A stretch of DNA of 64,000 nt. Source: Megaustenia siamemsis. Its lineage: Eukaryota > Mollusca > Gastropoda > Stylommatophora > Ariophantidae. The stretch covers positions 58,907,000 through 58,970,999 of the forward strand of contig JAVIAB010000046.1 in assembly GCA_032433765.1 (NCBI GenBank). The letters are read 5' to 3'. Each line of letters begins with the position of its first letter. Positions within the stretch are counted from its first letter, which is position 1. Shown piece by piece: positions 1-64,000 of this stretch. The translations under genes were made by a program, and so were the position numbers. The notes beneath the pieces were generated by a model, which was not told the origin of the DNA, ran no database searches, and worked only from the letters and a program-made list of their open reading frames with translations.

Positions 1-69
1 ATATCACATCAGGGGGTGGGTGGACATTGTTTGAAATATGTAAATTCTCTTACGGACATTGCATATGCA

Positions 70-1604
70 AGTTTAGCATTCCGCTTCATATGTGAACATA
101 CCAACAACAGTTTAGCATTCCGCTTCATATGTGAACATACCAACAACAGTTTAGCATTCCGCTTCATATGTGAACATACCAACAACAGTTAGCATTCCGC
201 TTCATATGTGAACATACCAACAACAGTTAGCATTCCGCTTCATATGTGAACATACCAACAACAGTTTAGCATTCCGCTTCATATGTGAACATACCAACAA
301 CAGTTTAGCATTCCGCTTCATATGTGAACTACCAACAACAGTTAGCATTCCGCTTCATATGTGAACATACCAACAACAGTTTAGCATTCCGCTTCATATG
401 TGAACATACCAACAGCAGTTAGCATTCCGCTTCATATGTGAACATACCAACAACAGTTTAGCATTCCGCTTCATATGTGAACATACCAACAACAGTTTAG
501 CATTCCGCTTCATATGTGAACATACCAACAACAGTTAGCATTCCGCTTCATATGTGAACATACCAACAACAGTTAGCATTCCGCTTCATATGTGAACATA
601 CCAACAACAGTTAGCATTCCGCTTCATATGTGAACATACCAACAACAGTTAGCATTCCGCTTCATATGTGAACATACCAACAACAGTTAGCATTCCGCTT
701 CATATGTGAACATAACAACAACAGTTAGCATTCCGCTTCATATGTGAACATACCAACAACAGCATTCCGCTTCATATGTGAACATACCAACAACAGTTAG
801 CATTCCGCTTCATATGTGAACATACCAACAACAGTTTAGCATTCCGCTTCATATGTGAACATACCAACAATAGTTAGCATTCCGCTTCATATGTGAACAT
901 ACCAACAATAGTTAGCATTCCGCTTCATATGTGAACATACCAACAACAGTTTAGCATTCCGTTTCATATGTGAACATACCAACAACAGTTTAGCATTCCG
1001 CTTCATATGTGAACATACCAACAACAGTTAGCATTCTGCTTCATATGTGAACATACCAACAACAGTTTAGCATTCCGCTTCATATGTGAACATACCAACA
1101 ACAGTTTAGCATTCCGCTTCATATGTGAACATACCAACAACAGTTTAGCATTCCGCTTCATATGTGAACATACCAACAACAGTTAGCATTCCGCTTCATA
1201 TGTGAACATACCAACAACAGTTTAGCATTCCGCTTCATATGTGAACATACCAACAACAGTTAGCATTCCGCTTCATATGTGAACATACCAACAACAGTTA
1301 GCATTCCGCTTCATATGTGAACATACCAACAACAGTTAGCATTCCGCTTCATATGTGAACATACCAACAACAGTTAGCATTCCGCTTCATATGTGAACAT
1401 ACCAACAACAGTTTAGCATTCCGCTTCATATGTGAACATACCAACAACAGTTAGCATTCCGCTTCATATGTGAACATACCAACAACAGTTTAGCATTCCG
1501 CTTCATATGTGAACATACCAACAACAGTTTAGCATTCCGCTTCATATGTGAACATACCAACAACAGTTAGCATTCCGCTTCATATGTGAACATACCAACA
1601 ACAG
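70..1604. repeat. Tandem array, 38/39-bp unit
   Basis: About 40 head-to-tail copies. Each carries the core attccgcttcatatgtgaac followed by a CAACA-rich spacer. Units are 38 or 39 bp, depending on whether the junction reads GTTAGC or GTTTAGC. Divergence between copies is very low, with only scattered single-base changes and one copy with a few bases lost near 760. This suggests recent amplification or homogenisation. Bases 1-69 are non-repetitive flank that already shares a CATATG with the unit. No coding potential is supported. Confidence 0.97.
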
Positions 1605-1608
1605 AGTC

Positions 1609-2640
1609 TGTCTAGTTGGCGTTGTTATAGTGTGACTCAGTCATGGGCGATAATGGAAGAATAGAAGAATATGACGATAGACAGAAGAATAAAAGAATGA
1701 GGCGATGACGATGTGAAGTAGGATAGTTTTAGGCGGCGTAGAAAAGACACTCTTCAGAGGATTAGGAAGGAGACGTTAAGTCTACCCAACTCAGTCGCTG
1801 AGTCGTAATCAACTTGAAGATTACCAGTGAAATGCGTACAGGTGGTCAGCCTAAAGCCAGACAGATGTTTGCTCTGGTCGACAAAGTTGCGTAACGCAAC
1901 GACACGGCCGCTGGTTCCTAGGAAACTCTTATATCGGCAGACGCCTTGAAGTCCAGTGAAGACCTGAGATGAAAGCGGACAACTAAACTGCCCCGCGTAA
2001 TCAAAAGACCAGGTTATCTTACGTTCAGCAGTGATTACTCTTTGAGTCTCTGAATTGGAAATCGCCTCGAGTTTTAGTTGTTAGGGGACGGACTAGGAAG
2101 ATGGACAGGTTCGACTGGACTCCTAAAGTAATAAGACTTTGGAGATAATTAAAAAAAAGGCGGAGCTAGAGAGATAGTGACGGTCAAGAGACGTAGGTTA
2201 GGCCGTATCAGTGGTCGGGGGGGTGTGGTCACCTGGGACTTAAACCCCGAGACCCTGGGAGCTAGGGAGATTAGGAGAGGAGAGGCCCAGAATGCTTTTG
2301 GGGCGAGGAGCAGTAGCTAGAGAGACATTTAGCTACACTCGGGCAGACTCAGCTATACTCAGCCAGACTCGAGACAATTCGGCCACACTCGGCCAGACTG
2401 AGCACATTCAGAGACTAGTTCCTCAGCACTATCAGAAAGAGACAGGCAGATGTACTTAAGAATACTATACGGAGTATACGGTCAACAAGATAGATAGATA
2501 ACCACAGATAGAACTTTATGAATACGAAACGGCCACACACAAACGTTATTTGACAATTCATCATCGCCGATAGGCTATGTCAAGTAACACCAATAAAGAC
2601 CTTGTTTATACTTGTACTAAAAAGATTGATGAGTTACATA
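1609..2640 (+). mobile_element. LTR-like noncoding block, possible solo LTR
   Basis: About 1 kb of non-repetitive, stop-rich sequence lies directly against the end of the 38/39-bp array. It starts TGTCTAG and ends GTTACA, so it has TG..CA-type termini. A G-rich middle is followed by an AATAAA polyadenylation signal near 2592 and a T-rich stretch, which is the order expected of a retroviral-type LTR. Against this, I see no target-site duplication, no adjacent primer-binding site or polypurine tract, and no gag-pol. It may be another kind of repeat or unique sequence. Confidence 0.3.
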
Positions 2641-2990
2641 TGTGTGTCAAATGAAAGTACAAGTAGTAAGGTCAGAAAGAAGTTTGAAAGAAACGCTGCA
2701 ACAGCGTTACAATGAGGAGAAGGGGAAACAGCGTAGGGCTCAGGGGCTTCGTTTTAGTGGTTGCAAGTTTTTTGTTAACATCGACGCATATTTGGGTAAT
2801 GTGGACAGTATTACGCCAGTGCAGTGGAATGTTGATTTAGATACTTGATTTAGAGTGAGGAAATTGTAAATGTAGCTCAACAGGAATTGTCGTGACGAAA
2901 TGAATGTGACGTCATTTGACTAAGCCATAGTTTCATGAGGTCAGTACACATCACAGCTGTTTGTTGATGATACTTTGGTTGTCTTGCTAT
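2641..2990. other. Non-repetitive stretch, no supported gene
   Basis: A 68-codon frame on the plus strand (2642-2848) matches no family I recognise and has no supporting context. Nothing else is identifiable here. Confidence 0.5.
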
Positions 2991-3015
2991 GTTGTTGTTG
3001 TTGTTGTTGTTGTTG
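2991..3015. repeat. (GTT)n microsatellite
   Basis: About eight GTT triplets in perfect register, directly next to the insertion site of the following SINE. Confidence 0.95.
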
Positions 3016-3016
3016 C

Positions 3017-3310
3017 AGATTTCCATTATAAAAAGTAAAAAAAAGTAAAGTACCCCCGTAACGCCAAGTGGCGTATAGGGAATATGATGTTAGTGACCAT
3101 AAATTTTACAGACCTTCAGCACATGATTTTAGGGTAACGTGGTCGGTATTACGCCCGTGCCGCATCACTTTCTCAGAAAAAAAATCCGGTGCCCATTAAA
3201 GGCTGGGTGAACCCGGAAGCCGTTGGTTGGGATCGAACCCTACCCCTTGTCTTTTGTAGTCCAGTTCACTAACCACTGAGCTATCGAGGCTCCCAGATTT
3301 CCATTATAAA
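3017..3310 (-). mobile_element. SINE family A, copy 1, with 16-bp target-site duplication
   Basis: Full-length tRNA-derived SINE read on the minus strand. The head begins GGGAGCCTCGATAGCTCAGT, a pol III A box. About 40 nt on is a B box, GGTTCGATCCC. A ~180-bp body follows, ending ACGGGGGTACTTTACTTTTT, so the sense 3' end is an oligo-T run rather than oligo-A. The insertion is bounded by direct repeats of agatttccattataaa at 3017-3032 and 3295-3310, so the SINE proper is about 3033-3294. Copies of the same family lie near 23640, 28485 and 48300. Confidence 0.92.
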
Positions 3311-3333
3311 TTGAGTATGTTTGTGCTTTAAGT

Positions 3334-3600
3334 AAAGTAAGCAGACCTTCCCACCACCTGCCTTGCTAGGCGTATGGAGAATGTGGTGTTAGTGACCATA
3401 TTTTTCTATGACCACGGCACATTTTTAGGTTATGTGGTCGGTATAATGGCAGGCCGCCTTTACTTCCCAGAAAAATCGCTGGTACCCATTTTTAGAGATG
3501 GGTGAACCCAGAAGCCTTGTTAGTCCGAAAAAAAAATCCGCCACTGCTGGGATCGAACCCGCACCCTTCTGGTCAGGAAACGAGCACACTAACCACTCAG
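3334..3600 (-). mobile_element. SINE family B, copy 1 (head tandemly amplified)
   Basis: Minus-strand SINE with the same body plan as family A. Shared body segments include the GGGTGAACCC, GGTACCCATTTTTAG and TGGTGTTAGTGACCA blocks and the T-run tail. The tRNA-like head is different: its A-box region reads GTGGCTGAGTGGTTAGTG and the B box GGTTCGATCCC. Instead of ending at the head, the sequence passes straight into the array at 3583-4436, which repeats this head. No target-site duplication can be assigned because the 5' end is buried in the array. Confidence 0.85.
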
Positions 3601-4436
3601 CCACCGAGCACACTAACCACTCAGCCAACGAACACACTAACCACTCAGTCACCGAGGTGAGCACACTAACCACTCAGCCACCAAGGTGAGCACACTAACC
3701 CCTCAGCCACCGAGGTGAGCACACTAACCACTCAGCCACCGAGGTGAGCATACTAACCACTCAGCCACCGAGCACACTAACCACTCAGCCACCGAGGTGA
3801 ACAAACTAACCACTCAGCCACCGAGCACACTAACCCCTCAGCCACCGAGGTGAGCACACTAACCACTCAGCCACCGAGGTGAGCATACTAACCACTCAGC
3901 CACCGAGCACACTAACCACTCAGCCACCGAGGTGAGCACACTAACCACTCAGTCACCGAGGTTAGCACACTAACCACTCAGCCACCGAGCACACTAACCA
4001 CTCAGTCACCGAGGTGAGCACACTAACCACTCAGCCACCGAGGTGAGCACACTAACCACTCAGCCACCGAGGTGAGCATACTAACCACTCTGCCACCGAG
4101 AACACTAACCACTCAGCCACCGAGGTGAGCACACTAACCACTCAGCCACCGAGCACACTAACCACTCAGCCGCCGAGGTGAGCACACTAACCACTCAGCC
4201 ACCGAGCAGACTAACCACTCAGCCACCGAGGTGAGCACACTAACCACTCAGCCACTGAGCACACTAACCACTCAGCCACCGATGTGAACACACTAACCAC
4301 TCAGCCACCGAGCACACTAACCACTCAGCCACCGAGGTGAGCACACTAACCACTCAGCCACCGAGCACACTAACCACTCAGCCACCGAGGTGAACACACT
4401 AACCACTCAGCCACCGAGCACACTAACCACTCAGCA
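3583..4436. repeat. 24/29-bp array made from the SINE-B A-box head
   Basis: About 30 copies alternating between 24-bp and 29-bp units. On the plus strand each carries ACCACTCAGCCACCGAG; the 29-bp form adds GTGAG. Reverse-complemented, the unit is the pol III A-box head of SINE B (CGGTGGCTGAGTGGTTAGTG). The array is continuous with the SINE B copy at 3334-3600. Copy-to-copy variants are single-base changes. Confidence 0.93.
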
Positions 4437-4683
4437 CCAAGGCTTCACAACCACAGTTCTGCTTGAGTACATCTAAATTGATCATAAGGGACGCTATAAC
4501 CAACATCTCTACATTATCGATGGCTTCAGCACGATTGTTGGACATAGAAACTGCGCAACATCTCAACGTTTGGAAACATTTCTTCTTCAACGAAAGTATC
4601 AGTGATACAAAGGTTAACTATTCTAGAATATTCTTTATCTTTGTGCTAGGTCACAAATTTGAACCACCCCAATAACATGTCAA
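4437..4683. other. Short unique spacer
   Basis: Between two arrays. A 70-codon plus-strand frame (4463-4675) has no recognisable similarity and I do not support it as a gene. Confidence 0.5.
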
Positions 4684-5022
4684 TGCTAGTACACAGAGAG
4701 GCGGTAACAAAGATCGTTTGTGGCGAGAACCAATGGCCTGCTAGTACACAGAGAGGCGGTAACAAAGATCGCTTGTGGCAAGAACGAATGGCCTGCTAGT
4801 ACACAGAGAGGCGGTAACAAAGATCGTTTGTGGCGAGAACCAATGGCCTGCTAGTACACACAGAGGTGGTAACAAAGATCGCTTGTGGCGAGAACCAATG
4901 GCCTGCTAGTACACAGAGAGGCGGTAACAAAGATCGCTTGTGGCAAGAACGAATGGCCTGCTAGTACACAGAGAGGTGGTAACAAAGATCGTTTGTGGCG
5001 AGAACCAATGGCCTGCTAGTAC
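4684..5022. repeat. 55-bp tandem array, about six copies
   Basis: Exact 55-bp periodicity with landmarks CTAGTACACA at 4686, 4741 and 4796. Units differ at a few diagnostic positions (CGTTTG/CGCTTG, GGCGAGAACC/GGCAAGAACG). These variants alternate, consistent with amplification of a two-unit block. Confidence 0.95.
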
Positions 5023-5109
5023 ACAAGTCAGACACAATTCCCATTTGTCCATTGTTGACACACGCCAATAATAAATGAATATTATTCTAGAGGGAACCTT
5101 CCGAGGCGA

Positions 5110-5268
5110 TGACCAGCGAATCAATTCAGAGGAAGAGCTATGTTTACATTCGGAAAAAAGGACAAATAATCAACAACAGAAAAAACAAACAAAGAACAAT
5201 ATATGGACCGAAGCAGGACCGAACCCGTACTTCTTGGTGTAAACATACCTCTTCCTCTGAATTTATTC
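5110..5268 (-). mobile_element. SINE family C fragment with inverted arms
   Basis: Minus-strand reading gives a B-box-like GGTTCGGTCCTG, then TATTGTTCTTTG and a T-rich tail ending GTAAACATAGCTCTTCCTC. The same order is seen at 30428-30655. A second, inverted copy of the tail end (GTAAACATACCTCTTCCTC) lies at about 5240-5260, so the fragment is flanked by ~30-bp inverted arms and could fold back. The 23-bp array begins at the outer edge of the right arm. Confidence 0.65.
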
Positions 5269-5975
5269 ACCAAGGATTCCATCATTGATTCACCAAGGAT
5301 TCCATCATTGATTCACCAAGGATTCCATAATTGATTCACCAAGGATTCCATAATTGATTCACCAAAAATTCCATCATTGATTCACCAAGGATTCCATCAT
5401 TGATTCACCAAGAACTCCATCATTGATTCACCAAGGATTCCATCATTGATTCACCAAGGACTCCATCATTGATTCACCAAGGATTCCATCATTGATTCAC
5501 CAAGGATTCCATAATTGATTCACCAAGGATTCCATCATTGATTCACCAAGGATTCCATCATTTATTCACCAAGGACTCCATCATTGATTCACCAAGGATT
5601 CCATCATTGATTCACCAAGGATTCCATCATTGATCACCAAGGATTCCATCATTGATTCACCAACGATTCCATCATTGATTCACCAAGGACTCCATCATTG
5701 ATTCACCAAGGACTCCATCATTGATTCACCAAGGACTCCATCATTGATTCACCAAGGATTCCATCATTGATTCACCAAGGACTCCATCATTGATTCACCA
5801 AGGATTCCATCATTAATTCACCAAGGATTCCATCATTGATTCACCAAGGACTCCATCATTGATTCACCAAGGATTCTATCATTGATTCACCAAGGATTCT
5901 ATCATTGATTCACCAAGGATTCCATAATTGATTCACCAAGGACTCCATCATTGATTCACCAAGGATTCCATCGTG
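5262..5975. repeat. 23-bp tandem array, about 31 copies
   Basis: Unit contains GATTCACCAAGGATTCCATC. Two main variants, GGATTCC and GGACTCC, are interspersed. The first unit overlaps the end of the inverted arm of the preceding SINE C fragment, so the array may have started there. Confidence 0.95.
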
Positions 5976-6032
5976 TTGAACGTATGTGATCTTGATGATG
6001 ATTATTGAGAATCCCACGTGGGGACGTTCAAG

Positions 6033-6771
6033 ATAAACGTTACATGAGATATCGTTGCTGAAAGAGCGCTATGTAGGCGATCATTTTGTGCTTACATGAG
6101 ATATCGTTGCTGAAAGAGCGCTATGTAGGCGATCATTTTGTGCTTACATGAGATATCGTTGCTGAAAGAGCGCTATGTAGGCGATCATTTTGTGCTTACA
6201 TGAGATATCGTTGCTGAAAGAGCGCTATGTAGGCGATCATTTTGTGCTTACATGAGATATCGTTGCTGAAAGAGCGCTATGTAGGCGATCATTTTGTGCT
6301 TACATGAGATATCGTTGCTGAAAGAGCGCTATGTAGGCGATCATTTTGTGCTTACATGAGATATCGTTGCTGAAAGAGCGCTATGTAGGCGATCATTTTG
6401 TGCTTACATGAGATATCGTTGCTGAAAGAGCGCTATACAGGCGATCATTTTGTGCTTACATGAGATATCGTTGCTGAAAGAGCGCTATAAAGGCGATCAT
6501 TTTGTGCTTACATGAGATATCGTTGCTGAAAGAGCGCTATATAGGCCATCATTTTGTGCTTACATGAGATATTACTGAAAGAGCGCTATATAGGCCATCA
6601 TTTTGTGCTTACATGAGATATCGTTGCTGAAAGAGCGCTATGTAGGCGATCATTTTGTGCTTACATGAGATATCGTTGCTGAAAGAGCGCTATATAGGCG
6701 ATCATTTGTGCTTACATGAGATATCGTTGCTGAAAGAGCGCTATATAGGCGATCATTTTGTGCTTACATGA
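6033..6771. repeat. 52-bp tandem array, about 14 copies
   Basis: Highly uniform units carrying GATATCGTTGCTGAAAGAGC, then CTATGTAGGCGATCATTTTG. The first seven units are essentially identical. Variants (CTATACAGG, CTATAAAGG, CTATATAGG) and one deletion fall in the right half, so homogenisation is polarised towards the left end. Confidence 0.96.
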
Positions 6772-7225
6772 GCATAGTGTAGGTTGAGAGATAGACAGAG
6801 GAGAGAGGAGGGGACGGAGAAAGCGAGTTTAGTGTTTCAAAATTCTCCACAGCACTTCCTCAGCGTGCAACACGCAGCTACACGCTAGGGAAAGCACTAA
6901 AGATGGTTTCAGTCCAGATGCACGAGCTACTTAACCCTGATGAAGACATCACAAGAAGATAATCCTGCTCCCCAAAAAGGGCGTACTCAAGTACAGTGAC
7001 TACAGGCACAGGCGATCGTGTCGCTCCACAACTTTCCATCTCTATAGCTGCTTTACCTGTTGACTTCTGACTAAACCACTCACTGAAAGTGTCGGGTTCC
7101 TGCCATCTCCCTGCTTTCCTCTTAAACTTTTATCCCTTAATATTTCCGGCTGTTCATATAACACATTGTATGTTCAAGGATCACATTGACTACACACAGT
7201 AACAGTGTTCTCTCTCAGAACTGTC
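6772..7225 (+). mobile_element. Unique spacer with a short reverse-transcriptase-like relic
   Basis: At about 6955-7025 the plus strand can be read as ILLPKKGVLKYSDYR. This resembles the LPKKG..xxYR motif at the start of non-LTR reverse transcriptase domains. The similarity is short, has no intact frame on either side, and could be chance. The rest of the interval shows nothing recognisable. Confidence 0.35.
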
Positions 7226-9065
7226 TGTCATTTCGTTTCTTCCCTTCACATTTCTCTGCTCTTCTTTCATTTCTTCCTTTCACAATTCTCTGCACTTCTT
7301 TCATTTCTTCCCTTCACATTTCTCTGCTCTTCTTTCATTTCTTCCCTTCACATTTCTCTGCTCTTATTTCATTTCTTCCCTTCACAATTCTCTGCTCTTC
7401 TTTCATTTCTTCCCTTCACAATTCTCTGCTCTTCTTTCATTTCTTCCCTTCACATTTCTCTGCTCTTATTTCATTTCTTCCCTTCACAATTCTCTGCTCT
7501 TCTTTCATTTCTTCCCTTCACAATTCTCTGCTCTTCTTTCATTTCTTCCCTTCACAATTCTCTTCTCTTCTTTCATTTCTTCCCTTCACATTTCTCTGCT
7601 CTTCTTTCATTTCTTTCCTTCACAATTCTCTGCTCTTGTTTCGTTTCTAGCCGACACAATTCTCTTCTCTTCTTTCATTTCCTCACTTCACAATTCTCGC
7701 TTCCTTTATTTCCTCCCTTCACAATTCTCACTTCCTTTATTTCCTTACTTCACAATTCTCACTTCTTTTATTTCCTTACTTCACAATTCTCACTTCCTTT
7801 ATTTCCTCCCTTCACAATTCTCACTTCCTTTATTTCCTCCCTTCACAATTCTCACTTCCTTTATTTCCTTACTTCACAATTCTCACTTCTTTTATTTCCT
7901 TACTTCACAATTCTCGCTTCCTTTATTTCCTCCCTTCACAATTCTCACTTCCTTTATTTCTTTACTTCACAATTCTCACTTCCTTTATTTCCTCCCTTCA
8001 CAATTCTCACTTCCTTTATTTCCTCCCTTCACAATTCTCACTTCCTTTATTTCCTTACTTCACAATTCTCACTTCTTTTATTTCCTCACTTCTTTTATTT
8101 CCTTACTTCACAATTCTCACTTCTTTTATTTCCTCACTTCTTTTATTTCCTTACTTCACAATTCTCACTTCCTTTATTTCCTTACTTCACAATTCTCACT
8201 TCTTTTTTTCCTTACTTCACAATTCTCACTTCTTTTATTTCCTCACTTCCTTTATTTCCTTACTTCACAATTCTCACTTCCTTTATTTCCTTACTTCACA
8301 ATTCTCACTTCCTTTATTTCCTTACTTCACAATTCTCACTTCCTTTATTTCCTCCCTTCACAATTCTCACTTCCTTTATTTCCTTACTTCACAATTCTCA
8401 CTTCTTTTATTTCCTTACTTCACAATTCTCACTTCTTTTATTTCCTTACTTCACAATTCTCACTTCTTTTATTTCCTCCCTTCACAATTCTCACTTCCTT
8501 TATTTCCTTACTTCACAATTCTCACTTCTTTTATTTCCTTACTTCACAATTCTCACTTCCTTTATTCCCTTACTTCACAATTCTCACTTCTTTTATTTCC
8601 TTACTTCACAATTCTCACTTTTTTTTATTTCCTTACTTCACAATTCTCACTTCTTTTATTTCCTCACTTCTTTTATTTCCTTACTTCACAATTCTCACTT
8701 CTTTTATTTCCTCACTTCACAATTCTCACTTCTTTTATTTCCTCACTTCTTTTATTTCCTTACTTCACAATTCTCACTTCTTTTATTTCCTTACTTCACA
8801 ATTCTCACTTCTTTTATTTCCTCACTTCACAATTCTCACTTCTTTTATTTCCTCACTTCTTTTATCCTTACTTCACAATTCTCACTTCTTTTATTTCCTT
8901 ACTTCACAATTCTCACTTCTTTTATTTCCTTACTTCACAATTCTCACTTCTTTTATTTCCTCACTTCACAATTCTTACTTCTTTTATTTCCTCACTTCAC
9001 AATTCTCACTTCTTTTATTTCCTCACTTCACAATTCTCACTTATTTTATTTCCTCACTCCACAAT
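7226..9065. repeat. Pyrimidine-rich tandem array, 34-bp then 31-bp units
   Basis: Plus strand is almost purely C/T with spaced ACAATTCTC. From about 7226 to 7660 the unit is 34 bp (CTGCTCTTCTTTCATTTCTT type). From about 7660 to 9065 it is 31 bp (CACTTCTTTTATTTCCTTAC type), with some shortened units. A very long stop-free frame runs through it (7205-9175), but its product is a low-complexity echo of the repeat and is not a supported gene. Confidence 0.95.
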
Positions 9066-9425
9066 TCTCTGTATCCCTTTTGTTAATCCCATCCACGACC
9101 CCACCCCACACCCACCCCCCAAGGTTAGCTTTTAACTCCAGCAAAAACAATCCCAAAAAATGTCCCACACTCTAGCAACGACTCCCCCACAACACGACCC
9201 CTGATGAATGTGGGAGTCCGAAACAAGATTTAAGATTCTGCAAAACGATGACTTGGGGGCGTGGAGCATCAATCACGGTAATAATGGAACATGTGCCCCC
9301 TACATTCATCCTTTCCAGGGGAGCCGATAGCAATGACAGAGATAAGATGTCTCTTTGTGACGGAAGCTGCTTAATCATGTCTCGGATGGGGAAGCCAAAA
9401 GGGACACAACTTTGCAGGTTTATTT
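9066..9425. other. Unique spacer, weak hammerhead-like motif
   Basis: No supported gene. At 9201-9226 the plus strand reads CTGATGA, 12 nt, then GAAAC, which are the two conserved boxes of a hammerhead ribozyme core. The intervening bases do not form an obvious stem II, so this may be chance. Confidence 0.3.
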
Positions 9426-10243
9426 GTCGCAAGTGAGTACTTGTCGCAGTAGTTGTAGTAGTAGTGGTGGTAGTAGTAGTAGAAGTTGTCGCAGTAGTTG
9501 TAGTAGTAGTGGTGGTAGTAGTAGTAGAAGTTGTCGCAGTAGTTGTAGTAGTAGTGGTAGTAGTAGTAGTAGAAGTTGTCGCAGTAGTTGTAGTAGTAGT
9601 GGTGGTAGTAGTAGTAGAAGTTGTCGCAGTAGTTGTAGTAGTAGTGGTGGTAGTAGTAGTAGAAGTTGTCGCAGTAGTTGTAGTAGTAGTGGTAGTAGTA
9701 GTAGTAGAAGTTGTCGCAGTAGTTGTAGTAGTAGTGGTAGTAGTAGCAGAAGTTGTCGCAGTAGTTGTAGTAGTAGTGGTGGTAGTAGTAGTAGAAGTTG
9801 TCGCAGTAGTTGTAGTAGTAGTGGTGGTAGTAGTAGTAGAAGTTGTCGCAGTAGTTGTAGTAGTAGTGGTGGTAGTAGTAGTAGAAGTTGTCGCAGTAGT
9901 TGTAGTAGTAGTGGTGGTAGTAGTAGTAGAAGTTGTCGCAGTAGTTGTAGTAGTAGTGGTGGTAGTAGTAGTAGAAGTTGTCGCAGTAGTTGTAGTAGTA
10001 GTGGTGGTAGTAGTAGTAGAAGTTGTCGCAGTAGTTGTAGTAGTAGTGGTGGTAGTAGTAGTAGAAGTTGTCGCAGTAGTTGTAGTAGTAGTGGTGGTAG
10101 TAGTAGTAGAAGTTGTCGCAGTAGTTGTAGTAGTAGTGGTGGTAGTAGTAGTAGAAGTTGTCGCAGTAGTTGTAGTAGTAGTGGTAGTAGTAGCAGAAGT
10201 TGTCGCAGTAGTTGTAGTAGTAGTGGTAGTAGTAGCAGAAGTT

Positions 10244-10274
<31 letters not shown>
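9426..10274. repeat. 45-bp tandem array of GTA/GTT/GTG triplets
   Basis: About 19 units of exactly 45 bp. Each has one landmark, AGTTGTCGCAGTAGTTG, followed by GTA and GTG triplets. Because 45 is a multiple of three and the triplets lack stops, two plus-strand frames stay open throughout (Ser/Arg/Cys/Gly-rich and Val-rich). I regard these as composition artefacts. A few units lose one or more triplets. Confidence 0.95.
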
Positions 10275-10276
<2 letters not shown>

Positions 10277-10445
10277 CCTCCTCCTACTACTACTATTACA
10301 ACTACTGCGCTACAACTACTACTATTACTACTACCCCTACAACTACTGCTATTACTACTACCACTACAACTACTGTTACCTCTACTACTACAATTGGTAC
10401 TATAGTAGCAGTTTTAGTAGGTGTAGTTGTAGTGGTAACCACCAT
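10275..10445. repeat. Strand-inverted continuation of the GTA array (ACT/ATT/ACC triplets)
   Basis: At about 10275 the plus strand switches abruptly from GTAGTAGTAGTACC to TCCTCCTACTACTACTATT. From there it is ACT/ATT/ACC triplets to about 10395, then returns to GTA/GTT. The junction is an imperfect palindrome, and the right arm could pair with the left array. Confidence 0.8.
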
Positions 10446-10485
10446 CAGTCATAGTTGACTATTCATTTTGCAGTAGCCCTGGAAA

Positions 10486-10985
10486 AAAAAATGTTTTTTT
10501 CTTGTCTTTCCCCGTGTATTCACTTTTTCTATGAATCTGTCTGCTTCTTGTTTGAGTTGGAGCTTTAGAGTGTGTCTCCAAAGATTGCGGTCTGCAGCTA
10601 TGTCTTCCCAGGCAACAGGGTTTATGTTCAGAGTCTTCATGTCACGTTTACACACATCTATAAATTGGAGTTTTGGGCGCCCCTAGTTCTTTTGATATAT
10701 CTGTCAGTTGTCCATAAAGTATATCTTTTTTTTATGCGACCACCTTTCATACGGTGTAAGTGGCCCAGTGTAGCCTATGTTGTTTGAGCAGCGGGTAGAT
10801 GTTCGGGAGGTTTGAGTGAGTGAGAACCTCAACTTGTTTCACTTTGTCCTTCCAGGTGATACCAAGAATACAGCGCTAGCATCGCATATGGAATGTCATT
10901 ATCCCTCTCTCTTGTTTTGAACACGTTGTCCATGATTCGCTGCCTTATAAAAGGATACTGATGATGCTGGCGTTGTAAACTGCGC
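10486..10985 (-). pseudogene. Non-LTR family F, 3' coding fragment
   Basis: Minus-strand translation of 10449-10655 contains CKRDMKTLNINPVAWEDIAA followed by DRNLWRHTLK. This resembles the extreme C-terminal tail of non-LTR retrotransposon ORF2 proteins, where WE..A.DR..WR is a common end block. The preceding minus-strand sequence (10656-10985) continues as a frameshifted reading including a GRPKLQF-like stretch. No catalytic domain is present, so it is a 5'-truncated, broken copy. Clade is not assigned. Confidence 0.6.
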
Positions 10986-11385
10986 CTTTTGTTTTAAATC
11001 CTAATTTTATTAAGTAACAACAATAATAATAATAATAATAATAATAATTAGACATAATACTTCCCACATGCCAAATAGGCTTGTCATGATTTCGAGGCCA
11101 GGTACTACTTCCCGATGCTATTTTTAGCACAGCTCTTAATCTCAGTGAAGAGAAGAAATATGGGGAAACCTTTCAGCAAATACAGCGCTAGCGATCTGCC
11201 CTCCAGATACTCTCGTTTGATTGGTGGAGGGCAAAGAACGAATGTCAAGGGCAGGGCAAGTTTTCCAGGTGCTAAGGGCACGTGCATCCTGTGTCAGGCA
11301 CACAAAAACTGGCTAGGACTTTTTGCCTTGACGTCATCGTCGTGGGCCCTCTCTCGTTCTTCGACTGTTGGAGGTCTTTGTGGCA

Positions 11386-11433
<48 letters not shown>

Positions 11434-11730
11434 TTCTGTGTGTCTTACAGCTTCATGCGAATCAAGATAATTCTCCATTCTGTGCTAGTTTCCTTGTCTT
11501 TATCTGCTTTCACATTTTGTCTATTGATTTTACTGTTGTTCTTAAAAGACGGCGTTGTGCTGGCTTGCAGTCTACATCAAATAAACGCCCCATTTCTAGC
11601 TGCTTGTTTGTCTCCTTCTGTCCTTGACCTGTACTCACGTGAGCAGACTGACTGTTTCGCGGTCACAGTGGGTCGGTCAGTCAATAGAGTAGGATCTATT
11701 TATCGTTCTTCTTGGCGATCTTCTCCTATT
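10986..11730. other. Mostly unique sequence with two microsatellites
   Basis: Contains (AAT)n at 11022-11049 and (CT)n at 11390-11428. Short open frames on both strands across 11105-11640 show no recognisable domain and run through the CT tract. No gene is supported. Confidence 0.55.
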
Positions 11731-12905
11731 CCTCCCTTTTACTCTTCTTCTCCTCCCTCACCTCCTACTACTCCTCACCTCCACCTGCTTCTCCTCCCTC
11801 ACCTCCTACTACTCCTCACCTCCACCTGCTTCTCCTCCCTCACCTCCTACTACTCCTCACCTCCACCTGCTTCTCCTCCCTCACCTCCTACTACTCCTCA
11901 CCTCCACCTTCTTCTCCTCCCTCACCTCCTATACTCCTCACCTCCACCTGCTTCTCCTCCCTCACCTCCTCCTACTTCTCCTCCTACTTCTCCTCCCTCA
12001 CCTCCTCCTACTTCTCCTCCCTCACCTCATCCTACTTCTCCTCCCTCACCTCCTCCTACTTCTCCTCCCTCACCTCCACCTGCTTCTCCTCCCTCACCTC
12101 CTCCTACTTCTCCTCCCTCACCTTCACCTGCTTCTCCTCCCTCACCTCCACCTGCTTCTTCTCCCTCACCTCATCCTACTTCTCCTCCCTCACCTCCTCC
12201 TACTTCTCCTCCCTCACCTCCACCTGCTTCTCCTCCCTCACCTCCTCCTACTTCTCCTCCCTCACCTCCACCTGCTTCTCCTCCCTCACCTCCACCTACT
12301 TCTCCTCCCTCACCTCCACCTGCTTCTCATCCCTCACCTCCACCTACTTCTCCTCCCTCACCTCCTCCTACTTCTCCTCCCTCACCTCCACCTGCTTCTC
12401 CTCCCTCACCTCCACCTGCTTCTTCTCCCTCACCTCATCCTACTTCTCCTCCCTCACCTCCTCCTACTTCTCCTCCCTCACCTCCACCTGCTTCTCCTCC
12501 CTCACCTCCTCCTACTTCTCCTCCCTCACCTCCACCTGCTTCTCCTCCCTCACCTCCACCTACTTCTCCTCCCTCACCTCCACCTGCTTCTCATCCCTCA
12601 CCTCCACCTACTTCTCCTCCCTCACCTTCTCCTACTTCTCCTCCCTCACCTCCTCCTACTTCTCCTCCCTCACCTCCTCCTACTTCTCCTCCCTCACCTT
12701 CTCCTACTTCTCCTTCCTCACCTCCTCCTACTTCTCCTCCCTCACCTCCTCCTACTTCTCTTCCCTCACCTCCTCCTACTTCTCCTCCCCCCTCCTCCTA
12801 CTTCTCCTCCCTCCCCTCCTCCTACTTCTCCTCCCCCACCTCCTCCTACTTCTTCTCCCTCACCTCCTCCTACTTCTCCTCCCTCACCTCCTCCTACTTC
12901 TCAGT
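11731..12905. repeat. 24-bp pyrimidine-rich array with 11-unit higher-order repeat
   Basis: Plus-strand unit is of the type TCTCCTCCCTCACCTCC plus CCTACT or ACCTGCT. Rare variants recur at a fixed distance. GCTTCTTCTCCC occurs at 12154 and 12418, and TGCTTCTCATCC at 12321 and 12585; both pairs are 264 bp apart, or 11 units. Long Pro/Ser/Thr frames pass through it only because pyrimidine runs lack stops. A C-homopolymer follows at about 12912-12927. Confidence 0.95.
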
Positions 12906-13165
12906 CTCCGTACCCCCCCCCCCCCCCGGTCTCCTCCTTCTCCAAGCTCAGTGAAACACAACCACCCATATAATCTGCTCTTTACAAACAAAAATATATC
13001 TGGCAGTTAAGATCGGCACCACCCTGCTACCACCAACCATATGTGAAAGCATACGAGATCACTATTTATGAAGACAACGAAGCGACAGTTGTTGTTACCT
13101 TCAAGTTGTAACTCCGCTGTAACAGCAATGATCATTCATTAATTTGTCATTATTATTACATTGTA

Positions 13166-13979
13166 TCTGTGCAACATCATCATCGAGTGCCGTCTCCGCA
13201 TCGAAGGTTGGCTACCATGGAGCGCCATTTCTCTCTGTCTCATGCTTTGATGGTGCAGATTGTCATAGGTTGACTTGTCCATCTTTTGATGTTACTCTAT
13301 ATGTTAGTCTTGGTCTGCCTCTGCCTCTTTTACCTTGTATTTTCCCCTCCAGGATCACTTTTATTAGGCTGCTGTGTCTTTTAACATGCCCCAAACATCG
13401 CATTTGTCTTGTTCTAATTGTGCTTAGTAGTTCTCTTTTCATTTTTGGTTGTTTTAAGACTTCATCGTTTGTTTTCTTTTCCTTCCATCCAATTCTAACT
13501 ATTCTTTTATATTTCCACATTTCAAAGGCTTTAATTCTCTGTTCTGTTTTCTTGTCTAATGTCCATGTTTCTGCACCATACAGTAATATTGAGAAGATGT
13601 CTTCTGCTACCATTTTAGCTCCCAGTGGAGCATAGGTCTTCAACAAACACTTTTCAAATCTTTCTGTTTTTTGCAATTCTTTTAAGATCATTCCATGTCT
13701 TCCTCATCATCTTCATCTCTGCTTCTATCTGTCTTCTCCAAGAATTCCTTGGTCTTCTTCCTCTTTGTCTTTTCCCCTGGGGATTCCAGAAAAGGGCCTG
13801 CTGTGCAATACTCTCAGTTGGCTTCCGTAGTGTGTGTCCCATCCAGCGCCATCGTCTTCACTGTATCTCTTTACCCACTGGTATTTGACTGGTACATTTC
13901 CATAATTCTATATTGAGATGATGTAACATTTTGCTATCCTTTGTTGTAGCCAGGTGTTATTTGTTTTGATGTCTGTGCA
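13166..13979 (-). pseudogene. Non-LTR family A copy, interrupted by a family D insertion
   Basis: Minus strand encodes the C-terminal region of a reverse-transcriptase protein: LLYGAETWTLDKKTEQRI, then CLGHVKRH and GKIQGKRGRGRPRLT. It aligns closely with the better-preserved copy at 42467-43396. The 3' end is at about 13180 with a short CAT-repeat tail. Homology resumes at 13910-13972 after an unrelated 309-bp block, so the copy is split by a later insertion. A short TCTGTGCA repeat at both outer ends (13166, 13972) may be its own target-site duplication. It is 5'-truncated, with no catalytic YADD. Confidence 0.85.
13601..13909 (-). mobile_element. Non-LTR family D, 5'-truncated copy nested in family A
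   Basis: Minus strand encodes GHTLRKPTESIAQQALFWNP, then QGKRQRGRRPRNSWRRQIEA and TWNDLKRIAKNR. This is the C-terminal tail of a non-LTR ORF2 distinct from family A. It ends with a GTTGAAGACCTATGCTCCAC block, also seen at 28080. Flanking 15-bp repeats ATATTGAGAAGATGT (13586-13600) and ATATTGAGATGATGT (13910-13924) match the interrupted family A sequence, with one mismatch, and mark the target-site duplication. Confidence 0.85.
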
Positions 13980-14260
13980 TGTCACGCCATAAGAAGACAC
14001 GCTTACATTGCAACCGATTTGTTTGTTCAACTCGAGCCCAGTGTCAGCCACAAATGTTGGCTTCCCAGTCAACGAGACGACTGGCTGGATGTTTATTTCT
14101 TGTCTTTATCAGGCCAGTGTTTCCTTGATCTCCTTCGGTTGCTCTTGATCTCATGAGTTCCTCACAAGAACGTCTGTTGCAACGAGAAAAGTTAGACTTT
14201 GTGGTCAAATAAATAAAGGACCCAGTCTCAATAGCACAGAGACAGTAGTAGTAGTAACAA
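13980..14260. other. Unique sequence, nothing identified
   Basis: No open frame with recognisable features and no repeat structure seen. Confidence 0.5.
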
Positions 14261-14860
14261 CAAAGAAAACGACATTACCGAAATGCACAATAAAGACAAG
14301 TGGAACAATATTGAAACAAGTAAATGAATTTAAATATCTGGGAACAGTGTTAACTTTAGACGGAAGATGTACATAAGAGGTGAGATGAAGAATGGCTCAG
14401 GCAAAAGCAGCTTTCCAAAAAATGAGGAAGATACTATGCAATCCATTTTTGACAATAGAAACAAGAAAAAGAGTTCTTAAATGTTATGTAGAGCCAATCT
14501 TAACATATGGATGTGAATCATGGACAATACACAGACAAGAAAATCACTGGAGTCTGTAGAAATATGATTTTACAGAAGAATGTTGAGAATACCATGGACA
14601 GCTAAGAAGAGTAATGAAAACGATCTGAAAGAAGCCAAAGCAAAAAGAGAGCTAATTTCCAATATTAGGAAGAAACAATCATCATTTTTTGGTCATGTAA
14701 TGAGAAGGGAACAACTGGAATATATTGTAACAACTGGGAAAATTGAGGGACGAAGAGATAGAGGAAAGCAAAGAGAATCGAAAGTTGTTGAGAGATGGGT
14801 AAATTGATAAAATTCAGAAACATTTCAAAATAAATATCAAGGGACTAAGACATCACTAGC
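14261..14860 (+). pseudogene. Non-LTR family E reverse-transcriptase C-terminal remnant
   Basis: Plus-strand pieces in two frames read NEFKYLGTVLTLDGRC, MAQAKAAFQKMRKILCNPFL, VLKCYVEPILTYGCESWTI, then after a frameshift RIPWTAKK and FFGHVMRREQLEYIVTTGKI. This is the usual order downstream of the catalytic YADD in non-LTR reverse transcriptases (FKYLG, LLYGCESW, GHVMRR blocks). In-frame stops near 14375 and 14560 and at least one frameshift make it non-functional. The remnant at 42060-42455 is the same family (shared GHVM and VTTG.I.G.. blocks). Confidence 0.85.
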
Positions 14861-15775
14861 CTACAGGTCAACAAAACTGGACTATTGTCATGTGTAGTGT
14901 CGTCAGTGTGTTCCACTTGAACAGAGTATCTCACGAACTATTGAAGTGACGTTTCCTCATGACACCTTCAGTCATAAACAGAGCAACAATTCTGTGGTGA
15001 CAACTAATATGCCACAGTTTGACTAAAACAAACAGCCGTGTTTGAAATTTAGTAAAAAAAAAAAATAAATAAATATATGCAGCTGCTGACGTAATAACAA
15101 TCATGGTTATACATACTACAAACTACATTTCATTTCTATTACTTTCTTTCACTACTACATTCTAATGCTTGACCCCTGGAGTAGCAGGCACTTGACTGCA
15201 TATTTGGCAGTCAGTCTGTCTCCAAAGTTGAAATCTGACTGATCTGAAGTGACCGACCGATGTGAGTTCTGTCAGTACAAGGGGAGGTCATTAATGCCCT
15301 CTCGGTTTGTTTTGTAGAGGGGAGGTAATTATGACTTCTCATATTTGGCATCAGAAACATTTGATTCGCCATTTTCTTCTGTCAAACCTGACATGACACG
15401 AGGTCTGTCCAAGATGGAGTGATAGTCGGAAGTCACGAACGCAAATTTACAGCTCGCGCCAGTTAGGCCGGGACTGGCAACGACACCAGTCGGAGAGATT
15501 ACATGAAATGAAAAGGTCACTGCAGTTTATCATTCATGCTTTAGTTCAATTCTTAACTACTCTTTCTATTCAGTTACCATTGAGCTATGTTGAAAACACT
15601 GGTAGATTTATCTTCTTATTTTCTTTGTATTTTTTTTATATCTGTGGGTGTCTACGGGGATACAAGGTTATTGCTTTTCCCTTTTCTGACAGCTTTAGTC
15701 CTTGGCACTTGATGATGGTGTATATTTCTCTGATGTTGTCACTCCAACGTGGTGAGGGTTAGCCTCTGTGCCTTT
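14861..15775. other. Unique sequence, no supported gene
   Basis: Short frames at 15329-15520 (minus) and 15508-15762 (plus) are not recognisable. The plus-strand one is hydrophobic (Phe, Leu, Tyr-rich), but this follows from T-rich DNA. An A-run sits near 15053. Confidence 0.45.
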
Positions 15776-16203
15776 CTCTGTTTTCTGTACCCCTATCTCT
15801 CTTCTGTGCCCCTCTCTGACGTATGTGCCCCTATCTCTCTTCTGTACCCCTCTCTGACGTATGTGCCCCTATCTCTCTTCTGTGCCCCTCTCTGACGTAT
15901 GTGCCACTATCTCTCTTCTGTGCCCCTCTCTGACGTATGTACCCCTATCTCTCTTCGGTGCCCCTCTCTGGCGTATGTGCCCCTCTCTGACGTATGTACC
16001 CCTCTCTGACGTATGTGCCCCTATCTCTCTTCTGTGCCCGTCTCTGACGTATGTGCCCCTATCTCTCTTCTGTGCCCCTCTCTGACGTATGTGCCCCTCT
16101 CTGACGTATGTGCCCCTATCTCTCTTCTGTGCCCCTCTCTGACGTATGTGCCCCTATCTCTCTTCTGTGCCCCTCTCTGACGTATGTGCCCCTCTCTGTC
16201 CTT
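15776..16203. repeat. 38/19-bp tandem array
   Basis: Main unit of 38 bp is CTGACGTATGTGCCCCTATC plus TCTCTTCTGTGCCCCTCT. Half units of 19 bp (CTGACGTATGTGCCCCTCT) are interspersed singly or in pairs. The two halves are related, so the 38-mer arose from a 19-mer dimer. Confidence 0.93.
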
Positions 16204-16205
16204 GT

Positions 16206-16712
16206 GTGACTCATTAATGTCAACCTGTTTATGACTCATTGATATCGACATATTTATGACTCATTAATGTCAACCTGTTTATGACTCATTGATATCGACA
16301 TATTTATGACTCATTAATGTCAACCTGTTTATGACTCATTGATATCGACATATTTATGACTCATTAATGTCAACCTGTTTATGACTCATTGATATCGACA
16401 TATTTATGACTCATTAATGTCAACCTGTTTATGACTCATTGATATCAACATATTTATGACTCATTGATGTCACCCTGTTTATGACTCATTAATGTCAACC
16501 TGTTTATGACTCATTGATATCAACATATTTATGACTCATTGATGCCAACCTCTTTATGACTCATTGATATCAACCTGTTTATGACTCATTGATATCAACC
16601 TCTTTATGACTCATTGATATCAACCTGTTTATGACTCATTGATATCAACCTGTTTATGACTCATTGATATCAACCTGTTTATGACTCATTGATATCAACC
16701 TGTTTATGACTC
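16206..16712. repeat. 25-bp array with a perfect TGACTCA in every unit
   Basis: TGACTCA recurs in exact 25-bp register from 16207 to 16707, giving 21 copies with no change in the heptamer. On the left, units alternate between a GTCAACCTG type and a GATATCGACATA type, making a 50-bp dimer. On the right, units are nearly all the GATATCAACCTG type. TGACTCA is the consensus for AP-1/bZIP proteins; any regulatory role is untested. Confidence 0.95.
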
Positions 16713-17744
16713 ACGAATGCCACGTTTAATGTTGAGTGTATGAAAGCTGCTCATCAAATTACCACATTTGTAGACGACTGGATATTTCAGACAAAAAAAA
16801 CAAACAAAGCAATCCCATAGGAGACAGGCTCAAACTCCTGAACATCAACATCTGCTCACCAAAATGTCGTCACCACGACAAAGTTCACAAAAAAATGAAC
16901 ATACTTTTGACTTCCACATTTAGTTCCCTGTAATGGTGGCTGTTACTGATATAGAAGACCCAGTATTGTGGGCCTCTGGGCTGGACTAGTAGTTTCCCAG
17001 CATAGCCTGGGATAGATGAACTTCAACGTTTCCAGTAAGAGCCGGGAATGTCAAGAAAGCCATTACGACCCGCCACATCAATGAGTCAAAGGGCAACCTG
17101 TCCGCATCAAGTCGTGGCAATCCGTTAACAACAACAACCTTCCACATTTACATTTCAGTGATGAGAGGAGATATCATTAGTAGTTTTTTTGTTGGCCTCT
17201 CTTGCGGTTGTATTTCCTAGCTTTTCTAATATCCCATCAGTCCATCTTTCTTCGTGAACATAACAAGAGAACTAAAGTATCATTGTCAAACAGCGTGAAT
17301 GAACCTGGAGTTCAGGACACACACACACGACGATGTTCACCAAGAAATGAACACGACCTGACAGCCGTGTCAGCCATTGTGACCTACATGTTCTCCGCAA
17401 GCAATTTCACCGGAAGTAATTAATTAACTGCGCGGTAAGCTTCGACCCTAACATCCATGTATCGTGCCCCGTAATGTATTTGATGAAACCTGACACCTTT
17501 GCGCTGCCAGGAGTGCTCAATCTAAGGGGGGTAATCGAGCAAGCAGTCTCAACCAGGGCGGTTTACAATTTCCTATTATCTTAATGAGTGACGTCCCGTT
17601 GAACACGACCCCTGGGTTTGTAGTATATGTTATCACACGTGTCAAAGGTCATGTTAAACGATGTCAGGAACCCTAACTAGAGCTATCTGAGAAAACGTCT
17701 AGACGTCATATCCGGTAAGAGATTCATTCATCGGAACCATTATC
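16713..17744. other. Unique sequence, no supported gene
   Basis: About 1 kb with no internal repetition. Short plus-strand frames (16736-16933 and 17202-17423) are unrecognisable. I see no splice-bounded exon or domain. Confidence 0.45.
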
Positions 17745-17762
17745 GTCGATCTCGTCACCGTC

Positions 17763-18170
17763 ATTCAGTGCCGTCTCCACATCGAAGACTGGCTATCATG
17801 GACCGCCATTCAGTGCCGTATCTACATCGAAGACTGGCTATCATGGACCGCCATTCAGTGCCGTATCTACATCGAAGACTGGCTATCATGGACCGCCATT
17901 CAGTGCCGTATCTACATCGAAGCCTGGCTATCATGGACCGCCATTCAGTGCCGTATCTACATCGAAGACTGGCTATCATGGACCGCCATTCAGTGCCGTC
18001 TCCACATCGAAGCCTGGCTATCATGGACCGCCATTCAGTGCCGTATCTACATCGAAGACTGGCTATCATGGACCGCCATTCAGTGCCGTCTCCACATCGA
18101 AGACTGGCTATCATTGACCGCCATTCAGTGCCGTATCTACATCGAAGACTGGCTATCATTGACCGCCATT
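17763..18170. repeat. 45-bp array made from the 3' end of non-LTR family A
   Basis: Nine 45-bp units. The minus strand of each translates as TEWRSMIASLRCRYG or TEWRSMIASLRCGDG. Family A elsewhere ends EEWRYMVANLRCGDGT (42467-43396), so the unit is the last 15 codons of the retrotransposon. The array is continuous with the family A copy at 18171-18450. Open frames on both strands result from the multiple-of-three period. Confidence 0.95.
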
Positions 18171-18450
18171 CCGCTGTCTCTTGCTTTGATGGTGCAGGTT
18201 GTCATAGGCTGACTTGTCCATCTTTTGATGTTACTCGTCCATGTTAGTCTTGGTCCGCCTCTTTCTCTTTTACCCTGTAGTTTTCCCCTCCAAGACTACA
18301 TTTATTAGGCTGTTGCGTCTGTTAACATGCCCCCACAATCTCATGTGTCTTGTTTGAATTGTCTTTAGTTGCTGTATTTCGATTTTTAAGTATTTCAAAA
18401 CTTCATCCTTTGTTTTCTTTTCTTTTCACCAAATTCTACCTATTGTTAAC
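18171..18450 (-). pseudogene. Non-LTR family A copy, C-terminal part
   Basis: Minus strand matches the family A 3' region, including the segments corresponding to the CTIKAR, GRGRPRL and GHVKRH blocks, with frame-breaking changes. It is 5'-truncated at about 18450. Its 3' end is replaced by the tandem expansion at 17763-18170. Confidence 0.8.
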
Positions 18451-18547
18451 TCTTCGTCACAAGCTTCCGTCATATAGAATCACTAGCATATATCTCAGAT
18501 GTGCTCATATCTTCTCTGGCACATTTTAAAATGAAGAGTTTCTCTTG

Positions 18548-20530
18548 TGTCTCAATGTACCAACATCACTACCGTGATAGAGAAGTTGTCCTCAATGTAC
18601 CAACATCACTACCGTGACAGAGAAGTTGTCCTCAATGTACCAATATCACTACCGTGACAGAGAAGTTGTCCTCAATGTACCAATACCACTACCGTGACAG
18701 AGAAGTTGTCCTTAATGTACCAATATCACTACCGTGACAGAGAAGTTGTCCTTAATGTACCAATATCACTACCGTGACAGAGAAGTTGTCCTTAATGTAC
18801 CAATACCACTACCGTGACAGAGAAGTTGTCCTTAATGTACCAATATCACTACCGTGACAGAGAAGTTGTCCTTAATGTACCAATATCACTACCGTGACAG
18901 AGAAGTTGTCCTTAATGTACCAATATCACTACCGTGACAGAGAAGTTGTCCTTAATGTACCAATATCACTACCGTGACAGAGAAGTTGTCCTTAATGTAC
19001 CAATATCACTACCGTGACAGAGAAGTTGTCCTTAATGTACCAATATCACTACCGTGACAGAGAAGTTGTCCTCAATGTACCAACATCACTACCGTGATAG
19101 AGAAGTTGTCCTCAATGTACCAATATCACTACCGTGACAGAGAAGTTGTCCTCAATGTACCAATATCACTACCGTGACAGAGAAGTTGTCCTCAATGTAC
19201 CAATATCACTACCGTGACAGAGAAGTTGTCCTCAATGTACCAATATCACTACCGTGACAGAGAAGTTGTCCTCAATGTACCAATACCACTACCGTGACAG
19301 AGAAGTTGTCCTCAATGTACCAATACCACTACCGTGACAGAGAAGTTGTCCTCAATGTACCAATATCACTACCGTGACAGAGAAGTTGTCCTCAATGTAC
19401 CAATACCACTACCGTGACAGAGAAGTTGTCCTCAATGTACCAATATCACTACCGTGACAGAGAAGTTGTCCTCAATGTACCAATATCACTACCGTGACAG
19501 AGAAGTTGTCCTCAATGTACCAATATCACTACCGTGACAGAGAAGTTGTCCTCAATGTACCAATCCACTACCGTGACAGAGAAGTTGTCCTCAATGTACC
19601 AATATCACTACCGTGACAGAGAAGTTTGTCCTCAACCGTACAGAGAAGTTGTCCTCAATGTATTCACTACCGTGACAGAGAAGTTGTCCTCAATGTACCA
19701 ATATCACTACCGTGACAGAGAAGTTGTCCTCAATGTACCAATATCACTACCGGGACAGAGAAGTTGTCCTCAATGTACCAATATCACTACCGGGACAGAG
19801 AAGTTGTCCTCAATGTACCAATATCACTACCGGGACAGAGAAGTTGTCCTCAATGTACCAATATCACTACCGTGACAGAGAAGTTGTCCTCAATGTACCA
19901 ATATCACTACTGTGACAGAGAAGATGTCCTCAATGTACCAATACCACTACCGTGACAGAGAAGTTGTCCTCAATGTACCAATACCACTACCGTGACAGAG
20001 AAGTTGTCCTCAATGTACCAATATCACTACCGTGACAGAGAAGTTGTCCTCAATGTACAAATATCACTCCTGTGACAGAGAAGTTGTCCTCAATGTACAA
20101 ACATCACTCCTGTGACAGAGAAGTTATCCTCAATGTACAAACATCACTCCCGTGACAGAGAAGTTGTCCTCAATGTACCAACATCACTACCGTGACAGAG
20201 AAGTTGTCCTCAATGTACCAATATCACTACCGTGACAGAGAAGTTGTCCTCAATGTACCAATATCACTACCGTGACAGAGAAGTTGTCCTCAATGTACCA
20301 ATACCACTACCGTGACAGAGAAGTTGTCCTCAATGTACCAATATCACTACCGTGACAGAGAAGTTGTCCTCAATGTACCAATATCACTACCGTGACAGAG
20401 AAGTTGTCCTCAATGTACCAATATCACTACCGTGACAGAGAAGTTGTCCTCAATGTACCAATACCACTACCGTGACAGAGAAGTTGTCCTCAATGTACAA
20501 ACATCACTCCCGTGACAGAGAAGTTGTCCG
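18548..20530. repeat. 40-bp tandem array, about 50 copies
   Basis: Unit carries CACTACCGTGACAGAGAAGT, then TGTCCTCAATGTACCAATAT. Variants are CCTTAAT versus CCTCAAT, ATATCAC/ATACCAC/ACATCAC, CGGGACAG and CCTGTGACAG. Blocks of CCTTAAT units (18700-19060) lie inside CCTCAAT units, and CGGGACAG appears in three consecutive units (~19750-19830), showing local block amplification. One disordered junction lies at about 19620-19670. Confidence 0.96.
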
Positions 20531-20795
20531 TACAGCTGGGGTCAATGCTTCCAGCAACCCATATCTGAATCCATAGATCGCCGAACAGCAGAGCTGATCA
20601 AGCAAGACTCTCCTCCGCCTACCAGCAGTGCCCCTGGAGACATGCTATCCAGTCTGGCCAATAGAGAAGGGCTCGAAGAGGGAAGACAACTCGGTATTGA
20701 AACCTGCTGCAGCCGGAAGTGTTGGCCAACAAGACGCTAGTAAACCATTACACATCTACGACTACTTAACGCCCTTTTAGGCTCGTCTAGCGGCG
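20531..20795 (+). mobile_element. Dispersed repeat module G, copy 1
   Basis: Shares TAGTCTGGCCA, GAAGAGGGAAGACAAC, CCGGAAGTGTTGG and CTACTTAACGCCCTTTTAGG with copies at 25860-26130 and, in part, 25450-25640 and 28340-28430. It probably represents the 3' end of a retroelement, but no coding domain is visible so its class is unknown. It runs directly into the 9-bp array. Confidence 0.6.
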
Positions 20796-21462
20796 AAGAT
20801 GTCATAGATGTCAAAGATGTCAAAGATGTCATAGATGTCAAAGATGTCATAGATGTCAAAGATGTCAAAGATGTCATAGATGTCATAGATGTCAAAGATG
20901 TCAAAGATGTCATAGATGTCAAAGATGTCATAGATGTCATAGATGTCAAAGATGTCAAAGATGTCATAGATGTCATAGATGTCATAGATGTCAAAGATGT
21001 CATAGATGTCAAAGATGTCAAAGATGTCAAAGATGTCAAAGATGTCAAAGATGTCATAGATGTCAAAGATGTCAAAGATGTCAAAGATGTCAAAGATGTC
21101 AAAGATGTCATAGATGTCATAGATGTCAAAGATGTCAAAGATGTCATAGATGTCAAAGATGTCAAAGATGTCATAGATGTCAAAGATGTCATAGATGTCA
21201 AAGATGTCATAGATGTCATAGATGTCAAAGATGTCAAAGATGTCATAGATGTCAAAGAAGTCAAAGATGTCATAGATGTCAAAGATGTCATAGATGTCAT
21301 AGATGTCAAAGATGTCAAAGATGTCAAAGATGTCATAGATGTCATAGATGTCATAGATGTCAAAGATGTCATAGATGTCAAAGATGTCAAAGATGTCATA
21401 GATGTCAAAGATGTCATAGATGTCAAAGATGTCATAGATGTCATAGATGTCATAGATGTCAT
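20796..21462. repeat. 9-bp array, GATGTCAAA and GATGTCATA
   Basis: About 74 nonamers, two types mixed in irregular order. It begins at the end of module G (GGCGAAGATG), whose other copy ends GGCGGATGATGAAG, so the array probably grew from that tail. A stop-free minus-strand frame (Met-Thr-Ser/Leu-Thr-Ser) is an artefact of the 9-bp period. Confidence 0.95.
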
Positions 21463-21590
21463 AGAGAGAACTAGAGAGAGATCAAGCACATCTGGCACTA
21501 GGACCAGTGACGGAACATGTTAGTCAGAAATTAACAAAAGAACAGGAATGGCTAAAGAGCAATGTCAACAAGAAACTAGACTCACATCAA

Positions 21591-22110
21591 AGCTAATATT
21601 ATCTGAACTAAAACTAAGAATTGTACAATTGTATATTTACTCAACATTGAGTTATTTGCGGGTCATCATCATTGCACTCCGAACATGTCCATAGGTGCTC
21701 AGATCCCCTCCTCATCAATTCCCTCAGTGTCCAGCGACTGACGACTCCAGTTCTATGTTGGTTGATAAGTCTTCTTACACGGCCACCAAGTTTCTCATTT
21801 CTGGCCGTGCCCAACTTAACTCCCATTTCCATCATCCGAAGAAGTGACGTGGATCTGTGTTTGTCGAAGTCCTGTGCTCTTCCCACATCTCGGAGGGCAT
21901 TGATGATGTCCGCCCGATCCATCGGTTGCCCGTCCTCAACGACAGCGCAGCTAGCCAACCTGTCCGCCCTTTCATTTCCACGTACTCCCGCATGTCCAGG
22001 GACATAGACAAAGGTGACCTTACGTATTTTGGATTTCTGCAATGACTCTACCCATTGCATGCGTACAGAGCCCACCTACACTTTTTTAATCATGCTCATC
22101 GAATCACTCA
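21591..22110 (-). pseudogene. RNase H domain remnant of a non-LTR retrotransposon
   Basis: Minus strand encodes SDSMSMIKKV, an in-frame TAG at 22076-22078, then VGSVRMQWVESLQKSKI, VTFVYVPGHAGVRGNERADR and a tail ending WTCSECNDDDPQITQC. TDS/SDS carries one conserved acidic residue of RNase H. HAGVRGNERADRLA is the diagnostic C-terminal block holding the conserved His and the last Asp. The domain is 5'-truncated (first acidic residues absent) and carries a nonsense codon, so it is dead. The ~130 residues after the RNase H core resemble the C-terminal extension ending in a Cys-rich cluster in some non-LTR elements. A second copy lies at 30660-31045. Confidence 0.88.
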
Positions 22111-22965
22111 ACATTACTGTGTGGTGCAGAAACATGGACATTATATATATATATATATGGGGAGAATTGAGTGGAAGTAGAAGACAAGCAAGGTAGTTCT
22201 GAATCAGCTGAAAATGGAAGAAAAAAAAAGAACAACTGAACACAATAGGAAAAATACAATTGAAATCTTTGGACATGTGAAAAGACATATCACCATTGTA
22301 AAAGTGATCTTGGGAGGGAAGGTACAAGGTAGGCGAGACAGGAACAGACCCAGGCTAAAGTGGACAGGTAACATCAACAGGTGAACAGGTGAATCTATGA
22401 CAAGGTGCACCATCAAGACAAGACACAGGTGAATCTATGACAAGGTGCATCATCAAGACAAGAGACAGGTGAATCTATGACAAGGTGCATCATCAAGACA
22501 AGAGAGAGGTGAATCTATGACAAGGTGCACCATGAAGACAAGAGATAGGTGAATCTATGACAAAGTGCATCATCAAGACAAGATACAGGTGAATCTATGA
22601 CAAGGTGCATCATCAAGACAAGAGATAGGTGAATCTATGACAAGGTGCACCATCAAGACAAGAGATAGGTGAATCTATGACAAGGTGCATCATCAAGACA
22701 AGAGAGAGATGAATCTATGACAAGGCGTACCATCAAGACAAGATACAGGTGAATCTATGACAAGGCGCACCATCAAGACAAGATACAGGTGAATCTATGA
22801 CAAGGCGCACCATCAAGACAAGATACAGGTGAATCTATGACAAGGCGCACCATCAAGACAAGATACAGGTGAATCTATGATTAGGTGCACCATCAAGACA
22901 AGAGATAGTAAAATGGCGCTCCGGGGTAGCCAACCCTCGAAGTGGAGACGGCACTCAATGAATGA
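22105..22965 (+). pseudogene. Non-LTR family A copy (divergent) containing an internal array
   Basis: Plus strand runs from the YGAETW region (ATGGACATTA at ~22130), through a short (AT)n tract at 22142-22158 and the GHVKRHI region (~22270), to a GRPRLKW-like segment near 22355. It then enters the 40-bp array at 22383-22910. After the array the family A 3' end resumes: TGGCGCTCCGGGGTAGCCAAC and GGCACTCAATGAATGAATGAG (~22915-22965). Frameshifts and stops are present. The 5' edge abuts the RNase H remnant head-to-head. Confidence 0.8.
22383..22910. repeat. 40-bp array inside a family A copy
   Basis: About 13 units with landmarks GGTGAATCTATGACAAGG and CACCATCAAGACAAGA. The unit corresponds to the family A segment that in the 42467-43396 copy reads CAAGTCAATCTATGTCAGCC then CACCATCAAAGCAAG (codons for TSQSMSACTIKAR). 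It sits exactly where that segment belongs. Four consecutive AGATACAGG units on the right (~22740-22870) mark a late block duplication. Confidence 0.92.
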
Positions 22966-23639
22966 ATGAGATCTCCTTTCATGCTGGGCACAGAGTAACT
23001 AAACCCTGAATAAGATTGTTTTGACAGTTATCTCCCTTAGTATGTATGACACATGAATGACGTATGGCGTGTATTATGTATTTCATATTCAGACGTTTTG
23101 TAAGTTGCACGTAAACTAGGATTAGACATGGAGACCACAGTTTTTAAAATCTACCGCAAGGAATGTAGGCAAACATGCACCGCCAGTTAAGGTTACAAAT
23201 TCGCTAGTGCAGAGAGGGTTAAAGTTGAACGCTCCGCTTCTCTTTTGTCAATGAAGCTACCTTTAATGTTCTCGTTTTTGATCTTTTTCTGAGAGCCATT
23301 GAAACGGTCATATAAAGTGAGTGTTAAAACAAAATCCAAGGAGAGATTGAACCGGTCCTAGTGCCGGCTGTTATTGAAAGTTGACTGTCGACATTCCAGC
23401 ACTTTCATCTCTTGACTTGATGGCTGTTTCTGATAATTTACTAAATAGCGTTCTCTCAGCTTTGATGTTTTCTTGAGACTTGTACCCGTGCTATTCACCT
23501 GTTGCCTCGCCTTATACTTCTGATCAAGCATAGGGACTTGTTGGTGATAAAGTTAGATTGATTGATTTCATGCCTGGGTGGGTAGCGGTCTCATGACCCC
23601 GACACAGGACATCAGATCTGAACTCTTTCAGTGAGTCAA
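22966..23639. other. Unique sequence, nothing identified
   Basis: No tandem structure, recognisable domain or long frame. Confidence 0.5.
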
Positions 23640-23856
23640 AGTAAACAGTGCCGTTTAGGGAATATAGTGTTAGTGGTCATCATTTTTATAGACCTTCAGC
23701 ACATGATTTTTGGGATAATGTGGTCAGTATTACGCCCGTGCAGTTTTACTTTCCCGCAAAAAAAAATCAGGTACCCATTTAAAGCTGGGTGAACCCGGAA
23801 GCCGTCGATCAAGATCAAACGCGACTTTTTGTCCTTTGTAGTCCAGTCACTAGCCA
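23640..23856 (-). mobile_element. SINE family A, copy 2 (diverged, head amplified)
   Basis: Minus-strand body matches family A (TTAGGGAATATAG, ACCTTCAGCACATGATTTTTGGG, GGTACCCATTTAAAGCTGGGTG and CTTTGTAGTCCAGTCAC in plus-strand order). The tail is degenerate and the B box is mutated (GATCAAGATCAAAC on plus). The head continues into the 24-bp array instead of ending at a target-site duplication. Confidence 0.85.
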
Positions 23857-24525
23857 CTGAGCCATCGCGGCTCCCAACCACTGAGCCATCGCGGCTCCCA
23901 ACCACTGAGCCATCGCGGCTCCCAACCACTGAGCCATCGCGGCTCCCAACCACTGAGCCATCGCGGCTCCCAACCACTGAGCCATCGCGGCTCCCAACCA
24001 CTGAGCCATCGCGGCTCCCAACCACTGAGCCATCGCGGCTCCCAACCACTGAGCCATCGCGGCTCCCAACCACTGAGCCATCGCGGCTCCCAACCACTGA
24101 GCCATCGCGGCTCCCAACCACTGAGCCATCGCGGCTCCCAACCACTGAGCCATCGCGGCTCCCAACCACTGAGCCATCGCGGCTCCCAACCACTGAGCCA
24201 TCGCGGCTCCCAACCACTGAGCCATCGCGGCTCCCAACCACTGAGCCATCGCGGTTCCCAACCACTGAGCCATCGCGGCTCCCAACCACTGAGCCATCGC
24301 GGCTCCCAACCACTGAGCCATCGCGGCTCCCAACCACTGAGCCATCGCGGCTCCCAACCACTGAGCCATCGCGGCTCCCAACCACTGAGCCATCGCGTCT
24401 CCCAACCACTGAGCCATCGCGGCTCCCAACCACTGAGCCATCGCGGCTCCCAACCACTGAGCCATCGCGGCTCCCAACCACTGAGCCATCGCGGCTCCCA
24501 ACCACTGAGCCATCGCGGCTCCCAA
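23853..24525. repeat. 24-bp array made from the SINE-A A-box head, 28 copies
   Basis: Twenty-eight nearly identical 24-bp units, plus-strand core CCACTGAGCCATCGCGGCTC. The reverse complement GAGCCGCGATGGCTCAGTGG is the first 20 nt of SINE A, including its pol III A box. Only three or so single-base variants exist (for example GCGGTTCCC at ~24250 and GCGTCTCCC at ~24395), indicating very recent or ongoing homogenisation. Long open frames on both strands are artefacts of the 24-bp period. Confidence 0.97.
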
Positions 24526-25258
24526 CACTTCCAGCACAGAAGGTTTTTATCAATTTAGCGGAAGAGATTTCCGAGACAACATTTGTCATGTTTTTAAATA
24601 TTAATCTACATGTTTATATTTATCATCGCGTGTGTTACCGGGGCCTCATTATGAGGGAGGTCAAGAATAGTGACACTGTGACCTTCCAGGCATGTCGTAA
24701 GAGGCGACTAAGGAGGTTAATCGATGGCTTTTCAAGCTGTCATTGTAAAAAGTATTGTTATGGAAACAGCGCCATATATTTTAGAGCAGTGATCTCTGCA
24801 ATATGTGCCACTTTGACACGCAAGGTTTCTGTTTTTGAGATTGTGGTTCTGCCCTATGTGCCGTCTTCGGCTCGAAAGGACAATAGATAGATAGAAAGAT
24901 AGAATATATTTATCAAACACATAACATATTATATATGAATTTGTAGATAATTGAACAAGGAATTAGATTTCACCAATACCAAGATGAGACAACAAGACAT
25001 AGACAGAGATTATGGTTTGATGACGGTTCAACTAATCAAATTGAGAGTGACGCACTGTGCGGCTAAACGTACAGGATCGGCATGGCGCGTCAAACGTACG
25101 GAGAAAGTTATTTTATGTAAAAGCAAGGGACAGGTAAATAACTGCAGTGCTCAGGTAAAGCTGGTAGAAAGTAGCAAGTGGCGGGATGTACCGTACACTC
25201 CTACCAAAGTTTGGAGACAGATTTACCAATATGGAACAAAATAATATTTTAGAGTTTG
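24526..25258. other. Unique sequence, no supported gene
   Basis: A 97-codon plus-strand frame (24951-25244) is Lys/Arg-rich and matches nothing I recognise. No domain or splice pattern supports a gene. Confidence 0.45.
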
Positions 25259-25282
25259 TCTGTGTTAGTCATATCTCATATC

Positions 25283-25330
<48 letters not shown>

Positions 25331-25450
25331 TGTGTTAGTCATAGCTCATATCTTGATGTGTGTCAGTGTTAGTCATGCATCATATCGCTGTGTGCATGTC
25401 TGTGTTAGTCACATCTCATATCTTTGTGTGTGCATGTCTGTGTTAGTCAC
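25259..25450. repeat. (TG)n microsatellite and degenerate ~50-bp minisatellite
   Basis: A pure TG tract at 25286-25329 is followed by several imperfect copies of a TGTGTTAGTCATATCTCATA unit. Confidence 0.9.
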
Positions 25451-25640
25451 CTCTAGTGACTCGGGCAGATGGTGCTCGTAAACCTGGGAGGGCCGACCAT
25501 CTAAGGGCAGAATCCCCCTACAGAGAAGATCATCTGCTGCCTTGCAGGAAGATTGGGGACAATCAAAGGCTAAGGAAAGCAAACCTGAATAAAATGCTGG
25601 CTGAAATCGGATGTACTGGGCCACTGGCGCAGAATGCAGT
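25451..25640 (+). mobile_element. Dispersed repeat module G, variant copy
   Basis: Contains GAAATCGGATGTACTGGGCC and GGCGCAGAATGCAG, which align with GAAGTCGGATGTGTTGGGCC and GGCGCAAATA in the copy at 25860-26130 and with a fragment near 28358. Class is unknown. Confidence 0.5.
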
Positions 25641-25785
25641 TTAACATTTTAACAGGTATTCAATCAGGGTGGATCTAACAGACTCTAATTATGATGTTCT
25701 GTCTGTGGGGTCGATCAATTCACTTAAACAGACATATGTCTTCATGTGAGGAGTCTGGAATCCTACTCTGATTGAGTCTTGATCG

Positions 25786-25808
25786 CAGAGAGAGAGAGAG
25801 AGAGAGAA
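25786..25808. repeat. (AG)n microsatellite
   Basis: About ten AG dinucleotides. Confidence 0.9.
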
Positions 25809-25829
25809 AATATAAAGTGAAATAAAATG

Positions 25830-26130
25830 GAGGCGAAGGCGCGCCTCACAGCACCAGAGCTGGAAATGTCAGCGACCCTGAGCTGATGGCTTGCTCCAGC
25901 ATCGGTGAACCAGAACCATCCAGACCCTGCTCCACCTCTCCGCGGTGCCTCTAGTAACAGACTAACCTGTTTAGTCTGGCCATGCGAGTAGGGATCGAAG
26001 AGGGAAGACAACCCGGTACTTAACAATGTCGTGCTGAAGTCGGATGTGTTGGGCCGAAAGGCGCAAATATCACAGTTATACTGTAAACCACAACACAACG
26101 CAGACACGCCTACTTAGCGTCCTTTTAAGG
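25830..26130 (+). mobile_element. Dispersed repeat module G, copy 2
   Basis: Best-preserved copy of module G: TAGTCTGGCCATGCGAGTAG, GAAGAGGGAAGACAACCCGG, GTCGGATGTGTTGGGCC, then CGCCTACTTAGCGTCCTTTT and a GGATGATGAAG tail. No coding domain is visible. Probably the 3' end of a retroelement. Confidence 0.55.
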
Positions 26131-26340
26131 GCGGATGATGAAGAGATGCACTCCTTTAGTCATCGGGCGAACGCAAGCAAGCAAGTAAATACAATGAGAA
26201 AATAAATCGGAGGGAAAGTGTCGATATTACAAGAAAGTAATTAATTGCAAATAAATATAAAATAAGATGTGACGTAGAAGCAACTATAGTCTCACATGTT
26301 TCTTATGAAGGGAAAAGCTGTTTCTGCACACTTTCTCCTC

Positions 26341-26650
26341 CGTTCTCCCAACTAATCCATCTATTTCCCCATCTCCATGCACACTATCTTCCTCTTTCTC
26401 CCAACTTATCCATCTATTTCCCCATTTCTGTGCACACCATCTCCTCCTTTATCCCAACTTATCCATCTATTTCCCCATCTCCGTGTACACTATCTCCTCC
26501 TTTCTCCCAACTTATCCATCTATTTCCCCATCTCCGTGCACACTATCTCCTCCTTTCTCCCAACTTATCCATCTATTTCCCCATCTCCGTGCACACCATC
26601 TTCCCCTTTCTCCCAACTTATCCATCTATTTCCCCATCTCCGTGCACACT
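26341..26650. repeat. 53-bp tandem array, six copies
   Basis: Pyrimidine-rich 53-bp unit with TTATCCATCTATTTCCCCAT and CCGTGCACAC landmarks at a regular spacing (26407, 26460, 26513, 26566, 26619). Overlapping open frames are period artefacts. Confidence 0.93.
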
Positions 26651-27129
26651 TCCTTCTCCTCACTATCCACCTGCTTACACATTGCCTGCTCTGCCCTCGC
26701 CATCGCCTCAGATTGTTCCAGACAGATGTCTCCTTGTTGGCTCTCAGCTTTCCAACCATCAAAACTGCCCTCAGTGGCGTCTCGTTCTATCCAGGTCAGT
26801 CAGTTCTCGCATACTTACTTAACATGTTCCATCGGGTTGGCACCTGTTCCACACCTTCCCTCGCGTGTACTCACCACCTGTCTATCCTACCTCCGTGCGG
26901 TCATCGCGTAGAACAAACCTATTTTATTGTTGTCAAAATTGATATCTCCGGGACAGAAGGAAATGTGATAATTTGTGACAAATGGAGTAATTGAAAGAAA
27001 TAGAGATGGAGAAAGATAATGCTAGAATAAAGATAAGCATTTGGGTAGACTACACGGCTGTTGTCTGTAATCTCATAGTAGTATTTTAGTTCTATTTAAT
27101 AAAATGTTGGCTACATGTGCACATGAAGA
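26651..27129. other. Unique sequence, no supported gene
   Basis: Frames that leave the 53-bp array extend a little way here, but no domain is recognisable. Confidence 0.45.
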
Positions 27130-27460
27130 TAAGGTCAAGTACGGGACTTGAACCGGCGTCTTAGAACGCGAGCTTCCACCCATATGTGCTCGGCTGCCTA
27201 TCCAGAAGGTGTTCGGAGACTTCTGGACAGTGTTGCTTCAAGCATCGAAACTCATTATGCGAGGAGACAATCCTCACCTTCCTAGGGTAATACCCTGGTA
27301 CCCATTTCTGCCAACGGCTGGGGTCGACCGTGGGGGTATTTTTTTTTTTCCAACCACGAGTACAACTCACACTGCTCCCAGCGGGAATCGAACACGGGTT
27401 GTCCGAACGTCGGTAGTCCAGTCGGGTGGTTTTCCCAACTCGGTCCCCCAAACACGAAGT
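27130..27460 (-). mobile_element. Putative SINE family D with two B-box-like motifs
   Basis: On the minus strand an A-box-like GGACCGAGTTGG (~27437-27452) is followed by a B-box-like CCGTGTTCGATTCCCGC (27383-27400) and an oligo-A. A second B-box-like CCGGTTCAAGTCCCG lies at about 27141-27155. The segment may be one tRNA-related SINE followed by another, or a dimer. No second copy exists in the window and no target-site duplication was found. Confidence 0.45.
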
Positions 27461-27860
27461 TGTCCTGAGGTAAGTATATGCTACTCGTTCTTGATGTTGA
27501 TATTTCATTGGAGTGGTTTAAGTTTGCGACACTGGACAAAAAATTTCAATATTCTAAAGAATTAATTTATGCATTCTCTTCGTTATTTGTTTTGTTGCGA
27601 CTTAAGTCTTCTCGATCACAAATCTCTTATATTTTTCTTAATCACAAGTTTCGGTTTTCTTTTCTGGATAAAATACTCTCTTTGGTTATTTGGTTATTTG
27701 GTTGTTTGGTTATTTGGTTATTGTTTATTTGGTTATTTGGTTATGGAAGGCCCCGGTAACACTACAAAGGAATTAAAATCCATAATTGCTCAACCGTCCG
27801 TGCCAGCGTAATCATCCGAATTAATATCTCAACTCCCAATCAAAGAAAGGTAACTGTAGT
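27461..27860. other. Unique sequence with a short TTATTTGG repeat
   Basis: A ~10-bp repeat (GGTTATTTGG) occupies about 27675-27745. Nothing else was identified. Confidence 0.5.
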
Positions 27861-27889
27861 CCCCATTGTAGCAGTCACAGCGCACGCCA

Positions 27890-28090
27890 AAAGACATAAA
27901 ATACTCTCTGTGAAAGTTAACTGGGAGTAATACACGAAAGATTCTTCTTTGGAATCGCCATGAGAAGCCACAAAGTAGAAGACCAACATGTACTTGGAGA
28001 AGAAGGTGGAAAAAGGGACAAAGATGATGGGGAGTACATGGAATGATCTTTCAAAAATTGGCAAGGAACAGGGCCGTTTGGAAAGTGTTG
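27890..28090 (+). pseudogene. Non-LTR family D copy, C-terminal end
   Basis: Plus strand reads RRPTCTWRRRWKKGTKMMGS, then TWNDLSKIGKEQGRLESVVE and DLCSTGS followed by a stop at about 28119. It aligns with the nested family D copy at 13601-13909 (TWNDLKRI block). It is 5'-truncated: upstream sequence loses the frame near 27950. The coding end runs directly into the ~39-bp array at 28088-28274. Confidence 0.78.
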
Positions 28091-28274
28091 TTGAAGACCT
28101 ATGCTCCACAGGGAGCTGAAAGGGTTTGTTGAAGATCTATGCTCCACAGGGAGCTGAAAGTGTTTGTTGAAGACCTATGACTCCACAGGGAGCTGAAAGT
28201 GTTTGTTGAAGACCTATGACTCCACAGGGAGCTGAAAGTGTTTGTTGAAGACCTATGACTCCACAGGGAGCTGA
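28088..28274. repeat. ~39-bp array made from the 3' end of non-LTR family D
   Basis: Five tandem copies of a unit carrying TGTTGAAGACCTATGACTCC and ACAGGGAGCTGAAAGTGT. The first copy is the genuine end of the family D coding region (VVEDLCSTGS-stop). Later copies have an extra A in CTATGACTCC. The family D insertion at 13601-13909 ends with the same block in single copy. Confidence 0.9.
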
Positions 28275-28471
28275 TAGATAGAAAAAGAAGTGGAAGAAAT
28301 AAAAGAAGAAGAAATAGTCATTGCAGTAGGAAGGCAAATTAGTATTTAAAAGGTCACTCTGAAATCGGATGTACCGGGTTGGGCATAAATGCACAGACAG
28401 CGCAGCACAACTCTCGACATCATTTTAAGGATATTTTACAGGCTAACTTTGAGGAGAAATATTTGTCAAGC

Positions 28472-28763
28472 AGAAGATGAAGAGGGAGCCGCGATAGCTC
28501 AGTGGTTAGTGAACTGGACTACAAAGGACATGGGGGAGGGTCGATCCCAACCGACGGCTTCCGGGTTCACCCAGCCTTAAATGGGTACCGGATTTTTTTC
28601 TGGGAAAGTAAAGTAGCACGGGCGTAATACCGACCACATTACCCCAAAAATCATGTGCTGAAGGTCTGTAAAATATAGGGTCACTAACACCATATTTCCC
28701 TATACGCCACTTGGCGTGACGGGGGTACTTTACTTTTTTTTTTTTTACTTAGAAGATGAAGAG
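28472..28763 (+). mobile_element. SINE family A, copy 3, with 13-bp target-site duplication
   Basis: Complete copy on the plus strand: GGAGCCGCGATAGCTCAGTG head with A box, B-box region GGGTCGATCCC, shared body, and end GGGGTACTTTAC followed by a T-run. Perfect 13-bp direct repeats AGAAGATGAAGAG at 28472-28484 and 28751-28763 bound an element at 28485-28750. The low divergence from the copy at 48300-48561 indicates recent activity. Confidence 0.95.
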
Positions 28764-28867
28764 AAAGAAAAGAAGAATGAATATCTTCTTCCTAAACCTT
28801 TGATTGTATACAGATCTTGTAGTTAAGTTTATTCTTCCATCAACTCTTTCTTTCTTTCTCTCTTTTA

Positions 28868-29680
28868 CAAAGTAAAGTAATATCAAAGAAGAGTTCCCTC
28901 CCCTGCCTTGATAGTCGTATGTGGTATATGGTGTTATGGTTCATTTACAAATTCGTGCCCACAGACTTTCTCAATTACCTCGGAAACGGTTTGATCAATT
29001 TCTGTCATTCTTTTTCAATAAATATTATTTTTTTTACTGACTTTACGATTTTTAAAAATAACATTTAAGTACAAAGATAGCCTGAATTTTGCATAAATCG
29101 TTCTTTGTTATATCATTTTAGGAAAATTTCAATCCGTGTGCTCTAAACATGAGATTTTACTGTAAATTACGTTAGTTTTCTAACAATGCAAGTTAAAGCC
29201 GTGTACGTATCAATTTACGGTTCAGTGAGTGCGAGCTGGTGGTAAGATTGGGCGGAGAACACGTGAAATTTGCCTTTTTAAATGATGAGTTGATTACATA
29301 TATATATTTTGTTGAAATGTGGGTAATGTAAACTATTAGAAATCAGGACAAGCAACAAAATCATATTCTTATATACCACAAAGAAACAAAAGTCTTTCCT
29401 AGATGCATGACAGTAGAGACGAACATCAGAGTTAAGGTCGGTGAAAAAATAAGATTTCATGAAAAAGAATGACAGAAATTCATCAAACAGTTTCCGAGAT
29501 CATTAATAAAGTATGTGGGCACACATTTCGGAACGAACTATATGGTTTATTGTAACAAACGATCCATGAGCACGGCACATATTGGGGTGTTTAGGCTGGT
29601 ATCTCGCTAGGCCTTTATTTCTTAGAAATAAATAAGGTACCCATTTTTAGAGGCTGCGTGAATGCCGGAGTCTTGCCGGC
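28868..29680 (-). mobile_element. SINE family B, copy 2, split by an inverted-repeat element
   Basis: Left piece (28868-28936) matches the SINE B tail (AAGTAAAGTA, CCTGCCTTG, GTCGTATG, TGGTGTTA in plus-strand order). Right piece (~29560-29680) resumes with GAGCACGGCACAT, GGTACCCATTTTTAGAGGCT and GTGAATGCCGGAGTCTTG. The head is missing or too diverged to see. The ~600 bp between the pieces is the element at 28937-29538. Confidence 0.7.
28937..29538. mobile_element. ~600-bp non-autonomous element with ~65-bp terminal inverted repeats
   Basis: The left end has TGCCCACA..., CTCGGAAACGGTTTGATCAA and TTTCTGTCATTCTTTTTCA. The reverse complement of the right end reads TGCCCACA..., CTCGGAAACTGTTTGATGAA and TTTCTGTCATTCTTTTTCA. 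The inverted repeats are imperfect and possibly extend outward to GTTC..GAAC. The interior is AT-rich with no transposase. It resembles a MITE or other non-autonomous DNA transposon. Exact ends and target duplication are uncertain. Confidence 0.75.
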
Positions 29681-29754
29681 GAGAAAGAAAGACAAGAAAC
29701 TTCAGTTAAAAACGTATTTGTTTTCTTTCTAACCTTCTTGTACAACAAACATGG

Positions 29755-30110
29755 TATGAAGCAGATGAACTAATAGAAAGACATGACAACCTCCAACGTT
29801 TCAGCTAAAGCCTTCATCGGATAAAATATAGAAACATTTAAAATTAAACAAATCAATCCAAGCATGAATAAAAATACTTATATAAAAAAATGGCGGAAAG
29901 AAACGGTGGGCAGAATTTACGAAGATATTGATTATGTAATTAATAAACAATGTGGGAGGTATAATGTAAATGAACCACAATTGGACCCATTCAATCTTAC
30001 CTGCTTTATACCTGATGACTAATGAAGGATTTTGCCGAAACGTCGTAGTTTGTCTTGCATTTTTATTAGTTTAGCTGTTTCATATCGTTTTATATGTATT
30101 GTCATATTCT
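29755..30110. other. Inverted pair of hammerhead-ribozyme-like motifs
   Basis: Plus strand 30012-30044 has CTGATGA and, 16 nt later, CCGAAACGTC; the bases between include AGGATTTTGCC. Minus strand 29794-29820 has CCGATGAAGGCTTTAGCTGA then AACGTT, with a possible 3-bp stem II (GGC/GCU). The regions downstream of both motifs are alike, so these are two inverted copies of one sequence. Small hammerheads with a GATGAAGG..CCGAAACGTC layout are known from Penelope-like elements. No Penelope reverse transcriptase is seen here, and both cores carry changes that should impair cleavage. Confidence 0.4.
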
Positions 30111-30426
30111 CTACAGCTCTGATCGTAGCCCCACATAGTATCTCATATTTTATATATTTCATATTTGTTCTCCCTGTGTGTAACATTCGCTGAATGGCTC
30201 TTTTCAAAACTTTGCACTCATCGTCTGTAACATTCCAGCTTTGATGGGCGTACACTGCATCCGTTATTGGTTCTCGATTACTTTTGGCACAGGTACACAA
30301 ATTATCGTTGTTTTGTTTTTGTTTCGTTTCGTTTTCTTTTATCATCAAGCTAATTCCATGTTTTGTGACGACTGTCTTGTATTTGTGGCCAACGTTTATG
30401 TCAACATATAATGATAATGACACCAT
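30019..30426 (-). CDS. Unrecognised 135-codon open frame, possibly spurious
   Basis: Uninterrupted minus-strand frame from ATG (30426) to a stop at 30019, in sequence of mixed composition rather than in an array. The predicted protein is basic, with one short hydrophobic start and no domain I recognise. It contains QSWNVTDDECKVLKRAIQRM, which could form a helix. It overlaps the plus-strand hammerhead-like motif and ends just where SINE C begins, so it may be part of a degraded transposon. Length alone does not prove coding. Confidence 0.2.
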   Translation of the reverse strand: MVSLSLYVDINVGHKYKTVVTKHGISLMIKENETKQKQNNDNLCTCAKSNREPITDAVYAHQSWNVTDDECKVLKRAIQRMLHTGRTNMKYIKYEILCGATIRAVENMTIHIKRYETAKLIKMQDKLRRFGKILH

Positions 30427-30427
30427 G

Positions 30428-30655
30428 CGTGAAAGACATCGCCAATGATAGCTACTATTTTAGGTAAGCTGAGTTGGCTGTGTGCTCTATCGTTTTTGAT
30501 GTCTCGTGGCAAAGCGCTGTCCTGGGGAATACGTGTTCGATCCTGTCTCGGACTGTCTATTGTTCTTTGCTTTTTTTTTTTTTCTTCTGTTTTTGATTAT
30601 TTGTGATTCTTTTTTCCGAGTGATGTAAACATACCTCCTCCCCGGAAGTACGCAG
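30428..30655 (+). mobile_element. SINE family C, copy with tRNA-like head
   Basis: Plus strand: GACATCGCCAATGATAGCTA lead, A-box-like AGCTGAGTTGGCTGTGTGCT, GGCAAAGCGCT, B-box-like GTGTTCGATCCTG, then CTATTGTTCTTTGC, a T-run and TGATTATTTGTGATTC ending GTAAACATACCTCC. The same order occurs on the minus strand at 43930-44115 and partly at 5110-5268. Promoter boxes are recognisable but not perfect. Confidence 0.7.
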
Positions 30656-30659
30656 GAGT

Positions 30660-31045
30660 GGTTCGAGTCTCTTCAGAAGTCAACGATAAGTAGAATCACC
30701 TTTGTTTACATCCCTAGACATGTGGGAGTGCGGGGAAATGGAAGAGCGGACAGGTTGGCCAGCTGTGCTGTCGTTGAAGACGGTCTACCAAAGGATCAAG
30801 CAAACGTTATTACGGCCCACTGAGAGGCGGAAAGCGCACAGGACTTGGACAACCATGAGTCCACGTCACTCCTTCTGATGGAGTATATGGGAGTCAGGTT
30901 GGGAACAGCCAGACACGAGGGACTGTGTAGGTGCTATGAGGTCTTGTCAACCAACACAGAGATGGAGTCGTCAGTCACTGGATGCTGTCGGTCTTGCTGA
31001 GCAGGGGATCTTAGCATATATGGACATGTTCGGAGTGCAATGATG
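30660..31045 (+). pseudogene. Second RNase H remnant of the non-LTR element
   Basis: Plus strand reads ITFVYIPRHVGVRGNGRADR, LASCAVVEDGLPKDQANVIT, then a stop, and further on LGTARHEG and GHVRSAMM. It is a diverged copy of the 21591-22110 remnant. HVGVRGNGRAD shows the RNase H block with the conserved Glu changed to Gly and the following Asp kept. At least two in-frame stops occur. The coding end (CGGAGTGCAATGATGATAAC) runs straight into the array at 31036-31470. Confidence 0.82.
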
Positions 31046-31470
31046 ATAACCCACACATAACTCATTGATGATAACCCAGAAATAACTCAATGATGATAAC
31101 CCACACATAACTAAATGAGGATAACCCAGAAATAACTCAATGATGATAACACACACATAACTAAATGATGATAACCCACACATAACTAAATGAGGATAAC
31201 CCAGAAATAACTCAATGATGATAACACACACATAACTAAATGAAGATAACCCAAAAACAATTCAATGATGATAACACACACATAACTAAATGAGGATAAC
31301 CCAGAAATAACTCAATGATGATAACCCACAAATAACTAAATGAGGATAACCCAGAAATAACTCAATGATAAAAAACCCACAGATAACTCCACGATGATAA
31401 CCCACAAATAACTCAATAATGATAACCCACAAACATCTCAATGATGATAACTCACAAATAACTCCAAAAC
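31036..31470. repeat. ~26-bp array made from the RNase H element 3' tail
   Basis: About 16 units of AATGATGATAACCCACAAATAACTC type with single-base variants (CCAGAAATAACTC, CACACATAACTA). The single-copy tail of the related element (minus strand near 21660) reads AATGATGATGACCCGCAAAT then AACTCAATG, so the unit is the element's own terminal sequence in tandem. Confidence 0.9.
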
Positions 31471-31935
31471 TCAGTGTCTTCATCTGTAACCATATCAACC
31501 TCCCAGATAAGGACATACTCTATGGGATCTCTCTGAGGCAACAATTTCGATGTAAAATACTTGCTACAAAACTTGGATAAATCGTGTTTGTGTTTGGTGG
31601 CCGCACACATGATCCAATAACCACATTGTATTGGGAAAGTCCCCTTTTCGTTAACTAGTTTTACGATTCTGGGAATTTTAAATAAACCACGTGGACAATA
31701 GGAAGATTTCTTGGAAAGTGAGTGCTAAAAATAGCTTGAAGTTCCAGGGGACAGAACTCGGTTGAATAAAGATTACATTGAATTGAACAATGTACCGCTG
31801 GAGGCACGCTAGAGGGCAAGGGACACTGAGAGGTGGGAGATTGAGGGAGAGACAGAGAGAGAGAAGGGAGGTATAAACTGGTTGCTTGGTTGGATGAATT
31901 GTATAGAAGACTATATGGAAAACATTGGTGTTGAT
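31471..31935. other. Unique sequence, nothing identified
   Basis: Purine-rich stretch near 31840-31870. No frame or domain supported. Confidence 0.5.
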
Positions 31936-32392
31936 TTAAAATATAGGGGGAGTATAGAGGATTGTGGGAGAAGATTGTATTGATTTATAGAGGGGTATAG
32001 AGGATTGTGGGAGAAGATTATATTGATTTAATAAGGGGTATAGAGGATTGTGGGAGAAGATTATATTTATTTATAGAGGGGTATAGAGGATTGTGGGAGA
32101 AGATTATATTGATTTATAGAGGGGTATAGAGGATTGTGGGAGAAGATTGTATTGATTTATAGAGGGGTATAGAGGATTGTGGGAGAAGATTGTGTTGATT
32201 TATAGAGGGGTATAGAGGATTGTGGGTGAAAATTGTGTTGATTTATAGAAGGGGTAAAGAAGATTGTGGGAGAAGATTGTATTGATTTATAGAGGGGTAT
32301 AGAGGATTGTGGGTGAAGATTGTGTTGATTTATAGAAGGGGTAAAGAAGATTGTGGGAGAAGATTGTATTGATTTATAGAGGGGGTATAGAC
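31936..32392. repeat. ~43-bp tandem array, about ten copies
   Basis: Units carry GATTTATAGAGGGGTATAGA and GGATTGTGGGAGAAGATTGT. Variants GGGTGAAGATTGTG and GAAGGGGTAAAGAAGATTG recur as a two-unit block (~32220 and ~32310), showing block duplication. Confidence 0.93.
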
Positions 32393-34362
32393 AATTTTCC
32401 TCTATAATCATGATTGTTCTAGTTCAAGGGCAAAGTATCATTAGGACATTGTCCTATTATAGCGATGATTGTTCTAGTTCAAGGGCAAAGTATAATTAGG
32501 ACATTGTCCTATTATAGCGATGATTGTTCTAGTTCAAGGGCAAAGTATAAGTAGGACATTGTCCTATTATAGCGATGATTGTTCTAACACAAGGACAAAG
32601 TATACTTAGGATATTGTCCCATTATAGCGATGATTGCTCTAGCACAAGGAGAAAGTATAATTATGACATTGTCCCATTATAGCGATGATTGCTCTAGCAC
32701 AAGGAGAAAGTATAATTATGACATTGTCCCATTATAGCGATGATTGCTCTAGCACAAGGACAAAGTATAATTATGACATTGTCCCATTATAGCGATGATT
32801 GCTCTAGCACAAGGAGAAAGTATAATTATGACATTGTCCCATTATAGCGATGATTGCTCTAGCACAAGGAGAAAGTATAATTATGACATTGTCCCATTAT
32901 AGCGATGATTGCTCTAGCACAAGGAGAAAGTATAATTATGACATTGTCCCATTATAGCGATGATCGCTCTAGCACAAGGAGAAAGTATAATTATGACATT
33001 GTCCCATTATAGCGATGATTGCTCTAGCACAAGGAGAAAGTATAATTATGACATTGTTCCATTATAGCGATGATTGCTCTAGCACAAGGAGAAAGTATAA
33101 TTATGACATTGTCCCATTATAGCGATGATTGCTCTAGCACAAGGAGAAAGTATAATTATGACATTGTTCCATTATAGCGATGACTGCTCTAGCACAAGGA
33201 CAAAGTATAATTATGACATTGTCCCATTATAGCGATGATTGCTCTAGCACAAGGAGAAAGTATAATTATGACATTGTCCCATTATAGCGATGATTGCTCT
33301 AGCACAAGGAGAAAGTATAATTATGACATTGTCCCATTATAGCGATGATCGCTCTAGCACAAGGAGAAAGTATAATTATGACATTGTCCCATTATAGCGA
33401 TGATCGCTCTAGCACAAGGACAAAGTATAATTATGACATTGTCCCATTATAGCGATGATTGCTCTAGCACAAGGAGAAAGTATAATTATGACATTGTCCC
33501 ATTATAGCGATGATAGCTCTAGCACAAGGAGAAAGTATAATTATGACATTGTCCCATTATAGCGATGATCGCTCTAGCACAAGGAGAAAGTATAATTATG
33601 ACATTGTCCCATTATAGCGATGATTGCTCTAGCACAAGGAGAAAGTATAATTATGACATTGTCCCATTATAGCGATGATCGCTCTAGCACAAGGAGAAAG
33701 TATAATTATGACATTGTCCCATTATAGCGATGATCGCTCTAGCACAAGGAGAAAGTTTAATTATGACATTGTCCCATTATAGCGATGATCGCTCTAGCAC
33801 AAGGAGAAAGTATAATTAGGACATTGTCCCATTATAGCGATGATTGTTCTAGTTCAAGGGCAAAGTATAAGTAGGACATTGTCCCATTATAGCGATGATT
33901 GCTCTAGCACAAGGAGAAAGTATAATTATGACATTGTCCCATTATAGCGATGATTGCTCTAGCACAAGGAGAAAGTATAATTATGACATTGTCCCATTAT
34001 AGCGATGACTGCTCTAGCACAAGGAGAAAGTATAATTATGACATTGTCCCATTATAGCGATGATCGCTCTAGCACAAGGAGAAAGTATAATTATGACATT
34101 GTCCCATTATAGCGATGATCGCTCTAGCACAAGGAGAAAGTATAATTAGGACATTGTCCCATTATAGCGATGATCGCTCTAGCACAAGGAGAAAGTATAA
34201 TTATGACATTGTCCCATTATAGCGATGATCGCTCTAGCACAAGGAGAAAGTATAATTATGACATTGTCCCATTATAGCGATGATCGCTCTAGCACAAGGA
34301 GAAAGTATAATTATGACATTGTCCCATTATAGCGATGATCGCTCTAGCACAAGGAGAAAGTT
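32393..34362. repeat. 55-bp tandem array, about 36 copies
   Basis: Exact 55-bp period. Landmarks ACATTGTCCCATTATAGCGA, TGATTGCTCTAGCAC and AAGGAGAAAGTATAATTATG. The first four units and one internal unit (~33840) are of an older GTTCTAGTTCAAGGGCAAAG type. A GATT/GATC dimorphism shifts from mostly T on the left to mostly C on the right. This 55-mer is unrelated to the 55-mer at 4684-5022. Confidence 0.97.
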
Positions 34363-34425
34363 GTTAACTAATTTAGACAGGATGATTCTGATGTGGGTCC
34401 GAACACCGAGTTTTGTGGTTTTGAT

Positions 34426-35612
34426 CAATCGTTCACTTAGACTCGATCAATCGTTCACTTAGACTCGATCAATCGTTCACTTAGACTCGATCAATCGTTC
34501 ACTTAGACTCGATCAATCGTTCACTTAGACTCGATCAATCGTTCACTTAGACTCGATCAATCGTTCACTTAGACTCGATCAATCGTTCACTTAGACTCGA
34601 TCAATCGTTCACTTAGACTCGATCAATCGTTCACTTAGACTCGATCAATCGTTCACTTAGACTCGATCAATCGTTCACTTAGACTCGATCAATCGTTCAC
34701 TTAGACTCGATCAATCGTTCACTTAGACTCGATCAATCGTTCACTTAGACTCGATCAATCGTTCACTTAGACTCGATCAATCGTTCACTTAGACTCGATC
34801 AATCGTTCACTTAGACTCGATCAATCGTTCACTTAGACTCGATCAATCGTTCACTTAGACTCGATCAATCGTTCACTTAGACTCGATCAATCGTTCACTT
34901 AGACTCGATCAATCGTTCACTTAGACTCGATCAATCGTTCACTTAGACTCGATCAATCGTTCACTTAGACTCGATCAATCGTTCACTTAGTCTCGATCAA
35001 TCGTTCACTTAGATTCGATCAATCGTTCACTTAGACTCGATCAATCGTTCACTTAGACTCGATCAATCGTTCACTTAGACTCGATCAATCGTTCACTTAG
35101 ACTCGATCAATCGTTCACTTAGACTCGATCAATCGTTCACTTAGACTCGATCAATCGTTCACTTAGACTCGATCAATCGTTCACTTAGACTCGATCAATC
35201 GTTCACTTAGACTCGATCAATCGTTCACTTAGACTCGATCAATCGTTCACTTAGACTCGATCAATCGTTCACTTAGACTCGATCAATCGTTCCCTTAGAC
35301 TCGATCAATCGTTCACTTAGACTCGATCAATCGTTCACTTAGACTCGATCAATCGTTCACTTAGATTCGATCAATCGTTCCCTTAGACTCGATCAATCGT
35401 TCCCTTAGACTCGATCAATCGTTCCCCTTAGACTCGATCAATCGTTCCCCTTAGACTCGATCAATCGTTCACTTAGACTCGATCAATCGTTCACTTAGAC
35501 TCGATCAATCGTTCACTTAGACTCGATCAATCGTTCCCCTTAGACTCGATCAATCGTTCCCCTTAGACTCGATCAATCGTTCACTTAGACTCGATCAATC
35601 GTTCACTTAGAC
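34426..35612. repeat. 22-bp tandem array, about 54 copies
   Basis: Unit CGATCAATCGTTCACTTAGA plus CT. The left two-thirds is almost invariant. Variants (CGTTCCCTTAG, CGTTCCCCTTAG) cluster in the right part, 35290-35580, including one duplicated 23-bp form. Homogenisation is therefore stronger on the left. Confidence 0.97.
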
Positions 35613-35965
35613 TCAACAACTATTAGAGAAAACAAAACCACCACAGAAAGGAAGTGTGTCAGACGCATGACAGCAAACGTCCCGAGAGATAAGATCAGAA
35701 ATGAAGAATGTATGATAAAGACTAGGAACAGAACCAGCTACTGAATACATCAAGTGATAACAGATCAAGGGGTTCGGGCATGTGATAAGACACACGGAAA
35801 TGAATCTAATACAACAAGTTACCAACAAACGATAGGAGAACACCAGATTAAGAGGCCGGCCAAGGAAATGGAGGATAAACGGAATACTAGAAACACTCGG
35901 AGGTATAACAGCAGAAGATGGCAATAGAAGAGCAAGAAATAGTGAACTATATCTTGTCGTCGGAA
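35613..35965 (+). pseudogene. Non-LTR family H reverse-transcriptase C-terminal remnant
   Basis: Plus-strand pieces: CVRRMTANVPRDKIRNEECM, then in another frame GFGHVIRHTEMNLIQQVTNK, a stop, and RLRGRPRKWRINGILETLGG followed by NRRARN. The order RR(I/M)..R.DKIRNE, then GH..R, then GRPRK is typical of the tail of non-LTR ORF2 proteins. At least one frameshift and two stops make it dead. It lies directly between the 22-bp array and the GAAA tract. Confidence 0.7.
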
Positions 35966-35967
35966 GG

Positions 35968-36003
35968 TAAATGTGGAAAGAAAGAAAGAAAGAAAGTAAG
36001 AAA

Positions 36004-36040
<37 letters not shown>

Positions 36041-36095
36041 GAAGAAAGAAAAAGAAAGAAAGGAATAAAGAAAGTAAGAAAGAAAGAAAGAAAGT

Positions 36096-36126
<31 letters not shown>

Positions 36127-36185
36127 GAACAAAGAAAGTAAGAAAGAAAGAAAGAAAGTAAGAAAGAAAGAAAGGAAGAAAGAAA

Positions 36186-36218
<33 letters not shown>

Positions 36219-36401
36219 TAAGAAGGGAAGAAAGGAAGAAAGAAAGAAAGTAAGAAGAAAGAAAGAGTAAGAAAGAAAAAAAAAGAAAGTAAAGTAAGAA
36301 AGAAAGAAAGAAAGAAAGAGTAAGAAAGAAAGAAAGAAAGAAATTAAGAAATAAAGAATGTACGAAAGAAAGAAAGTAAAAAAGAAAGGAAGAACAAAAG
36401 T

Positions 36402-36432
<31 letters not shown>

Positions 36433-36600
36433 GAAGAAAGAAAGAAAGTAAGAAAGAAAGAAAGAGTAAGAAAGAAAAAAAGAAAGAAAGTAAGAAAGAA
36501 AGAAAGAAAGAAAGAAAGAGTAAGAAAGAAAAAAGAAAGAAATTAAGAAATAAAGAATGTACGAAAGAAAGAAAGTAAAAAAGAAAGGAAGAACAAAAGT

Positions 36601-36631
<31 letters not shown>

Positions 36632-36796
36632 GAAGAAAGGAAGAAAGTAAGAAAGAAAGAAAGAGTAAGAAAGAAAAAAAGGAAGCAAGAAAGAAAGAAA
36701 GAAAGAAAGAGTAAGAAAGAAAGAAAGAAAGTAAGAAATAAAGAATGTACGAAAGAAAGAAAGTAAAAAAGAAAGGAAGAACAAAAGTAAGAACGA

Positions 36797-36863
<67 letters not shown>

Positions 36864-37237
36864 GAAGGAAGAAAGAAAGAAAGAAAGTAAGAAAGAAAGA
36901 AAGAGTAAGAAAGAAAAAAAGAAAGAAAGTAAGAAAGAAAGAAAGAAAGAAAGAGTAAGAAAGAAAGAAAGAAAGAAAGTAAGAAATAAAGAATGTACGA
37001 AAGAAAGATAGTAAAAAAGAAAGGAAGAACAAAAGTAAGAAAAAGAAAGAAAGAAAGAAAGAAGAAAGAAAGAAAGAAAGAAAGGAAGAAAGTAAGAAAG
37101 AAAGAAAGAGTAAGAAAGAAAAAAAGAAAGAAAGTAAGAAAGAAAGAAAGAAAGAAAGAGTAAGAAAGAAAGAAAGAAAGAAAGTTAGAAATAAAGAATG
37201 TACGAAAGAAAGAAAGTAAAAAAGAAAGGAAGAACAA

Positions 37238-37277
<40 letters not shown>

Positions 37278-37462
37278 AAAAGAAGAAAGTAAGAAAGAAA
37301 GAAAGAGTAAGAAAGAAAAAAAGAAAGAAAGTAAGAAAGAAAGAAATAAAGAAAGAGTAAGAAAGAAAGAAAGAAAGAAAGTAAGAAATAAAGAATGTAC
37401 GAAAGAAAGAGATTAAAAAAGAAAGGAAGAACAAAAGTAAGAAAGAAAGAAAGAAAGAATGA

Positions 37463-37514
<52 letters not shown>

Positions 37515-37637
37515 AGTAAGAAAGGAAGAAAGGAAGAAAGAAAGAAAGAAAGAAAGTAAGAAATAAAGAATGTACGAAAGAAAGAGATTAAAAAAGAAAG
37601 GAAGAACAAAAGTAAGAAAGAAAGAAAGAAAGAATGA

Positions 37638-37672
<35 letters not shown>

Positions 37673-38181
37673 GAAGAAAGAAGAAAGAAAGAAAGTAAGA
37701 AAGAAAGAAAGAGTAAGAAAGAAAAAAAGAAAGAAAGTAAGAAAGAAAGAAAGAAAGAAAGAGTAAGAAAGAAAGAAAGAAAGAAAGTAAGAAATAAAGA
37801 ATGTACGAAAGAAAGAAAGTAAAAAAAAAAAGGAAGAACAAAAGTAAGAAAGAAAGAAAGAAAGAAAGAAAGAAGAAAGAAAGGAAGAAAGGAAGAAAGT
37901 AAGAAAGAAAGAAAGAGTAAGAAAGAAAAAATAGAAAGAAAGTAAGAAAGAAAGAAAGAAAGAAAGAGTAAGAAAGAAAGAAAGAAAGAAAGTAAGAAAG
38001 GAACAAAGAAAGTAAGAAAGAAAGAAAGAAAGTAAGAAAGAAAGAAAGGAAGAAAGAAAGGAAGAAAGAAAGAAAGAAAGTAAGAAAGGAAGAAAGGAAG
38101 AAAGAAAGAAAGTAAGAAAGAAAGAAAGAGTAAGAAAGAAAAAAAGAAAGAAAGTAAGAAAGAAAGAAAGAAAGAAAGAGT

Positions 38182-38213
<32 letters not shown>

Positions 38214-38575
38214 AATAAAGAATGTACGAAAGAAAGAAAGTAAAAAAGAAAGGAAGAACAAAAGTAAGAAAGAAAGAAAGAAAGAAAGGAAGAAAGGAAG
38301 AAAGTAAGAAAGAAAGAAAGAGTAAGAAAGAAAAAAAGAAAGAAAGTAAGAAAGAAAGAAAGAAAGAAAAGAGTAAGAAAGAAAGAAAGAAAGAAAGTAA
38401 GAAATAAAGAATGTACGAAAGAAAGAAAGTAAAAAAGAAAGGAAGAACAAAAGTAAGAAAGAAAGAAAGTAAAAAAGAAAGGAAGAACAAAAGAAAGAAA
38501 GAAAGAAAGAAAGAAAGGAAGAAAGGAAGAAAGTAAGAAAGAAAGAAAGAGTAAGAAAGAAAAAAAGAAGAAAGT

Positions 38576-38607
<32 letters not shown>

Positions 38608-38689
38608 GTAAGAAAGAAAGAAAGAAAGAAAGTAAGAAATAAAGAATGTACGAAAGAAAGAAAGTAAAAAAGAAAGGAAGAACAAAAGT

Positions 38690-38732
<43 letters not shown>

Positions 38733-38774
38733 GAAGAAAGGAAGTAAGAAAGAAAGAAAGAGTAAGAAAGAAAA

Positions 38775-38810
<36 letters not shown>

Positions 38811-38888
38811 GTAAGAAAGAAAGAAAGAAAGAAAGTAAGAAATAAAGAATGTACGAAAGAAAGAAAGTAAAAAAGAAAGGAAGAACAA

Positions 38889-38928
<40 letters not shown>

Positions 38929-39112
38929 AAGAAAGAAAGGAAGGAAGAAAGGAAGAAAGTAAGAAAGAAAGAAAGAGTAAGAAAGAAAAAAAGAACGAAA
39001 GTAAGAAAGAAAGAAAGAAAGAAAGAGTAAGAAAGAAAGAAAGAAAGAAAGAAAGTAAGAAATAAAGAATGTACGAAAGAAAGAAAGTAAAAAAGAAAGG
39101 AAGAACAAAAGT

Positions 39113-39159
<47 letters not shown>

Positions 39160-39391
39160 GAAGAAAGGAAGAAAGTAAGAAATAAAGAAAGAGTAAGAAA
39201 GAAAGAAAGAAAGTAAGAAATAAAGAATGTACGAAAGAAAGAAAGTAAAAAAGAAAGGAAGAACAAAAGTAAGAAAGAAAGAAAGTAAAAAAGAAAGGAA
39301 GAACAAAAGTAAGAAAGAAAGAAAGAAAGAAAGGAAGAAAGGAAGAAAGGAAGAAAGAAAGAAAGAGTAAGAAAGAAAAAAAAAAGAAAGT

Positions 39392-39423
<32 letters not shown>

Positions 39424-39505
39424 GTAAGAAAGAAAGGAAGAAAGAAAGTAAGAAATAAAGAATGTACGAAAGAAAGAAAGTAAAAAAGAAAGGAAGAACA
39501 AAAGT

Positions 39506-39577
<72 letters not shown>

Positions 39578-39600
39578 ATGAAAGAAAGAAAGAAAGAAAG
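35968..39600. repeat. 3.6-kb (GAAA)n polypurine tract with ~200-bp higher-order repeat
   Basis: The plus strand is almost entirely A and G. A recurring landmark, AATAAAGAATGTACGAAAG, occurs 15 times. Its TACG lies at 36361, 36560, 36748, 36996, 37201, 37398, 37573, 37804, 38225, 38414, 38649, 38852, 39072, 39230 and 39465. Spacings are 158-248 bp with one double gap of 421. Between landmarks are GAAA runs and GAAAGTAAAAAAGAAAGGAA-type blocks. Very long minus-strand frames (up to 1116 codons of Phe/Leu/Ser) exist only because TTTC runs have no stops. Confidence 0.95.
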
Positions 39601-39674
39601 CTGGACGATGATTGTAGTTTCTCCTGTAGACCAATTTCTGCACTGTTAACCTACCTTCAGCAAAGATTTCGTCT

Positions 39675-41345
39675 GGAGGTGGTATGTAAACCAAGTTGGT
39701 AAGTCAAACGGAGGAGGGGGGGGATGGGGGCTGGAGGTGGTATGTAAACCAAGTTGGTAAGTCAAACGCGGGGTGGGGAAATGGGGGCTGGAGGTGGTAT
39801 GTAAACCAAGTTGGTAAGTCAAACGCGGGGTGGGGAAATGGGGGCTGGAGGTGGTATGTAAACCAAGTTGGTAAGTCAAACGCGGGGTGGGGAAATGGGG
39901 GCTGGAGGTGGTATGCAAACCAAGTTGGTAAGTAAAACGGAGGGGGGGGATGGGGGCTGGAGGTGGTATGCAAACCAAGTTGGTAAGTAAAACGGAGGGG
40001 GGGGATGGGGGCTGGAGGTGGTATGCAAACCAAGTTGGTAAGTAAAACGGAGGGGGGGATGGGGGCTGGAGGTGGTATGCAAACCAAGTTGGTAAGTAAA
40101 ACGGAGGGGGGGGATGGGGGCTGGAGGTGGTATGCAAACCAAGTCGGTAAGTAAAACGGAGGGGGGATGGGGGCTGGAGGTGGTATGCAAACCAAGTTGG
40201 TAAGTAAAACGGAGGGGGGGGATGGGGGCTGGAGGTGGTATGCAAACCAAGTTGGTAAGTAAAACGGAGGGGGGGATGGGGGCTGGAGGTGGTATGCAAA
40301 CCAAGTTGGTAAGTAAAACGGAGGGGGGGGGGGATGGGGGCTGGAGGTGGTATGTAAACCAAGTTGGTAAGTCAAACGGAGGGGGGGATGGGGGCTGGAG
40401 GTGGTATGCAAACCAAGTTGGTAAGTAAAACGGAGGGGGGGGGGGTGGGGGCTGGAGGTGGTATGTAAACCAAGTTGGTAAGTAAAACGGAGGGGGGATG
40501 GGGCTGGAGGTGGTATGCAAACCAAGTTGGTAAGTAAAACGGAGGGGGGGATGGGGGCTGGAGGTGGTATGCAAACCAAGTTGGTAAGTCAAACGGAGGG
40601 GGGGGATAGGGGCTGGAGGTGGTATGCAAACCAAGTTGGTAAGTAAAACGGAGGGGGGGGATGGGGGCTGGAGGTGGTATGTAAACCAAGTTGGTAAGTA
40701 AAACGGAGGGGGGGATGGGGGCTGGAGGTGGTATGCAAACCAAGTTGGTAAGTCAAACGGAGGGGGGGATGGGGGCTGGAGGTGGTATGCAAACCAAGTT
40801 GGTAAGTAAAACGGAGGGGGGGGGGGGATGGGGGCTGGAGGTGGTATGTAAACCAAGTTGGTAAGTCAAACGGAGGGGGGGGATGGGGGCTGGAGGTGGT
40901 ATGCAAACCAAGTTGGTAAGTAAAACGGAGGGGGGGGGTGGGGGCTGGAGGTGGTATGTAAACCAAGTTGGTAAGTAAAACGGAGGGGGGGATGGGGGCT
41001 GGAGGTGGTATGCAAACCAAGTTGGTAAGTAAAACGGAGGGGGGGATGGGGGCTGGAGGTGGTATGCAAACCAAGTTGGTAAGTCAAACGGAGGGGGGGA
41101 TAGGGGCTGGAGGTGGTATGCAAACCAAGTTGGTAAGTAAAACGGGGGGGGATGGGGGCTGGACGTGGTATGCAAACCAAGTTGGTAAGTAAAACGGGGG
41201 CGGGGGGGAGAGGGGGCTGGACGTGGTATGCAAACCAAGTTGGTAAGTAAAACGAAGGGGGGGGGGGAATGGGGGCTGGAGGTGGTATGCAAACCAAGTT
41301 GGTAAGTAAAACGGAGGGGGGGGATGGGGGCTGGAGGTGGTATTA
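39675..41345. repeat. ~55-bp G-rich array with a splice-donor-like motif in each unit
   Basis: About 30 units, each with GGAGGTGGTATGCAAACCAA, GTTGGTAAGTAAAACGGA and a G-run of 5-13 bases followed by ATGGGGGCT. Unit length varies with the G-run. GGTAAGT in every unit matches the consensus 5' splice site. The variants TATGTAAACC/TATGCAAACC and AAGTCAAAC/AAGTAAAAC are interspersed. Overlapping frames on both strands are artefacts. Confidence 0.95.
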
Positions 41346-42055
41346 CAGGGTGGTATTTTAAAAAAAAAAACACTTTCATGACCTGAGAGTGTGATTGTGT
41401 CTTGGGGTTACAATCTTGATTACAACAAGAGACATCAGGCTCTCATTCCTACACAATTTGATATCTACGCTAACACCTCAAATGGCCATTTTGTTCGCCG
41501 GATTTAACCGGAAGTATGTGAAACAAGAGAACGGGTTCATTCAGCTTGGCTTTTTTTTTTTTTTTTTTTTTTTGGCAGACAAATAGACAGACATTCTTGG
41601 CATTACAGACAAAAACAACAGTCGCACAGATAATAACAAGAAATACCTTTGAAATGTCAACACAACAGACGTACAGTACAGCTCTCGCACGTCGAGGACA
41701 AGACAATGTACCAGGTAATCCCCTCGACATTCGCCTCGTTCGAAGAACAATGTTTATCCTTCCATTTCACGAGTTATCATTCAGAATAAAACGGAGATTT
41801 CTACGGAATTCTAAAGGTCAAGGGTAAAGGTCGAGGACTTTTATCTGCTCCTCTTTGTTTAGATGTTGGGATTTGGTTGCACTTAATCTAAAAGGCGTTC
41901 TCATTGGTTTAAACATGTTAAGTGCTATCAAGGACAACCAATGAAAATTAACTGCATGGTGCAATGCATTATGGGAGTTTTATTTTACAAAAAAGGCGAT
42001 AAGACAAAGTGATAGGTTGACGATGCCGTCCTGGCTGGTTGAAACATGTTATCTG
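41346..42055. other. Unique sequence with a T-run, no supported gene
   Basis: A ~24-nt T homopolymer is at 41551-41574. Short frames on both strands across 41470-41830 show no recognisable domain. Confidence 0.5.
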
Positions 42056-42059
42056 TGAT

Positions 42060-42455
42060 AGAACGGTCGTCTCAGTGTGTGATTAGAGGAAGGCTACACC
42101 TAAAGTGCTACATCGAACCTGTTCTACTAAATGGAAGCTAATCATGGACGATAAGTAACGCAACACAAAGAACATTAGAGGCAGCTGAGATGTGGTTTAT
42201 CAGAAGATTATTACGAATTCCATGGATAGCCAAAATGACAAATGGGGAATGTTTAAAACAAGCTGGAGAAACCAGAAACATCATCAAAATCATAAGGGAG
42301 AGAGAACCTACATTTATTGGGCATGTGATGTGAAATGAAGGCATTGAGAATACAGTAACAACAGGTAGAATGGATGGAAAGAAGAGCAGAGAAAAACAAA
42401 GAGAAACAATATTGAACAACATATCCAAATGGTAGAATGAAAGATTATGACATTG
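42060..42455 (+). pseudogene. Non-LTR family E remnant, target of a family A insertion
   Basis: Plus strand reads RLHLKCYIEPVLLNGS, a stop, SWTI, then AAEMWFIRRLLRIPWIAKMT, IGHVM, a stop, and IENTVTTGRMDGKKSREKQR. This aligns with the family E remnant at 14261-14860. The two in-frame stops make it dead. Its downstream sequence (GACATTGTGACCTCCATG) is interrupted at 42466 by family A and resumes at about 43397 (GACCTCCATGAAGGACCGAG). Confidence 0.82.
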
Positions 42456-42466
42456 TGACCTCCATG

Positions 42467-43396
42467 GACACAAAAAGAGGAGTAAGACAAGGATGCATCC
42501 TATCACCAAGCTTGTTCAATTTATACACTGAGCAAATCTTTCAAAACATCTCAGAGATGCCAGGTCTAAACATTAATGGAAAGATAATTAATAACCTAAG
42601 ATATGCTGATGATACTGTTCTACTAGCAGAAAATCCTGAATATCTACAACAATTGCTTAATGTGATAAACACAACAAGCAAAAAATATGGACTAGAGATG
42701 AATATCAAAAAGACTAAAACTATGATCATAAACAAAGAAAATTCTCAAGACCTACAATTAAATATCACAGTTCAGGGAATACATCTGGAGACAGCCCAGA
42801 GCTACAACTACCTGGGACATACTATAACCAATGATGGAAAATGCAAAATTGAAATAAACAAAAGAATAGGTATGGCAAAAAGTAATTTTAATGCCATGAA
42901 AAATATACTAACAACAAAACAAATATCAGCAGGGCTGAAACTAAGAATGGCAAAATGTTACATCTTCTCAATATTCCTGTATGGTGCAGAAACATGGACA
43001 TTAGACAAGAAAACAGAACAGAAAATTGAAGCCTTTGAGATGTGGATACATAGAAGAATAGGTAGAATTGGATGGAAACAAAAGATAACAAACGATGAAG
43101 TTTTAAAACAACTAAAATTGAGAAGAGAACTACTAAACACAATTAGAGCAAGACAAATTAGATTTTTGGGCCATGTTAAAAGACACAACAGTCTACTAAA
43201 ATTAATATTAGAAGGAAAAATACAAGGTAAAAGAGGCAGAGGCAGACCAAGACTGACATGGACGAGTAACATCAAAAGATGGACAAGTCAATCTATGTCA
43301 GCCTGCACCATCAAAGCAAGAAACAGAGAAGAATGGCGATACATGGTAGCCAACCTTCGTTGCGGAGATGGCACTCGATGATGATGATGATGATGA
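42467..43396 (+). pseudogene. Non-LTR family A, best-preserved copy (5'-truncated reverse transcriptase)
   Basis: Open frame 42437-43381 (314 codons). The element starts only at about residue 11 (DTKRGVRQG); the first ten residues come from the flanking host or family E sequence. Seen in the frame: reverse-transcriptase block GVRQGCILSPSLF (15-27), catalytic YADD at residues 56-59 (42602-42613), FLYGAETWTLD (180-190), FLGHVKRH (243-250), GKRGRGRPRLTW (264-275), and a C-terminus EEWRYMVANLRCGDGTR. The coding end meets a (GAT)n tail at 43377-43399. An 11-bp duplication TGACCTCCATG at 42456-42466 and 43397-43407 flanks it. The N-terminal endonuclease and the first reverse-transcriptase blocks are missing, so it cannot be active although its frame is intact. 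It is probably a recent insertion. Clade is not firmly assigned; the short repeat tail recalls RTE-type elements. Confidence 0.9.
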
Positions 43397-43421
43397 TGAC
43401 CTCCATGAAGGACCGAGTGAT

Positions 43422-43426
<5 letters not shown>

Positions 43427-43457
<31 letters not shown>

Positions 43458-43474
43458 AGAGTGAGAGAGAGAGA
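43427..43474. repeat. (AG)n microsatellite
   Basis: AG repeats with a few G-rich interruptions, between the family A insertion and the SINE B copy. Confidence 0.9.
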
Positions 43475-43485
43475 TCGCCTACACC

Positions 43486-43799
43486 AACCAGCATGGTTAA
43501 AAAAAAAAAAAGTAAAGACCCCCTTCCACACCTTGCTAGTCGTATGAGGAAAGTGGTGTTAGTGGCCAGACTTTTCTATGACCGTGGCACATTTTTGGCT
43601 GATGTGGTCGGTATCACGCCAGGCCGCCTTAACTCTCAGAAAAAATCTCTGGCTACCAATTTTTAGAAACTGGGTGAACCTCGGAGCCTTGTCAGTCCGA
43701 CAAAAAAATCCGCCACTGCCTGGGATCAAACTCGGACACTTCTGGTCAGGAAGTGAGCGCACTAACCGCTCAGCCACCGAGGTTCCGAACCGGCATGGT
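43486..43799 (-). mobile_element. SINE family B, copy 3, complete, with target-site duplication
   Basis: Minus-strand SINE of ~288 bp. The head GGTGGCTGAGCGGTTAGTGC has an A-box layout. It is followed by a B-box-like GTTTGATCCCAGGCAGTGGC, the shared SINE A/B body, and a TCTTTAC plus T-run tail. Near-perfect 12-bp duplications are AACCAGCATGGT (43486-43497) and AACCGGCATGGT (43788-43799). Only one head copy is present here, so this is the unamplified counterpart of the array at 3583-4436. Confidence 0.9.
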
Positions 43800-43929
43800 A
43801 CCTGTTGATATTGACCATTGTTTAGTGTCTTTGATCCTTCTGCACACATTCCTCTCCTTATAGACACAGGCGCGGAAACAGGTGATCTACGGGTAATCAG
43901 AGAATCATTTCAGTGGGGGAGAGATCTGT

Positions 43930-44180
43930 TCACAACAGTCGGACAAATAAAAAGCACAAATAATTAAGAACAGACAAAAATAAAGAACAATAGATAGCCT
44001 TAAGCAGCATCGATCCTGTACACCTCAGCACAACAGTGTACCCCGAGAGACAAACGATAGAGCGCAACTAAGCAACCTAAAATAGTAGCTATCTTTGGCG
44101 ATGTCTTTTTGTTCTTTTATGTTGTTGATTATTTGTGGATGTGGTCGCGAGTGCAGTAAACACACCTCTTGCCCTGACAT
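43930..44180 (-). mobile_element. SINE family C copy with inverted tails
   Basis: Minus strand: GACATCGCCAAAGATAGCTA, CTATTTTAGGTTGC, GCGCTCTATCG, GATCGATGCTG, CTATTGTTCTTTA and a T-rich tail ending near 43940. On the plus strand a second tail (TTGTTCTTTTATG, GATTATTTGTGGATG, GTAAACACACCTCTTGCC) follows from 44108 to 44180. The two tails are inverted, as in the fragment at 5110-5268. Confidence 0.6.
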
Positions 44181-44213
44181 GATTCGATGATCTGCCTCCT
44201 CGGAGGCCTCCCT

Positions 44214-44813
44214 CGACAACAATATTCATGTGTCTCCTGTTCTACAGGTGACAACAATATTCATGTGTCTCCTGTTCTACAGGTGACAACAATATTCATG
44301 TCTCCTGTTCTACAGGTGACAACAATATTCATGTGTCTCCTGCTCTACAGGTGATAACAATATTCATGTATCTCCTGTTCTACAGCTGACAACAATATTC
44401 ATGTGTCTCCTGTTCTACAGGTGACAACAATATGCATGTGTCTCCTGTTCTACAGGTGATAACAATATTCATGTATGTGTCTCCTGTTCTACAGGTGATA
44501 ACAATATTCATGTATGTGTCTCCTGTTCTACAGGTGATAACAATATTCATGTATGTGTCTCCTGTTCTACAGGTGATAACAATATTCATGTATGTGTCTC
44601 CTGTTCTACAGGTGATAACAATATTCATGTATGTGTCTCCTGTTCTACAGGTGATAACAATATTCATGTATGTGTCTCCTGTTCTACAAGTGATAACAAT
44701 ATTCATGTATGTGTCTCCTGTTCTACAGGTGATAACAATATTCATGTATGTGTCTCCTGTTCTACAAGTGATAACAATATTCATGTATGTGTCTCCTGTT
44801 CTACAGGTGATAA
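44214..44813. repeat. 39-bp (earlier 35-bp) tandem array, about 16 copies
   Basis: Units carry ACAATATTCATG and TGTCTCCTGTTCTACAGGTG. The left six or so are 35 bp or shorter. From about 44460 all are 39 bp, with an extra TATG, nearly invariant. Because 39 is a multiple of three, both strands stay open across the array. A pyrimidine stretch plus CTACAG|GTG resembles a 3' splice site in each unit. Confidence 0.95.
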
Positions 44814-44815
44814 GG

Positions 44816-45455
44816 TCCGAATTCAAATGGTACTAGAGACGATGGGAAGTTTTCAAATCGCATCTGTGCTTGTTTTTTTCGTGACTTTCAAAATCTTGGA
44901 TGTTTCATTAGTTTGCTCATTGTTCAAATCATGAAATATTGTCAAAATAATGAATCATCAACAAATGCAAAATTTATTTATTATTTGTGATAGTCTTAGA
45001 ATATTTTTTCCCCTCAAATTAATGAAATAGTTTGTTTCGTTTCTCTTGTTCGCTACAAATATTTTTCAATGCTTGGCTAAAATACCTCACGTACCGGCAT
45101 ATTAAACATGTATGGCCAGTGCACCCTGAATACCACTCGGTTATTATCAGGACTTCAGAATTGGAGAATAACTTTAATTAAATTAAAAATTGCCCGTAAT
45201 AGCGAATTCATCCTTTGAATGACAAAGAAATGTCTATTGTAACGCGACATTTTCATCAGGACTTTTTCTTTACAAGAAATGACGCTTGTGGCGTCAGTCT
45301 ATTTTAGGTTTATTGAATCGTTTCATCAAATGTATTCAATATTTTTATGTTACAGTGGTTCTAAAACTATGGGGGTACAGGACTACCGGGGTTAGATGAA
45401 CGGACTGTAGAAAGGGTGGTGCATGGAGATGGGGGATAGAAGAGGCAAGATGGTG
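44816..45455. other. Unique AT-rich sequence, nothing identified
   Basis: No repeat structure, long frame or domain seen. Confidence 0.5.
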
Positions 45456-46500
45456 AGTTGTTACGCAAACCGTCATCACCATTGAGTGGCATCTCCGCAT
45501 CGAAGGTTGGCTACTATGGAGCGCCATTCCGTTATGTCTTTTCTTTTGATAGTGCAGGTTGTCATAGGCTGACTTGTCCATCTTTTGATGTTTCTTGCTT
45601 TGATAGTGCAGGTTGTCATAGGCTGACTTGTCCATCTTTTGATGTTTCTCGTCCGTGTTAGTATGCATCTTTTACTTTGTATTTTTTCCTTAAAATATTA
45701 CTTGTAGTAGGCTGTTGTGTCTTTTAACATGCCCCAACTATCTTATTTGTCTTGTTGGAATTCAGTTTAGTAGTTCTCTTTTCATTGTTAGTTGTTTTAA
45801 GATTTCATCGTTTGTTTTCTTTTCTTTCCATCCATTTCTGCTTATTCGTCTATATCCACATTTCAATGGTTTCAATTGTCTGTTGTTCTCTTGTCTAATG
45901 TACATGTTTCTGCACCATACAGGAATATTGAGAAGATGTAACATTTTGCTATTCTTAGTTTTAGCCCTGGTGTTATTTGTTTTGATGTTAGTATGTTCTT
46001 CATGACATTAAAATTACTTTTTGCCATTCCTATTCTTTTGTTTATTTCAGTTGTACATTTTCCTTCACTGGTTATAGTATGTCCAAGGTAGTTGTAGCTC
46101 TGAACTGTTTCCAGGTCTATTCTTGGAATTTTGATATCCACTTGTAGGTTTTGAGTATTTTCTTTGTTTATGATCATAGTTTTAGTCTTTTTAATATTCA
46201 TATCTAGTCCATATTTTTTGCTTGTCATGTTTATTTCATTAAGTAATTGTTGTAGGTATTTAGGATTTTTTCTGCTAGTAGTACAGTATCATCATCATAT
46301 CTTAGGTTATTGATTATCTTTCCATTAATTTGTAGGCCTGGCATCTCTGTGATATTTTTAAAGATTTGCTCAGTGTATAGATTGAACAAGCTTGGTGATA
46401 ATATGTATCCTTGTCTTACTCCTCTTTTAATATCAATGGGTGTAGTTTTCTTTGCTATATTTTATTATTGCTGTTTGCTCCCAGTATAGATTACATATTA
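45456..46500 (-). pseudogene. Non-LTR family A copy, longest but broken
   Basis: Minus strand covers almost the same region as the 42467-43396 copy: RGVRQGYILSPSLFNLYTEQ, NNLRYDDDTVLLAE, a frameshift, SKKYGLDMNIKKTKTMIINK, SYNYLGHTITSEGKC, YIFSIFLYGAETCTLDKRTT, then further breaks. The catalytic YADD reads YDDD (near 46292), which should affect activity. A 60-odd-bp segment (CTTTTGATGTTTCTTGCTTT region, ~45570-45650) is present twice in tandem. The 3' end at about 45470 has CATCACC-type repeats. The 5' boundary coincides with the start of the transposase-bearing element near 46500. Confidence 0.85.
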
Positions 46501-47760
46501 TAGTCCGTTCAAAAATTCATAATCACACCTGAATTAGTTTTGCGTGATAACCGTTTGTTATTTTGCTTTCAAATTTTGCATGCAATCTTAGAATATTGAT
46601 GACGTTATAGAAATATTTTTTGCTCTGAGAAATTTGATCTAGTTTAAAAGTTTTCTTCTTTAGGCTATATTAAATTCACCCTGTTCGAATTTGACACCAT
46701 TTTAGGATATATACATTAATTTGGTGCGGTCGTTGACGTAAAATAGTTTGGCTATTGCAGAAACACTAACTTCAGGAAAATCCCGTGCACAAAACTGAAT
46801 TATTGAACGACATGACGCACCACGGCCTTGACATTAATTACCGAAGGGAAGGCGTATCTTTATTAATTTTGTGAAGACTCAGTAGACAATTTGTTGACTT
46901 TAAATACCAACATTTATATCTAAATTACAATGAGTTTGAAATGCAAATTTATAACTATGCAAAAGGTTACTGTTTTACTATATCAGCACTTCCTTAGGGA
47001 ATCCAAGATGGGGCATTTATATTGTGATATTCATGACCAAGAGAGACGAACGCAACTCGCGTTTGGTCTTAATAAATCGTCATTTTCTCATTGGATTAAA
47101 CACGACTCAGAGTGCATTCATGTCAATCAAGGAAGGAAAAGGAAAGTCTACAGCTTTGACATGGATGTCATAAAACGTGAGATATTTAAAATGTTTGCTA
47201 ATAATGTACTTGTACTCTCAGGAATTTGAAATTAAAATTGCATGCAGACTGCAATATTGACATTTCTAAAAGTACCCTATGGAAGATTGTGCGAGGAGCC
47301 GGCTTCACTTTCAGAAAAAACTGTTGGGGGCAGGAATATTATTTGTGAAAAACCACACTTGGTCATTGCTCGAAGCAAATACCTGAGACAGATCCGTGAG
47401 CGGCGGAGTGAACGGTATGATATTGTATATTTGGACGAATCATGGGTCAAAGCACACCACACCTATGCTAAAGAATGGCAGTCAGTAAATGGCAAACTCA
47501 AAAGAACAATTCCGAGCAGCAAAGGCCAGCTCATTATATTAACGCATGCTGGAAGCACTGAAAACGGCCTAGTCCATGATGCGGGACTTATTGTTCAATC
47601 AAAAAGTACCTATGGTAGGGACTACCGTACTGAAATGAAAGAAACATTTTCAGGCACTGGTTGGAGAACGATCTTTTACCAATCCTGGAGAGACCTTCAT
47701 GCATAGTCATGGATAATACATCATACCACAATGTCGTTTTGTGACCGTATCTTCTGCATG
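46500..47760 (+). pseudogene. Tc1/mariner/IS630-superfamily transposase pseudogene
   Basis: A first frame (46930-47229, ~99 residues) includes LYCDIHDQERRTQLAFGLNK, plausibly an N-terminal DNA-binding part. Next, in another frame, comes ISKSTLWKIVRGAGFTFRKN (47250-47320), typical of the helix-turn-helix region. After a +1 shift the main frame continues to 47706 with YDIVYLDESWVKAHHT, where the Asp at ~47434 is the first catalytic residue, and LIILTHAGSTENG. A further shift near 47645 restores FRHWLENDLLPILE and CIVMDNTSYHN, giving the second catalytic Asp at ~47712. The third acidic residue is absent because the sequence diverges soon after. The left end near 46500 (TAGTCCGTTCAAAAATTCAT) could be a terminal inverted repeat, but no partner was found. 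Confidence 0.8.
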
Positions 47761-47824
47761 TTTTTTTTATAACCCTCTTTGTAACCGTCTTTATATATGA
47801 TCCATTATAACCGTCTGGTCTTCC

Positions 47825-47925
47825 TCGACTTCGCGTTGTGACTTGTTTCCCCACGACTTCGCGTTGTGACTTGTTTCCCCACGACTTCGCGTTGTGACTT
47901 GTTTCCCACGACTTCCAGCGCCCGT
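47825..47925. repeat. 28-bp tandem repeat, three to four copies
   Basis: GACTTCGCGTTGTGACTTGT at 47827, 47855 and 47883, spaced exactly 28 bp. Confidence 0.9.
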
Positions 47926-48286
47926 TCTTCACTAAGCACACACTACACATCTACACAGCACAACTGACACCATTGATGACAAAGTTGACTGATTTATTCC
48001 AGTACACTCACTGACAAGTGTCCCTTGACAGGACTCACATTAACAGCTTCATAACCAAATCTAATTGCATGGCATACCAACATGGATGACTTTTTCTTCA
48101 CCAAACTACTTCAATACATAGTCTAATAAGATCTCAGTCCAGGCTTATACTAAGCCTATGATATTGTGTCATCACCACCTGATGAATATTTCTTCACCAT
48201 AGGACTCAAATAACTGCAGACAAATGTATTTGACATTATGAATGTCTTTTCACACGACGATACTAATAAACTTGCTGACGGCAGGT
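47926..48286. other. Unique sequence, no supported gene
   Basis: Nothing recognisable before the SINE insertion site. Confidence 0.5.
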
Positions 48287-48574
48287 CAGTGTGAAAGTGG
48301 GAGCCGCGATAGCTCAGTGGTTAGTGAACTGGACTACAAAGGACAAGGGGTAGGGTTCGATCCCAACCGACTGCCTCCGGGTTCACCCAGCCTTAAATGG
48401 GTACCGGATTTTTTTTCTGGGAAAGTAAAGCAGCATGGGCGTAATACCGACCACATTACCCCAAAAATCATGTACTGAAGGTCTGTAAAATATAGGGTCA
48501 CTAACACCATATTTCCCTATACGCCACTTGGCGTGACGGGGGTACTTTACTTTTTTTTTTACAGTGTGAAAGTG
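48287..48574 (+). mobile_element. SINE family A, copy 4, with perfect 13-bp target-site duplication
   Basis: Plus-strand full-length copy, 48300 to about 48561. Head is GGAGCCGCGATAGCTCAGTG (A box TAGCTCAGTGG), B box GGTTCGATCCC is perfect, and the end is GGGGTACTTTAC plus a T-run. Perfect direct repeats CAGTGTGAAAGTG at 48287-48299 and 48562-48574. It is nearly identical to copy 3, so it is likely a young insertion. Confidence 0.96.
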
Positions 48575-48795
48575 TTAACATGAGAGCACGTTTTTATTGT
48601 TTTCTTTTCGATTTCTTCAAGTAATTAGAAATAGGAGGTGACTGTGGGCACTCTCTTTTCGGAATGTAGATGATTCGTGGAACAAAAATGTTGAATTTTA
48701 GAGAAATATTGGAATGTGGAAAGTGGGCGCTGGATAGGCGGTAAATGAAATGGGCGATAAGAGAAGAACGTTGTTAACGACTGTGTTTGTGAAAG
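48575..48795. other. Unique flank of the terminal satellite
   Basis: Non-repetitive sequence. The last ~20 bases (GTTTGTGAAAGAACGG) lead into the first satellite unit. Confidence 0.6.
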
Positions 48796-51700
48796 AACGG
48801 TGAAGAGATGAGAATGAGTGGACAAAAGGAGTCTTATAGAACGGTGAAGAGATGAGAATGAGTGGACAAAAGGAGTCTTATAGAACGGTGAAGAGATGAG
48901 CATGAGTGGACAAAAGGAGTCTTATAGAACGGTGAAGAGATGAGAATGAGTGGACAAAAGGAGTCTTATAGAACGGTGAAGAGATGAGAATGAGTGGACA
49001 AAAAGAGTCTTATAGAACGATGAAGAGATGAGAATGAGTGGACAAAAGGAGTCTTATAGAACGGTGAAGAGATGAGAATGAGTGGACAAAAGGAGTCTTA
49101 TAGAACGGTGAAGAGATGAGAATGAGTGGACAAAAGGAGTCTTATAGAACGGTGAAGAGATGAGAATGAGTGGACAAAAGGAGTCTTATAGAACGGTGAA
49201 GAGATGAGAATGAGTGGACAAAAGGAGTCTTATAGAACGGTGAAGAGATGAGAATGAGTGGACAATAGGAGTCTTATAGAACGGTGAAGAGATGAGAATG
49301 AGTGGACAAAAGGAGTCTTATAGAACGGTGAAGAGATGAGAATGAGTGGACAAAAAGAGTCTTATAGAACGGTGAAGAGATGAGAATGAGTGGACAAAAG
49401 GAGTCTTATAGAACGGTGAAGAGATGAGAATAAGTGGACAAAAGGAGTCTTATAGAACGGTGAAGAGATGAGAATGAGTGGACAAAAGGAGTCTTATAGA
49501 ACGGTGAAGAGATGAGAATGAATGGACAAAAGGAGTCTTATAGAACGGTGAAGAGATGAGAATGAGTGGACAAAAGGAGTCTTATAGAACGGTGAAGAGA
49601 TGAGAATGAGTGGACAAAAGGAGTCTTATAGAACGGTGAAGAGATGAGAATAAGTGGACAAAAGGAGTCTTATAGAACGGTGAAGAGACGAGCATGAGTG
49701 GACAAGAGGAGTCTTATAGAACGGTGAAGAGATGAGAATGAGTGGACAAAAGGAGTCTTATAGAACGGTGAAGAGATGAGAATGAGTGGACAAAAGGAGT
49801 CTTATAGAACGGTGAAGAGATGAGAATGAGTGGACAAAAGGAGTCTTATAGAACGGTGAAGAGATGAGAATGAGTGGACAAAAAGAGTCTTATAGAACGG
49901 TGAAGAGATGAGAATGAGTGGACAAAAGGAGTCTTATAGAACGGTGAAGAGATGAGAATGAGTGGACAAAAGGAGTCTTATAGAACGGTGAAGAGATGAG
50001 AATGAGTGGACAAAAGGAGTCTTATAGAACGGCGAAGAGATGAGAATGAGTGGACAACAGGAGTCTTATAAAACGGTGAAGAGATGAGAATGAGTGGACA
50101 ACAGGAGTCTTATAGAACGGTGAAGAGATGAGAATGAGTGGACAAAAGGAGTCTTATAGAACGGTGAAGAGATGAGAATGAGTGGACAATATGAGTCTTA
50201 TAGAACAGTGAAGAGATGAGCATGAGTGGACAAAAGGAGTCTTATAGAACGGTGAAGAGATGAGAATGAGTGGACAAAAGGAGTCTTATAGAACGGTGAA
50301 GAGATGAGCATGAGTGGACAAAAGGAGTCTTATAGAACGGTGAAGAGATGAGAATGAGTGGACAAAAGGAGTCTTATAGAACGGTGAAGAGATGAGAATG
50401 AGTGGACAAAAGGAGTCTTATAGAACGGTGAAGAGGTGAGAATGAGTGGACAAAAGGAGTCTTATAGAACGGTGAAGAGATGAGAATGAGTGGACAAAAG
50501 GAGTCTTATAGAACGGTGAAGAGATGAGAATGAGTGGACAAAAGGAGTCTAATAGAACGGTGAAGAGATGAGAATGAGTGGACAAAAGGAGTCTTATAGA
50601 ACGGTGAAGAGATGAGAATGAGTGGACAACAGGAGTCTTATAGAACGGTGAAGAGATGAGAATAATTGGACAAAAGGAGTCTTATAGAACGGTGAAGATA
50701 TGAGAATGAGTGGACAAAAGGAGTCTTATAGAACGGTAAAGAGATGAGAATGAGTGGACAAAAGGAGTCTTATAGAAGGCGAAGAGATGAGAATGAGTGG
50801 ACAAAAGGAGTCTTATAGAAGGCGAAGAGATGAGAATGAGTGGACAAAAGGAGTCTTATAGAACGGTGAAGAGATGAGAATGAGTGGACAAAAGGAGTCT
50901 TATTGAACGGTGAAGAGATGAGAATGAGTGGACAAAAGGAGTCTTATAGAACGGTGAAGAGATGAGAATAAGTGGACAAAAGGAGTCTTATAGAACGGTG
51001 AAGAGATGAGAATAAGTGGACAAAAGGAGTCTTATAGAACGGTGAAGAGATGAGAATGAGTGGACAAAAGGAGTCTTATAGAACGGTGAAGAGATGAGAA
51101 TGAGTGGACAAAAGGAGTCTTATAGAACGGTGAAGAGATGAGAATGAGTGGACAAAAGGAGTCTTATAGAACGGTGAAGAGATGAGAATGAGTGGACAAA
51201 AGGAGTCTTATAGAACGGTGAAGAGATGAGAATGAGTGGACAAAAGGAGTCTTATAGAACGGTGAAGAGATGAGAATGAGTGGACAAAAGGAGTCTTATA
51301 GAACGGTGAAGAGATGAGAATGAGTGGACAAAAGGAGTCTTATAGAACGGTGAAGAGATGAGAATGAGTGGACAAAAGGAGTCTTATAGAACGGTGAAGA
51401 GATGAGAATGAGTGGACAAAAGGAGTCTTATAGAACGGTGAAGAGATGAGAATGAGTGGACAACAGGAGTCTTATAGAACGGTGAAGAGATGAGAATGAG
51501 TGGACAACAGGAGTCTTATAGAACGGTGAAGAGATGAGAATGAGTAGACAAAAGGAGTCTTATAGAACGGTGAAGAGATGAGAATGAGTGGACAAAAGGA
51601 GTCTTATAGAACGGTGAAGAGATGAGAATGAGTGGACAAAAGGAGTCTTATAGAACGGTGAAGAGATGAGAATGAGTGGACAAAAGGAGTCTTATAGAAC

Positions 51701-54700
51701 GGTGAAGAGATGAGAATGAGTGGACAAAAGGAGTCTTATAGAACGGTGAAGAGATGAGAATGAGCAGACAAAAGGAGTCTTATAGAACGGTGAAGAGATG
51801 AGAATGAGTGGACAAAAGGAGTCTTATAGAACGGTGAAGAGATGAGAATGAGTGGACAAAAGGAGTCTTATAGAACGGTGAAGAGATGAGAATGAGTGGA
51901 CAAAAGGAGTCTTATAGAACGGTGAAGAGATGAGAATGAGTAGACAAAAGGAGTCTTATAGAACAGTGAAGAGATGAGAATGAGTAGACAAAAGGAGTCT
52001 TATAGAACGGTGAAGAGATGAGAATGAGTGGACAAAAGGAGTCTTATAGAACGGTGAAGAGATGAGAATGAGTAGACAAAAGGAGTCTTATAGAACGGTG
52101 AAGAGATGAGAATGAGTGGACAAAAGGAGTCTTATAGAACGGTGAAGAGATGAGAATGAGTGGACAAAAGGAGTCTTATAGAACGGTGAAGAGATGAGAA
52201 TGAGTGGACAAAAGGAGTCTTATAGAACGGCGAAGAGATGAGAATGAGTGGACAACAGGAGTCTTATAAAACGGTGAAGAGATGAGAATGAGTGGACAAC
52301 AGGAGTCTTATAGAACGGTGAAGAGATGAGAATGAGTGGACAAAAGGAGTCTTATAGAACGGTGAAGAGATGAGAATGAGTGGACAATATGAGTCTTATA
52401 GAACAGTGAAGAGATGAGCATGAGTGGACAAAAGGAGTCTTATAGAACGGTGAAGAGATGAGAATGAGTGGACAAAAGGAGTCTTATAGAACGTTGAAGA
52501 GATGAGCATGAGTGGACAAAAGGAGTCTTATAGAACGGTGAAGAGATGAGAATGAGTGGACAAAAGGAGTCTTATAGAACGGTGAAGAGATGAGCATGAG
52601 TGGACAAAAGGAGTCTTATAGAACGGCGAAGAGATGAGCATGAGTGGACAAAAGTAGTCTTATAGAACGGTGAAGAGATGAGAATGAGTGGACAAAAGGA
52701 GTCTTTTATGGAACGGTGAAGAGATGAGAATGAGTGGACAAAAGGAGTCTTATAGAACGGTGAAGAGATGAGCATGAGTGGACAAAAGGAGTCTTATAGA
52801 ACGGTGAAGAGATGAGAATGTGTGGACAAAAGGAGTCTTATAGAACGGTGAAGAGATGAGAATGAGTGGACAAAAGGAGTCTTATAGAACGGTGAAGAGA
52901 TGAGCATGAGTGGACAAAAGGAGTCTTATAGAACGGTGAAGAGATGAGAATGAGTGGACAAAAGGAGTCTTATAGAACGGTGAAGAGATGAGAATGAGTG
53001 GACAAAAGGAGTCTTATAGAACGGTGAAGAGATGAGGATGAGTGGACAAAAGGAGTCTTATAGAACGGTGAAGAGATGAGAATGAGTGGACAAAAGGAGT
53101 CTTATAGAACGGTGAAGAGATGAGAATAAGTGGACAAAAGGAGTCTTATAGAACGGTGAAGCGATGAGAATGAGTGGACAAAAGGAGTCTTATAGAACGG
53201 TGAAGAGATGAGCATGAGTGGGCAAAAGGAGTCTTATAGAACGGTGAAGAGATGAGAATGAGTGGACAAAAGGAGTCTTATAGAACGGTGAAGAGATGAG
53301 AATGAGTGGACAAAAGGAGTCTTATAGAACGGTGAAGAGATGAGCATGTTTGGACCAAAGGAGTCTTATAGAACGGTGAAGAGATGAGCATGAGTGGACA
53401 AAAGGAGTCTGATAGAACGGCGAAGAGATGAGAATAAGTGGACAAAAGGAGTCTTATAGAACGGCGAAGAGATGAGAATGAGTGGACAAAAGGAGTCTTA
53501 TAGAACGGTGAAGAGATGAGCATGAGTGGACAAAAGGAGTCTTATAGAACGGTGAAGAGATGAGAATGAGTGGACAAAAGGAGTCTTATAGAACGGTGAA
53601 GAGATGAGAATGAGTGGACAAAAGGAGTCTTATCGAACGGTGAAGAGATGAGAATGAGTGGACAAAAGGAGTCTTATAGAACGGTGAAGAGGTGAGAATG
53701 AGTGGACAAAAGGAGTCTTATAGAACGGTGAAGAGATGAGAATGAGTGGACAAAAGGAGTCTTATAGAACGGTGAAGAGATGAGAATGAGTGGACAAAAG
53801 GAGTCTAATAGAACGGTGAAGAGATGAGAATGAGTGGACAAAAGGAGTCTTATAGAACGGTGAAGAGATGAGAATGAGTGGACAACAGGAGTCTTATAGA
53901 ACGGTGAAGAGATGAGAATAATTGGACAAAAGGAGTCTTATAGAACGGTGAAGATATGAGAATGAGTGGACAAAAGGAGTCTTATAGAACGGTGAAGAGA
54001 TGAGAATGAGTGGACAAAAGGAGTCTTATAGAAGGCGAAGAGATGAGAATGAGTGGACAAAAGGAGTCTTATAGAAGGCGAAGAGATGAGAATGAGTGGA
54101 CAAAAGGAGTCTTATAGAACGGTGAAGAGATGAGAATGAGTGGACAAAAGGAGTCTTATAGAACGGTGAAGAGATGAGAATGAGTGGACAAAAGGAGTCT
54201 TATAGAACGGTGAAGAGATGAGAATAAGTGGACAAAAGGAGTCTTATAGAACGGTGAAGAGATGAGAATAAGTGGACAAAAGGAGTCTTATAGAACGGTG
54301 AAGAGATGAGAATGAGTGGACAAAAGGAGTCTTATAGAACGGTGAAGAGATGAGAATGAGTGGACAAAAGGAGTCTTATAGAACGGTGAAGAGATGAGAA
54401 TGAGTGGACAAAAGGAGTCTTATAGAACGGTGAAGAGATGAGAATGAGTGGACAAAAGGAGTCTTATAGAACGGTGAAGAGATGAGAATGAGTGGACAAA
54501 AGGAGTCTTATAGAACGGTGAAGAGATGAGAATGAGTGGACAAAAGGAGTCTTATAGAACGGTGAAGAGATGAGAATGAGTGGACAAAAGGAGTCTTATA
54601 GAACGGTGAAGAGATGAGAATGAGTGGACAAAAGGAGTCTTATAGAACGGTGAAGAGATGAGAATGAGTGGACAAAAGGAGTCTTATAGAACGGTGAAGA

Positions 54701-57700
54701 GATGAGAATGAGTGGACAACAGGAGTCTTATAGAACGGTGAAGAGATGAGAATGAGTGGACAACAGGAGTCTTATAGAACGGTGAAGAGATGAGAATGAG
54801 TAGACAAAAGGAGTCTTATAGAACGGTGAAGAGATGAGAATGAGTGGACAAAAGGAGTCTTATAGAACGGTGAAGAGATGAGAATGAGTGGACAAAAGGA
54901 GTCTTATAGAACGGTGAAGAGATGAGAATGAGTGGACAAAAGGAGTCTTATAGAACGGTGAAGAGATGAGAATGAGTGGACAAAAGGAGTCTTATAGAAC
55001 GGTGAAGAGATGAGAATGAGTGGACAACAGGAGTCTTATAGAACGGTGAAGAGATGAGAATGAGTGGACAAAAGGAGTCTTATAGAACGGTGAAGAGATG
55101 AGAATGAGTGGACAAAAGGAGTCTTATAGAACGGTGAAGAGATGAGAATGAGTGGACAAAAGGAGTCTTATAGAACGGTGAAGAGATGAGAATGAGTAGA
55201 CAAAAGGAGTCTTATAGAACAGTGAAGAGATGAGAATGAGTAGACAAAAGGAGTCTTATAGAACGGTGAAGAGATGAGAATGAGTGGACAAAAGGAGTCT
55301 TATAGAACGGTGAAGAGATGAGAATGAGTAGACAAAAGGAGTCTTATAGAACGGTGAAGAGATGAGAATGAGTGGACAAAAGGAGTCTTATAGAACGGTG
55401 AAGAGATGAGAATGAGTGGACAAAAGAGTCTTATAGAACGGCGAAGAGATGAGAATGAGTAGACAAAAGGAGTCTTATAGAACGGTGAAGAGATGAGAAT
55501 GAGTGGACAAAAGGAGTCTTATAGAACGGTGAAGAGATGAGAATGAGTGGACAAAAGGAGTCTTATAGAACGGAGAAGAGATGAGCATGAGTGGGCAAAA
55601 GGAGTCTTATAGAACGGTGAAGAGATGAGAATGAGTGGACAAAAGGAGTCTTATAGAACGGTGAAGAGATGAGAATGAGTGGACAAAAGGAGTCTTATAG
55701 AACGGTGAAGAGATGAGCATGTTTGGACCAAAGGAGTCTTATAGAACGGTGAAGAGATGAGCATGAGTGGACAAAAGGAGTCTTATAGAACGGTGAAGAG
55801 ATGAGAATAAGTGGACAAAATGAGTCTTATAGAACGGTGAAGAGATGAGAATGAGTGGACAAAAGGAGTCTTATAGAACGGTGAAGAGATGAGCATGAGT
55901 GGACAAAAGGAGTCTTATAGAACGGTGAAGAGATGAGCATGAGTGGACAAAAGGAGTCTTATAGAATGGTGAAGAGATGAGAATGAGTGGACAAAAGGAG
56001 TCTTATCGAACGGTGAAGAGATGAGAATGAGTGGACAAAAGGAGTCTTATAGAACGGTGAAGAGGTGAGAATGAGTGGACAAAAGAAGTCTTATAGAACG
56101 GTGAAGAGATGAGAATGAGTGGACAAAAGGAGTCTTATAGAACGGTGAAGAGATGAGAATGAGTGGACAAAAGGAGTCTTATAGAACGGTGAAGAGATGA
56201 GAATGAGTGGACAAAAGGAGTCTTATAGAACGGTGAAGAGATGAGAATAATTGGACAAAAGGAGTCTTATAGAACGGTGAAGATATGAGAATGAGTGGAC
56301 AAAAGGAGTCTTATAGAACGGTGAAGAGATGAGAATGAGTGGACAAAAGGAGTCTTATAGAAGGCGAAGAGATGAGAATGAGTGGACAAAAGGAGTCTTA
56401 TAGAAGGCGAAGAGATGAGAATGAGTGGACAAAAGGAGTCTTATAGAACGGTGAAGAGATGAGAATGAGTGGACAAAAGGAGTCTTATAGAACGGTGAAG
56501 AGATGAGAATGAGTGGACAAAAGGAGTCTTATAGAACGGTGAAGAGATGAGAATGAGTGGACAAAAGGAGTCTTATAGAACGGTGAAGAGATGAGAATGA
56601 GTGGACAAAAGGAGTCTTATAGAACGGTGAAGAGATGAGCATGAGTGGACAAAAGGAGTCTTATAGAACGGTGAAGAGATGAGCATGAGTGGACAAAAGG
56701 AGTCTTATAGACCGGTGAAGAGATGAGAATGAGTGGACAAAAGGAGTCTTATAGAACGGTGAAGAGATGAGAATGAGTGGACAAAAGGAGTCTTATAGAA
56801 CGGTGAAGAGATGAGAATGAGTGGGAAAAAGGAGTCTTATAGAACGGTGAAGAGATGAGAATGAGTGGACAAAAGGAGTCTTATAGAACGGTGAAGAGAT
56901 GAGAATGAGTGGACAAAAGGAGTCTTATAGAACGGTGAAGAGATGAGAATGAGTGGACAAAAGGAGTCTTATAGAACGGTGAAGAGATGAGAATGAGTGG
57001 ACAAAAGGAGTCTTATAGAACGGTGAAGAGATGAGAATGAGTAGACAAAAGGAGTCTTATAGAACGGTGAAGAGATGAGAATGAGTGGACAAAAGGAGTC
57101 TTATAGAACGGTGAAGAGATGAGAATGAGTGGACAAAAAGAGTCTTATAGAACGGTGAAGAGATGAGAATGAGTGGACAAAAAGAGTCTTATAGAACGGT
57201 GAAGAGATGAGAATGAGTGGACAAAAAGAGTCTTATAGAACGGCGAAGAGATGAGAATGAGTGGACAAAAGGAGTCTTATAGAACGGTGAAGAGATGAGA
57301 ATGAGTGGACAAAAGGAGTCTTATAGAACGGTGAAGAGATGAGAATGAGTGGACAAAAGGAGTCTTATAGAACGGTGAAGAGATGAGAATGAGTAGACAA
57401 AAGGAGTCTTATAGAACGGTGAAGAGATGAGAATGAGTAGACAAAAGGAGTCTTATAGAACGGTGAAGAGATGAGAATGAGTGGACAAAAGGAGTCTTAT
57501 AGAACGGTGAAGAGATGAGAATGAGTGGACAAAAGGAGTCTTATAGAACGGTGAAGAGATGAGAATGAGTGGACAAAAGGAGTCTTATAGAACGGTGAAG
57601 AGATGAGCATGAGTGGACAAAAGGAGCCTTATAGAACGGTGAAGAGATGAGAATGAGTGGACAAAAGGAGCCTTATAGAACGGTGAAGAGATGAGAATGA

Positions 57701-60700
57701 GTTGACAAAAGGAGTCTTATAGAACGGTGAAGAGATGAGAATGAGTGGACAACAGGAGTCTTATAGAACGGTGAAGAGATGAGAATGAGTGGACAACAGG
57801 AGTCTTATAGAACGGTGAAGAGATGAGAATGAGTAGACAAAAGGAGTCTTATAGAACGGTGAAGAGATGAGAATGAGTGGACAAAAGGAGTCTTATAGAA
57901 CGGTGAAGAGATGAGAATGAGTGGACAAAAGGAGTCTTATAGAACGGTGAAGAGATGAGAATGAGTGGACAAAAGGAGTCTTATAGAACGGTGAAGAGAT
58001 GAGAATGAGTGGACAAAAGGAGTCTTATAGAACGGTGAAGAGATGAGAATGAGTAGACAAAAGGAGTCTTATAGAACGGTGAAGAGATGAGAATGAGTGG
58101 ACAAAAGGAGTCTTATAGAACGGTGAAGAGATGAGAATGAGTAGACAAAAGGAGTCTTATAGAACGGTGAAGAGATGAGAATGAGTGGACAAAAGGAGTC
58201 TTATAGAACGGTGAAGAGATGAGAATGAGTAGACAAAAGGAGTCTTATAGAACAGTGAAGAGATGAGAATGAGTAGACAAAAGGAGTCTTATAGAACGGT
58301 GAAGAGATGAGAATGAGTGGACAAAAGGAGTCTTATAGAACGGTGAAGAGATGAGAATGAGTAGACAAAAGGAGTCTTATAGAACGGTGAAGAGATGAGA
58401 ATGAGTGGACAAAAGGAGTCTTATAGAACGGTGAAGAGATGAGAATGAGTGGACAAAAGGAGTCTTATAGAACGGTGAAGAGATGAGAATGAGTAGACAA
58501 AAGGAGTCTTATAGAACGGTGAAGAGATGAGAATGAGTGGACAAAAGGAGTCTTATAGAACGGTGAAGAGATGAGAATGAGTGGACAAAAAGAGTCTTAT
58601 AGAACGGTGAAGAGATGAGAATGAGTGGACAAAAAGAGTCTTATAGAACGGTGAAGAGATGAGAATGAGTGGACAAAAGGAGTCTTATAGAACGGTGAAG
58701 AGATGAGAATGAGTGGACAAAAGGAGTCTTATAGAACGGTGAAGAGATGAGAATGAGTGGACAAAAGGAGTCTTATAGAACGGTGAAGAGATGAGAATGA
58801 GTGGACAAAAGGAGTCTTATAGAACGGTGAAGAGATGAGAATGAGTTGACAAAAGGAGTCTTATAGAACGGCGAAGAGATGAGAATGAGTGGACAAAAGG
58901 AGTCTTATAGAACGGCGAAGAGATGAGAATGAGTGGACAAAAGGAGTCTTATAGAACGGTGAAGAGATGAGAATGAGTGGACAAAAGGAGTCTTATAGAA
59001 CGGTGAAGAGATGAGAATGAGTGGACAAAAGGAGTCTTATAGAACGGTGAAGAGATGAGAATGAGTGGACAAAAGGAGTCTTATAGAACGGTGAAGAGAT
59101 GAGAATGAGTAGACAAAAGGAGTCTTATAGAACGGTGAAGAGATGAGAATGAGTAGACAAAAGGAGTCTTATAGAACGGTGAAGAGATGAGAATGAGTGG
59201 ACAAAAGGAGTCTTATAGAACGGTGAAGAGATGAGAATGAGTAGACAAAAGGAGTCTTATAGAACGGTGAAGAGATGAGAATGAGTGGACAAAAGGAGTC
59301 TTATAGAACGGTGAAGAGATGAGAATGAGTGGACAAAAGGAGTCTTATAGAACGGTGAAGAGATGAGAATGAGTAGACAAAAGGAGTCTTATAGAACAGT
59401 GAAGAGATGAGAATGAGTAGACAAAAGGAGTCTTATAGAACGGTGAAGAGATGAGAATGAGTGGACAAAAGGAGTCTTATAGAACGGTGAAGAGATGAGA
59501 ATGAGTAGACAAAAGGAGTCTTATAGAACGGTGAAGAGATGAGAATGAGTGGACAAAAGGAGTCTTATAGAACGGTGAAGAGATGAGAATGAGTGGACAA
59601 AAAGAGTCTTATAGAACGGCGAAGAGATGAGAATGAGTAGACAAAAGGAGTCTTATAGAACGGTGAAGAGATGAGAATGAGTGGACAAAAGGAGTCTTAT
59701 AGAACGGTGAAGAGATGAGAATGAGTGGACAAAAGGAGTCTTATAGAACGGAGAAGAGATGAGAATGAGTGGGCAAAAGGAGTCTTATAGAACGGTGAAG
59801 AGATGAGAATGAGTGGACAAAAGGAGTCTTATAGAACGGTGAAGAGATGAGAATGAGTGGACAAAAGGAGTCTTATAGAACGGTGAAGAGATGAGCATGT
59901 TTGGACCAAAGGAGTCTTATAGAACGGTGAAGAGATGAGCATGAGTGGACAAAAGGAGTCTTATAGAACGGTGAAGAGATGAGAATAAGTGGACAAAAGG
60001 AGTCTTATAGAACGGTGAAGAGATGAGAATGAGTGGACAAAAGGAGTCTTATAGAACGGTGAAGAGATGAGCATGAGTGGACAAAAAGAGTCTTATAGAA
60101 CGGTGAAGAGATGAGCATGAGTGGACAAAAGGAGTCTTATAGAATGGTGAAGAGATGAGAATGAGTGGACAAAAGGAGTCTTATCGAACGGTGAAGAGAT
60201 GAGAATGAGTGGACAAAAGGAGTCTTATAGAACGGTGAAGAGGTGAGAATGAGTGGACAAAAGAAGTCTTATAGAACGGTGAAGAGATGAGAATGAGTGG
60301 ACAAAAGGAGTCTTATAGAACGGTGAAGAGATGAGAATGAGTGGACAAAAGGAGTCTTATAGAACGGTGAAGAGATGAGAATGAGTGGACAAAAGGAGTC
60401 TTATAGAACGGTGAAGAGATGAGAATAATTGGACAAAAGGAGTCTTATAGAACGGTGAAGATATGAGAATGAGTGGACAAAAGGAGTCTTATAGAACGGT
60501 GAAGAGATGAGAATGAGTGGACAAAAGGAGTCTTATAGAAGGCGAAGAGATGAGAATGAGTGGACAAAAGGAGTCTTATAGAAGGCGAAGAGATGAGAAT
60601 GAGTGGACAAAAGGAGTCTTATAGAACGGTGAAGAGATGAGAATGAGTGGACAAAAGGAGTCTTATAGAACGGTGAAGAGATGAGAATGAGTGGACAAAA

Positions 60701-63700
60701 GGAGTCTTATAGAACGGTGAAGAGATGAGAATGAGTGGACAAAAGGAGTCTTATAGAACGGTGAAGAGATGAGAATGAGTGGACAAAAGGAGTCTTATAG
60801 AACGGTGAAGAGATGAGCATGAGTGGACAAAAGGAGTCTTATAGAACGGTGAAGAGATGAGCATGAGTGGACAAAAGGAGTCTTATAGACCGGTGAAGAG
60901 ATGAGAATGAGTGGACAAAAGGAGTCTTATAGAACGGTGAAGAGATGAGAATGAGTGGACAAAAGGAGTCTTATAGAACGGTGAAGAGATGAGAATGAGT
61001 GGGAAAAAGGAGTCTTATAGAACGGTGAAGAGATGAGAATGAGTGGACAAAAGGAGTCTTATAGAACGGTGAAGAGATGAGAATGAGTGGACAAAAGGAG
61101 TCTTATAGAACGGTGAAGAGATGAGAATGAGTGGACAAAAGGAGTCTTATAGAACGGTGAAGAGATGAGAATGAGTGGACAAAAGGAGTCTTATAGAACG
61201 GTGAAGAGATGAGAATGAGTAGACAAAAGGAGTCTTATAGAACGGTGAAGAGATGAGAATGAGTGGACAAAAGGAGTCTTATAGAACGGTGAAGAGATGA
61301 GAATGAGTGGACAAAAAGAGTCTTATAGAACGGTGAAGAGATGAGAATGAGTGGACAAAAAGAGTCTTATAGAACGGTGAAGAGATGAGAATGAGTGGAC
61401 AAAAAGAGTCTTATAGAACGGCGAAGAGATGAGAATGAGTGGACAAAAGGAGTCTTATAGAACGGTGAAGAGATGAGAATGAGTGGACAAAAGGAGTCTT
61501 ATAGAACGGTGAAGAGATGAGAATGAGTGGACAAAAGGAGTCTTATAGAACGGTGAAGAGATGAGAATGAGTAGACAAAAGGAGTCTTATAGAACGGTGA
61601 AGAGATGAGAATGAGTAGACAAAAGGAGTCTTATAGAACGGTGAAGAGATGAGAATGAGTGGACAAAAGGAGTCTTATAGAACGGTGAAGAGATGAGAAT
61701 GAGTGGACAAAAGGAGTCTTATAGAACGGTGAAGAGATGAGAATGAGCGGACAAAAGGAGTCTTATAGAACGGTGAAGAGATGAGCATGAGTGGACAAAA
61801 GGAGCCTTATAGAACGGTGAAGAGATGAGAATGAGTGGACAAAAGGAGTCTTATAGAACGATGAAGAGATGAGAATGAGTGGACAAAAGGAGTCTTATAG
61901 AACGGTGAAGAGATGAGAATGAGTGGACAACAGGAGTCTTATAGAACGGTGAAGAGATGAGAATGAGTGGACAACAGGAGTCTTATAGAACGGTGAAGAG
62001 ATGAGAATGAGTAGACAAAAGGAGTCTTATAGAACGGTGAAGAGATGAGAATGAGTGGACAAAAGGAGTCTTATAGAACGGTGAAGAGATGAGAATGAGT
62101 GGACAAAAGGAGTCTTATAGAACGGTGAAGAGATGAGAATGAGTGGACAAAAGGAGTCTTATAGAACGGTGAAGAGATGAGAATGAGTGGACAAAAGGAG
62201 TCTTATAGAACGGTGAAGAGATGAGAATGAGTAGACAAAAGGAGTCTTATAGAACGGTGAAGAGATGAGAATGAGTGGACAAAAGGAGTCTTATAGAACG
62301 GTGAAGAGATGAGAATGAGTAGACAAAAGGAGTCTTATAGAACGGTGAAGAGATGAGAATGAGTGGACAAAAGGAGTCTTATAGAACGGTGAAGAGATGA
62401 GAATGAGTAGACAAAAGGAGTCTTATAGAACAGTGAAGAGATGAGAATGAGTAGACAAAAGGAGTCTTATAGAACGGTGAAGAGATGAGAATGAGTGGAC
62501 AAAAGGAGTCTTATAGAACGGTGAAGAGATGAGAATGAGTAGACAAAAGGAGTCTTATAGAACGGTGAAGAGATGAGAATGAGTGGACAAAAGGAGTCTT
62601 ATAGAACGGTGAAGAGATGAGAATGAGTGGACAAAAGGAGTCTTATAGAACGGTGAAGAGATGAGAATGAGTAGACAAAAGGAGTCTTATAGAACGGTGA
62701 AGAGATGAGAATGAGTGGACAAAAGGAGTCTTATAGAACGGTGAAGAGATGAGAATGAGTGGACAAAAAGAGTCTTATAGAACGGTGAAGAGATGAGAAT
62801 GAGTGGACAAAAAGAGTCTTATAGAACGGTGAAGAGATGAGAATGAGTGGACAAAAGGAGTCTTATAGAACGGTGAAGAGATGAGAATGAGTGGACAAAA
62901 GGAGTCTTATAGAACGGTGAAGAGATGAGAATGAGTGGACAAAAGGAGTCTTATAGAACGGTGAAGAGATGAGAATGAGTGGACAAAAGGAGTCTTATAG
63001 AACGGTGAAGAGATGAGAATGAGTGGACAAAAGGAGTCTTATAGAACGGCGAAGAGATGAGAATGAGTGGACAAAAGGAGTCTTATAGAACGGCGAAGAG
63101 ATGAGAATGAGTGGACAAAAGGAGTCTTATAGAACGGTGAAGAGATGAGAATGAGTGGACAAAAGGAGTCTTATAGAACGGCGAAGAGATGAGAATGAGT
63201 GGACAAAAGGAGTCTTATAGAACGGTGAAGAGATGAGAATGAGTGGACAAAAGGAGTCTTATAGAACGGTGAAGAGATGAGAATGAGTAGACAAAAGGAG
63301 TCTTATAGAACGGTGAAGAGATGAGAATGAGTAGACAAAAGGAGTCTTATAGAACGGTGAAGAGATGAGAATGAGTGGACAAAAGGAGTCTTATAGAACG
63401 GTGAAGAGATGAGAATGAGTAGACAAAAGGATTCTTATAGAACGGTGAAGAGATGAGAATGAGTAGACAAAAGGAGTCTTATAGAACGGTGAAGAGATGA
63501 GAATGAGTGGACAAAAGGAGTCTTATAGAACGGCGAAGAGATGAGAATGAGTGGACAAAAGGAGTCATATAGAACGGTGAAGAGATGAGAATGAGTGGAC
63601 AAAAGGAGTCTTATAGAACGGCGAAGAGATGAGAATGAGTGGACAAAAGGAGTCTTATAGAACGGTGAAGAGATGAGAATGAGTAGTCAAAAGGAGTCTT

Positions 63701-64000
63701 ATAGAACGGTGAAGAGATGAGAATGAGTAGACAAAAGGAGTCTTATAGAACGGTGAAGAGATGAGAATGAGTGGACAAAAGGAGTCTTATAGAACGGCGA
63801 AGAGATGAGAATGAGTGGACAAAAGGAGTCTTATAGAACGGCGAAGAGATGAGAATGAGTGGACAAAAGGAGTCTTATAGAACGGTGAAGAGATGAGAAT
63901 GAGTAGACAAAAGGAGTCTTATAGAACGGTGAAGAGATGAGAATGAGTGGACAAAAGGAGTCTTATAGAACGGTGAAGAGATGAGAATGAGTAGACAAAA
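48796..64000. repeat. 44-bp satellite, >345 copies, with higher-order structure; runs off window
   Basis: Unit carries AACGGTGAAGAGATGAGAAT and GAGTGGACAAAAGGAGTCTT. Period is exactly 44 bp across 15.2 kb. Rare variants recur at fixed distances. AATAATTGG occurs at 50661, 53917, 56246 and 60424; CATGTTTGG at 53345, 55718 and 59896; GGACAATATG at 50184 and 52382; AACAGTG at 58251 and 62429. The interval 4178 bp (95 units less 2 bp) is shared by several pairs, so the right half is a tandem duplication of a ~4.18-kb block. Short minus-strand frames inside are period artefacts. Confidence 0.97.

Follow-up and report, generated by a model that had tools for sequence, protein, structure and literature searches.

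Seven tandem arrays in a 64-kb stretch of Megaustenia siamemsis DNA (the window) are a rich example of an already known process, the birth of minisatellites in transposons. Each of the seven arose by amplification of part of a single SINE or LINE copy that has unamplified relatives, and arrays of this origin were in no excess over chance in the window. The reading that we favour, at a probability of about 0.7, is ordinary minisatellite birth in place, in which short direct repeats gave rise to a small tandem duplication that then expanded locally.

Tandem arrays called by TRF across the window numbered 29 and occupied 61% of it; multi-copy DNA made up 32–33% of the remaining 24.6 kb. The seven arrays named in an earlier note on this DNA were recovered at nearly identical coordinates. 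Units of 27 arrays (those of at least 9 bp, which left out arrays 27681 and 35976) were aligned to the window after masking of its arrays, and 30 shuffled versions of each unit served as controls. For six arrays that the earlier note had firmly described as repeating a piece of the adjoining SINE or LINE copy, unit scores were 46–76 versus shuffle maxima of 32–41, and the best matches fell in other members of the respective SINE or LINE family that had not been amplified. The description thus held, as did the claim that unamplified versions of these units exist elsewhere in the window. The proposed direction, from transposon to array, was likewise supported, because each array is a single amplified copy among unamplified relatives. 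The earlier note lacked one further array of this kind, at 45545–45649 (unit score 97, shuffle maximum 39). With a transposon-derived minisatellite defined by a unit of more than 10 and less than 100 bp from an interspersed element, seven of the 27 arrays tested belonged to this class, their units being 24–54 bp long (24–45 bp in the six named arrays), and within the window each was continuous with a host copy that had unamplified relatives.

Array limits and units given here are from TRF and unit alignment. The array at 23854–24526 (minus strand) repeats the 5' terminal 24 bp of SINE-1 and adjoins a host copy at 23626–23853 (minus strand; 82–83% identical to 3067–3271, 28711–28507 and 48528–48322). 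Its unit matched unamplified SINE-1 at 48298, 28484 and 3271, i.e., in copies at 48298–48560 (plus strand; target site duplication (TSD) CAGTGTGAAAGTG seen by eye on both sides), 28484–28747 (plus strand; 96% identical to 48295–48560) and 3029–3295 (minus strand; 5' head GGGAGCC... at the right end; 91–92% identical to 28484–28747 and 48298–48558). A candidate TSD around this array and its host (23621–23631 and 24524–24534, 9 of 11 bases) was also noted by eye. The array at 3582–4442 (minus strand) has a 24/29-bp unit from the 5' head of SINE-2, with a host copy at 3334–3581 (minus strand; 82.8% identical to 43509–43752); the best match of the unit, 43750–43783, lies in an aligned copy with an intact head at 43498–43793 (minus strand). 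Motifs in SINE-1 copy 3029–3295 resemble the pol III A-box and B-box consensus. Such motifs in the SINE-1 and SINE-2 heads were seen by eye; ARAGORN reported no tRNA, that SINE-1 copy included, and no tRNA match was found in Rfam at E≤0.1 for bases 1–49000. Three Rfam microRNA-family matches at 10221–10352 were far under gathering scores and were dismissed as chance, and SINE patterns gave no match in two scans of viral contigs.

The remaining five hosts are copies of LINE-A, LINE-B and LINE-C. LINE-A and LINE-B are non-LTR retrotransposons, as indicated by a reverse transcriptase domain (PF00078) in LINE-A, an RNase H domain (PF00075) in LINE-B and the TSD of one LINE-B copy (by eye); LINE-C is a putative one. 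An unamplified LINE-A copy at 42457–43390 (plus strand) carries the reverse transcriptase ORF (E=4.3e-22); the protein has 1,638 relatives, and among the 120 listed, the first to bear a species name was from Elysia marginata, at 50% identity. The array at 17757–18171 (minus strand) repeats a 45-bp 3' terminal piece of LINE-A, with its host at 18174–18447 (minus strand; 83.2% identical to 13235–13506) and unit matches in unamplified copies at 13181, 45479, 22912 and 43331. The 40-bp unit of the array at 22385–22905 (plus strand) is from the LINE-A 3' region, about 45 bp inside the 3' end. Its LINE-A-like host (22107–22383, plus strand, with further parts at 21497–21648 and 22907–22960) is 67–69% identical to 43046–43281 and 13280–13512, and the unit matched unamplified copies at 13229, 18174 and 43283. 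Array 45545 (minus strand; TRF, 1.9 copies, 100% matches) is a 54-bp duplication within a LINE-A copy at 45473–46439 (minus strand; 87.7% identical to 42462–43238), with unit matches at 18185, 13246 and 43265. In LINE-B, the unit of the array at 31038–31464 (plus strand) is a 25-bp 3' terminal piece; the host lies at 30648–31037 (plus strand; 76.6% identical to 22066–21675), and the unit matched unamplified LINE-B at 21637. The unamplified LINE-B copy (21649–22105, minus strand; RNase H, E=1.9e-6) is nested in the LINE-A-like copy, and its TSD, ACTCAACATT at 21639–21648 and 22106–22115 (by eye), places the LINE-B 3' terminus. The array at 28081–28274 (plus strand) has a 38/39-bp unit from near the 3' end of LINE-C, a host at 27903–28071 (plus strand; 71% identical to 13664–13835) and a unit match at 13599, where unamplified copy 13601–13909 has a 15-bp TSD (by eye).

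Different results were obtained with the other arrays. The array at 20796–21465 (plus strand; 9-bp unit AAGATGTCA), for which a transposon origin had been called probable, fell outside the class; such an origin found no support in its unit, whose score of 28 lay below the shuffle maximum of 33. Its left edge is 24 bp from a two-copy repeat (20596–20772 and 25913–26101). Arrays 9441 (40 versus 33) and 25286 (48 versus 39) exceeded their shuffles but matched their own immediate flanks, while array 32410 did so by one point (38 versus 37) through a match to single-copy DNA at 4579–4649. In the remaining 16 of these other 19 arrays tested, unit scores against the array-masked window never rose above shuffle maxima, and a clear origin from DNA elsewhere in the window was found for no non-transposon array. 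Array 44228 begins at the end of a match (43896–44227) to a multi-copy inverted-repeat, MITE-like family; array 5261 begins 31 bp past another match to this family (5077–5230), and its start is an apparent inverted-repeat end of the element (by eye).

A bias to amplify transposons, which the earlier note had suggested for transposon ends, was not supported in the window. When the multi-copy share of non-array DNA was applied to the 29 arrays, 9.4 were expected to be transposon-derived as compared with seven observed (P(X≥7)=0.88). Neither was there an excess of arrays adjoining transposons, since eight of 29 had multi-copy DNA within 20 bp versus 36% expected (P=0.88); the element list omitted three weak matches (2707–2825, 4605–4683 and 27497–27574), and with these kept, nine of 29 arrays had multi-copy DNA at a flank. 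Transposons are thus a source of arrays in proportion to the sequence that they occupy in this window, and several families appear within 30 kb because 29 arrays sit among 24.6 kb of DNA, a third of it multi-copy. As transposons are no commoner as a source than their share predicts, the locus is best described as an example of a known process.

The timing of amplification was assessed by comparing identity between units with identity of units to unamplified copies over the same region. Units were clearly closer to each other in four of the seven arrays, i.e., the SINE-1 array (99.4% versus 87–91% to three unamplified copies) and three LINE-A arrays (17757, nine units, 96.0% versus 74–81% to four copies; 22385, 13 units, 92.3% versus 75–76% to three; 45545, 98.1% versus 88–95%), and slightly closer in two, the SINE-2 array (91.8% versus 88.4% to 43786) and the LINE-C array (five units, 96.6% versus 92.2% to a single homologue). 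The duplicate copies in 45545 were identical over the 51 bp shared, as compared with 77–88% identity between the body of this host and its relatives. Present units are clearly younger than the insertion in four of the seven arrays. No age difference was seen in the LINE-B array (85.4% versus 84.3%), which could date from insertion since its units are no closer to each other than to the unamplified copy. This array, together with the 3' terminal position of the LINE-B 25-bp and LINE-A 45-bp units, would suit an origin in which reverse transcriptase jumped templates or slipped in the course of target-primed insertion and so made the first terminal repeats. We regard that origin as improbable, since the SINE-1 array and three LINE-A arrays hold units younger than the insertion (although homogenisation could mask an early beginning), the 54-bp duplication is both internal and recent and the SINE arrays sit at the opposite (5') end.

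Variation among units also bears on how the arrays expanded. The burst-like appearance of array 23854, in which 28 units comprise only three distinct forms, might reflect rolling-circle amplification or reinsertion of circular DNA, but many unit forms occur elsewhere (19 among 32 units in 3582, 11 among 17 in 31038) and the arrays stay within their own host copies, the element resuming beyond the array in 22385 and 45545; expansion by such a route appears very unlikely. The near uniformity of 23854 could equally raise suspicion of an assembly artefact, which is scarcely credible given that most of the seven arrays contain units that differ from one another and that unamplified progenitors are present at other sites. 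Rolling-circle amplification, one of the routes proposed in the earlier note, gained no specific support; duplication at short direct repeats gained some.

Direct repeats of 3–5 bp were noted at unit edges in six of the seven transposon arrays, the overlap in LINE-B being 1 bp. Unamplified copies carried, at the 40-bp LINE-A spacing, GACA in two of three and ACA in the third; at the 45-bp LINE-A spacing, AATG or AATGG in two of four and ATG in the other two; at the 54-bp spacing of 45545, ACA or AACA in three of three; at the 38-bp LINE-C spacing, AAAA in the one copy; and at the 24-bp spacing, CTC in the one copy. Combined P was 7e-5 for best values and 0.003 for lowest values, both from a mixture of by-eye own-flank readings and homologue values. 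The longest chance match at the unit spacing was not always at the edges; in several unamplified copies it lay elsewhere (e.g., GAGAC, 5 bp, in 13172 at 45; CGGTT, 5 bp, in 43786 at 24). A separate overlap test covered 21 of the 29 arrays, with simulated arrays that lacked microhomology as calibration; the omitted arrays (7231, 9441, 11773, 15765, 25286, 27681, 35976 and 48794) were low-complexity, mixed-unit or of very short period, plus one running off the window. In the calibrated comparison of 20 arrays (20796, of 9-bp period, being dropped), overlaps of at least 4 bp occurred in nine of 13 non-transposon and four of seven transposon arrays versus 29% of simulated arrays (pooled, 13 of 20, P=0.001); in the overlap test of 21 arrays, values of 18, 27 and 38 were partial units rather than short repeats. 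Transposon and non-transposon arrays did not differ (P=0.66); transposon arrays alone fell short of significance (P=0.066), and the SINE-1, SINE-2 and LINE-B arrays gave 1, 0 and 1 bp. Short direct repeats at unit edges are, accordingly, supported but not proved.

Under the favoured reading of birth in place, a SINE or LINE copy would already have been inserted when a 24–54 bp segment between chance direct repeats of about 3–5 bp, either both within the element or one in its flank, was duplicated once, presumably by replication slippage or microhomology-mediated repair and probably after insertion. Slippage, unequal exchange or gene conversion might then expand the array, made possible by the longer homology of the duplicate. 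Arrays of non-transposon origin in the window could have arisen likewise; transposon-born arrays stand out because other copies keep the unamplified progenitor.

Transposon termini could, in addition, be preferred duplication sites, through recurrent nicking by LINE endonuclease at the element-flank junction or through direct repeats supplied by tails like (GATG)n. All seven arrays are situated nearer the 3' end in LINEs or the 5' end in SINEs (Fisher test on nearest ends, P=0.03; P=0.0014 with ends picked after the data were seen). In three of them (SINE-1, LINE-B and the 45-bp LINE-A unit) the unit stops no more than 5 bp from a terminus, which is more often than random placement would give (post hoc P=0.013, or P=0.004 when all three are taken to be within 3 bp, which for the LINE-A unit depends on the phase chosen). 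In human DNA, Ahmed and Liang described 136 arrays of partial Alu beside full or near-full Alu and discussed nicking at the Alu 5' end (PMC3389668). Against such a preference, the analysis was post hoc with seven arrays, three from one family, and distances measured by hand from alignments; four of the seven units are internal to the element, and the window has no overall transposon excess. A bias to element ends is thus weakly suggested, and a true preference for termini seems to us unlikely.

Models of minisatellite birth go under the names Haber-Louis and Taylor-Breden. The seven arrays resemble human Alu and other transposon minisatellites (Ahmed and Liang 2012, PMC3389668) in that a short SINE or LINE piece was amplified in one copy, some with short flanking direct repeats, although the families and host differ. 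About 23% of human minisatellites are transposon-derived, as compared with seven of 29 arrays (24%) in the window, and human Alu arrays average about 2.3–2.4 units, as compared with 5–32 in six of the seven window arrays (PMC3389668). Only 6% of the human transposon-derived arrays could be assigned to direct-repeat birth models (PMC3389668), where such minisatellites are also credited, by citation, to Jurka and Gentles. As outlined in that paper (its references 15 and 14), the Haber-Louis and Taylor-Breden models have a unit between short direct repeats or an incomplete last unit, as may be the case here, with Haber-Louis edge repeats of 5–10 bp versus mostly 3–5 bp exact in the window. Amplification of a putatively tRNA-related head likewise recalls Hy/Pol III of Hydromantes and Satellite 1 of Xenopus, which PMC9659126 presents as satellite families, whereas each array here occupies one place within the window. 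A gastropod-specific literature search found no paper.

How a minisatellite starts is difficult to investigate, as its progenitor has usually disappeared; within these 64 kb, unamplified relatives of the progenitors survive for seven arrays, and unit edges can therefore be read directly. The locus also cautions that transposon share should be corrected for before contact between transposon and array is read as a transposon effect. In a broader and rather improbable extension, nearly every segment flanked by two short direct repeats would be amplified in this genome, the bulk of the non-coding DNA would turn into minisatellites, and element-flank junctions would be preferred starts owing to recurring nicks or simple tails. 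If true, the genome would serve as a catalogue of how minisatellites are born, progenitors included.

Tandem arrays (TRF calls merged into 29 separate arrays) occupied 39,352 of the 64,000 bases of the window (61%) and carry many different units. One of them, a satellite with a 44-bp unit (48794-64000, 97% matches), spans at least 15.2 kb and extends past the window end; another is a 3.6-kb GAAA microsatellite (35976-39600, 81% matches). Comparison of the window with itself after masking of arrays indicated several interspersed families. SINE-1 is present in four copies, and SINE-2 in two long copies plus two fragments that match more weakly. A domain search indicated reverse transcriptase (PF00078) in LINE-A and RNase H (PF00075) in LINE-B. 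The others were LINE-C, a two-copy repeat and a family with inverted repeats; the SINE and LINE names were coined in this analysis. Within 13586-13924, one LINE-C copy (13601-13909) sits nested inside a LINE-A copy, and a 15-bp target-site duplication with 14 of 15 bases alike was noted around it by eye. Copies of the inverted-repeat (MITE-like) family were noted by self-comparison and by eye at 5077-5265, 30432-30647 and 43896-44227, and two of these copies have an array starting at their edge, 5261 and 44228 (named, as elsewhere, by start position). Two imperfect, foldback-like palindromes, one about 600 bp long (28935-29542) and the other about 360 bp (29741-30098), had self-inverted identities of 59-60% in the masked comparison. 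Broken transposase-like reading frames were seen by eye at 46924-47706, two searched pieces of which gave no Pfam family at E<=0.01.

For 27 of the 29 arrays, the unit was compared by alignment with the masked window, and 30 shuffled versions of each unit served as control. Matches to unamplified copies were well above this control for all six arrays that the earlier note had confidently derived from SINE or LINE copies, and likewise for a seventh (45545-45649). For array 20796 (9-bp unit), considered a probable transposon piece in that note, the unit match did not exceed the control. Alignment placed the unit of array 23854 (24 bp) at the very 5' end of SINE-1 and that of array 3582 (24/29 bp) within SINE-2, a few bases from its 5' end. 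The LINE-B unit (array 31038, 25 bp) and the LINE-A unit of array 17757 (45 bp) are the terminal 3' sequences of their elements; array 22385 repeats the 40 bp preceding those 45 bp, array 45545 repeats 54 bp within the same LINE-A 3' region, and the LINE-C unit (array 28081, 38/39 bp) lies close to the 3' end. Just one amplified copy per unit was present within the window.

A bias of the seven units toward element ends is a lead, from post hoc tests with hand-measured distances and three of seven arrays from one family: units were nearer a copy end than by random placement (Fisher P=0.03, or 0.0014 for LINE 3' and SINE 5' ends, picked after the data were seen), a unit edge lay <=5 bp from a terminus in 3/7 (P=0.013), and three units came within 3 bp only with a favourable phase for the 45-bp LINE-A unit (P=0.004).

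Units were compared among themselves and, over the same region, with unamplified copies. Identities were 99.4% versus 87-91% for SINE-1 and, for LINE-A arrays 17757, 22385 and 45545, 96.0% versus 74-81%, 92.3% versus 75-76% and 98.1% versus 88-95%, respectively. The gap was small for SINE-2 (91.8% versus 88.4%) and LINE-C (96.6% versus 92.2%) and absent for LINE-B (85.4% versus 84.3%). The contrast was larger in a looser comparison, by local alignment, of units (88.5-100%) with host-copy bodies (67-88%), but short conserved units can produce this, so the same-region comparison is preferred. Because homogenisation keeps units similar, the age of the first duplication follows from neither comparison. 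Array 45545, two copies identical across 51 bp in a diverged LINE-A element, is a simple, recent duplication.

In unamplified copies of SINE-2, LINE-A and LINE-C, unit edges coincided with direct repeats of 3-5 bp at unit spacing; the SINE-1 edge repeat, GTT, was in its own flank, that of LINE-B was 1 bp, and some unamplified copies had longer chance matches at unit spacing away from unit edges. Against random breakpoints in non-array DNA, edge repeats gave combined P=7e-5 (best values) or 0.003 (lowest values). A second measure, overlap of the incomplete last unit (21 arrays, calibrated on 1,000 simulated arrays), reached >=4 bp in 4/7 transposon arrays (P=0.066) and 9/13 others (P=0.0075) versus 29% of simulated arrays, three large values being partial units; transposon (n=7) and other (n=13) arrays did not differ in this overlap (P=0.66). 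Alu minisatellites flanked by short direct repeats were described by Jurka and Gentles, as cited in PMC3389668.

A preference for transposons was not borne out among the 29 window arrays: seven derived from multi-copy DNA versus 9.4 expected (P(X>=7)=0.88). Multi-copy DNA made up 8,251 of 24,648 non-array bases (33.5%; 7,975 bases, 32.4%, once three weak matches were removed), a lower bound because only families repeated within the window were counted; the seven arrays are a lower bound too. Similarly, multi-copy DNA lay <=20 bp from 8/29 arrays versus 36% expected (P=0.88). With 9 or 10 arrays counted, P becomes 0.63 and 0.47. The transposon-derived share, 24% of window arrays, is close to the 23% reported for human minisatellites (PMC3389668). 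The simplest account of the arrays is that they arose at short direct repeats, as minisatellites are known to do, by a process that would act on any sequence present.

Of the 7,276 human cases reported by Ahmed and Liang (PMC3389668), 136 consist of a partial Alu adjoining a full or near-full Alu. Reviews list satellites that derive from the tRNA-related part of SINEs or from the HeT-A/TART 3' UTR (PMC9659126), with more examples in PMC6947457. The arrays of this locus add a new set of cases to this known kind.
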